Source: Sulfuricurvum sp. (GTDB taxonomy: Bacteria; Campylobacterota; Campylobacteria; Campylobacterales; Sulfurimonadaceae). From it: a DNA stretch of 37,673 nt. A program made the position numbers and the translations under genes. Shown piece after piece: positions 1 to 37,673 of this stretch. The number at the start of each line of letters is the position of its first letter. The stretch's first letter is position 1. The stretch lies in the NCBI RefSeq assembly GCF_028688295.1, contig NZ_JAQTYM010000001.1, positions 119,533 to 157,205 of the forward strand, written 5' to 3'. The notes below the pieces were generated by a model. It saw nothing but the letters and a program-made list of their open reading frames with translations, did not search any database and was not told the DNA's origin.

Positions 1-138
1 TGGGATGTTGTTGCATCTGGTAAAGTTGGACCACTTGGTTTGACTGCAATTTATACCCAATATGAAAAAGAAAATAATGTTGGTGTAAAAACTGTTGATA
101 CAGATTCTCTCCGTATTATCGCTTCTTTGAAATTCTAA
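1..138 (+). CDS. Outer-membrane porin, C-terminal fragment
   Basis: The window opens inside a gene; frame 1 stays open for 45 codons to a TAA at 136-138. The fragment has alternating polar and hydrophobic residues (GLTAIYTQYEK, then SLRIIASLKF) and ends in phenylalanine, the usual C-terminal signature of outer-membrane beta-barrels recognised by the Bam machinery. It is therefore probably the last two strands of a porin. Which porin family it belongs to cannot be told from 45 residues. It is separated from the cytochrome genes by a minus-strand gene, so it is probably not part of the electron-transfer operon. Confidence 0.6.
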   Translation, partial: WDVVASGKVGPLGLTAIYTQYEKENNVGVKTVDTDSLRIIASLKF

Positions 139-168
139 TTCCCTCTCGGGTTTTAGAACTGTTTTCTA

Positions 169-188
169 TTAGGGCCTTTGCGCCCTAA
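169..188 (+). terminator. Hairpin downstream of the porin
   Basis: A perfect 7-bp inverted repeat (TTAGGGC at 169-175 and GCCCTAA at 182-188) with a 6-base loop lies 30 bases after the porin stop. No clear T tract follows, so it may be a weak terminator or an mRNA 3' stabiliser. A second 7-bp inverted repeat lies at 214-220/232-238. Confidence 0.4.
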
Positions 189-291
189 GCATTCTCCTTA
201 TGTTAAGCTTTCCGCCAGAGAATTCGTCACCCTCTGGCACTCTCAACACATACGTAAAATTAATTGATTACCATTTTGATAGTTACTTATT

Positions 292-315
292 CAAGAGGGG
301 TTTATTACCCTCTTG
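292..315. terminator. Inverted repeat between convergent genes
   Basis: CAAGAGGG (292-299) and CCCTCTTG (308-315) form a perfect 8-bp stem with an 8-base loop, only 8 bases past the 3' end of the minus-strand lipoprotein gene. Its position between convergent transcription units suggests a bidirectional terminator. The flanks are A/T-rich without a long uninterrupted T run. Confidence 0.5.
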
Positions 316-323
316 CGATTTAC

Positions 324-785
324 TTATTTTGAAAATGTTGCTTCTTCTACAATCACAGGATAAAAATAACCGTAACCAAAATCTTTATCAGTTGCTACAG
401 TCCCTTTTGCGATGATATGATCACCTACATTTGCTGATTGGGTTTCTGAAGTAAAGACAATATCATTTGTCTCTGCATCTCCGGTACCGTCTTGGATATG
501 GATCCAGTTCTTCTTCATAATGCCTTCAGAAACTTTGACAACATTACCATGCAGGGTGATCACTTTTCCGTTTAGTTCATTTTTCTTTGCAAAAAGATCG
601 GCTACGCTAAGTTCACCATCTGTATGTTGGATCATCGACTGATTAGCTGTCGGTTGCTGAACCGGTGCTGGAGATTCCACAGCGGCTGTTTCTGGTACCT
701 GATTTGCCTCTTCGATTTTATCACCACATCCGCTTAGGATGAAACATGCACTTAGTCCGATTGTAAGAGTATGACGTCGAATCAT
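324..785 (-). CDS. Periplasmic OB-fold lipoprotein (NrfJ-like)
   Basis: This is a 153-residue protein. The N-terminus has two arginines, a short hydrophobic stretch and a lipobox (LSGC, Cys20), so it should be a lipoprotein. A low-complexity Pro/Gln/Ala linker (about residues 25-52) leads to a C-terminal domain (about 60-153) that looks like an OB fold of the kind annotated in periplasmic NrfJ-like proteins: a VITLHGNVVKVS strand pair, WIHIQDGTG, then DHIIAKGTV. A good ribosome site (AAGAAGGA) precedes the ATG. It is divergent from the cytochrome cluster and shares its upstream region. The function is not known; a role linked to cytochrome or redox metabolism is suggested only by homologous contexts. 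Confidence 0.7.
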   Translation of the reverse strand: MIRRHTLTIGLSACFILSGCGDKIEEANQVPETAAVESPAPVQQPTANQSMIQHTDGELSVADLFAKKNELNGKVITLHGNVVKVSEGIMKKNWIHIQDGTGDAETNDIVFTSETQSANVGDHIIAKGTVATDKDFGYGYFYPVIVEEATFSK

Positions 786-858
786 TTGTTTTCCTTCTTT
801 TTTGAGTACAGAATAGTAGCATGTATGACTTAAAACTTTTGGTTACACTTTTAATCAA

Positions 859-875
859 ATCAACCTCGAGTTGAT
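859..875. promoter_or_regulatory. Candidate operator in the divergent region
   Basis: ATCAAC-N5-GTTGAT is a perfect 6-bp inverted repeat directly upstream of a promoter-like sequence at 884-911. Its half-sites resemble CRP/FNR half-sites but in the opposite arrangement (ATCAA...TTGAT), so the cognate factor is unknown. It lies between the divergent lipoprotein gene and the monoheme cytochrome gene. Confidence 0.3.
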
Positions 876-883
876 AGCGTTTA

Positions 884-911
884 TTGACATTATTTAGTTA
901 ATTGTGATAAG
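884..911 (+). promoter_or_regulatory. Candidate sigma70 promoter for the first cytochrome group
   Basis: TTGACA (884-889) is followed after 16 bases by GATAAG (906-911), preceded by TGT as in extended -10 elements. An additional TATAAT is at 943-948 without a matching -35. Either could drive the genes that start at 978. Confidence 0.4.
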
Positions 912-977
912 ATGTACTCATTAAAGAATAGTCAAATTAGATTATAATTTATAATAATTGACAATTCGGAGTCAGCG

Positions 978-1325
978 ATGATCAAAAAAGTTTTAATATT
1001 TGTTTTTTTAATGGCGGGCTTATCTCTTTTAGAAGCAGTTGATAATTCTAAAGGTGCCACTATTTTTAATGAACGCGGCTGCGTAATGTGCCATGCTAAT
1101 GATGTCGATATGATCGGACCCTCGATCCGAACAATTGGTATCCGTTATAGTGGAAACGAAAATGCACTTGTCTCTTATCTAAAAGGGCAAGGACAACCGA
1201 TCATTTATCCAGAACGTGATGCCATGATGCGTCCTCAGCTTATGAAAATAGGAAATCTGTATGAAGAGGAATACCGCTCATTAGCTCGATATATGATTCA
1301 AGCGTTTATGCGTGTCGATTTTTAA
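978..1325 (+). CDS. Monoheme class I cytochrome c
   Basis: This 115-residue protein has a signal peptide (cleavage probably after LEA, residue 20) and one CXXCH site (CVMCH, residues 35-39). A DAMMRPQ segment near residue 82 supplies the likely distal methionine, as in c551/c552-type cytochromes. It would be a soluble periplasmic electron shuttle. A GGAG ribosome site precedes the ATG. Only 48 bases separate it from the 12-heme cytochrome, so the two are probably cotranscribed. It may carry electrons between the inner-membrane and outer-membrane multihemes of the cluster; that role is inference. Confidence 0.85.
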   Translation: MIKKVLIFVFLMAGLSLLEAVDNSKGATIFNERGCVMCHANDVDMIGPSIRTIGIRYSGNENALVSYLKGQGQPIIYPERDAMMRPQLMKIGNLYEEEYRSLARYMIQAFMRVDF

Positions 1326-1373
1326 TCCGTTTAGCGGACAGTAGTTTATTTAAAAAAGAAGTGGAGATAGTTT

Positions 1374-2594
1374 ATGCGTAAACGAATGAGAACAACAGCA
1401 ATAGCTCTTGCGGCAGTGGCTGGGCTAATGTTTGCTGTTTTGGCGAGTGCAGAGAGTGATCCTGCCAAAGGAGCTCCTACTGCAGATGAACGTCCAGTTT
1501 TTGAACCGCATTTAAAAAGTGGTAAAACTGTTGTTCATCCCCCGTATGAGATGGCAAAAGCCGATAAAGATTGTTCTTTTTGCCATACTGAAAAAGATGC
1601 TAAAAGTGGCGCTTTGAAAATGGATATGCCTGATCTGTGTAATCAATGTCATGAAGGTAAAGATACAAAGAAATACATTCATGGTCCTGTCGGTGCAGGT
1701 GCGTGTACCGCGTGCCATGACCCGCATGAGTCAGAGAATGTGAAATTACTCCGTTTTTCAAGCATTAATCAGTTGTGTACATCATGTCATGCGGATAAAG
1801 GACATTTTCTTAAATCGACCAAAAATATCCATCCGCCGGTTCAAGATCAGTGTACCAATTGTCATGATCCACACACGGAAAATTTTAAATTTCAGCTAAA
1901 AGCCGATGGAAAAAAAGATTTGTGTCTTATGTGTCATGTCGATAAAAAAGAGCATATTGCTACGGTAACTCACAAACATGGTGCAATGGACCGTCCAAAG
2001 CAATGTCAAGAGTGTCATGACCCTCATGGAAATGGGGCACCTAAAATGTTGAAAAAAGATACAACTAAAGATCTTTGCTTATCGTGTCACAATGATAAAA
2101 TGGCAGCAGAGGGAAGTAAGTTGACCAATATGGATAAGCACCTTAAAGATAATCCGGATCATCACGGGCCGATTCTTTGGGGTGACTGTGCCGCATGTCA
2201 TAATCCGCATGGTTCTGATAACTTAAGAATGTTGAAAAAACCGTTTCCGGAAACATTTTATGCAAAATTTGACGAAAAAAGTTATATTTGTTTCGAGTGT
2301 CATGAACCATCAAAAATTCAGAATGAAATGACGACGACAGCAACAAACTTCAGAAATGGTGAAAAAAATATGCACTTTGTTCATGTTAACAAAGATAAAG
2401 GGCGCTCTTGTCGTGCCTGTCATGATTTCCACGGAACCAAAGAATATCCGCACCATTTACGGACTAAAACAAGCTTTGGTGCGATTAACTTTCCAATTCG
2501 ATACATTGAAACACCTGCCGGTGGATCATGCGCACCGGCTTGCCATGCGCGTCGAGGATATGATCGTGAAAAGCCGATTGAGAATCTAAAATAA
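1374..2594 (+). CDS. 12-heme periplasmic or secreted cytochrome c
   Basis: This is a 406-residue protein with a cleavable signal peptide (LASA, about residue 26). It has eleven CXXCH motifs from residue 67 onward, many followed by DPH or NPH, which supply distal histidines as in the doubled-CXXCH/cytochrome c3-like families. A twelfth, C-terminal site is CAPACH (residue 386), a CX3CH motif. Heme spacing of about 25-30 residues predicts an extended wire-like protein of bis-His hemes. It is a close paralog of the membrane-anchored 12-heme protein at 17050 but lacks that protein's uncleaved anchor. It sits between the monoheme cytochrome and the 8-heme cytochrome and ends directly at the latter's start codon. 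Its likely role is electron transfer across the periplasm. Confidence 0.9.
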   Translation: MRKRMRTTAIALAAVAGLMFAVLASAESDPAKGAPTADERPVFEPHLKSGKTVVHPPYEMAKADKDCSFCHTEKDAKSGALKMDMPDLCNQCHEGKDTKKYIHGPVGAGACTACHDPHESENVKLLRFSSINQLCTSCHADKGHFLKSTKNIHPPVQDQCTNCHDPHTENFKFQLKADGKKDLCLMCHVDKKEHIATVTHKHGAMDRPKQCQECHDPHGNGAPKMLKKDTTKDLCLSCHNDKMAAEGSKLTNMDKHLKDNPDHHGPILWGDCAACHNPHGSDNLRMLKKPFPETFYAKFDEKSYICFECHEPSKIQNEMTTTATNFRNGEKNMHFVHVNKDKGRSCRACHDFHGTKEYPHHLRTKTSFGAINFPIRYIETPAGGSCAPACHARRGYDREKPIENLK

Positions 2595-3623
2595 ATGTAT
2601 CCCCCTTTTTTTAGAGGGGGGTATTTCCCCCTTCTGTTTATCCCTTTTTTCATGATGATTACATCCTTTTCTCTCCACGCGGCATCTCTTGAAATTATCC
2701 GTCCTCTGGTTAAAACTGTTATTGAAGAGAGTGAAATTAATGTTGTGGTCAAAGTAACCAATCCGGAAGTGAGCAAAGTGGTGTTTGTGGATGGAATGGG
2801 GCGTGAGTTTCACCGAGATATCAAAAAAGAGAAGTTGATCTATTGTCAGTCGATGAAAGCGAAAATGGGGAACAATTCGATTAGTGTCATAGCGTATAAA
2901 GGAACGGATGTTAAAGAGAGTAAAACCGTAGAGGTTTATTTTCGCGCGGAGCTTTTCGGAGGAGTTAACGAAGAACCCTCAGGATACCGAAAACACACTT
3001 TTCATACGGATAAAGATGAGCAGTTATGTAAAAAATGTCATAACATGATTTCTAATACGGCGAAATACGTGATTCCAGAAAATGCGGAAGATTCTACTTG
3101 TTATCAATGCCATAAAAATCTTGTTAATCGTGCAAAGTCCCACGCACCTGCAGTCAACTGGCTTTGTACTGAATGTCACACCGGACAATCGGGAGAATAT
3201 AATGCAGGAGAGGGTATCTCGAAGTTCTCTGCACCTGATCCGATTATGGAACGCTGCTTCAATTGCCATGAAAATATCAAAGAGGTATGGTTCGCACGAA
3301 AATCAGAACACGGTCCGGTACGGGATGGACGCTGTAATCGTTGTCACAATCCGCATTCCTCTAATGAGCTCTTTTTCACCCGTAAACCATTATGGGATTT
3401 GTGTACGACCTGTCACTCCGAGAAAGCCAACGGTGCTCATGTCATCAGCAGCTTTATCCGTGATAAATCACATCCTACTCAGGGTAAGCCTGATCCTTCT
3501 CGTCCGGGAAGAGAGCTGGTTTGTTCAGGATGTCATGATCCCCATGGGTCTGAGGGGATATTTCTTTTGCGTTCAAAAGGGAAAACCGCCTTTAGTATCT
3601 GTTCTCGTTGTCACCAAAAGTAA
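2595..3623 (+). CDS. 8-heme cytochrome with N-terminal beta-sandwich domain
   Basis: This is a 342-residue protein. The ATG directly abuts the upstream stop (TAA then ATG), suggesting translational coupling; no ribosome site is visible. An ATG at 2652 would leave a signal peptide with no charged N-region, so 2595 is preferred. A signal peptide (to about residue 30, LHA) is followed by a cysteine-poor domain (about 32-118) that looks like an Ig-like beta-sandwich, then eight CXXCH motifs (residues 145-336), two with CHNPH/CHDPH. It is homologous to the 7- and 8-heme proteins at 18563 and 19513. The beta domain may dock it to a partner cytochrome or to the barrel; this is inference. A strong hairpin lies just inside the coding start. 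Confidence 0.88.
   Translation: MYPPFFRGGYFPLLFIPFFMMITSFSLHAASLEIIRPLVKTVIEESEINVVVKVTNPEVSKVVFVDGMGREFHRDIKKEKLIYCQSMKAKMGNNSISVIAYKGTDVKESKTVEVYFRAELFGGVNEEPSGYRKHTFHTDKDEQLCKKCHNMISNTAKYVIPENAEDSTCYQCHKNLVNRAKSHAPAVNWLCTECHTGQSGEYNAGEGISKFSAPDPIMERCFNCHENIKEVWFARKSEHGPVRDGRCNRCHNPHSSNELFFTRKPLWDLCTTCHSEKANGAHVISSFIRDKSHPTQGKPDPSRPGRELVCSGCHDPHGSEGIFLLRSKGKTAFSICSRCHQK
2613..2635 (+). promoter_or_regulatory. Strong hairpin just after the octaheme start codon
   Basis: AGAGGGGGG (2613-2621) pairs with CCCCCTTCT (2627-2635) over 9 bp with one G-T wobble and a TATTT loop. A further C5 tract at 2601-2605 could compete for the same G tract. The hairpin lies 18 bases after the ATG and would affect translation initiation or uncouple it from the upstream gene. 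Confidence 0.45.
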
Positions 3624-3998
3624 ATTTTAAATAAATTTTACCGTTATCTAATCTTTTTTTTCTCTATTTTGAGAAGAATCTTTTGTATTAAAAGACGTAT
3701 ACTATTTCTTTCATAACTAATTTTCTATTCGCTTGATTTATTTTGTTTATACCTCGACAAAACAAGGCACTCACGCTTCTCGTACATTCTCTGCGTGGTT
3801 GCAAATAGAAGTGCTTAGGTGCTAGCAAAGCCATTTTATTCAAATTAACAAGCTATATATTTATATTTATAATATCACATTTTAGTATCATATAACGGTA
3901 TGTAATATTATTGATAGGTAGTAATGGTATAAACTTAATTAACACTTAAGGGATATAGCATTACAATTGGGTTACAAAAATATTCAGGGAGGTACGCA
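3624..3998 (+). other. Long A/T-rich leader with a structured element
   Basis: These 375 bases between the octaheme and the tetraheme gene hold no recognised gene. The most structured part is 3765-3834. GCACT-CACGC (3767-3776) can pair with GCGTG (3793-3797) and AGTGC (3810-3814), giving a continuous 10-bp helix interrupted on one side by a 12-base bulge, with a 16-base apical loop. The palindrome TGCTAGCA lies just downstream. A TATACT at 3698-3703 is a possible -10 and would give a leader of about 290 bases. The minus strand of the same segment holds a 48-codon ORF (3688-3834) without a ribosome site. The rest is A/T-rich and featureless. AGGGAGG before 3999 is the ribosome site of the tetraheme gene. 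Confidence 0.4.
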
Positions 3999-4739
3999 AT
4001 GGTAACCTTTGGAAAAGTAATGCGATCTGTTGTATTGTTGGCAGTAATGGGGGTTAGTGCTAATGCTGCACCAGGAATTGTTCTAACGAAACATAATTTG
4101 TCGGGGACGAGTACAACGTCGGGCATTAAGTCGTCGGATGGTACGAGTGGGGATGTGTGTGTCTATTGTCATACTCCGCACGGATCGAATACCGGTTTTG
4201 CCGGAGCACCGATCTGGAATAAAGCGAATATGGATACAGCTGCCTTTACGCTGTACAATGGAGGAACGACTGTTGCTGGCGGCACAACTATCGATCAGCC
4301 GGGTGATGTCTCAAAAGCATGTCTAAGCTGTCACGATGGGGTCAGTGCGATAAACTCTGTTATCAATGCTCCCGGTTCAGGACAGTGGGTTGATATTAGT
4401 GGTGGCGCTACGACGGCTGATTTACGGGCATTTCTATACCCAACAGGTCAGTCTAAAGCTGCCGGCACTATTTTAAATATGGCTACGGCAACGACGAACG
4501 GTGTTTCAAATATTGGAAAAGATCTTCGTAATGATCACCCGATAGGTGTTATTTATACGCCGGGTACAGCTGGACTGAAAGTAACGACTAGTATGATTGG
4601 AACAGTAACCATCGCAAGTGTACTTCGCAGTAATAAAGTAGAGTGTAGCACTTGTCACGATCCTCACGAAACAAATGCGATGTTTCTCCGTACGGCAAAT
4701 ACAAATAGTGCACTTTGTACTAGTTGTCACGACCGATAA
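3999..4739 (+). CDS. Tetraheme cytochrome, candidate extracellular filament subunit (OmcE-like)
   Basis: This is a 246-residue protein with a signal peptide (ANA, about residue 24). It has four CXXCH sites at residues 54, 108, 215 and 240: CVYCHTPH, CLSCHDG, CSTCHDPH and CTSCH. The mature N-terminus carries TKHNLS, and a DHPIG motif precedes heme 3. This layout (TKHNLS, CxxCHTPHG, PIWNK, CLSCHDG, DHPxG, CSxCHDPH) is that of the tetraheme family containing Geobacter OmcE, which polymerises into extracellular heme filaments. Loops between hemes are Gly/Ser/Thr/Ala-rich, consistent with secretion. A strong ribosome site (AGGGAGG) and its own leader suggest high expression. It heads the operon with two NHL proteins, a PPIase and a barrel. 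Polymerisation is inferred from family resemblance, not shown. Confidence 0.8.
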   Translation: MVTFGKVMRSVVLLAVMGVSANAAPGIVLTKHNLSGTSTTSGIKSSDGTSGDVCVYCHTPHGSNTGFAGAPIWNKANMDTAAFTLYNGGTTVAGGTTIDQPGDVSKACLSCHDGVSAINSVINAPGSGQWVDISGGATTADLRAFLYPTGQSKAAGTILNMATATTNGVSNIGKDLRNDHPIGVIYTPGTAGLKVTTSMIGTVTIASVLRSNKVECSTCHDPHETNAMFLRTANTNSALCTSCHDR

Positions 4740-4740
4740 A

Positions 4741-4807
4741 AGCAACCCTTTAGGGGGTCGCTCTTCGGATCGATGATCTATAAAGATATCGCTATATTTT
4801 TATAGAT
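4741..4807 (+). terminator. Two tandem hairpins after the tetraheme gene
   Basis: AGCAACCC (4741-4748) pairs with GGGTCGCT (4755-4762) with one mismatch. ATCTATAAA (4776-4784) pairs perfectly with TTTATAGAT (4799-4807). Neither is followed by a good T tract. They may act as partial terminators or 3' stabilisers that keep the first cistron more abundant than the downstream genes. Confidence 0.45.
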
Positions 4808-4854
4808 GATGGATCGGCAGATGCGGTATAATTAGGAGAAAAGGATCAAGTATC

Positions 4855-5925
4855 ATGCGATTACACTGTCTTTCACAGATTATGGTAGCGATTGTAGCCA
4901 TAACAGTTATGGGAGGATGTGCGATTGATAAAGTCGAGCCTCGTCACAGTATCATCATTCCCCCGGCGCCCGAAGAGCCTAGGTTGGTTTTTATTGATGC
5001 TTATAGGGGAGAATCGACATTTGTCCAAGGTCCAAATGCTTTGGATGTCCTGATAGGTGATACGCAGATTGATGTTGGTAAAAACATTAAGAAACCTTAT
5101 GGTGTGGGCGGTTTTGGAGGACGGATATATGTTGCTGATACTGGAAGTGCGGCAGTTTTCGTTATTGATCCAAAAAAGAAGAAGGTTTCTCTGATTGGTG
5201 ATCAGCCCGTAGGGAAGCTCGTGATGCCGGTTGATGTCGCATTTTCAAAAGATGGGACGCTTTATGTTTCCGATACGGTACTTAAGCGGGTTCATTCATA
5301 CGATCAAAATGGGACCTTTAAATCAGCGTATGGGATGAAAGATGAGTTTTACCGACCAAGCGGAATTTCGGTAAATTCGGATTTGGGGCTTCTCTATGTT
5401 GTGGATACTTTAGCGCATAATATCAAGGTTTTTTCTCTGGCAGGTCAGCTAGTTTCAACGATTGGAAAACGGGGAGACGGAGACGGAGAATTTAACTATC
5501 CGACAAATATTGCGATTGATAACCGTAATGGGAATGTTATCGTTTGCGATACCCAGAACTTTCGGATACAGATACTGGATAAAGACGGTAAGTTTCTTGG
5601 AAAATTTGGCGAGGTTGGGGACAAAGCGGGAATGTTTGCCCGTCCAAAAGGGGTTGGCGTCGACAGTGACGGGCATATTTATGTCGTAGATGCCGCGTTT
5701 AATAATGTCCAGGTATTTAATGATAAAGGTGAACTGCTCTTATTCTTTGGTACCCCTGGGACAGGACCGGTGCAGTTTCAACTTCCTGCAGGACTTTCAT
5801 TTGATGAACATGATCGCCTGATTATTGCCGAAGTGTTTAGTGGACGGGTTCAGGTTTTTCAGTATATCAGTGAAAAATGGAAAAAAGAGAATCCTAATGA
5901 ATATCAAAAGCTCAAGCAGCAGTAA
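4855..5925 (+). CDS. NHL-repeat six-bladed propeller lipoprotein
   Basis: This is a 356-residue protein. The N-terminus ends in a lipobox (MGGC, Cys22), so it is probably lipid-anchored. Six NHL-type repeats follow, each with the pattern P-x-G-(I/V)...G-x-(I/L)YV-x-DT...V-x-V(F/I), for example IYVADTGSAAVFVID and LYVVDTLAHNIKVF. They should close into a six-bladed beta-propeller. The ribosome site is AGGAG/AAGGA. No heme motifs are present. NHL propellers recur next to filament cytochromes and outer-membrane conduits in Geobacter-type and syntrophic-sulfate-reducer (Oet-type) EET clusters, where they are thought to help assembly or partner binding. It is paralogous to the NHL protein at 8613 but differs in being lipidated. 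Confidence 0.85.
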   Translation: MRLHCLSQIMVAIVAITVMGGCAIDKVEPRHSIIIPPAPEEPRLVFIDAYRGESTFVQGPNALDVLIGDTQIDVGKNIKKPYGVGGFGGRIYVADTGSAAVFVIDPKKKKVSLIGDQPVGKLVMPVDVAFSKDGTLYVSDTVLKRVHSYDQNGTFKSAYGMKDEFYRPSGISVNSDLGLLYVVDTLAHNIKVFSLAGQLVSTIGKRGDGDGEFNYPTNIAIDNRNGNVIVCDTQNFRIQILDKDGKFLGKFGEVGDKAGMFARPKGVGVDSDGHIYVVDAAFNNVQVFNDKGELLLFFGTPGTGPVQFQLPAGLSFDEHDRLIIAEVFSGRVQVFQYISEKWKKENPNEYQKLKQQ

Positions 5926-5934
5926 AGGGTAACG

Positions 5935-6867
5935 GTGAAAAAAATACTATTATGGATTATGGTATGTCTCTCGCTTTCAGCCGTAGAAGTAAAAACAGTG
6001 GTTGCAACAGTGAATGGAAAGGCAATTACTAAAAAAGAGGTAGAGCGGGAATTAAAGGCTTTACTTCCATCAGCCTCTTATCACGGCGGTGTAAATGAAG
6101 AGAAAAAAAATAAACTTAAGAAAGATGCGCTTGATAATCTGATTACCAAAGAGCTATTTTATCAAAAAGCACTAGCTGAAAAAATTGATGTTTCTGATCT
6201 TGAACTTGTCGAGTATGAGAAGGCGTATATCCAGTCATTCGGGGGTCGGAAAAATTTTGATAAAACTCTGAGAGAAGCAGGTATCTCATTACTGGAGTTT
6301 CGCCGAGAAATAGAACGTGAAAAAATGATCCAAAAGCTCTATGAAAAACGGATTCGATACTCAGTTACTGAGAGTGAACTAAAGCGTATGTATGAAGAAA
6401 ATCGCCAAAAATACCGTGAACCCGAAAAAATTAAAATTGCTCTCATATTCAGAGAGGTTGATCCAAAAGATTCTAAAAGTAAAGCCGAAGCAAAAGCAAA
6501 AATTGGTGAAGCGTATTCAAAAATTAAAAGCGGTATCCCTTTCGGTGACGTTGCCTATAAATATTCGACTGCCATGAGTCGTGTCAAAGGTGGAGAAATG
6601 GGATATATTCATCGTGGCATACTCCAAAGTGCAGAAGTAGAAAAAAAAGTATTTTTAATGAAAAAAGGGGAAATGAGCAAGATACTCGAATCGAAGGAGG
6701 GGTATTTTATCATTCGATTTGATGACAAAAAAGAGGCTCACCAATATTCGTATGATGATGTCAAAGTTAAAATGAAAACCGAGCTTATTGATGAACGCGA
6801 GTTGGAGCGTAAAGAAGTTATGCTAGCTGAATTACGCAAAAATGCCGTCATCAAAAATAGCCCATAA
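5935..6867 (+). CDS. Periplasmic SurA/PpiC-type peptidyl-prolyl isomerase
   Basis: This is a 310-residue protein starting at a GTG (5935), 9 bases after the NHL gene. A signal peptide (about 1-17) is followed by a SurA_N/trigger-like helical chaperone region (about 22-140: NGKAITKKEVE, then DALDNLITKELFYQKA) and one parvulin PpiC domain (about 158-255) with the typical GGEMGYIHRG segment. Parvulin PPIases of this type assist folding of outer-membrane barrels and secreted cytochromes, and PPIase genes are neighbours of filament cytochrome genes in Geobacter. Here it probably serves the barrel encoded next and/or the tetraheme and 729-residue cytochromes. It is Lys/Glu-rich and has no second PpiC domain. 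Confidence 0.88.
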   Translation: MKKILLWIMVCLSLSAVEVKTVVATVNGKAITKKEVERELKALLPSASYHGGVNEEKKNKLKKDALDNLITKELFYQKALAEKIDVSDLELVEYEKAYIQSFGGRKNFDKTLREAGISLLEFRREIEREKMIQKLYEKRIRYSVTESELKRMYEENRQKYREPEKIKIALIFREVDPKDSKSKAEAKAKIGEAYSKIKSGIPFGDVAYKYSTAMSRVKGGEMGYIHRGILQSAEVEKKVFLMKKGEMSKILESKEGYFIIRFDDKKEAHQYSYDDVKVKMKTELIDERELERKEVMLAELRKNAVIKNSP

Positions 6868-6879
6868 TAGAGCTGATTA

Positions 6880-8595
6880 ATGGGGAAAAAATCGGGATGG
6901 GCCTGCGTAGTTATGATCATTGCTTTACCTGTGTTTGGAGGTCAGAATTTTTACGGTAACATTGAATATGGTTACGCTGAGGATCAATTTTCATCTGATT
7001 CCGATTACGATTCGACCCGTTCTTCATTTACCCAAAACTATATGCTTGGATTTCGTGATTACATCTACAGCCCGAAATTACTTAAATACGATTTACAGTA
7101 CGGAATAGCTATGAATGATCTCAAAACAGATAATGGAGACTATACGACAAGCGCAAATTCTAAAAATAGTACCTATCGTACGGATCTTTCTTTTCTTAAC
7201 TCTTCTGATTATCCATTTACGCTTTCGGCTGAAAAGACCTCAAGTCCCTATTCAAGTAGTGATTCGATCGCGACGCTGACAACTAATCAGACAAGTGAAC
7301 GGTACGGGATTAACGGATCGCTGCGAACACGATCGTTCGATCTCTCTTACGCTTTGGACACATCAACAATGGACCGTACTGATCCATATTCGGTCGAAGT
7401 ACGTGACAATCAGAATTTTCGTCTCAATATCTCCAAACAAGATCCTACTAGTGGATTTCGGGTTTCGCTCTCCGAATTCAACCGTAATTATATTCGCGAT
7501 GACAAATATAGTGCCATAAGAGATGACTGGAGCGATAGAGGAGAGGAAATACGGGCGGATTACACTTGGCACCCGAATAAAGAGTGGAACATTGGGACAA
7601 ATGGCTCGTATTATACTAGCTCCTATTCGGATTTATCGACAGTATCAGCCGGTGGAAACGTCCAGTGGCGTCCAAACGATAAATTTATTGCCAGCGGTTT
7701 ACTATTTGGATCTAAAATGAGTGCAGCTGGGAATGATTACACTAATTTTAACGCAGCTTTTAATTCGATGTACATGATAACTCCCGAACTATCGACGAAT
7801 CAGAGTGTCAGCTATTTTCAAAGTAACTCTGATAACTATGTCTCTAAGCTCACAATGGTCTCAGCAGGAGGTACTCATACCAAGCAGTTTGAAAATAATC
7901 TGATTGTTAGTACGAGTGCAAGTCTTGTGGCTCGGATGCAGCAGTTAACTAATGAACTCAATAGTACAGCTAATTCTGATTTAACCAGTTATGGAACGAC
8001 AATCGGGACCAATGTCTCGAAACAGTTTGGTTCCTCCAACACACGGGTATTTGCTGCTGCAAACTATTATGTGTTGAGTGGAGCAGATGATACTGTCCGT
8101 TTTTCGGGCAATATGGGTATTAGCGATAATTATGGGAAGTTCGGATATTCAGTAAGCGGATTTTACACCAGAGAGGAAACAACGATAAATCTTCCAGATA
8201 CGGAGGAGACACAGGTGCTAGAGATGGAATCGGTGGGGATGGATTCTAGTGTACGCTATAATTCATCCATCGGCTTTCAAGGTCAATTTAGTAGTAATGC
8301 CGGCGTTACCTATTCACGTAACCGATATACTGATCTTGTAACAACGCGTTTATATCCGCATGCCGATATTAGTTTTAACTATCAACTTATGGACTCACTC
8401 ATGTGGACGTCAGGTGCCAATGTATCGCGTGATATGAGTTATGACTTAACAAATTACGGGATATTTTTGGGGATTAATTACCAGTTGCGAAGTGTAACTA
8501 TTGTAACAGGAGCTAAGATGTCGGTCAGCAGCGGTGCAGATATACCGGAGATGATCAATAAAAATTTATTTATTCGGGCATCTCGCCCATTTTGA
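6880..8595 (+). CDS. Outer-membrane beta-barrel, candidate cytochrome conduit
   Basis: This is a 571-residue protein with a short signal peptide (about 1-20) and no cysteine-histidine heme motifs. The mature chain is a series of alternating amphipathic strands separated by Ser/Asn/Asp/Tyr-rich turns (for example YMLGFRDYIYSPKLLKYDLQYG, 7045-7110, and SFDLSYALDT) and ends in RPF, with the terminal Phe expected of a barrel. The length suits about 20-26 strands, comparable to porin components of porin-cytochrome conduits (MtrB, PCC and OetI types), though sequence similarity to any of them cannot be judged here. The start ATG lies 12 bases past the PPIase stop with a poor ribosome site. Position between PPIase/NHL and NHL/cytochrome genes supports a conduit role; this is inference. 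Confidence 0.75.
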   Translation: MGKKSGWACVVMIIALPVFGGQNFYGNIEYGYAEDQFSSDSDYDSTRSSFTQNYMLGFRDYIYSPKLLKYDLQYGIAMNDLKTDNGDYTTSANSKNSTYRTDLSFLNSSDYPFTLSAEKTSSPYSSSDSIATLTTNQTSERYGINGSLRTRSFDLSYALDTSTMDRTDPYSVEVRDNQNFRLNISKQDPTSGFRVSLSEFNRNYIRDDKYSAIRDDWSDRGEEIRADYTWHPNKEWNIGTNGSYYTSSYSDLSTVSAGGNVQWRPNDKFIASGLLFGSKMSAAGNDYTNFNAAFNSMYMITPELSTNQSVSYFQSNSDNYVSKLTMVSAGGTHTKQFENNLIVSTSASLVARMQQLTNELNSTANSDLTSYGTTIGTNVSKQFGSSNTRVFAAANYYVLSGADDTVRFSGNMGISDNYGKFGYSVSGFYTREETTINLPDTEETQVLEMESVGMDSSVRYNSSIGFQGQFSSNAGVTYSRNRYTDLVTTRLYPHADISFNYQLMDSLMWTSGANVSRDMSYDLTNYGIFLGINYQLRSVTIVTGAKMSVSSGADIPEMINKNLFIRASRPF

Positions 8596-8612
8596 GAAAA
8601 GGAGCCATTCGT

Positions 8613-9641
8613 ATGAAAAAAATAGGTATAGCTACAGCGTCACTTCTGGTATGGAGCACATTGACACTACATGCAACAACACCAACTGAGCGAATTGTTT
8701 GGCCTGCTCCACCTGATCAGGAACGTTTTGAATACGATCGTAGCGTTGGAAAAGCGGAAGATTTGAAAATTACAAAAAGTTTTTTTGCAAAAATATGGAA
8801 CTTTCTCCTGGGAGAAGAGGAGAGAGTGTTAAATGCTCCATTTGGTTTGCATGTTGATGCTAACGGGAAAATTTATGTCGTCGATACGGGTGAACAGAGA
8901 GTATTCGTTTTTGATCCTATTAATAATAATATGGAAGTTTTTGCCGGTGCCGGAGAGAGATTATTTGCTTCACCGGTCGATGTTGTTACCGATGAAAAAG
9001 GGGCTATATACGTGGCTGATTCGGTCCTTAGGCGGGTATTTGTCCTTTCTCAAGAAGGGGAGACCCTCCGTATAATCGGTGAAGACGATACACTGCAACG
9101 ACCTACGGGAATAACGTATGATTCTACACGTCAACGTCTCTACGTTGTTGACACGCTAGCCGGTGTGGTGCAGAGCTACTCATCAGATGGTGCGTTGATT
9201 AAAACAATCGGCAAAGAGGGGGGTGGAGATGGTGAGTTCAACCATCCAACTTACATTGCTGTGGGTAGAGAGGGGAATCTTCTTGTGGTCGATTCAATGA
9301 ACCATCGTGTTCAGATTCTTGATTGTGAGGGGAATTTTATTCGAAAATTCGGTCAACTTGGGGATCAGATCGGTGATTTCGCTAATCCACGTGGTATTGC
9401 GGTGGATAAAGACAATAATATCTATGTCGCTGATACGCTGTTTAATGTAATCGAAATTTTTAATCAGCAGGGAGAACTGCTGATGGTAATCGGCGGATAC
9501 GGTGAAGGTAAAGGGCAGTTCTCGGCACCAAAAGATATTGCTATTGATTCGCATGGATCGCTTTATATCGCCGATTCTCTTAATATGCGGGTGCAGATCA
9601 TTAAAAGGCTTCCCGATTCAGTGACTAGGAGTACTCCATGA
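8613..9641 (+). CDS. NHL-repeat six-bladed propeller protein, secreted
   Basis: This is a 342-residue protein. The ATG at 8613 is chosen because AAAAGGAG lies just upstream; an upstream TTG at 8592 has no such site. A signal peptide ends near LHA (residue 22) and there is no lipobox. A short alpha-helical insert (about 45-70) precedes six NHL repeats, for example IYVVDTGEQRVFVFD, IYVADSVLRRVFVLS and LYVVDTLAGVVQSY, predicting a six-bladed propeller. It is a paralog of the lipoprotein at 4855. The stop overlaps the next start by 4 bases (ATGA), so the propeller and the 729-residue cytochrome are translationally coupled and probably interact. Confidence 0.85.
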   Translation: MKKIGIATASLLVWSTLTLHATTPTERIVWPAPPDQERFEYDRSVGKAEDLKITKSFFAKIWNFLLGEEERVLNAPFGLHVDANGKIYVVDTGEQRVFVFDPINNNMEVFAGAGERLFASPVDVVTDEKGAIYVADSVLRRVFVLSQEGETLRIIGEDDTLQRPTGITYDSTRQRLYVVDTLAGVVQSYSSDGALIKTIGKEGGGDGEFNHPTYIAVGREGNLLVVDSMNHRVQILDCEGNFIRKFGQLGDQIGDFANPRGIAVDKDNNIYVADTLFNVIEIFNQQGELLMVIGGYGEGKGQFSAPKDIAIDSHGSLYIADSLNMRVQIIKRLPDSVTRSTP

Positions 9642-11827
9642 AATTACCTTCACTATTGCTAATGGTTTCTCTACTGGCGATATCGTGTTCCGCTCCTGCG
9701 GGAATTATCTCAACCAAACACAATCTTTCTGTTTCCAATGTAACTGGCACAACTCATTCGTCCAGTGAGCAGGAAATTTGCGTTTTTTGTCATGTTCCGC
9801 ATGGTTCTGCTACCAATCGTATTCCATTATGGAATCAAAATGCTCCTGCTACGTCGTATGAGATGTATAACAGTGATTATCTCCGCAGAATGAGCTACAT
9901 CGATAATTTTGAGACCAACCGCCCCAAAAATTTGGGGGTGAATCAGGGGGAACCGGGAATATTGTCGCGGGCGTGTTTGAGCTGTCATGACGGGACGGTT
10001 GCAGTTGGAACATTAAGTGTTCTACGTGGACAGCAAAATCAGACGATAGCTGACATGAGCGGTTCTCTTCCAACTGCGGTTAATTTTGGTATTAATCTCA
10101 AAAACCACCATCCTGTTGGGTTTATTTATGATACTCGCATTGGAAATGAAAAAGCGTTTGGTGATGGTACAACACGAGGGATGGAGCTTGCACCCATCCC
10201 TACTGTTGAGGCTTCAGAGAAGTCACGTCTTTACAAATACGGTTCAGATAAATACGTCGAATGCTCCTCGTGTCATGATCCTCATTCAACCAATAATAAA
10301 TTTCTCTATTACACACCACCCGTCGGAACATCACATGCTGTTGCAACGAATTCGGTTTGTACAAGCTGCCATGAAAAAACAAACTGGGAATTTCTCGCTG
10401 CACACAATCCTGGGATGACAGCAGTCAATTATACGGATCCGGACGTCCATGCGAAATATGGGACATTGGATTACGGATCTCTAGGGTGCATCAACTGTCA
10501 TACCCCTCATAAAGGGGAGGGCTCACCATACCTGCTTCGTAAAGTTGAAGAACAAACTTGTTTTCAAGGGGCAGCAGGAACGGTCTCTACAGCTCCCTGT
10601 CATGGTAGTAATCCGGCAGCGGGAGGGAAAAACATTCAGTCGCTATTGAGTAGGAGTTACAAGCATCCGGTCGCTACAAGCGGAAAACATACGAATCTCG
10701 ACGTCTTTTTTGGGGCGGCAACGAGTACTCTGAGTGAACCCGGCGTTGATTGGTCGCTTAATAAACATGCGGAATGTACCGATTGTCATAATCCCCATCA
10801 GGCACAAAAAGGGAATCATGTTATATCCGCAATTCCAAATTCCTATTATCCAGACATTCCATCCAATGCCGTATCGGGAGCATTGCGCGGAGTGACGGGA
10901 GTGGATATTTCGATGCCTAGTAGTTGGCCAAGTAGATGGACTTTGCCGCAGACTGAATTTGTTACTGTGCAAAGTTCGACTAAAGAGTATCAGATTTGTT
11001 TTAAATGTCATTCGTATTGGGGGTTAGGGGGGACAGGAAACTATACAAATGATGTAAATGGAATCCGATCACCGGTAACGACTCATCTTCTTAGCGGTGC
11101 GGGATATTCAGCTGCAGAGAAGTATGTTACCGATCAGGCATGGGAATTTAATCCTTACAATCGATCTGCCCATCCGGTTGTTATGACAATAAATCAGATG
11201 TGGGATTTGTCAAGTAGGAGTACTTCAGTTACAGCTGCTGGTCGTCATGTCGGACCACTTCAGGCAACACGAATGAAGGCACCTTGGAATACAAATGTCG
11301 GTAATCAGACGATGTATTGTTCTGATTGTCATGGTGCTGATGATGAAATCGGCACGGATCCAAAAGGACCTCACGGTTCAAATAAATCATATATGTTAAA
11401 AGGAGTTGGTAAGTACTGGCCAAAGGCACCAAGCGGTGTTTTATGGAACATAGATGCTGCATTAGCAGTTAGTCCAGATCTATTTTGCCAAAATTGTCAT
11501 GAAACTCAGGATGTTCCTATCCACCAATTTAAATCAGGTGGAAGACAATTTACGAATGTTGTATGCGTAAATTGTCATGTGGCAGTTCCTCATGGGTCAC
11601 CTCTATCACGTCTTATGGGGTACAGTAATTTTCCGGAACCGTATAATTATGGGGGAAATTCACTGAAGTTGACACAGTATAAACGTGTTGAAACGGTACC
11701 GTATGATCCTCTTACCGAGTTTAAACGAAGCAATGCTTCCTATTATCCTGCTACTGTGAATTGTGGAAGTGGCAGTAATGGAGGATGTCATAAAGCTGCT
11801 ATTACCGGATATGAGGCAGTCCCTTGA
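9638..11827 (+). CDS. Large multiheme cytochrome with N-terminal filament-like tetraheme module
   Basis: This is a 729-residue protein with an N-terminal export signal; AISC at residues 14-17 could be a lipobox, so it may be lipidated, while cleavage near SAPA is the alternative. Residues 18-245 repeat the tetraheme subunit at 3999: TKHNLS, CVFCHVPHG (48), CLSCHDG (113), HHPVG, CSSCHDPH (209) and CTSCH (241). The remaining 480 residues hold six more CXXCH sites (about 284, 380, 454, 561, 617, 643) and two wide-spaced candidates, CX12CH (about 308-322) and CX7CH (about 709-718), for 10 certain and up to 12 hemes. Its size and place after barrel and propeller suggest the outer-face cytochrome of the conduit or a base/cap for the filament. 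That role is inferred. Confidence 0.85.
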   Translation: MKLPSLLLMVSLLAISCSAPAGIISTKHNLSVSNVTGTTHSSSEQEICVFCHVPHGSATNRIPLWNQNAPATSYEMYNSDYLRRMSYIDNFETNRPKNLGVNQGEPGILSRACLSCHDGTVAVGTLSVLRGQQNQTIADMSGSLPTAVNFGINLKNHHPVGFIYDTRIGNEKAFGDGTTRGMELAPIPTVEASEKSRLYKYGSDKYVECSSCHDPHSTNNKFLYYTPPVGTSHAVATNSVCTSCHEKTNWEFLAAHNPGMTAVNYTDPDVHAKYGTLDYGSLGCINCHTPHKGEGSPYLLRKVEEQTCFQGAAGTVSTAPCHGSNPAAGGKNIQSLLSRSYKHPVATSGKHTNLDVFFGAATSTLSEPGVDWSLNKHAECTDCHNPHQAQKGNHVISAIPNSYYPDIPSNAVSGALRGVTGVDISMPSSWPSRWTLPQTEFVTVQSSTKEYQICFKCHSYWGLGGTGNYTNDVNGIRSPVTTHLLSGAGYSAAEKYVTDQAWEFNPYNRSAHPVVMTINQMWDLSSRSTSVTAAGRHVGPLQATRMKAPWNTNVGNQTMYCSDCHGADDEIGTDPKGPHGSNKSYMLKGVGKYWPKAPSGVLWNIDAALAVSPDLFCQNCHETQDVPIHQFKSGGRQFTNVVCVNCHVAVPHGSPLSRLMGYSNFPEPYNYGGNSLKLTQYKRVETVPYDPLTEFKRSNASYYPATVNCGSGSNGGCHKAAITGYEAVP

Positions 11828-12312
11828 TGATATTTATTAATTTGTTTAAAGTGGTTGTGATTACTTTATTTTTTATAGTGAGTACGGTACAAGCCGATGA
11901 GTTCGATCACGTTCATCTTAAAGGGTTGGTTCATTTGTACAGTAAAGGGGTTATCGAAGCGTCTAAAAAAGATAATATTGATTATCTAAAACCAATAATA
12001 ACTGAGAAACGGGGAAAAAAACTATTTATCTGGTTTAAATCGTGGCATGAGAATAACTATTTTATGGATGCCCGTATCAAAAATATTAGATTCAATTCCT
12101 TTGATATAAAGGAATCTACGGCTGAAGTTGTAACGGATGAGATATGGGATTACAGATATATTCAGATTGTCACCAAAGAAGTAAGTCAACCGTGGACGAG
12201 AGTTTTTTACACGATCCATTACAAGTTTGTCAAAGAGGGTAAAAGTTGGAAAATCGATGATGCTTTGATTTTATCTGAAAAACAAACCCCACTTGAGAAG
12301 CTGAGAAAATAG
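11827..12312 (+). CDS. Small exported protein, NTF2-like/IMS-type fold suspected
   Basis: This 161-residue protein starts at an ATG that overlaps the preceding stop by one base (TGATG), so it belongs to the same operon. The signal peptide ends at VQA (about residue 23). The mature part is an alpha-rich N-terminal half followed by beta strands ending in YKFVKEGKSWKIDD, the closing strand pattern common in NTF2-like/IMS domains (cystatin-like fold). No heme, metal or catalytic motif is visible. A role as an assembly or docking factor for the upstream cytochrome is possible, but the function is unknown. Confidence 0.65.
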   Translation: MIFINLFKVVVITLFFIVSTVQADEFDHVHLKGLVHLYSKGVIEASKKDNIDYLKPIITEKRGKKLFIWFKSWHENNYFMDARIKNIRFNSFDIKESTAEVVTDEIWDYRYIQIVTKEVSQPWTRVFYTIHYKFVKEGKSWKIDDALILSEKQTPLEKLRK

Positions 12313-12341
12313 GCTTTTACGTCACTTTTTCGGACAAGTAT

Positions 12342-12347
12342 TATAAT
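12342..12347 (+). promoter_or_regulatory. Possible -10 element upstream of ccsBA
   Basis: A perfect TATAAT lies in an A/T-rich gap of 119 bases before ccsBA, with no convincing -35, as is usual for Campylobacterota promoters. An AAAGGGG ribosome site precedes the ccsBA ATG at 12432. Confidence 0.3.
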
Positions 12348-12431
12348 TTTTTTCTATTTTAGTTAGTTCATGCGACAGGTTTACTTTATTCGTGGTATAA
12401 ACCGTTTATTAAAATTTTCAAAAGGGGATTC

Positions 12432-15400
12432 ATGCCGAATCAACTCAAAAAAATCGGGGCATTTCTAGTCTCAATGCCATTTATGGTGGCATTATTACTA
12501 ACCTTTGGTATTGCAAGCGGTGTTGCTACTTTCATCGAAAATGACTACGGGACGGAAACCTCTTGGGCGTTAGTTTATGGAGCTAAGTGGTTTGAACTTA
12601 TCCAGATAATGCTGGGAGTTGGGATTGTGGCGAATATCATCCGTTTTCGTATGTTTACTCTCAAAAAACTTCCGACGTTTATTTTTCACTCGGCGTTTTT
12701 ACTGATTCTCATCGGTTCAGGTGTGACCCGTTATATGGGATATGAAGGGGTAATGCATATTCGTGAGGGAGAGAGTGAAAATCGTATGCTCTCCTCTGAG
12801 CCATTTTTACAGATCGATGCGGTACGAGGTTCTCAAAAATACCATGCTGAAAAATCGATTTATGCAGCCGGACTTGGTGAAGGGGATCTAAACGAACAGC
12901 TTGATATCGATGGCAAGCCGGTTACGATCCGTTTCAAAGAGTTTATTAAAAATGCGGCTAAAACAGCCATTGAAGATCCTGCCGGTAAGCCGGTTGTAAT
13001 GTTTGTCATTCCTACCCCTAGCGGTCCGGAGAAGTTTTTCCTCGGGAAGGGTGAATTTGTAGATATCGGTCCATTGGTCGTCTATTTTGATAAAGAGCAC
13101 GATACGGCACGTCCTTATATTGCTATTACTGAAAAAGAGGGGCATTTTAGCTTTGTCTCAAATCGCGATGTAAGCTGGTTGCGTATGGATGATCAGCAAG
13201 CAGGGGGGGCAGCAGCCGGAAATGAAGGCGAATTTGCTGCACGTCATCTTTATACGATTAATGGTGTGCAGATGGCAACCAAATCAGTGCTCTCTCATGG
13301 TGTGATAAAAGTTATTCCAGAGGATGAGTATCGTGCATCTATGAAGGTAGACATGAAAATACAAGGGCAAGAACTTTCTGCTCTCGTAGTCGAAGTTGAA
13401 TATAATGGAGAGAAACGTGAAGTGGCTCTAATGGGTATGGGAAAACGGTTTAAGGGCTTTACGGAGACCTTCCGTATGGGAGATGCTGACATCTCATTGG
13501 AGTGGGGAGCCAAACAAATAGAGCTTCCATTTTCTCTTGAACTAAATGATTTTGTGATGGAGAAATACCCAGGATCTATGAGCCCCTCTTCGTATGAGAG
13601 TCATGTGACACTCATTGATCCTGCGAATGGGAAAAATGACCCCTTTAGGATTTTTATGAACAACCCACTTGAGCATGGCGGATATAAATTCTTCCAATCT
13701 TCATTCGACAAAGATGAGATGGGGACAGTTCTCTCCGTCAACCATGATCCGGGAAAAATTCCAACTTATATCGGGTATGCATTGTTGGCATTGGGGCTAT
13801 TTTTAAACTTTTTCAATCCTAATGGTCGCTTTGGAAAACTGGCACGTACACGCTATGACCGCTCTGCTGCTTCTGTTGTTATGGGATTAGTGTTGTTTGC
13901 CGGGCTTTTTTCTGCTCAGCCTGCACAAGCGTATGCGGAATATCAAAAAGAGCAGGGTATGGATCTCTCCACTGCTATTGATACGGTGAAAAAATTTAAT
14001 TATGATTATGCAGAAAATTTCGGCACGGTTTTGGTTCAGGATGCGGGTGGCCGGATTAAGCCAATGGATTCTATGGCTAGTGAAATTGTTAATAAACTGG
14101 CAGGTCAAAATACCATCATGGGGCTTTCACACAATCAAGTGATTTTGGGTATGGCATCCAAACCAGTCCTTTGGCAAAAGATTGCGATGATCAAAGTCAA
14201 GCATCCTAAGATTAAAACGATGCTTGGTATTAATGCTGAAAAGAAATATATTGCTTTTAATGATGTTCTTGATCAAGCGGGTGTGTATAAGATAGGAGAT
14301 GCTGTTCAGGAGGCAATCCAAAAACGCCCTGCTGAGCGTGATGAGTTTGATAAAGAGTTGATTAAGCTTGATGAGAAACTAAATATTGCTTACAGTGTCT
14401 ATTCAGGTGAATTTATGCGGATTTTTCCTTTAGATGGAGACAAAGCAAATACATGGCACAGTCCCGGAGAAGCAATTAAATCTTTTCCTACGGAGGATAT
14501 CCAAAAAATCACACAGATTCTTCAACAAAATTATGTTGGTGTCAACGAAGGGATTGAGAAAGGGAATTGGGGGACTGCCAATGATGCTATTAAAATGATC
14601 ATCGGTTACCAAAAAGTTAACGGAGCCACGATCTATCCTTCTGAATTCAAGGTAGAGGCGGAGCTACTTTATAATAAACTTTCTATTTTTGAACGGTTGA
14701 TCCCTGTTTATCTTCTCTCTGGGCTTATTCTTTTGGGACTTATTTTTGCCCGCCTTTTCAAGCCGTCTTTAAATTTGGATAAGGTACAAAAAATTGTCTT
14801 ATTAATTTTAGTCCTCGGCTTTATTGCCCATACGGCGAATCTCGGATTACGCTGGTATGTTTCAGGCCATGCCCCTTGGAGTGATGGGTATGAGTCGATG
14901 ATATATATTGCATGGACGATTATTTTAGCAGGGATCATGTTTGCACGCCAATCTGAATTTGCGATTGCATCGACGGGAATACTCTCCGGTATTGCCCTTT
15001 TTGTAGCGCACCTTAACTGGCTTGATCCACAAATCACTAATTTGGTACCGGTACTTAAATCATACTGGCTCTCAATTCATGTATCGATCATTACTTCAAG
15101 CTATGGCTTTTTAGGACTGAGTGCATTATTGGGACTTATATCACTGGTCTTGTTTATTATGCTTGGTCGAGTTAAAAACGATGAGACAAAGCGTCAAGTC
15201 ATCATTAGCATTCGTGAGGCTACCCGTATTAGTGAAATGTCGATGATTATCGGTCTCTCTCTTGTGACCGTCGGAAACTTTCTAGGAGGTGTATGGGCGA
15301 ACGAGTCATGGGGACGCTACTGGGGTTGGGATCCAAAAGAGACATGGGCATTGGTGACGATACTCGTCTATGCGACAGTGGTGCATCTTCGGTTTATCCC

Positions 15401-15647
15401 TAAACTTAATTCGGTATTTTCATTTACCGTCGCTTCGGTAGTTGCTTACAGTTCGGTTATCATGACCTACTTCGGTGTCAATTATTACCTTTCCGGTCTT
15501 CACTCCTATGCGGCGGGTGATCCGGTACCTGTACCGGTATGGGTTTATTATGCTGTTGCTATTGTGATAGTATTGATCATTTTAGCATCAAAAAACCGTC
15601 ACAAAGTTTCGGGAAGTCTTAAAAATACAAATACAGCAGAGGGTTAA
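12432..15647 (+). CDS. ccsBA: Fused cytochrome c synthetase CcsBA (System II)
   Basis: This 1071-residue fused ResB-CcsA protein exports heme and ligates it to CXXCH cysteines of apocytochromes in the periplasm. The N-terminal part has transmembrane helices with a conserved-type His (FHSAFLL, about residue 86) and a large periplasmic ResB region (about 110-440). A middle periplasmic stretch (about 495-755) leads to the CcsA part. It carries the tryptophan-rich WWD heme-handling segment (WGRYWGWDPKETWAL, about 960-974), the two external histidines (GHAPW about 813; GLHSY about 1022) and a membrane His (SIHVS about 882). The length is typical of Campylobacterota CcsBA. Lying between two multiheme operons, it may be a dedicated synthetase, including for unusual heme sites. 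Confidence 0.95.
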   Translation: MPNQLKKIGAFLVSMPFMVALLLTFGIASGVATFIENDYGTETSWALVYGAKWFELIQIMLGVGIVANIIRFRMFTLKKLPTFIFHSAFLLILIGSGVTRYMGYEGVMHIREGESENRMLSSEPFLQIDAVRGSQKYHAEKSIYAAGLGEGDLNEQLDIDGKPVTIRFKEFIKNAAKTAIEDPAGKPVVMFVIPTPSGPEKFFLGKGEFVDIGPLVVYFDKEHDTARPYIAITEKEGHFSFVSNRDVSWLRMDDQQAGGAAAGNEGEFAARHLYTINGVQMATKSVLSHGVIKVIPEDEYRASMKVDMKIQGQELSALVVEVEYNGEKREVALMGMGKRFKGFTETFRMGDADISLEWGAKQIELPFSLELNDFVMEKYPGSMSPSSYESHVTLIDPANGKNDPFRIFMNNPLEHGGYKFFQSSFDKDEMGTVLSVNHDPGKIPTYIGYALLALGLFLNFFNPNGRFGKLARTRYDRSAASVVMGLVLFAGLFSAQPAQAYAEYQKEQGMDLSTAIDTVKKFNYDYAENFGTVLVQDAGGRIKPMDSMASEIVNKLAGQNTIMGLSHNQVILGMASKPVLWQKIAMIKVKHPKIKTMLGINAEKKYIAFNDVLDQAGVYKIGDAVQEAIQKRPAERDEFDKELIKLDEKLNIAYSVYSGEFMRIFPLDGDKANTWHSPGEAIKSFPTEDIQKITQILQQNYVGVNEGIEKGNWGTANDAIKMIIGYQKVNGATIYPSEFKVEAELLYNKLSIFERLIPVYLLSGLILLGLIFARLFKPSLNLDKVQKIVLLILVLGFIAHTANLGLRWYVSGHAPWSDGYESMIYIAWTIILAGIMFARQSEFAIASTGILSGIALFVAHLNWLDPQITNLVPVLKSYWLSIHVSIITSSYGFLGLSALLGLISLVLFIMLGRVKNDETKRQVIISIREATRISEMSMIIGLSLVTVGNFLGGVWANESWGRYWGWDPKETWALVTILVYATVVHLRFIPKLNSVFSFTVASVVAYSSVIMTYFGVNYYLSGLHSYAAGDPVPVPVWVYYAVAIVIVLIILASKNRHKVSGSLKNTNTAEG

Positions 15648-15662
15648 TCCTCTCCTTTTTTT

Positions 15663-15679
15663 GGGCAGCAATGCTGCCC
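15663..15679 (+). terminator. Hairpin after ccsBA
   Basis: GGGCAGC (15663-15669) and GCTGCCC (15673-15679) form a perfect 7-bp stem with a 3-base loop, 16 bases past the ccsBA stop. The T run (7 T) precedes rather than follows it, so termination efficiency is uncertain. The following A/T-rich bases hold a TATAAT at 15728-15733 that may start the next operon. Confidence 0.5.
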
Positions 15680-15824
15680 ACCCTACTATTTACTCTCCAT
15701 ATATCACAAACATATCATATTACAAATTATAATGATCTTTAACCACTTTTCTAATCTATTTTTAAATTTTATTGTGCAATAATTAAAAAATCAATTTAAT
15801 TAAAATTTTAAAATGGAGCTTAAT

Positions 15825-16448
15825 GTGAAAGATAACAATGAAGGCAATGGGATCAAAAAGTTTTGGTTTGGCTGGAAGGGACTGGCGGTCTTAATTACTT
15901 TAGGGGTATTGGGAGGGATGATTATCTCCTTTGTTACGGTTGTTGCTGTTAAAGAGACATCGGGGGTAAATTTTTGCTCCTCCTGCCACTCAATGAAGCC
16001 AATGGCGGAAGCTTATCGTAATGATGTACACGGAGGGTATGGTGAGAGCGGCGTCGTTGCAAAATGTGCCGATTGCCATTTACCGCATGAATCTACGTTG
16101 GGGTATTTGGTACAAAAAGCACGTACCGGAATGTGGGATGTGTGGGTTGAATCGACGCACGACACCTCTAAGATCGATTGGCATGAAAAAAGAGATGAAC
16201 GGCGCAATTGGGTTTATGATTCGGGATGTCTCCATTGTCACGAAAACCTCCTCAGAGGAACGCGTCCTAATAAAAAAGCGTTCACTGCTCATAAAGCCTA
16301 TTTCGCTAAAAAACTGGTAGTTCAAAGTGATGAGGGAAGGGATCTGGCCCGCTGCGTGGATTGTCACAAACATGTAGGGCATTATCAGATTGAAAAGCAT
16401 CTTCCTGAGGCTCCGGAAGCTCTTCCTGATTCTTTTGAGTCCAACTGA
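15825..16448 (+). CDS. NapC/NrfH-family tetraheme quinol dehydrogenase
   Basis: The GTG at 15825 is preferred because GGAG lies 6 bases upstream; the ATG at 15813 has no ribosome site. The protein is 207 residues, with one N-terminal transmembrane helix (about 18-42) and four CXXCH sites: CSSCH (about 51, followed by SMKPM, the CXXCHxM arrangement of NrfH), CADCH, CLHCH and CVDCH. Proteins of this family oxidise menaquinol and pass electrons to periplasmic partners. No nrfA, napA or torA gene is nearby; the neighbours are triheme and 12-heme cytochromes. A CymA-like role as the entry (or exit) point between the quinone pool and the EET chain is therefore likely. Confidence 0.9.
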   Translation: MKDNNEGNGIKKFWFGWKGLAVLITLGVLGGMIISFVTVVAVKETSGVNFCSSCHSMKPMAEAYRNDVHGGYGESGVVAKCADCHLPHESTLGYLVQKARTGMWDVWVESTHDTSKIDWHEKRDERRNWVYDSGCLHCHENLLRGTRPNKKAFTAHKAYFAKKLVVQSDEGRDLARCVDCHKHVGHYQIEKHLPEAPEALPDSFESN

Positions 16449-16467
16449 TATGCAGGAGAGAAACAGA

Positions 16468-17022
16468 ATGACGCAATCCGTAAAAAATAAAATCATAGCT
16501 ATCACAGTAGTAGTTGTTATTATCCTAGGAATGACAGTTGTAGGAGGATGGGAAAAGTTAGGGCGATTTGGCATTATCAGCCAAAATATTGCTCTGAATC
16601 TTATGCACCCTTATCATGGTGACAACCGCCCTTTGGAGAAGATTACAGCAACGTATATCAAAGCCAATACGGGGACCACTAAGGTTATCAATGAGGCCTA
16701 TCTTCCTGCAGCATTAAAACCGATTAAAAAATATGCGCATCCCCCGTTTGCTATGGGTGCTTGCGCTGTCTGTCATGCACCGAATCGTTCCAAACCTGCG
16801 GCAATTGTGACCCATACGGTTGGAGAGTTGTGCTATAAATGTCATGAACCTCTGGGCGGTATCACAGCCAGAGGTAAAGAGATCGATTGTAATAAATGTC
16901 ACAGTCCGCATCATGCTGATAAAGAAAAATTGATCCGAAATACGGTCACGGATGTCATCTGTCCGGCAGGGCGGTTTAATGCAGAAGCAACTTTACCTGA
17001 GATGGGACATGATGAGCATTAA
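16468..17022 (+). CDS. Membrane-anchored triheme cytochrome c
   Basis: This 184-residue protein starts at the ATG at 16468 behind AGGAGAG; an in-frame ATG at 16450 lies upstream of that site. One N-terminal transmembrane helix (about 8-28) lacks an obvious cleavage site, so the protein is probably anchored in the inner membrane facing the periplasm. It has three CXXCH sites: CAVCH, CYKCH and CNKCH. The anchor-proximal segment (WEKLGRF, then a short helix) and the segment before heme 1 (LPAALKPIKKYAHPPF) match the 12-heme protein encoded next, so it looks like a short paralog equal to that protein's first three hemes. It probably relays electrons from the NapC-like protein. Confidence 0.85.
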   Translation: MTQSVKNKIIAITVVVVIILGMTVVGGWEKLGRFGIISQNIALNLMHPYHGDNRPLEKITATYIKANTGTTKVINEAYLPAALKPIKKYAHPPFAMGACAVCHAPNRSKPAAIVTHTVGELCYKCHEPLGGITARGKEIDCNKCHSPHHADKEKLIRNTVTDVICPAGRFNAEATLPEMGHDEH

Positions 17023-17049
17023 TCTCCATAGAGGAAAGAAACAATTATT

Positions 17050-18558
17050 ATGAAAAAATACGGTCTAAAAGCGATACTCCTCTTATTATTACTGGTGGTA
17101 GGAATTGCTTTTTATCAATTTGATGCCGGAGAAAAATTCGGACGTTTTATGAGTATCATGAAAGAGATAGCGACAAATGTACTGAATGCTGATCACGAAG
17201 AAAATATCGATATTAGTGACGAAGAGCTTGCTGGGATCGATGTGGAACAGATCGCAAAAGATCTGGAATCACCTAACAGTGAAACGGCAATAGAAGCGGC
17301 TGCACCGACGGAGATCCCACGAGATGAAATCCGTTCCGAAGAGCGGCCTACCCACACTAAAACGATGATTAAAGAGGCAAAACTCGTCGATTTGAAAGAT
17401 TTACCTGCCAAATTCAAACCGCTCAAAAAACACCTTCATGAGCCATTTAAGATGGGAGCATGTCAAATCTGCCATATCTCTAAGGGGGATAATCCTGCTG
17501 CTTTAGTTAAAAAGAACATACAGGAGATCTGTTATGAGTGTCACAAAACCAAATACACGAAAGCGTATGATCACAAGCCGGTTAAAGATGGTGCCTGTAT
17601 GTCGTGTCATGATCCGCATCAGTCCGATACCCCAAAAATGCTTAAAGGTAATTCGATTAATGATACTTGTCTGAAATGCCATGATAAACAAAACGGTGCA
17701 AAAGGGGTGAGTAAGTTCATTACAATGAACGGAAAATTCAAACACAAACCAGCCGAAAAAAGTTGTTTAGAGTGTCACGATCCGCATACATCGAACTATA
17801 AAACATTGATGAAAAAAGAGGTGGGACTGGAGTTTTGTCTCGATTGTCACAGTTCACTAAAAGATCATAAAAATATGCGTCAGTGGATTAATAATGCAAA
17901 ATACAAACATGGAGCAGTGAGTGATAGCAAAAATAAATGTCTCGAATGCCATGATCCCCACTCCTCGAATCATCCGAATATCCTAAAGAAAGATCCGGTA
18001 CAGGTGTGTTTGGAGTGTCATAATAAATCACTCAAAGCAGAAGAAGATGGAGGGATGCTGATGAATATGGCCCAGCATCTCAAAGAAAATCCCAATTGGC
18101 ATAAGCCGATACGAGATGCTAACGGTAAAGATGGCGGATGCGGTGCTTGTCACGATCCACACGGATCGGATAACTTCAGTATCCTCAAAAAATCGTTTAC
18201 CAAAAACTTTTATGCCAATCTTGAAAACAAAGACTTTTTTTGTTTCAAATGTCACAAAGAGTCTAAAATCACTGAACAATATACGGAGAATGACGAAATT
18301 ACCAAGTTTCGTGACGGTGGTGTCAATTTACACAATCTTCATGTAAACGACCGTAAAGGGCGTGCATGTCGGGCATGTCATGACGAACACGCCTCTAAAA
18401 ATAAACATTTGATTCGTGATTTTACCGATTTTAATAGCATCAAATTTCCGTTGCGCTTTGTCGATGCCCCTAATGGCGGTTCCTGCGCCCCGGCATGTCA
18501 CAAAAAATTCGAGTATGACCGTGTGAGTCCTAAAGGGATTGGGAAAAGAGAGGGATGA
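17050..18558 (+). CDS. Membrane-anchored 12-heme cytochrome c
   Basis: This is a 502-residue protein. The N-terminal hydrophobic helix (about 7-23) has no clear signal-peptidase site and is followed by GEKFGRF and an acidic, proline-containing linker (about 50-115) that could span periplasmic distance. Eleven CXXCH motifs begin near residue 138, many as CHDPH, and the last site is CAPACH (about residue 479), a CX3CH motif within GGSCAPACH. The heme domain is collinear with the secreted 12-heme protein at 1374. It lies 27 bases after the triheme gene and just before the 7-heme gene. It probably bridges the inner membrane and the conduit. Confidence 0.9.
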   Translation: MKKYGLKAILLLLLLVVGIAFYQFDAGEKFGRFMSIMKEIATNVLNADHEENIDISDEELAGIDVEQIAKDLESPNSETAIEAAAPTEIPRDEIRSEERPTHTKTMIKEAKLVDLKDLPAKFKPLKKHLHEPFKMGACQICHISKGDNPAALVKKNIQEICYECHKTKYTKAYDHKPVKDGACMSCHDPHQSDTPKMLKGNSINDTCLKCHDKQNGAKGVSKFITMNGKFKHKPAEKSCLECHDPHTSNYKTLMKKEVGLEFCLDCHSSLKDHKNMRQWINNAKYKHGAVSDSKNKCLECHDPHSSNHPNILKKDPVQVCLECHNKSLKAEEDGGMLMNMAQHLKENPNWHKPIRDANGKDGGCGACHDPHGSDNFSILKKSFTKNFYANLENKDFFCFKCHKESKITEQYTENDEITKFRDGGVNLHNLHVNDRKGRACRACHDEHASKNKHLIRDFTDFNSIKFPLRFVDAPNGGSCAPACHKKFEYDRVSPKGIGKREG

Positions 18559-18562
18559 TGCA

Positions 18563-19516
18563 ATGAACCGCATACTTATCAAAGCACTTTGGTTGATCAC
18601 ATTGTCTGTTTCAGCTATCATGGCTGTAGAGGGTGTGGAGATATTTCCCGTTATGGATAAAAAGATTTACAGGGAAGGGCATGTCTCGATTACACTCAGA
18701 TTAGAAGATCGGAACATCAGCCGTCTGATGATTGTGACTGATAAGAATGAAGCTTATCCTGTGGTACTGAGCAAAGAGTGTGACAATGTCTGTTCAACAA
18801 CATTCAAACTTCATCCAGGCGAGAATACAATTCGGGTCAGGGGATACGTAGGGGAGCGATTGGCGTATGAAGAAAAAAATGACCTTTTTTTTGTTTCTCC
18901 ATCGCATAAAGGGGCAAAAATACCTCCCGCTCACTTTCAAGAACAGTTTTTTCATACGGATGAGAATGAAAAAATGTGCTCTAAATGTCATGATATGAGT
19001 ATCAATGAAGAGAAAGGGGTAGCCTTTATTGACGCCGAGGACTCTAACTGTTACGGCTGTCATAAACATATTATAGACGAAAAATACGCTCATGCCCCCG
19101 CACTTAATTGGCTCTGTACAGGCTGTCATTCTACTCAAGGCACTCGCTTGGCGGGGGAATCTAAATTTCGGACGGCCAAGCCGATTGCCTCGATCTGTTT
19201 TAGCTGCCATGACAAAAGCAAACAGATATGGGATGCAAAAAAATACCGACATCTCCCTGTCGATTCGGGGCAGTGTACTCGGTGTCATAATCCGCACGCG
19301 GCTTCAAATGCTATGTTTAACCATGAATCTGCTGTTTCTTTATGTCTGGGATGCCATGGGGACAAAAAATTCTCTTCAGCAATACGAGGCGATTCCAAAT
19401 GTCCGGGAGAAGAGAGGGGAAGTTGTGTGCAATGCCATAATCCACACGCTTCGGACGCGAAATTCTTTTTAGATGATCCACATAAACGTGGAGCCGGAAA
19501 AGCTGCAGTACGATGA
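18563..19516 (+). CDS. 7-heme cytochrome with N-terminal beta domain
   Basis: The ATG at 18563 is chosen for its ribosome site (GAGAGGG) and signal peptide (about 1-21); the open frame extends further upstream into the previous gene. The protein is 317 residues: a beta-sandwich-like domain (about 22-115), then seven CXXCH motifs (CSKCH about 138 to CVQCH). It aligns with the 8-heme proteins at 2595 and 19513, sharing DSNCYGCH, HAPALNWLC and CTRCHNPHA, but ends with a Lys/Arg/Gly tail in place of the eighth heme and has a shortened loop around heme 7. It may be a specialised variant or a decaying duplicate. Its stop overlaps the next start by 4 bases. Confidence 0.85.
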   Translation: MNRILIKALWLITLSVSAIMAVEGVEIFPVMDKKIYREGHVSITLRLEDRNISRLMIVTDKNEAYPVVLSKECDNVCSTTFKLHPGENTIRVRGYVGERLAYEEKNDLFFVSPSHKGAKIPPAHFQEQFFHTDENEKMCSKCHDMSINEEKGVAFIDAEDSNCYGCHKHIIDEKYAHAPALNWLCTGCHSTQGTRLAGESKFRTAKPIASICFSCHDKSKQIWDAKKYRHLPVDSGQCTRCHNPHAASNAMFNHESAVSLCLGCHGDKKFSSAIRGDSKCPGEERGSCVQCHNPHASDAKFFLDDPHKRGAGKAAVR

Positions 19517-20511
19517 GGGCAATAAAGAGTATGAGAAAAAAGCTTTTTTGGGCGGGAATGATCTTTACCGTATCTCTTTTGTGGGGAGGGGCTGATTCGG
19601 GTATGCAATTACTAGCTCCGGCATCTTTGTCGGTGTATCATGAACAGAGCGCTTCTGTCGTAGTAAAGGTGACATCGGCGACGATAGAGAAGATCGTTAT
19701 TACAACTGAAACGGATCAACAGATTAATATGTTGGCGGTTCAGGGTAGAAATACTTATTGCAAAACGATTCGGCTCTTGCCGGGCGAAAACAAGATAACC
19801 CTCACGGCCATCGGAAAGGAGGGGGAGATCGGCAAACTCTCTACGATCATCTATCATGATATTGTTACGGAGAAAAAATACCGCTATCCCCCGGAAAATT
19901 ATTCGGTACAGATGTTTCATTTGGCCTCAAATGAGAAACGTTGTTCCCCATGCCACAAGATGGAAGTGAATGAAAGCCCGGGAGTCGCGTTTGAAAATCC
20001 TACCGATTCCAACTGCTACGGGTGCCATCAGAAACTAACTGCGCGACCTCACGGCCATGCCCCTGCTATTAATTGGCTTTGTACCTCTTGCCATCAGACA
20101 CAAAAAGGGGGAGAATACACATTTAAACTTCCCGATAAAATCGGTGAAGCGTGTCTAAACTGCCATAAAAAAGAGAAAGAGACATGGGAAGCAAAACGGT
20201 TTCACCATATGCCCTTTGATGCAAAGCAGTGCACCAGATGCCATAATCCCCATTCGGGGGAAGAGCGTTTTTATCTCAGAGCCAAACCCTGGGATTTGTG
20301 TACATCATGTCATGCCGATAAAATAAGCGGTAATCATATCATCAATACCATCATCGCTAAAACCCATCCTACACGCGGAAAACCCGATCCATCACGTCCG
20401 GGAAAGGAGTTGGAATGCATTAGCTGTCATAATCCGCATGCTTCGGATACACGTTCGTTGATTATGGAAAAAAGCCCAATGAGTATATGTGCTAAATGTC
20501 ATAAAAAGTAA
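19513..20511 (+). CDS. 8-heme cytochrome with N-terminal beta domain
   Basis: This is a 332-residue protein. The ATG at 19513 overlaps the previous stop (ATGA); an in-frame ATG at 19531 would give a more usual signal peptide (MRKKLFWAGMIF) and is a valid alternative. A signal peptide is followed by a beta-sandwich-like domain (about 30-120) and eight CXXCH motifs: CSPCH, CYGCH, CTSCH, CLNCH, CTRCH, CTSCH, CISCH and CAKCH. The heme region, including the KPDPSRPG(R/K)EL segment before heme 7, is nearly collinear with the 8-heme protein at 2595. It was probably copied together with the 12-heme gene. Its likely role is periplasmic electron relay to the outer-membrane complex. Confidence 0.88.
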   Translation: MRAIKSMRKKLFWAGMIFTVSLLWGGADSGMQLLAPASLSVYHEQSASVVVKVTSATIEKIVITTETDQQINMLAVQGRNTYCKTIRLLPGENKITLTAIGKEGEIGKLSTIIYHDIVTEKKYRYPPENYSVQMFHLASNEKRCSPCHKMEVNESPGVAFENPTDSNCYGCHQKLTARPHGHAPAINWLCTSCHQTQKGGEYTFKLPDKIGEACLNCHKKEKETWEAKRFHHMPFDAKQCTRCHNPHSGEERFYLRAKPWDLCTSCHADKISGNHIINTIIAKTHPTRGKPDPSRPGKELECISCHNPHASDTRSLIMEKSPMSICAKCHKK

Positions 20512-20611
20512 TAATGAGATAAAAGAAAAAAATATAATTCTAAACGGATAATAAAGATATATTAATCTTTTTTCCTATAGAATAAACAATAGACTATATT
20601 AAGGAAATGTT

Positions 20612-21361
20612 ATGAAAAAGATTCTTTCTATTGCCCTAATCAATGCCATGTTATTGAGCACGGCGGCAGTGAGTTTATCGGCACAGTCAGGAGACATGAA
20701 GGAACAGGCAGTAAAAGCGGCGCAAGCCAAAGCTGATGCGGGAGATCCGGATGGACAGTTTGCTCTAGGGGGATTTTACTATCAGGGTATGATGACGAAA
20801 AAAGACGATGCGAAAGCACTCTATTGGTTTGAAAAAGCAGCTAAGCAGGGGCATGACAAGGCGCAGTTCAATCTTGGGTATATGTATTATGACGGTCGCG
20901 GGACAGCTAAAGACCTTAACAAAGCGTTTGGATGGTTCAAAAAGTCGGCTGAGCAGGGAGATACCAAATCTGAGCTTTACATCGCGGATATGTACTACCA
21001 TGGAAAAGGTACGAAGCAAGATTATCAAGAAGCATTTTACTGGTATAAGAAAACTGCAGATGAGGGGTATGCTAAAGCGCAGAATGAAGTTGCAAAAATG
21101 TACCGTGCCGGTTTAGGAATTAATAAAGATATGGTAAAAGCAAAAGAGTATCTGAATAAAGCATCACTCCAAAATTGTGCTGATGCGCAGTATGATCTTG
21201 GTAAAATGTATCTAACGGGTGATGGTGTAGAGAAAAATACTGAAGAAGCAAAAGTATACATGCAAAATGCGTATCTTAATGGGAATAAAGAAGCTAAAGA
21301 AGTTTTGGATCAAAACAAATGGGATGAAATTCCTCCCTACGAAAAGCAGTTATTACAATAA
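20612..21361 (+). CDS. Exported Sel1-repeat (TPR-like) protein
   Basis: This is a 249-residue protein with a signal peptide (about 1-24, LSAQ) and about five Sel1-like repeats, each with the pattern A-x-x-x-LG-x-MY-x-x-G-x-G...D-x-x-KA-x-x-W-x-x-KAA-x-x-G. Sel1 repeats stack as an alpha/alpha solenoid that binds other proteins. The ribosome site is AAGGAA. It lies 100 bases after the last multiheme gene and could be cotranscribed or have its own promoter (TATAAT at 20533-20538). It has no cysteine-pair pattern of the Helicobacter Hcp family. A scaffold role for the cytochromes is possible but not shown. Confidence 0.85.
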   Translation: MKKILSIALINAMLLSTAAVSLSAQSGDMKEQAVKAAQAKADAGDPDGQFALGGFYYQGMMTKKDDAKALYWFEKAAKQGHDKAQFNLGYMYYDGRGTAKDLNKAFGWFKKSAEQGDTKSELYIADMYYHGKGTKQDYQEAFYWYKKTADEGYAKAQNEVAKMYRAGLGINKDMVKAKEYLNKASLQNCADAQYDLGKMYLTGDGVEKNTEEAKVYMQNAYLNGNKEAKEVLDQNKWDEIPPYEKQLLQ

Positions 21362-21374
21362 AAGAAGAAGCTTG

Positions 21375-21431
21375 GTCTCTTTAAGAGACGAGGTGATAGT
21401 AAACATAGAGAGAAGAGGCGGTAGCCTCTTC
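21375..21431. terminator. Bidirectional terminator between convergent genes
   Basis: GAAGAGGC (21412-21419) and GCCTCTTC (21424-21431) form a perfect 8-bp stem with a GGTA loop. Upstream, GTCTCTT/AAGAGAC (21375-21389) is a second palindrome. Both lie in the 82-base gap between the Sel1 gene and the convergent c553-type cytochrome gene. Confidence 0.7.
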
Positions 21432-21443
21432 AAAATTCAAGAA

Positions 21444-21731
21444 TTATTTCAATCCAGCAATGTGAGCTGAAACAGCTTTGATATCATCAGCAGAGAGAGA
21501 AGCAACTTGTCCAACCATCATTGCTTTTTTAGCACCGCCGAAGCTACCGTCTTTATATCCATTCAATTTTTTCTCAATTGAAGCCGCGTCACCTGAAAGT
21601 GCTACACCTGAAATCGCTGTATTTTGACCGTCTTTTCCATGGCAAGCTACACATTTACTATATACTGCTGCACCGTCTGCTGCGAAAAGAGCTGCTGCTG
21701 TAAGGGAAAGCCCAAGAACTATTTTTTTCAT
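21444..21731 (-). CDS. Small monoheme cytochrome c (c553-type)
   Basis: This 95-residue protein has a signal peptide (about 1-18, LFA) and one CXXCH site (CVACHGKDG, about residues 27-31). A MMVGQV segment (about 70) supplies the probable methionine ligand. This is the compact periplasmic c553-type cytochrome common in Campylobacterota, which passes electrons from bc1 or other donors to oxidases and peroxidases. A GGAG ribosome site precedes the ATG. It is divergent from the monoheme cytochrome at 22000. The codon use (GCT, GAA, regular) suggests high expression. Confidence 0.93.
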   Translation of the reverse strand: MKKIVLGLSLTAAALFAADGAAVYSKCVACHGKDGQNTAISGVALSGDAASIEKKLNGYKDGSFGGAKKAMMVGQVASLSADDIKAVSAHIAGLK

Positions 21732-21769
21732 TTGATATGACTCCGTGTTTTAATTATATATACAAAAAA

Positions 21770-21799
21770 ATTATATAAGAATATATCTTGTTTTTCCAA
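21770..21799 (-). promoter_or_regulatory. Candidate promoter for the c553-type cytochrome
   Basis: Read on the minus strand, TTGGAA (21799-21794) is followed after 18 bases by TATAAT (21775-21770), about 40 bases before the start codon. On the plus strand the rest of the 268-base gap (21732-21999) is A/T-rich, holds a GTTAC-N5-GTAAC inverted repeat at 21836-21850 and a TATAAT at 21935-21940 facing the gene at 22000. Confidence 0.4.
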
Positions 21800-21999
21800 A
21801 TAATTTCTGTTGTATTTTCACAATCATGACCGCATGTTACTAAGCGTAACTATTTGAAATAATTATATCACAAAGTTGTTACAAATAATAAAAGCAAATT
21901 TATAAAATGTATAAAAATTTTAAGAATCATGCACTATAATAAATAACTATTTTAAAAATCAGGGGTAAATCCACTGGTATAACAGGAGAAATAAGGATC

Positions 22000-22455
22000 A
22001 TGAAATTGAAAACAATAGTGTTACTTTTAGTAGGTACAGTTACACTCTCTATAGCAGATGGGGCATCGGTCTTTCAACGCTGTATAGCGTGTCATGGAGA
22101 AGTGGGCGAAAAAAAATCTCTGGGTGTGAGCGAGATCATTGCCGGATGGAAAGAAGAAAGGGTTATTGAACGGTTAAAAATGTACAAAGCCGGCAAGTTT
22201 AATCAATATGGATTCGGGAATATGATGAGCGGTCAGGCAACGAAATTAAGTGATGCAGAAATGAAAGAAGTCGCTTATTATGTTTCGACGTTAATACCGC
22301 CAAAGAGTACAGTAGATGAAAATATATCAACAGATGAAGTGTTGACACCGGAACAGATAAAATACAAGCAGTTTATCCGTGATTATTTTATTGCCAATCC
22401 CCAATACGGAACGATTCAAAAAGCAAATCAATTATGGGAATCAAAAAGCAAATAG
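22000..22455 (+). CDS. Monoheme cytochrome c with C-terminal extension
   Basis: This 151-residue protein has a signal peptide (about 1-19) and one CXXCH (CIACHGEVG, about residues 28-32). A GNMMSGQATKLSD segment (about 73-85) provides the methionine ligand. The c553-like core ends near residue 100 and is followed by an unusual charged extension of about 50 residues containing no heme site. A ribosome site (AAGGA) precedes the ATG. It is convergent with the radical SAM gene and divergent from the c553-type gene. It is probably periplasmic; the partner is unknown. Confidence 0.88.
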   Translation: MKLKTIVLLLVGTVTLSIADGASVFQRCIACHGEVGEKKSLGVSEIIAGWKEERVIERLKMYKAGKFNQYGFGNMMSGQATKLSDAEMKEVAYYVSTLIPPKSTVDENISTDEVLTPEQIKYKQFIRDYFIANPQYGTIQKANQLWESKSK

Positions 22456-22482
22456 GTGATAGTAAGAACATCAAACGAAAGC

Positions 22483-24033
22483 TTAGGTAGAGCGTTTAGC
22501 TTGTCGTTTTGGTGTAACTGCTTTGGCCTCTTTTTCTTTTTTCTCGATTGTCGATTGTCGCAGAAAAAACGGGATGGTTTTCTCTGGACGAGTAGCCAAA
22601 TCTTCAACCAAAGCCGCTTCCACGATCTCTTTATCATTATGTTCACACAGATAGGTATGGATCAATGTGATTTGACGATCCAGTGAGATTTTCCACGTGG
22701 AGAGAGTTTGGGTGTAGATCCATTCGCTAAAGGCGTAAAACCCATCAAATACGCTCCCCTCACGCCAAAGGAGAGGAACTGTTTTGGTAAAACTTCCGCT
22801 ATTGTAAAAAATATCCCAAAACCTCGCAAACCGCTTCATTTTTTGTATTTGCTCAAAACTGAGATGATTATTTTGAAGAATATCATAGGGTGGTATGTCT
22901 GAGTAGATCATTCCGTGCACTTGATCGTGGCGAGAGAGGGTTGTTCCTGAGAGATTTTTAAGTATTCCGATTTGGATCTCACTGTGGGTAAGTGAAACAA
23001 GCTTATCAAGATTGCGACCAAATCCCTCTAGTGTTTCGCCCGGTAATCCGACGATGAGATCGAGGTGCATGTGCGCATGAGTTTCATTTTCCAAAAAGCG
23101 GAGATTCTCGAAAATCTTTTCGAGTTTCAGCGGTCGGTTAATCCCTTTTGCAATCACAGGATCGAGAGTTTGGATACCGATTTCAAGCTGCAATGATCCT
23201 GCGGGAAATAGTTTGATCTTCTCTTTGAGTACATCGGGGAAGTGATCGGGGATTACTTCGAAGTGGGCAAAGTAGGGTGGCTCTTTGGAGAGGAAAAAAT
23301 CCAATATTCGATTAGCGAAGGTCATGTTGAGATTAAAGGTGCGGTCGATGAATTTGAAACTTCGAGCACCGCGTTGCCAAAGAGTTTCAAACTCTTCGAG
23401 GAGCTGATCAAGGGGGAAATTACGCACTTTCTCATCAATGGAGGAGAGGCAGAACTCACATTCGAACGGACATCCCCGTGAAGCTTCGACGTAGATGTAT
23501 CGGTGTTCTACATCCTCGTCGTTGAAAGCAGTGTAGGGGAGGTTGATTTCTTTAAGATCGGGAAGAGGAGCTTTAATGAAATGAGGTGTCTCCGTTCGTG
23601 GTGAGCCTGTCGAACCATGAAACCCTTCGACAGGCTCAGGGCGAACGGGAGAAAGCAACTTTTTGCACAAATCATAAAATGCCACTTCCCCCTCACCGCT
23701 GATAATGTAATCGGCTTTACTAAAATCGACGCGATGCGGCTGGTATCCTGCTTCGGGACCGCCGAGGACGATGATCGTTTGAGGCGAGACTTTTTTGAGG
23801 GTTTGGATCAGCTCTGCACTCTGAGCGGCGTTCCAAATATAGACACCGATGCCGATGATTCGCGGTGCGTGTTTGAGCAAATCTTCAGCGATACTCTGTA
23901 TCTGTTCATTCATCGTAAATTCGATGATTTTTGTTTCGGATTGGAGCTCGTGCAGGTTGGCATAGAGATAGCGTAAACCCAATGCGGTATGGGCGTAGCG
24001 GGCATTTAACGTCGTTAGAAGAATAGTGTGCAT
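22483..24033 (-). CDS. B12-binding radical SAM protein with in-frame repeat insertion
   Basis: This is a 516-residue cytoplasmic protein. The N-terminal third (about 1-125) resembles a cobalamin-binding Rossmann domain (IIGIGVYIWNA, VLGGPEAG, IISGEGE). The radical SAM core follows with CPFECEFC (about residues 192-199), the CX3CX2C motif for the 4Fe-4S cluster, and the GIQTLDP and DLIVGLPGET segments. A C-terminal domain (about 380-500) fits the DUF4080-type tail. The substrate is unknown. Between the two domains (about 128-148) lies VRPEPVEG, the known translation product of a dispersed palindromic repeat, so a repeat has inserted in the linker without breaking the frame. It is divergent from ppsA. 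Confidence 0.87.
   Translation of the reverse strand: MHTILLTTLNARYAHTALGLRYLYANLHELQSETKIIEFTMNEQIQSIAEDLLKHAPRIIGIGVYIWNAAQSAELIQTLKKVSPQTIIVLGGPEAGYQPHRVDFSKADYIISGEGEVAFYDLCKKLLSPVRPEPVEGFHGSTGSPRTETPHFIKAPLPDLKEINLPYTAFNDEDVEHRYIYVEASRGCPFECEFCLSSIDEKVRNFPLDQLLEEFETLWQRGARSFKFIDRTFNLNMTFANRILDFFLSKEPPYFAHFEVIPDHFPDVLKEKIKLFPAGSLQLEIGIQTLDPVIAKGINRPLKLEKIFENLRFLENETHAHMHLDLIVGLPGETLEGFGRNLDKLVSLTHSEIQIGILKNLSGTTLSRHDQVHGMIYSDIPPYDILQNNHLSFEQIQKMKRFARFWDIFYNSGSFTKTVPLLWREGSVFDGFYAFSEWIYTQTLSTWKISLDRQITLIHTYLCEHNDKEIVEAALVEDLATRPEKTIPFFLRQSTIEKKEKEAKAVTPKRQAKRST
23590..23651. repeat. REPIN-like palindromic repeat, copy 1
   Basis: Two long arms face each other: the left (23590-23614) contains GTGAGCCTGTCGAA and the right (23626-23651) contains TTCGACAGGCTCAG. 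They form an imperfect hairpin of about 25 bp with an 11-base loop. The core CTTCGACAGGCTCAGGGCGAA type is a widespread dispersed bacterial repeat. It lies inside the radical SAM gene and encodes VRPEPVEG there. Confidence 0.85.
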
Positions 24034-24102
24034 AAGGTTTCCGATAAAAGATAAACGTATTATATGGTATTCTACAGATACTACGCCCTAAAGGGAGATA
24101 TT

Positions 24103-26502
24103 ATGCATTATATTCGCACTCTGGATTCATTAGGAATCAATGATATTGCATTGGTCGGAGGCAAAAATGCCTCTTTAGGAGAGATGATAAGCTCACTCAA
24201 AGTTCTGGGGGTAAAAGTTCCCGAAGGATTTGCCGTAACGGCGGAAGGGTATCGTCTCTTTATCGCTCATAATAGTTTTGAACCGAAAATACGTCAGTTT
24301 TTTAACGGCGTCGATCTGAGTGATATTGAAGCGTTGAACCGATGTGGGGATGCGATACGTTCTCTTATGCTCAGCGGTGAAATACCGCAAGTGTTAAAAA
24401 CCGAAATTGCCGAGAGTTATCGTGCTATGGAGGAGGAGTATGGCACGGTGTCGGTAGATGTGGCGGTACGCTCCTCCGCAACGGCCGAAGATTTGCCCGA
24501 TGCGAGCTTCGCAGGGCAGCAGGAGAGCTACCTGAACGTTCGCGGTGAGACGATGCTCATCGAGCACGTAAAACGGTGTTTTGCCTCTCTCTTTACCGAC
24601 CGTGCAATCAGTTACCGCAACAGTCGCGGGTATGACCATTTCGGCGTTGCCCTCTCGGTGGGGGTACAGAAAATGGTGCGCAGCGACTTGGCCAGCAGCG
24701 GGGTGATGTTTACGATCGATACCGAAAACGGTTCGGAAAATCTGATCCTCATCAACTCGATTTGGGGGTTGGGGGAGAATATCGTCGGCGGACGGGTTAA
24801 TCCCGATGAATTTTTTCTCTTTAAACCGACTCTCAAAGAGAATAAAGTCTCTATCCTCAAACGCCAACTCGGCTCTAAAGCTCTCACGATGACTTACGAT
24901 GAACGCCACCACACGATGAACCTCTCCACACCGAAAGAGCTACAGGAACAATTTTCGATTAACGACGATGAGGTTGCGACGCTGGCTCGCTATGCATTGA
25001 TTATCGAGGAACATTACACCGCGATGGCGGGGGAATACCGTCCGATGGATATCGAATGGGCAAAAGACGGTCTCACGGGTGGGCTTTTTATCGTCCAAGC
25101 CCGCCCTGAAACGGTGCAAAGCCGTAAAATGAGTGATACGACGCTGGAACAGTACCGCTTTAAGGGAGAAGTGAGTGCGAAAATACTCCTTAGCGGTAAA
25201 GCGATCGGCGATAAGATCGGATCAGGAAATGTCAAAATCATCCACTCTCCCGCCGAGGGGGAACACTTTAATGCCGGAGATGTCCTCGTCGCCGATATCA
25301 CCGATCCCGATTGGGAACCGATTATGAAAAAAGCTTCCGCCGTTATCACCAATCGCGGAGGTCGGACGTGTCATGCTGCCATTGTCGCACGTGAGATCGG
25401 TGTTCCTGCTATCGTCGGGACGATCAATGCGACCGACGTATTGCACGATACTGATGCGGTAACGGTGAGTTGTGCGGAGGGGGAGAACGGAGTGGTCTAT
25501 GAGGGATCGGTTCCGTATGAGATTACCCAAATCGATTTGGGCAATCTTACTCCGACGAAGACAAAACTCTATATGAACGTCGGTAATCCTGATATCGCCT
25601 TTAAAGTGGCAAAACTCCCTAATGATGGAGTTGGGCTGGCGCGGATGGAGTTTATCATCTCCAACACCGTCAAAGCACACCCTATGGCACTGGTGGAACT
25701 TTCCCGTGGGAAAAAGATTCGTGAGCACAAAGCGATTAGAGCCGCGATGTTGGGGTATGATGATCCCAAGAAGTTTTTTATCGACAAGATTTCTGAGGGC
25801 GTAGGGATGATTGCGGCAGCATTTTATCCCCGTCCTGTTATTGTCCGTACCAGTGATTTTAAATCCAATGAGTATAAACACATGGTCGGCGGCGCAGCCT
25901 ATGAGTCGGACGAAGAGAACCCGATGATCGGATTTCGCGGGGCAAGTCGCTATTACTCTGAGCAATACAAAGAGGCATTTGAGTGGGAGTGCGAAGCGTT
26001 GAAGCGGGTACGGGATGATATGGGGCTTGATAATGTCAAAGTGATGCTCCCCTTCGTCCGTACTCCCGAAGAGGGGCGCAAAGCCATTGCCGTGATGAAT
26101 GAAGCAAGCTTGGTGCAAGGGGAAAACGGCTTGGAGATATACGCAATGTGCGAAATCCCCTCCAATGTTATCTTAGCCGATCAGTTTTTGGAAATCTTCG
26201 ACGGCTACAGTATCGGCTCCAATGACCTCACTCAGCTCACCCTCGGAGTCGATCGTGATAGCACACTTGTCGCGGCAGTGTTTGATGAACGCAATGAAGC
26301 GGTGACACGGATGCTCTCGATGGCGATACGCGCCTGTAAAGAGCGGGGGAAATACATCGGTATCTGCGGTCAGGCACCCTCGGATTATCCTGAAATCACC
26401 CGATTTTTAGTAGAGGAGGGGATCGATTCGATTTCACTCAATCCCGATTCGCTCCTCAAAATGCGCCAGGTGGTGAGTGTATTAGAAGCATCAAAGATTT
26501 AG
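24103..26502 (+). CDS. ppsA: Phosphoenolpyruvate synthase
   Basis: This is a 799-residue protein from the ATG at 24103 (AGGGAG 5 bases upstream; upstream in-frame codons lack a ribosome site). It converts pyruvate and ATP to PEP, AMP and phosphate, a gluconeogenic and autotrophic step. The N-terminal nucleotide-binding domain starts LDSLGINDIALVGGKNASLG and has the RSSATAEDLPDASFAGQQ loop. The central swivelling domain has the phospho-histidine motif GGRTCHAAI (catalytic His about 421). The C-terminal PEP-binding barrel has SIGSNDLTQLTLGVDRD and GICGQAPSD, with the catalytic cysteine. The length is normal. A long antisense open frame lies within it and is a shadow. It is divergent from the radical SAM gene. 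Confidence 0.96.
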   Translation: MHYIRTLDSLGINDIALVGGKNASLGEMISSLKVLGVKVPEGFAVTAEGYRLFIAHNSFEPKIRQFFNGVDLSDIEALNRCGDAIRSLMLSGEIPQVLKTEIAESYRAMEEEYGTVSVDVAVRSSATAEDLPDASFAGQQESYLNVRGETMLIEHVKRCFASLFTDRAISYRNSRGYDHFGVALSVGVQKMVRSDLASSGVMFTIDTENGSENLILINSIWGLGENIVGGRVNPDEFFLFKPTLKENKVSILKRQLGSKALTMTYDERHHTMNLSTPKELQEQFSINDDEVATLARYALIIEEHYTAMAGEYRPMDIEWAKDGLTGGLFIVQARPETVQSRKMSDTTLEQYRFKGEVSAKILLSGKAIGDKIGSGNVKIIHSPAEGEHFNAGDVLVADITDPDWEPIMKKASAVITNRGGRTCHAAIVAREIGVPAIVGTINATDVLHDTDAVTVSCAEGENGVVYEGSVPYEITQIDLGNLTPTKTKLYMNVGNPDIAFKVAKLPNDGVGLARMEFIISNTVKAHPMALVELSRGKKIREHKAIRAAMLGYDDPKKFFIDKISEGVGMIAAAFYPRPVIVRTSDFKSNEYKHMVGGAAYESDEENPMIGFRGASRYYSEQYKEAFEWECEALKRVRDDMGLDNVKVMLPFVRTPEEGRKAIAVMNEASLVQGENGLEIYAMCEIPSNVILADQFLEIFDGYSIGSNDLTQLTLGVDRDSTLVAAVFDERNEAVTRMLSMAIRACKERGKYIGICGQAPSDYPEITRFLVEEGIDSISLNPDSLLKMRQVVSVLEASKI

Positions 26503-26572
26503 TCTCCGTTTGTGGTGAGCGTGTCGAACCATGAACCGTTCTACCCTTCGACTGGCTCAGGGCGAACGGAAG
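26503..26572. repeat. REPIN-like palindromic repeat, copy 2
   Basis: This copy starts right after the ppsA stop. The left arm has GTGAGCGTGTCGAACCATGAA and the right arm CCTTCGACTGGCTCAGGGCG, matching copy 1 at 23590-23651 with a few substitutions (one in each arm: GCGTG for GCCTG, ACTGG for ACAGG) and a longer loop. Lying between convergent genes, it may also act as a terminator. Confidence 0.85.
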
Positions 26573-26576
26573 AAAC

Positions 26577-26912
26577 TTACGAGCGGTTTAGGATCTTCTC
26601 TTTTTCCGCTTCGTACTCTTCGGGTGTCAGTATCCCCTCATCCAAGAGCGATTTGAGTTTCGTGAGATGATCGTATTTATGACTCGGATTTTGCTCTTCC
26701 GGAGGGGTTCGTTTCATATTTCGTCCGAGCAACAGATAGAGTAAAACGCCGATAAACGGCAAGAAGAAGACGACGAGAAGCCACACCACTTGCATCAGAT
26801 CTTCTTTGAATTTGGAGGTGATGATATCGATCATTGCCCATATCCATATTGCGAACATTCCGACAAGTATAAAGAGCAAAAATAGATTTAATCCTAATAG
26901 TATTTCCATCAT
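26577..26912 (-). CDS. Small membrane protein, PLDc_N plus SHOCT domains
   Basis: The start ATG is at 26912, where a GAGG ribosome site precedes it; the open frame continues upstream without support. The protein is 111 residues with two transmembrane helices (about 5-28 and 40-62; LFVGMF-like and FFLPFIGVLLYLLLGR), the pattern of the phospholipase D N-terminal (PLDc_N) membrane domain. A C-terminal SHOCT motif follows (LTKLKSLLDEGILTPEEYEAEKEKIL), usually an oligomerisation element. It lacks any catalytic domain. It is on the same strand as, and 59 bases after, sodB. The role is unknown. Confidence 0.8.
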   Translation of the reverse strand: MMEILLGLNLFLLFILVGMFAIWIWAMIDIITSKFKEDLMQVVWLLVVFFLPFIGVLLYLLLGRNMKRTPPEEQNPSHKYDHLTKLKSLLDEGILTPEEYEAEKEKILNRS

Positions 26913-26971
26913 GGTAACCTCAATGTTTTTAGATACGCTATCGTAACGTAGATATGACAACAAGGCGTAAA

Positions 26972-27652
26972 CTAAGAGGGTGTCCGCTCATTGTTTTGCA
27001 TAAAATCAACGTACTCACAGAGTGAATTCAGATCATTGCACGGTTGATTATAGCCAGCAATCGGATCGTTCATAAAATGGGAAAGATTAGCAGAAACAAA
27101 ATTCCAATTGATCAGTTTCCACCAGTTTGAAAGATAATCTACCCGTCCGTTTCGGTAATCAATATAATAGGCATGTTCCCACACATCGCAGGTTAAAAGA
27201 GGGGTGTCTCCATGACGTATCGGTGTATCGGCATTCGAAGTGAGTTTAATCTCCAATTTGCCTTGATTGGTAATAATTAACCAGACCCAGCCTGAGCCGA
27301 AAAAACCTGCGGCAGCAGCTAAAAAAGTTTCTTCAAATGTTTTTATTGATCCAAAATCACGTTCAACTAAACCTAAAAGTTCAACCGATGGAGACGTGGA
27401 TCCATTTTTGAGTCCTTTCCAATAAAAATCGTGGTTATAGATTTGAGCCGCATTGTTATAAATAGCGCCATCCGAATATTTAACAATGTGTTCAAGCGAT
27501 TTCTCCTCATACTCACTCCCCACAATAAGTGAATTGAGTTTATTGACGTATCCGGCATGATGTTTACCGTAATGATACAAGAGTGTTTCGGCAGAAATGT
27601 AAGGTGCTAATGCAGATTGCTCAAAAGGCAATTCCATAAGTACATGTTTCAT
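26972..27652 (-). CDS. sodB: Superoxide dismutase [Fe]
   Basis: This 226-residue cytoplasmic enzyme dismutates superoxide. Metal ligands are visible: His in YHYGKHHAGYV (about residue 27), His in IYNHDFYW (about 74), and Asp and His in CDVWEHAYYIDY (about 160 and 164). The NNAAQIYNH segment places Gln where Fe-type enzymes carry it, while MnSODs carry it in the later GxFGSGW region (here GFFGSGW, no Gln). This argues for the Fe form. A GAGGAG ribosome site precedes the ATG. It is slightly longer than the usual 190-200 residues because of a C-terminal extension rich in Asn. It is divergent from ycaO. Confidence 0.95.
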   Translation of the reverse strand: MKHVLMELPFEQSALAPYISAETLLYHYGKHHAGYVNKLNSLIVGSEYEEKSLEHIVKYSDGAIYNNAAQIYNHDFYWKGLKNGSTSPSVELLGLVERDFGSIKTFEETFLAAAAGFFGSGWVWLIITNQGKLEIKLTSNADTPIRHGDTPLLTCDVWEHAYYIDYRNGRVDYLSNWWKLINWNFVSANLSHFMNDPIAGYNQPCNDLNSLCEYVDFMQNNERTPS

Positions 27653-27779
27653 TTTGAACTCCTCAATTTTGAAGATATGCCATTATAATAATTTATAGTA
27701 GTTAAATTTTATTGGCTAATAAGAAATTAATATCATACTTAAGAAAAGTTTAAATTAGTAATCAGTTAATTCTTTTGGC

Positions 27780-27785
27780 TATACT
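27780..27785 (+). promoter_or_regulatory. Possible -10 element upstream of ycaO
   Basis: TATACT in the context GGCTATACTT lies 30 bases before the ycaO start; the same GCTATACTT occurs before the diguanylate cyclase gene (31591-31600), which supports a shared promoter type. No -35 is evident. Confidence 0.35.
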
Positions 27786-27814
27786 TAGTGATAATTTAAT
27801 AGAAGTGAACCGAT

Positions 27815-29440
27815 ATGAAGTTAGTCTCAAAAAATGCCCCAGTTGAAGATTCCATCAAAAAGATGGAAAGCATATTAAACGATATGGGATGTATCGTTAG
27901 TTATTCACATGAAAAGCACCCCCTTAATCACTGCTATTCAGTAAACCTCGCCTCCTTAGAAGCGCCAAAACATATTTATTCCAACGGTAAAGGAATCTAT
28001 TCTGAAGCCTCTACGGCCAGTGCTCTCGGTGAGTACATTGAACGGCTTCAAACCAACAACTTTTTTATCGATTTTCATCTACCCGAGAGGAAATATTATC
28101 CTGATGAGGTGGCATTTGATTTTAATGGAGGTTATTTAAACTCTGAATTGATGGGAACGTATGATCCTAATGGTGAATTAAGTATGGATGAGCTCCTCGA
28201 TTTTAACAGCGATTATGAAGACAAAATTGTGGCATTGCCATTTCGGAAGCTCACTGGTGATGAAGTAGTCTATTTTCCGATCAATATACTCAGCAATCTT
28301 TATGTTAGTAATGGCCTTGCTACCGGAAATACGGCACAAGAGGCACAAGTACAGGCAATGAGTGAGATTTTGGAGCGGTATGCGAAAATCGAAATTATTA
28401 AGAATGGATATGCACTTCCGCACTACGGTGATCCATTTCTACAGCAGTTCGAGCGCCTTTACAGCGATCTGACAAAGCTTCGGGAATTAGGGTATATTGT
28501 GAACGTATTAGATGCGTCACTAGGCGGTAAATACCCCGTCACGGCGATCTCGTTTATCAATCCAGCCAATGCGACCCTCTTTGTCTCTTTCGGTGCCCAT
28601 CCGATTTTGGAAGTTTCTCTGGAGCGTACAATGACGGAGCTGATGCAAGGGCGCGGGTTGGAGAATCTAGAAAGTTTCGAAGTACCGACGTTTGATATGT
28701 CGATTGTCTCGGAGAGCTTTAATATAGAATCTCATTTTATCGATTCGAACGGCAAGATGGGGATACAGTTTTTGAGTGCCAAAAAGAGCTTTGAACTTTC
28801 ACGGTGGGGATATACTGGTGTAAGTACTGCAGAAGAGTTTGCCTATCTCACGTCGATTTTTGCATCTATGGGGAGGGATATTTATATCCGTGATTACAAT
28901 TATCTGAACTTTTACTCGTGCCAGATGGTTGTTCCCGGAGTCTCTGAGGTGTACCCAATCGATGATTTGGTCTATAACAACCGTAATCGAGGAAAGATGT
29001 ACCGTGAAGTGATTTTAAACTTTGCCGAGTATGAGTCTGAAGCGGTGTTGGATGAGATCGAAGCACTCGAAGATCATCTGAATGTAGAGAAATTTATCGG
29101 GGTGATTTTCGAAGAGAACTTTACAATCGGAGAGCTCAAAGCGCAGCTTCATCTATCGTTAGGAAACATTGAAGAGGCTGTGAGTTATTTGGAATTTAGT
29201 ACGAATCCTATGAGTGTTCTCGTTGTTGAGTTGATTCAAATGGCGGAGTTAGGATTAGAATTTAGTGATTATGCTCAAGCATTACGTGATCTCTATACTT
29301 TTGAACGGGTTGAAAAGGCGGTAGCAATTCTAAGCGGGGAAGAATCTTTCATTAGTACCGCATTGCATACTCATTATCTCAATATGCTTGATATGTATGA
29401 TCGCTTAGAGGTCAAAAAAACTCAAGGACTGGTTGTCTGA
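27815..29440 (+). CDS. ycaO: YcaO-domain protein (E. coli YcaO type)
   Basis: This 541-residue protein begins with the E. coli YcaO-like layout: DSIKKMESILNDMG, SNGKGIYSEASTASALGEYIERLQTNNFF (28,990-equivalent of the ATP-binding YcaO fold, residues about 52-85), then the QAMSEILERYAKIEI helix. YcaO proteins use ATP to activate amide backbones; the E. coli member is linked to RimO-dependent methylthiolation of ribosomal protein S12. The C-terminal tail (about 420-541) is a helical, TPR-like extension as in the standalone type. No precursor peptide or azoline partner gene is near, so RiPP synthesis is unlikely. It is followed by the lipoprotein operon after 79 bases. Confidence 0.88.
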   Translation: MKLVSKNAPVEDSIKKMESILNDMGCIVSYSHEKHPLNHCYSVNLASLEAPKHIYSNGKGIYSEASTASALGEYIERLQTNNFFIDFHLPERKYYPDEVAFDFNGGYLNSELMGTYDPNGELSMDELLDFNSDYEDKIVALPFRKLTGDEVVYFPINILSNLYVSNGLATGNTAQEAQVQAMSEILERYAKIEIIKNGYALPHYGDPFLQQFERLYSDLTKLRELGYIVNVLDASLGGKYPVTAISFINPANATLFVSFGAHPILEVSLERTMTELMQGRGLENLESFEVPTFDMSIVSESFNIESHFIDSNGKMGIQFLSAKKSFELSRWGYTGVSTAEEFAYLTSIFASMGRDIYIRDYNYLNFYSCQMVVPGVSEVYPIDDLVYNNRNRGKMYREVILNFAEYESEAVLDEIEALEDHLNVEKFIGVIFEENFTIGELKAQLHLSLGNIEEAVSYLEFSTNPMSVLVVELIQMAELGLEFSDYAQALRDLYTFERVEKAVAILSGEESFISTALHTHYLNMLDMYDRLEVKKTQGLVV

Positions 29441-29519
29441 ACCCGATTTTAGAAGGTTCACTATTTCTCTGCAGTATGATCCAATAATACTGTACTACGA
29501 TACTTTTGAAGGAGCCAAG

Positions 29520-30071
29520 ATGAAAAAAATACTCTTGTTTGGAATCGGAATGTTGATGTTCGTTTTAAGCGGATGCGTTAATCAGCCTGAAACACGTAAT
29601 GCTTTGAACGATTTACCGCAGTGGTACCAAGAACCGACTGTATTGGGAGATAAATATGCTGCTTCAGGTTCAGCCAAGCCTAATAAAGGGGGAGACGTTG
29701 AACTCCAGAAGATTGAAGCTGCTGCAGTAGCAAGGGCAGAATTGGCACGCCAGATGGACATTAGAGTCAAAGATATGTTTAAACGAGCATCTCAAGAGCT
29801 TGGAATGGGTGAGGATCAAACGCTAGATTATGCCCTACAGTATGCAACAAAACAAATTACGGATGTAACGCTGAAGCAGTCTCAGCAGAAAAAACTTTTC
29901 TTAGACAGTAAAAGTGGCATTCTTTATACGTTGTATGTTTTGGATGCTTCATCGTTTGATAAAGAGATCAAGAAAAATGTTCATTCTTCTTTTAATAATC
30001 AAGATGCCCTTTGGCAAAAATTTCAAGCAACTGAAGTATGGAAAGAACTTGAATCAGACGAGAGTAAATAA
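29520..30071 (+). CDS. LPP20-family lipoprotein
   Basis: The ATG at 29520 has the ribosome site AAGGAG; the open frame extends upstream into ycaO. The protein is 183 residues with a lipobox (LSGC, Cys19). The following domain (PQWYQEP...YAASGSA, then AAAVARAELARQMDIRVKDMF) matches the LPP20 family, whose members include the Helicobacter antigen Lpp20 and flagellar FlgP of Campylobacter and Vibrio. It is the first of four tightly packed genes with lipoprotein signals or LPP20 features. An envelope or motility-associated structural role is likely; no flagellar genes are nearby. Confidence 0.82.
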   Translation: MKKILLFGIGMLMFVLSGCVNQPETRNALNDLPQWYQEPTVLGDKYAASGSAKPNKGGDVELQKIEAAAVARAELARQMDIRVKDMFKRASQELGMGEDQTLDYALQYATKQITDVTLKQSQQKKLFLDSKSGILYTLYVLDASSFDKEIKKNVHSSFNNQDALWQKFQATEVWKELESDESK

Positions 30072-30199
30072 TGAAATCACTTCTTCTTTTAACCTTGGCT
30101 CTTGTCATGATTGTGGGATGTAGTACACACACCTCTGATTCGAATAAAAAAATGATGGATAATGTAATTGGAGAACTTGATCGTGAGACAGCTAAATAA
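30071..30199 (+). CDS. 42-residue lipoprotein
   Basis: The ATG overlaps the preceding stop by one base (TAATG). The 42 residues comprise a hydrophobic leader (MKSLLLLTLALVMIVGC), a lipobox Cys at residue 17, and a 25-residue polar tail ending LDRETAK. The next gene starts inside it, which supports translation of all three as a coupled set. After processing, only a 26-residue lipopeptide would remain. The function is unknown. Confidence 0.65.
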   Translation: MKSLLLLTLALVMIVGCSTHTSDSNKKMMDNVIGELDRETAK

Positions 30200-31088
30200 G
30201 GTTATTTTTTTTACATTCTTGATTGTATTACTGGGAGGATGTAGCGTAACGAGCAAAGTCGATCTTTATAAATATAAAGATGTCTCTACGTTTAATATCG
30301 TGGATGAAGATAAAGCAAATTACCGTGTAATACGACCGACACTTCATGACGACATTACTCTCGATATGGGAAAATGGCATGAATATGAGGGAGTTCTGCG
30401 CGATTATTTTCTAGTTTACAATAATGCAAAAGAAGTGTTTAAAGTGGAACAGAATGGAACGTATACCCTCAAATTGACCCTCCATAATGTAAGTTCAAGC
30501 CAACAGTTTAGCCCTTCACAATATATTGAACGAAAACGAAAAATAAAAACCGATAAGGCTATTTACATAAAAGATGAGAGCTACTACACTGATCCTTATT
30601 GGACGTATTATGTTCAAACGGCCATAGTAGCTCAACTCACAACTCCCCAAGGTGAACAAAAGTTTTTTGAAGCGAAAGATAATCTTTCGTATTCGGTCAC
30701 TGGAAGATATCAATCGGGGATCAATCGTTCAAAATACGTCGAATCATTACAGGTATCGTTGGCGAAACTTTTCAAACAGATTGCAAACTCTGTTGCCCCG
30801 GAGGGGTTGATTGTAAGCAAGAAAGTCTCTATTGAAGATGATGAAGAGTTTATTTTTTTGATTAATATGGGAAAAGATGAAGGTGTATATGAGGGGCAAA
30901 AACTCCTTGTTTATAAAGAGATTGTATTTAAAGATGAGATTGAAGCAAAAACGATTACTAACAAAGTGCGTATCGGTACCGCTACGGTTTCCGATCAGAT
31001 TACGGCTCATTATGCATGGATGTTTATGGATGATGAAGATCATAACAGCGCAATCGAAGTGGGTGATATTATCCGGCCTAGATACTAG
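30183..31088 (+). CDS. Lipoprotein of unknown function
   Basis: The GTG at 30183 is chosen because GGAG lies 9 bases upstream; there is no ATG before the lipobox. It overlaps the small lipoprotein gene by 17 bases. The protein is 301 residues with a lipobox (LGGC). The middle is a beta-rich domain of about 170 residues, including SYYTDPYWTYYVQTAIVAQLT. The C-terminal 80 residues (GKDEGVYEGQKLLVYKEI, IGTATVSDQ, IEVGDIIRPR) resemble the C-terminal domain of flagellar FlgT-type proteins. With the LPP20 proteins on both sides, this suggests an outer-membrane-associated ring or scaffold; that is inference. Confidence 0.7.
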   Translation: MRQLNKVIFFTFLIVLLGGCSVTSKVDLYKYKDVSTFNIVDEDKANYRVIRPTLHDDITLDMGKWHEYEGVLRDYFLVYNNAKEVFKVEQNGTYTLKLTLHNVSSSQQFSPSQYIERKRKIKTDKAIYIKDESYYTDPYWTYYVQTAIVAQLTTPQGEQKFFEAKDNLSYSVTGRYQSGINRSKYVESLQVSLAKLFKQIANSVAPEGLIVSKKVSIEDDEEFIFLINMGKDEGVYEGQKLLVYKEIVFKDEIEAKTITNKVRIGTATVSDQITAHYAWMFMDDEDHNSAIEVGDIIRPRY

Positions 31089-31100
31089 AGAGAGTAGACG

Positions 31101-31484
31101 ATGAAAAAATATGCAGTTATTTTTTTTCTCACCTATCAGAGTGTGTATGGCTTTTGGCTGTTTAAGTGGTTTGAAACCCCTGAACCGCTACCACCGTATG
31201 TGCAAAAGCACCCCATGATGGATGGTTCAACGGTCTATGGAGTAGGAAGCGGTAAAAGTTTTTTAGAAGCCAAAAGTAAAGCACTCAATGATATCGCTAC
31301 ACAGTTGAAAAGTGATGTTCGTTCTTTGACATCCGTTCATAAAAATAGTGAAACCGCACAAACACAAACTGATCAGCAGATAACCGTTCTGACTCAAAGA
31401 AAGATTGATAATTATCACATTATTGATGAATCTCATGCGAATGGTTTAACGTATCTTCTGATCGAGTACAAACGCCAAGAATAA
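31101..31484 (+). CDS. Exported LPP20-like protein
   Basis: This is a 127-residue protein with a short N-terminal export signal but no lipobox. After a proline-rich stretch, the core (YGVGSGKSFLEAKSKALNDIATQLKSDV, then TYLLIEYK at the end) follows the LPP20 pattern of a Gly-containing strand, a long helix of Ala/Leu and a closing strand. It is 12 bases after the preceding lipoprotein gene and belongs to the same operon. Its partner is probably the other LPP20 protein at 29520. The function is unknown. Confidence 0.7.
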   Translation: MKKYAVIFFLTYQSVYGFWLFKWFETPEPLPPYVQKHPMMDGSTVYGVGSGKSFLEAKSKALNDIATQLKSDVRSLTSVHKNSETAQTQTDQQITVLTQRKIDNYHIIDESHANGLTYLLIEYKRQE

Positions 31485-31593
31485 GTTAAGTGTTGGGAAA
31501 GCAGTCCGCGTTGAATTGATTAAAATGGTGGTTCTAAGATTAGTGGAATAGCTATAGATAACAATTTGTAATCATAAGCTACTTAGTTTTCGC

Positions 31594-31599
31594 TATACT
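31594..31599 (+). promoter_or_regulatory. Possible -10 element before the diguanylate cyclase gene
   Basis: TATACT within GCTATACTT lies 45 bases before the start codon, matching the element before ycaO. The rest of the 160-base gap (31485-31644) shows nothing else. Confidence 0.3.
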
Positions 31600-31644
31600 T
31601 TCACTAATTTTATGTTGTGGTATTAAGATCAAGGAGACTAAAAA

Positions 31645-32469
31645 ATGTATGCTAATCAGGAAATTTTACAGATTATTTCTCATGAAACGATTAATGCTAC
31701 AGATAGCTTAGATGTTATTACACCGAGTATCTATTCAGCTCTTTTCTTTAAGTTTGCAGCTGAACATGGATTAGAGATTAATGACGAAGTTAATATTGCT
31801 GATAGTGAATTAAATGAAAAGATTACACTGTTAACGAATTTGAGTAATGAAACCTCTAAAAATATGCAACAATTAAGCGAAAGTACCAACAAAGCTATTA
31901 CTGCGATTCAAACAAAAGATGAAACTATTCTCAATGAGGTATTATCAGAAACGAAAATGCTGCGTGAAGAGATCGAAAAACTCAAAGCTTCGGTCTATAA
32001 AGATGAATTAACAGGTCTATTTAATAGGAAATGGGTTCACGATACATTTTTAGATGGAGAGTCACAATATTTTAAACACTCAGGGACTCTTGCAATGATT
32101 GATTTAAATTACTTTAAAGCGATAAATGACACTTTTGGGCATATCATTGGGGATAAAGTTTTAATGTACATAGCAAATAGTTTAACAAAAGTAGACAAAA
32201 ATATCGTTCGGTATGGAGGAGATGAATTTATGATTCTTTTCTCAAATGAGGTTTCTGAAAGGGATGCATTGAATAAGCTCACTAGTTTGAGAGAAAATAT
32301 TTTAAGCAAAAAGTTAAAGGCTCACGATACGATGTTTAGAACGAGTTTCTCATTCGGAGTGAGTGCATTCCAGGAGAGAGATAACTTGATCGATATTATC
32401 GAATTAGCCGACAAAAACATGTATGATGATAAAATTGAGATAAAAAAAAGAGTAACGGGTTTATATTAA
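31645..32469 (+). CDS. Diguanylate cyclase (GGDEF), cytoplasmic
   Basis: This 274-residue protein makes cyclic di-GMP from two GTP. The N-terminal part (about 1-115) is alpha-helical and likely coiled coil (NLSNETSKNMQQLSESTNKAI) with no transmembrane segment or known sensor domain. The GGDEF domain (about 118-270) has DELTGLFNRK, DLNYFKAINDTFGH and the intact catalytic RYGGDEF (about residues 190-196). The inhibitory RxxD site is not evident. An AAGGAG ribosome site precedes the ATG. It is convergent with the ParA gene with only six bases between stops. It could feed c-di-GMP control of surface functions such as EET; no link is shown here. Confidence 0.92.
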   Translation: MYANQEILQIISHETINATDSLDVITPSIYSALFFKFAAEHGLEINDEVNIADSELNEKITLLTNLSNETSKNMQQLSESTNKAITAIQTKDETILNEVLSETKMLREEIEKLKASVYKDELTGLFNRKWVHDTFLDGESQYFKHSGTLAMIDLNYFKAINDTFGHIIGDKVLMYIANSLTKVDKNIVRYGGDEFMILFSNEVSERDALNKLTSLRENILSKKLKAHDTMFRTSFSFGVSAFQERDNLIDIIELADKNMYDDKIEIKKRVTGLY

Positions 32470-32475
32470 GGCTTA

Positions 32476-33042
32476 TTACTCGATACTCTCTTCACTAAAC
32501 AGGTTCAAAATCTTCGAATATTCTCCGTAAGCTTGCTTGTACAGATGTTGGGTATGGTTATTACTCTGATACAGCTCTGTTGCACTCATCCCACTTTCCA
32601 AAGCATTTTTTAGCAATTTTGTTCGACGTAGATAGGTAAAGGCAAGGTTTGGGAAATGTTCATGGATTTTCTCTTTTATCATGAGAGCATCATTTGGATT
32701 TTCAAGCATATTAGCGAACACAAGGATCGTTTTCTCCCTAAAAGCTTTAATAAAGACGAGGCTTTTCATAATCGAATTGAGATCATTCGTCGTGGGGAGG
32801 ATAATTATGTCTGATTCTCTCAAGATCTCATTTGCATGAGGATTCTCAAATCCACCAAAATCATAAACAGTATCGGGATAGAGTGGAATTTTATTCGGAT
32901 AATAGCGGGCATTTTTATACTTTGTCAGAACGACCGACATATCGTTGGTTGCATAGCGATAGCGCAGATCTTTGGCGAGAGAAAAAGCCAGAGAGGTTTT
33001 ACCCACTCCACCTTTAGTGGAAGCGATAGAAATAATAGCCAT
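32476..33042 (-). CDS. ParA/MinD-like ATPase, orphan
   Basis: The ATG at 33042 has GAGGG 5 bases upstream; the open frame continues upstream without support. The protein is 188 residues with the deviant Walker A motif KGGVGKTSLA at residues 10-19, a switch segment VYDFGGFENP in place of the usual DxPP/G, and IIILPTTNDLNS. It is shorter than chromosomal ParA (about 250) and no parB or cargo gene is adjacent. Such orphan ParA ATPases position protein complexes or plasmids; a mobile origin is possible. The cargo is unknown. Confidence 0.82.
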   Translation of the reverse strand: MAIISIASTKGGVGKTSLAFSLAKDLRYRYATNDMSVVLTKYKNARYYPNKIPLYPDTVYDFGGFENPHANEILRESDIIILPTTNDLNSIMKSLVFIKAFREKTILVFANMLENPNDALMIKEKIHEHFPNLAFTYLRRTKLLKNALESGMSATELYQSNNHTQHLYKQAYGEYSKILNLFSEESIE

Positions 33043-33239
33043 AAATACCCTCATTTTTTTTGGAAATAGTAGCACAGGTAAGTGGTAGAAGTGGCAATTA
33101 TATCATTTTAGACCGCTTAAAGAGTTATTTTTATTACTACATTACTAATCTACTATGAATTAAATACTATCGTTTCCCTCACAAAATAGGGCTTTTGTTA
33201 ATGAGAAATCAATAAATACTACTAATTCTATAGAATTAC

Positions 33240-33268
33240 TTGACAACTAAAAAATTTCTTCGTATAAT
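33240..33268 (+). promoter_or_regulatory. Consensus sigma70 promoter of the cys operon
   Basis: TTGACA (33240-33245), a 17-base spacer and TATAAT (33263-33268) match the consensus exactly, with transcription expected near 33275. A palindrome follows. The rest of the gap 33043-33334 is A/T-rich without other structure. Confidence 0.8.
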
Positions 33269-33280
33269 TCTTAAAATTTA

Positions 33281-33302
33281 AAAATGAATAATTGTTCATT
33301 TT
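33281..33302 (+). promoter_or_regulatory. Palindromic operator candidate in the cys leader
   Basis: AAAATGAA (33281-33288) and TTCATTTT (33295-33302) form a perfect 8-bp inverted repeat with the spacer TAATTG, just downstream of the expected transcription start. The position suits a repressor binding site for sulfur control; the regulator is unknown. Confidence 0.45.
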
Positions 33303-33334
33303 AGTATAAATCTCACTAAGGAAAGGAGTGAACA

Positions 33335-34270
33335 ATGAAAATTGCAGCCAATATCACCGAATTGATTGGAAATACGCCGCTTATTACGTTAAACCATTTT
33401 TCTGACGGTTTAACAATGATAATAGGGAAGTGCGAATTTATGAATCCATCTAGTTCGGTTAAAGACCGCATTGGATGCAATATGATCCTCCAAGCCCTAC
33501 AGCGTGGTGAGATTACCGAAGATAGTGTCATTATTGAGCCAACAAGCGGGAATACCGGGATTGCCTTGGCAAGTGTTGCTGCAAGTTTAGGGTTAAAACT
33601 GATTTTGATAATGCCGAGTTCAATGAGTTTGGAGAGACGACGTCTTTTGGTGGCCTTGGGTGCGCAGATCGTTTTGACAGAACCTGAAAAGGGAATGGGC
33701 GGCGCGGTAGTGAAAGCACTTGAACTGGGAAATTCTATCCCTGGTGCAGTTGTTTTACAACAGTTTAACAATCCGGATAATTCACAGATTCACAGAGAAA
33801 CGACAGCGGAAGAGATTTGGAGAGATACCGACGGTCAAATTGATATTTTTGTCGCAGCTATCGGAACGGGTGGAACGATTACCGGTGTGGGAGAAATACT
33901 TAAAAAGTATAACTCGAACATTCAAGTCATTGCAGTCGAACCGGATGCTTCAGCGGTACTTTCGGGTGAATTGGCTGGACCTCATAAAATACAGGGGATT
34001 GGAGCAGGGTTTATTCCTCAAGTACTTAATCGGGATGTTTATGATGAGATCATTCGTATTACGAATGATGAAGCGATTGCAACATCAAGAATGATTGCAA
34101 AAACCGAAGGACTTTTAGTGGGAATTTCCTCTGGAGCCAATGTGGCAGCAGCGAAAAAGATTGCAGAACGTCCTGAAAATCTGGGGAAAAAGATCGTAAC
34201 GATTTTGTGCGATACTGGAGAACGGTATTTAAGTACGGATCTTTATGAGTTCCCCTCTGAGAATGCGTAA
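33335..34270 (+). CDS. cysK: O-acetylserine sulfhydrylase (cysteine synthase)
   Basis: This 311-residue PLP enzyme makes cysteine from O-acetylserine and sulfide (or thiosulfate in CysM). The PLP lysine is in SSSVKDRIG (about residue 45), the substrate loop is TSGNTGIA, and the phosphate loop is GTGGTITGVG. GPHKIQGIGAGFIP is the CysK-like signature that contacts SAT tails. A ribosome site (AAGGAG) precedes the ATG. It is the first gene of the sulfate assimilation operon, so it consumes the sulfide made downstream. CysK versus CysM cannot be settled from the sequence alone. Confidence 0.93.
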   Translation: MKIAANITELIGNTPLITLNHFSDGLTMIIGKCEFMNPSSSVKDRIGCNMILQALQRGEITEDSVIIEPTSGNTGIALASVAASLGLKLILIMPSSMSLERRRLLVALGAQIVLTEPEKGMGGAVVKALELGNSIPGAVVLQQFNNPDNSQIHRETTAEEIWRDTDGQIDIFVAAIGTGGTITGVGEILKKYNSNIQVIAVEPDASAVLSGELAGPHKIQGIGAGFIPQVLNRDVYDEIIRITNDEAIATSRMIAKTEGLLVGISSGANVAAAKKIAERPENLGKKIVTILCDTGERYLSTDLYEFPSENA

Positions 34271-34293
34271 AAGCGTTATTGAGGAAGGGCATC

Positions 34294-34524
34294 ATGGGGG
34301 AAAAACATTATAGAAGCGTGATTAAAGCTATTTCGTGGCGTACAGTTGGAACCATCGATACAATGATTGTCTCTTATTTTATTACTGGTAATTTAGTAAT
34401 GGCAGTTTCCATCGGTTCAATCGAAGTAGTTACGAAGATGTTTTTATATTATTTTCATGAACGAGCATGGAATGCAACATCTTTTGGCCGGATCAAAGCG
34501 GTCCAAAACGATTATCAGATATAG
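34294..34524 (+). CDS. DUF2061 membrane protein
   Basis: The ATG at 34294 follows GAGGAAGGG; the frame extends upstream from a TTG without better support. The protein is 76 residues: SVIKAISWRTVGTIDTMIVSYFITG is the DUF2061 signature, and two hydrophobic segments with YYFHERAW between or after them indicate a small inner-membrane protein. DUF2061 genes recur in sulfate assimilation operons beside cysH, cysD and cysN in diverse bacteria. Here it lies between cysK and cysH, with an 11-base gap to cysH. A transport or sulfur-transfer role is speculative. Confidence 0.85.
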   Translation: MGEKHYRSVIKAISWRTVGTIDTMIVSYFITGNLVMAVSIGSIEVVTKMFLYYFHERAWNATSFGRIKAVQNDYQI

Positions 34525-34535
34525 GGTGATGGTGT

Positions 34536-35243
34536 ATGAAAAATGATTTTGAGTTATTGAATACGTGGTTTGAAGATGCATCGATTGAAATGATACTGAC
34601 CCATTTTTTACAAACGTATAAAGGACGAATTGCTTTAGCATCAAGTTATGGAGCTGAAGATCAGGTTTTGACTGACATGATGGCTAAAATTGATCCTATA
34701 GCAAAGATATTTTCACTTGATACGGGACGACTTCCCGAAGAGACTTATACTCTGATGGATCAAACAAATCGAAAATACGGGATTAACGTAGAGGTCTTTT
34801 GTCCTGATAAAACGGCTCTGGAGGAGCTTTATAAAAGTCAGGGGATTAATGGATTTCGAGAGAGTATTGAAAACCGTAAAGCCTGTTGCCAAGTTCGCAA
34901 ACTCGAACCTCTGTTCAGAGCTTTAGGGGGTTTGGAAGTATGGATTACAGGATTGCGCCGATCTCAATCTCCTACACGTGAGACGATGCAACTCGTCGAA
35001 TGGGATGAAGCAAACACTCTAATAAAACTTAATCCGCTTATCGAGTGGAGTGAACAAATGGTTTGGGACTATATTAATGAGAATAAGGTCCCTTACAACG
35101 TGCTGCATGATCAGGGCTACCCGAGTATCGGATGTGCTCCGTGTACACGAGCAATATGCGAGGGAGAAGATCTCAGAGCCGGACGATGGTGGTGGGAAAG
35201 TTCTGAGCATAAGGAGTGTGGACTCCACTTGAAAAGGAAGTGA
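34536..35243 (+). CDS. cysH: Assimilatory adenylyl-sulfate (APS) reductase
   Basis: This 235-residue enzyme reduces APS to sulfite with thioredoxin. It has ASSYGAEDQVLTDM near the N-terminus (PP-loop fold), LDTGRLPEET, the paired cysteines KACCQVRK (about 113) and GCAPCTR (about 198), which bind the 4Fe-4S cluster found in APS reductases but not in PAPS-only enzymes, and the catalytic ECGLH near the C-terminus (about 229). The four cluster cysteines therefore indicate APS as substrate, which fits the absence of an APS kinase gene in view. It lies between the DUF2061 and cysD genes. Confidence 0.94.
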   Translation: MKNDFELLNTWFEDASIEMILTHFLQTYKGRIALASSYGAEDQVLTDMMAKIDPIAKIFSLDTGRLPEETYTLMDQTNRKYGINVEVFCPDKTALEELYKSQGINGFRESIENRKACCQVRKLEPLFRALGGLEVWITGLRRSQSPTRETMQLVEWDEANTLIKLNPLIEWSEQMVWDYINENKVPYNVLHDQGYPSIGCAPCTRAICEGEDLRAGRWWWESSEHKECGLHLKRK

Positions 35244-35245
35244 GT

Positions 35246-35335
35246 ATGAAATTTTTCTTGGATATATTGGATGGAATCCTCGAAGATGAATATTCGAGTC
35301 GCAAAGAGTTGGCCGATTGGGCTATTTTTATTTGA
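35246..35335 (+). CDS. 29-residue ORF between cysH and cysD
   Basis: The ATG at 35246 is two bases past the cysH stop with AAGGAAG 5 bases upstream. The 29 codons encode an acidic, hydrophobic peptide (MKFFLDILDGILEDEYSS, then a short tail ending WAIFI). It is followed by 28 bases before the cysD ATG. It may be a genuine small protein, a translated leader for cysD or the remnant of a longer gene. No family is recognised. Confidence 0.45.
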   Translation: MKFFLDILDGILEDEYSSRKELADWAIFI

Positions 35336-35363
35336 TTGAAAAACGGTAGTAAAGGAGAAGAGC

Positions 35364-36275
35364 ATGATATCACAAGAGAAAAAAACACATCTGAAGACAC
35401 TAGAAGCTGAAGCAATCCATATCATGCGTGAAGTGGTCGCGGAATTTGATAATCCGGCAATGCTTTATTCAATCGGTAAAGATTCATCGGTGATGCTTCA
35501 TTTAGCAATAAAAGCATTTTATCCGGCAAAGCTGCCGTTTCCATTACTGCATGTTGATACGACATGGAAGTTTAAAGAGATGATTGAATTTCGCGATCGT
35601 CGGGTCAAAGAATTGGGATTAACACTGTTGACTCATGTTAATCCTGAGGGAATAGCACAAGGTATTAATCCATTTACTCACGGGAGTGCAGTGTATACGG
35701 ATGTGATGAAGACTGAAGGATTGAAGCAGGCATTGAATTATTATGAGTTTGATGCCGTTTTTGGCGGAGCGAGACGGGATGAAGAGAAAAGTCGTGCTAA
35801 AGAGAGGATTTATTCGTTTAGGGATCAAAACCATCGATGGAATCCGAAAAATCAGCGTCCTGAATTGTGGAATATCTACAATGGGCGGATTCATAAGGGT
35901 GAAAGTATTCGGGTATTCCCTCTTTCCAATTGGACGGAACTTGATATTTGGCAGTATATTCATCTCGAACAGATCCCGATCGTTTCCTTGTATTACTCAG
36001 CATTGCGTCCAGTTGTTGAGCGTGATGGGGTAAAAATTATGGTTGATGATGAGCGGTTTCCTCTTAGTGAAGGTGAAATACCTAAAATAGAAAATGTCCG
36101 TTTTAGAACACTAGGGTGTTACCCACTGACTGGTGCGGTAGAGAGTAATGCCGTGACATTAAGCGATATTATCCAAGAGATGTTGTTGACTAAAACATCG
36201 GAGCGCCAAGGGCGTCTGATAGATGCTGACAGCTCAGCTTCTATGGAGAAGAAAAAAATTGAAGGGTACTTTTAA
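35364..36275 (+). CDS. cysD: Sulfate adenylyltransferase subunit 2
   Basis: This 303-residue protein is the catalytic subunit that forms APS from sulfate and ATP, with energy from GTP hydrolysis by CysN. It has the PP-loop [13 protein letters not shown] (about residues 35-48), [25 protein letters not shown] and the [15 protein letters not shown] segment of the family. An AAAGGAG ribosome site precedes the ATG. Its stop overlaps the cysN start by one base, in keeping with an equimolar heterodimer. It is a normal-length CysD. Confidence 0.96.
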
Positions 36276-37673
36276 TGGCACATCAAGGAGATTTGATAGC
36301 CACTGATATTGAGGCTTATCTTAGGGAACAAGAACATAAAGAGCTGCTCCGTTTTATCACCTGCGGCAGTGTGGATGATGGTAAAAGTACCTTGATCGGT
36401 CGATTGCTGCACGACTCAAAAATGATTTTCGAGGATCAGTTAGAGAGCATCAAAAACGACAGCAAAAAATCGGGTACTACTGGTGATAGAATCGATTTGG
36501 CACTCCTCGTAGACGGTTTGCAGAGCGAACGGGAGCAGGGGATTACGATCGATGTAGCTTATCGTTATTTTTCGACCGATAAACGAAAGTTTATTATTGC
36601 GGATACCCCTGGGCATGAGCAATATACTCGAAATATGGCAACGGGAGCCTCTACGGCAGATTTGGCGATCATCTTGATCGATGCGCGCTACGGGATTGTG
36701 ACACAGACGCGTCGCCATTCGTTTATCGTCCGTTTGTTGGGGATTCGTAACGTCATTGTCGCGATTAACAAAATGGATCTGTTGGGGTATGACAAAGCGG
36801 TATTTGATCGCATTGATACCGAATATCGGACGTTTGCGCGCGAGCTCGGCATTCAGAGCATCCATTCAGTGCCGATGTCGGCTTTGGATGGGGATAACGT
36901 GGTGACCCGAAGCGTGCACACTCCGTGGTATGAGGGGAAAACGCTGATAGAACTTCTCGAAGAGATCCCTTTGGCGGCGGCATCTGCGAATGCACCGTTT
37001 CGAATGGCGGTGCAGTACGTCAATCGCCCCAATCTCGATTTCAGAGGATTCGCCGGAACGATCTTGGCGGGGACGATACACGTAGGGGATCGTATAGCAG
37101 TAATGCCCTCCAATAAAGAGGCAACGGTCAAAGAGATCGTCACCTACGACAGTAGTTTAACATCGGCATCTACCGATCAGGCGGTGACGCTCACCCTCAA
37201 TGAAGAGATCGACATCAGCCGAGGAAATCTGCTGATCAAAGCGGGGGAGAGTGTCTGTGTCTCGGATACGATCACGGCCAATCTCGTATGGATGGATGAA
37301 ACGATATTTTTACCGAGGAAAAGCTATTTTTTCAAAAGAGGCTCAACTCTCACTTCGGTTAGCGCAGAGGGGATCGAGTATCGTATTGACGTCAATACGC
37401 AGGTGACGCATGAGACGGATCATTTGGGATTGAACGACATCGGCTCGGTTATTTTACAGCTTGGGGAACGTTTGGCGTTTGATACGTATGAAGATAATCG
37501 CCAAAGCGGAGGGTTTATTTTGATCGACAAAATAACAAACAATACCGTAGCTGCGGGGATGATCACCGGCAGTGCCGAAACAAAGAGAGAGCAAAAAGGG
37601 ACGTCGGCGTTCGAAGTAGAACTCAATGCCCTCATCCGCCGCCATTTCCCGCACTGGGATGTCGGAATCGTTA
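36275..37673 (+). CDS. cysN: Sulfate adenylyltransferase subunit 1 (partial)
   Basis: The start ATG overlaps the cysD stop by one base (TAATG), and the frame stays open to the end of the window (466 codons). The G domain has GSVDDGKST (G1), ADTPGHEQYTRNM (G3) and NKMD (G4), an EF-Tu-like GTPase, followed by two beta-barrel domains. CysN hydrolyses GTP to drive APS synthesis by CysD. The 3' end is missing, so a fused C-terminal APS kinase (CysNC) cannot be excluded, though the APS-type CysH makes it unnecessary. The later part is richer in G+C than the upstream operon, which may reflect a different history. Confidence 0.95.
   Translation, partial: MAHQGDLIATDIEAYLREQEHKELLRFITCGSVDDGKSTLIGRLLHDSKMIFEDQLESIKNDSKKSGTTGDRIDLALLVDGLQSEREQGITIDVAYRYFSTDKRKFIIADTPGHEQYTRNMATGASTADLAIILIDARYGIVTQTRRHSFIVRLLGIRNVIVAINKMDLLGYDKAVFDRIDTEYRTFARELGIQSIHSVPMSALDGDNVVTRSVHTPWYEGKTLIELLEEIPLAAASANAPFRMAVQYVNRPNLDFRGFAGTILAGTIHVGDRIAVMPSNKEATVKEIVTYDSSLTSASTDQAVTLTLNEEIDISRGNLLIKAGESVCVSDTITANLVWMDETIFLPRKSYFFKRGSTLTSVSAEGIEYRIDVNTQVTHETDHLGLNDIGSVILQLGERLAFDTYEDNRQSGGFILIDKITNNTVAAGMITGSAETKREQKGTSAFEVELNALIRRHFPHWDVGIV

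Follow-up and report, generated by a model that had tools for sequence, protein, structure and literature searches.

A modular multiheme cytochrome island in Sulfuricurvum appears to encode a horizontally transferred electron conduit with a candidate OmcE-type filament

The window analyzed here, a 37,673-nt stretch of a Sulfuricurvum sp. genome, contains a gene block of ~20 kb in which ten cytochrome genes are found together with genes coding for a heme-free barrel, two NHL proteins, a PPIase and a CcsBA cytochrome c synthase, all on the plus strand. An earlier annotation made without database searches (the sequence-only reading) had placed these genes at or near the same coordinates, and the NHL, PPIase, CcsBA and Sel1 identities that it proposed are supported by Pfam. 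The genes fall into three modules that recur in relatives. Module A comprises the monoheme cytochrome c1 (978..1325, PF00034), the dodecaheme c12a with MtrA/DmsE-like repeats (1374..2594) and the octaheme c8a (2595..3623, PF09699), the N-terminal part of which is heme-free. Module B begins with the tetraheme c4 (3999..4739) and continues with NHL1, a propeller and probable lipoprotein (4855..5925, PF01436), a SurA-like PPIase (5935..6867, PF13616 and PF13624), the barrel (6880..8595), a second propeller, NHL2 (8592..9641, PF01436), the 729-aa cytochrome c10big (9638..11827), a small exported protein (11824..12312) and the island-type CcsBA (12432..15647, PF01578 and PF05140). Among 70 loci, 59 have NHL2 directly upstream of c10big, and in 27 the small exported protein adjoins c10big. 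This 162-aa protein had been called NTF2-like, an identity that we rejected since it matches no Pfam family above cut-off, though its gene is conserved beside the same partners. Module C encodes a tetraheme quinol dehydrogenase of the NapC/NirT type, here NapC (15813..16448), the membrane-anchored triheme c3 (16390..17022, three CxxCH, PF09699), whose true start is probably an ATG further in, the membrane-anchored dodecaheme c12b, a paralogue of c12a (17050..18558), the heptaheme c7, a paralogue of c8a and c8b (18539..19516), and the octaheme c8b, a paralogue of c8a (19513..20511). No catalytic reductase gene was found in the island.

In gene order, the ten cytochromes contain 1, 11, 8, 4, 10, 4, 3, 11, 7 and 8 CxxCH motifs, 67 altogether, and adding atypical motifs brings the predicted heme sites to 71, in line with the "about 70 hemes" claimed earlier. 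Both c12a and c12b possess one CX3CH besides their 11 CxxCH, and 24 Cys each (12 × 2). The earlier count of 10–12 hemes for c10big also holds, as this protein contains ten CxxCH, one CX12CH and one CX7CH; of its 25 Cys, one is at residue 17 in a predicted signal peptide, which leaves 24. The island limits of 978–21361 given by the sequence-only reading are approximately right, yet the real extent is slightly larger, about 324–22455, because genes for two small cytochromes and for an OB-fold-like lipoprotein accompany the cluster in the loci of relatives. The lipoprotein gene (324..785, minus strand; lipobox-like LSGC, Pfam below cut-off) is divergent from c1 and has homologues (62%) beside c1 in genome G033 (locus L059) and at the opposite end of the cluster in L062. 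At the other end, the co-traveling gene of a Sel1-repeat protein (20612..21361, plus strand, PF08238), found directly after CcsBA in G033, is followed by two monoheme cytochrome c genes, one on the minus strand (21444..21731), an 82% identical copy of which ends the L062 cluster, and one on the plus strand at the right edge (22000..22455), whose homologues lie next to the cluster in L062, L079 and further loci.

Two of the cytochromes are related to the nanowire protein OmcE of Geobacter sulfurreducens. The c4 sequence matches OmcE (7tfs, E-value 5e-22) in two stretches that jointly cover most of the chain, and both chains end at the same point. Eight Cys and eight His, a bis-His ligand set, are conserved among 81 relatives of c4, one of the His in 72 of 81, and the alignment with 7tfs shows their equivalents. 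By this whole-chain similarity c4 is a four-heme OmcE homologue, and it is a candidate filament-forming nanowire subunit; relatives often carry it in multiple copies. The c10big profile also matches 7tfs (E-value 4e-34). Its N-terminal domain retains all eight OmcE-type ligands, and an eight-heme extension starts right after the last OmcE-like heme. A fold test of c10big returned a low-confidence model without a fold match.

The CX12CH of c10big occupies residues 308–322, with a conserved His, and aligns with plain CXXCH of distant relatives in a motif alignment of 72 relatives. Judged from this alignment, the site is homologous to plain heme sites and appears to have been stretched in evolution. 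Synthase genes co-occur with c10big, and the genome encodes elsewhere a second, core CcsBA that is 45% identical to the island enzyme. The data do not establish that the island CcsBA is strictly dedicated to CX12CH, since synthases are found alongside plain-CXXCH relatives of c10big too. A comparable arrangement is known in Wolinella, where MccA contains a CX15CH heme motif and has a dedicated CcsA1 (PMC6976685). Both cases associate, in Campylobacterota, an enlarged motif in a multiheme cytochrome with a neighboring CcsBA-type synthase of its own, but c10big has CX12CH, belongs to another cytochrome family and has plain-CXXCH relatives that are also accompanied by synthases.

The 571-residue heme-free barrel announced by the sequence-only reading is predicted with high confidence (AlphaFold2 pLDDT 92.1) to be a large, 28-stranded outer-membrane β-barrel able to hold a multiheme cytochrome, with a C-terminal SRPF. 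Its best PDB match is MtrB (6r2q_B, E-value 2.3e-10), with a TM-score of only 0.41. Since Pfam MtrB_PioB (PF11854) has no match in this protein or anywhere in the genome, membership of the MtrB family was rejected, and an assignment to the PCC/Mtr type lacks that support. Chain A of the same Mtr complex (6r2q_A) matches c12a (E-value 9e-12) and c12b (E-value 5e-13), and both score 116–120 bits (c12a, 120) against TIGR03508, the MtrA/DmsE-family decaheme model, whose cut-off is 192 bits. NapC scores over the cut-off of PF03264 (E-value 4e-31), which identifies it by sequence as a membrane-anchored tetraheme of that family.

Comparison of synteny across Campylobacterota, as advised by the sequence-only reading, revealed that the same gene order recurs. 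The island core is present in 10 of 397 Campylobacterota genomes, and same-order clusters were found in dozens of genomes from many Campylobacterota, Aquificota and Nitrospirota, hence a grouping far above chance. Beyond Sulfuricurvum, module B is found in Aquificota, in Nitrospirota and in the cultured vent bacterium Nitrosophilus labii, which has c4, NHL1, the PPIase, the barrel, NHL2, c10big, the small ORF and CcsBA. In Persephonella, loci L086 and L106 have a NapC gene and a 12-heme gene next to module B; counting against a conduit, G033 carries module B without an adjoining module C. At the corresponding site, S. kujiense and one more congener carry no island. The distribution is patchy, and the cluster, which occurs across phyla, appears to be horizontally transferred and to move between genera. 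As integration signatures, we found no tRNA within the window, and positions 1–23000 yielded only heme-motif repeats. Evolution is fastest in the barrel, c4, PPIase and small ORF and slowest in NapC, c12a and c12b, as expected if the former set is exposed. The sequence-only reading had not included the homology of two cytochromes to OmcE, the CX12CH motif, the additional CcsBA elsewhere in the genome, the vacant site of S. kujiense or the occurrence in other phyla. No report of such a cluster in Campylobacterota was found in our literature search, which covered few subscription papers; the sole related find was a Sulfurimonas MAG whose porin-cytochrome genes are incomplete (PMC11748539).

Because an OmcE-type cytochrome and a large barrel recur together with MtrA-like dodecahemes and a NapC-type quinol dehydrogenase, a quinone-to-surface conduit is the best reading of this island in Campylobacterota, as had been proposed; the evidence does not place it in the PCC/Mtr or Oet type. 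We consider it likely (probability of roughly 0.7) that the island is a modular, horizontally spread conduit that leads electrons out of the quinone pool as far as the cell surface, with an OmcE-type filament, and its gene content suggests that the conduit is complete. NapC would oxidize menaquinol, membrane-anchored c3 and c12b with c7/c8-type carriers would relay electrons across the periplasm, and an MtrA-like dodecaheme, c12a or c12b, would cross the outer membrane inside the 28-strand barrel. Outside the cell, c4 may polymerize into a filament that c10big, in which eight further hemes follow an OmcE-like protomer, would either join to the barrel or cap. The SurA-like PPIase and NHL proteins may help with export and assembly, and the island CcsBA may attach the hemes. 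The specific role of c10big as a nanowire adaptor that links filament to barrel, has a stretched heme site (CXXCH, CX7CH, CX12CH) and is matured by the island synthase is a tentative proposal that we hold to be rather less probable than its negation, and is also the most novel testable part of the conduit reading. A pairing of c10big with OmcE-type filaments is not exclusive, since in G067 a c10big paralogue adjoins an OmcZ homologue in place of the OmcE-type gene.

The polymerizing subunit could also be c10big itself, forming a 12-heme filament through its OmcE-like domain, with c4 as a minor or periplasmic relative. This is consistent with its full set of OmcE-type ligands and with c10big being the best conserved among module B's surface candidates; yet only c4, often multi-copy, ends where OmcE ends, and the large extension directly behind the last OmcE-like heme of c10big makes such a filament improbable. 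Many multihemes are periplasmic, and the surface location is inferred here, so that the cytochromes might simply store electrons or relay them to soluble reductases, with the barrel as an ordinary transport porin and nothing exported. We regard this as very unlikely given that the barrel belongs to the cluster core with c4 and c10big, both relatives of OmcE, an extracellular filament protein, and that the island is devoid of a catalytic reductase gene.

The same conduit could also work in the opposite direction, with reduced minerals, metallic iron or partner cells as electron sources for the quinone pool of these autotrophs. The hosts, Sulfuricurvum, Sulfurimonas, Persephonella and Nitrosophilus, are mostly sulfur- and hydrogen-oxidizing, which favors uptake, whereas the function best known for NapC/NirT proteins is quinol oxidation. 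Uptake was also proposed for similar PPIase/propeller/multiheme operons of ANME partners (PMC5539420); on the other hand, MnO2 reduction with sulfide by a Sulfurimonas requires electrons to flow outward (PMC9122950). Reversibility is compatible with both objections, and reverse flow seems to us unlikely, though less so than the two readings above.

The outward conduit with an OmcE-type filament resembles known systems only in part. c4 is homologous to OmcE over its length and c10big through its N-terminal domain, but here the host is a campylobacterotal bacterium, the filament is a candidate, c4 is encoded with a barrel, NHL, PPIase, NapC and CcsBA, and c10big carries eight extra hemes on its OmcE-like domain. 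The dodecahemes are MtrA-like and the barrel is structurally closest to MtrB of Shewanella MtrAB (6r2q); unlike that system, the island has 12 rather than 10 hemes per dodecaheme, a barrel outside PF11854 with 28 predicted strands, and no recognized protein of the OmcA/MtrC family in the cluster. SEEP-SRB1/Oet-type operons of ANME partners likewise group multihemes with genes for a PPIase and a beta-propeller (PMC5539420) and a conduit with candidate nanowire cytochromes (PMC10553843). An Oet assignment nevertheless fails on the 16/26-heme pair of those operons, which is absent from an island whose largest cytochromes have 12 hemes and whose filament candidate is OmcE-type, not OmcS/OmcX-type.

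How nanowires connect to the cell envelope in Geobacter has been stated as an open question (PMC10553843). This island brings together the genes of an OmcE-type cytochrome, a large barrel, a quinol dehydrogenase and, with an OmcE-like domain of its own, a candidate adaptor; they occur across phyla and appear to move jointly between genera. If the adaptor proposal is correct, c10big would be the filament-to-membrane connection still missing for Geobacter. The conduit as a whole would extend nanowire-based electron exchange to Campylobacterota and Aquificota, two groups often encountered at vents and in sulfidic environments. The cluster is experimentally approachable because cultured N. labii carries the core, and its natural series of heme-motif loop lengths offers material for studies of cytochrome c maturation. 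Consensus promoters were uninformative overall (47 found versus 42 expected), with one good match at 3845–3873, inside the gap between c8a and c4.

The ten cytochrome genes, the heme-free 571-residue protein, two NHL proteins, PPIase, CcsBA and Sel1 protein of the sequence-only reading were all found on the plus strand, at or near the positions it gave them, and Pfam agrees with the NHL, PPIase, CcsBA, NapC, Sel1 and cytochrome assignments. The NTF2-like label it attached to the small exported protein (11824-12312, +) is without support. The ten cytochromes of the island (about 324-22455) contain 67 CxxCH motifs; adding the CX3CH, CX12CH and CX7CH sites brings their predicted hemes to 71. The dodecahemes c12a and c12b have exactly 24 Cys and one extra CX3CH each. 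The 729-residue cytochrome c10big (9638-11827, +) has CX12CH and CX7CH besides CxxCH and, with the predicted signal peptide set aside, 24 Cys.

The residues of the CX12CH site of c10big, Cys 308, Cys 321 and His 322 (numbered as in the protein of the window), are present in all 72 c10big relatives, with varying spacing: plain CXXCH in distant relatives (Pseudomonadota, Myxococcota and others), CX7CH in five Nitrospirota, CX12CH in other Nitrospirota as well as in Campylobacterota, Aquificota and the nearest Nitrospinota, and CX13CH in Sulfurimonas sp. STA_8 (locus L062, the same contig as G388). In a midpoint-rooted c10big tree, the sequences with CX7CH fall between those with CXXCH and those with CX12CH. 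The alignment also shows 24 His that are conserved or nearly so, which could provide 12 proximal and 12 distal heme ligands and support the prediction that c10big is a twelve-heme protein. The island CcsBA is 45% identical to a second copy in the genome. Among 120 relatives, island-type CcsBA (at least 52% identity over most of the chain) was found in six genomes (G033, G110, G067, G084, G094 and G097), all of which also have cluster genes. Because Wolinella has a dedicated CcsA1 serving a CX15CH site (PMC6976685), it is plausible by analogy that the island CcsBA is dedicated to its own unusual motif, which is CX12CH rather than CX15CH; related clusters with CXXCH at this site also have synthase genes.

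The tetraheme cytochrome c4 is a homologue of OmcE, a filament protein (match to 7tfs, E 5e-22). Eight Cys and eight His are all kept among its 81 relatives (one His in 72/81), and nearly all of these chains end two residues past the last heme motif. A recent PDB entry described as a "putative multiheme cytochrome c" (9yuq_N, 16 chains, 218 aa), probably another filament structure, matches c4 just as closely as OmcE does (E 9e-23). A profile of c10big relatives matches 7tfs over its first ~241 positions (E 4e-34), and c10big therefore consists of an OmcE-like domain followed by an extension starting where OmcE ends. NHL2 is its direct upstream neighbour in 59 of 70 relatives. The heme-free protein (6880-8595, +) is predicted to be a large outer-membrane barrel: its AlphaFold2 model, built from 37 aligned sequences (pLDDT 92.1, pTM 0.72), has 28 strands after the signal peptide. 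In the PDB it resembles MtrB most (6r2q_B, E 2.3e-10), yet with a TM-score of 0.41 and other large barrels close behind, and we do not claim MtrB membership. A search with the barrel profile picks up its counterpart in several distant loci as well.

These analyses support the core of the quinone-to-surface conduit proposed earlier and refine it: the system reads as a variant of the known combination of nanowire and conduit, one that is found in other phyla besides Campylobacterota and that has a candidate adaptor protein and an unusual heme motif. In the most economical reading, menaquinol would reduce NapC, electrons would pass to the c3/c12b and c7/c8 carriers and on to a dodecaheme inside the barrel, and c10big would hand them to a c4 filament; we infer the flow direction, the identity of the dodecaheme in the barrel and the assembly of filaments. 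In Campylobacterota, the barrel, small ORF, c4 and PPIase evolve fastest, in keeping with surface exposure, and NapC, c12a and c12b slowest. One observation sits uneasily with this route: genome G067 carries a second cluster (L047:11595-18331; also L127, partly L049/L063) with a subtilase, a PPIase, a c10big paralogue and, adjoining the latter, a full-length OmcZ homologue (8d9m, E 1e-58). The homologue and the OzpA-like subtilase resemble the OmcZ/OzpA pair. Campylobacterota here have nanowire genes of the OmcZ type next to a cytochrome of the c10big type, and this adjacency suggests that c10big may serve different filaments.

Homologous loci resolve three blocks: module A (c1, c12a, c8a), module B (c4, NHL1, PPIase, barrel, NHL2, c10big, small ORF, CcsBA) and module C (NapC, c3, c12b, c7, c8b). 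A adjoins B in G067, with C on a separate contig; in G110, a complete genome, A lies some kilobases ahead of B and C is inverted after B. In G033, the Sel1 gene directly follows CcsBA and C is absent there, and in Persephonella (L086 and L106) module B has genes for a NapC and a 12-heme cytochrome next to it in divergent orientation. Five Sulfurimonas clusters (L066, L069, L072, L093, L105) have genes of about 790 and 200 aa after CcsBA, where the window has module C. One Sulfurimonas MAG (L087:6800-14566) has two tandem c10big copies with an 819-aa ORF and NHL2 between them; the copies are close together in the tree, and the family can therefore duplicate in place.

The island is accessory in Sulfuricurvum, since its flanks in S. 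kujiense and G009 are separated only by a 183-aa gene. The left flank reaches a porin, whose last codons form the start of the window, and the right begins with a radical-SAM gene (22483-24033); S. kujiense has the porin, which is absent at this place in G009. Congeners G019 and G033 have parts of the island at contig ends, and a c10big profile search found its core in 10 of 397 Campylobacterota genomes (7 of 68 genera). Compared with Sulfurimonas sp. STA_8, island genes (CcsBA 81%, c12a 83% identical) are more alike than non-island genes (core CcsBA 56%, PEP synthase 66%). In the c10big tree the window and L062 group together (SH-aLRT 96), and some Aquificota sit as a group among the Campylobacterota rows. 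Together, these comparisons favour spread of the island by horizontal transfer, although some bins may be mis-assigned. Module B is present in G151, whose second contig is 100% identical to a Nitrosophilus labii plasmid over 6 kb, and the first 6 kb of one contig of congener G017 are identical to a plasmid of S. kujiense DSM 16994, which assigns the window to Sulfuricurvum. The PEP synthase of G033 (G033:C192) is only 63% identical to that of the window, its core CcsBA 75%, possibly through replacement or mis-binning. Outside the island, 27815-29440 encodes a 541-aa protein that gives the impression, by sequence, of a YcaO-type enzyme.
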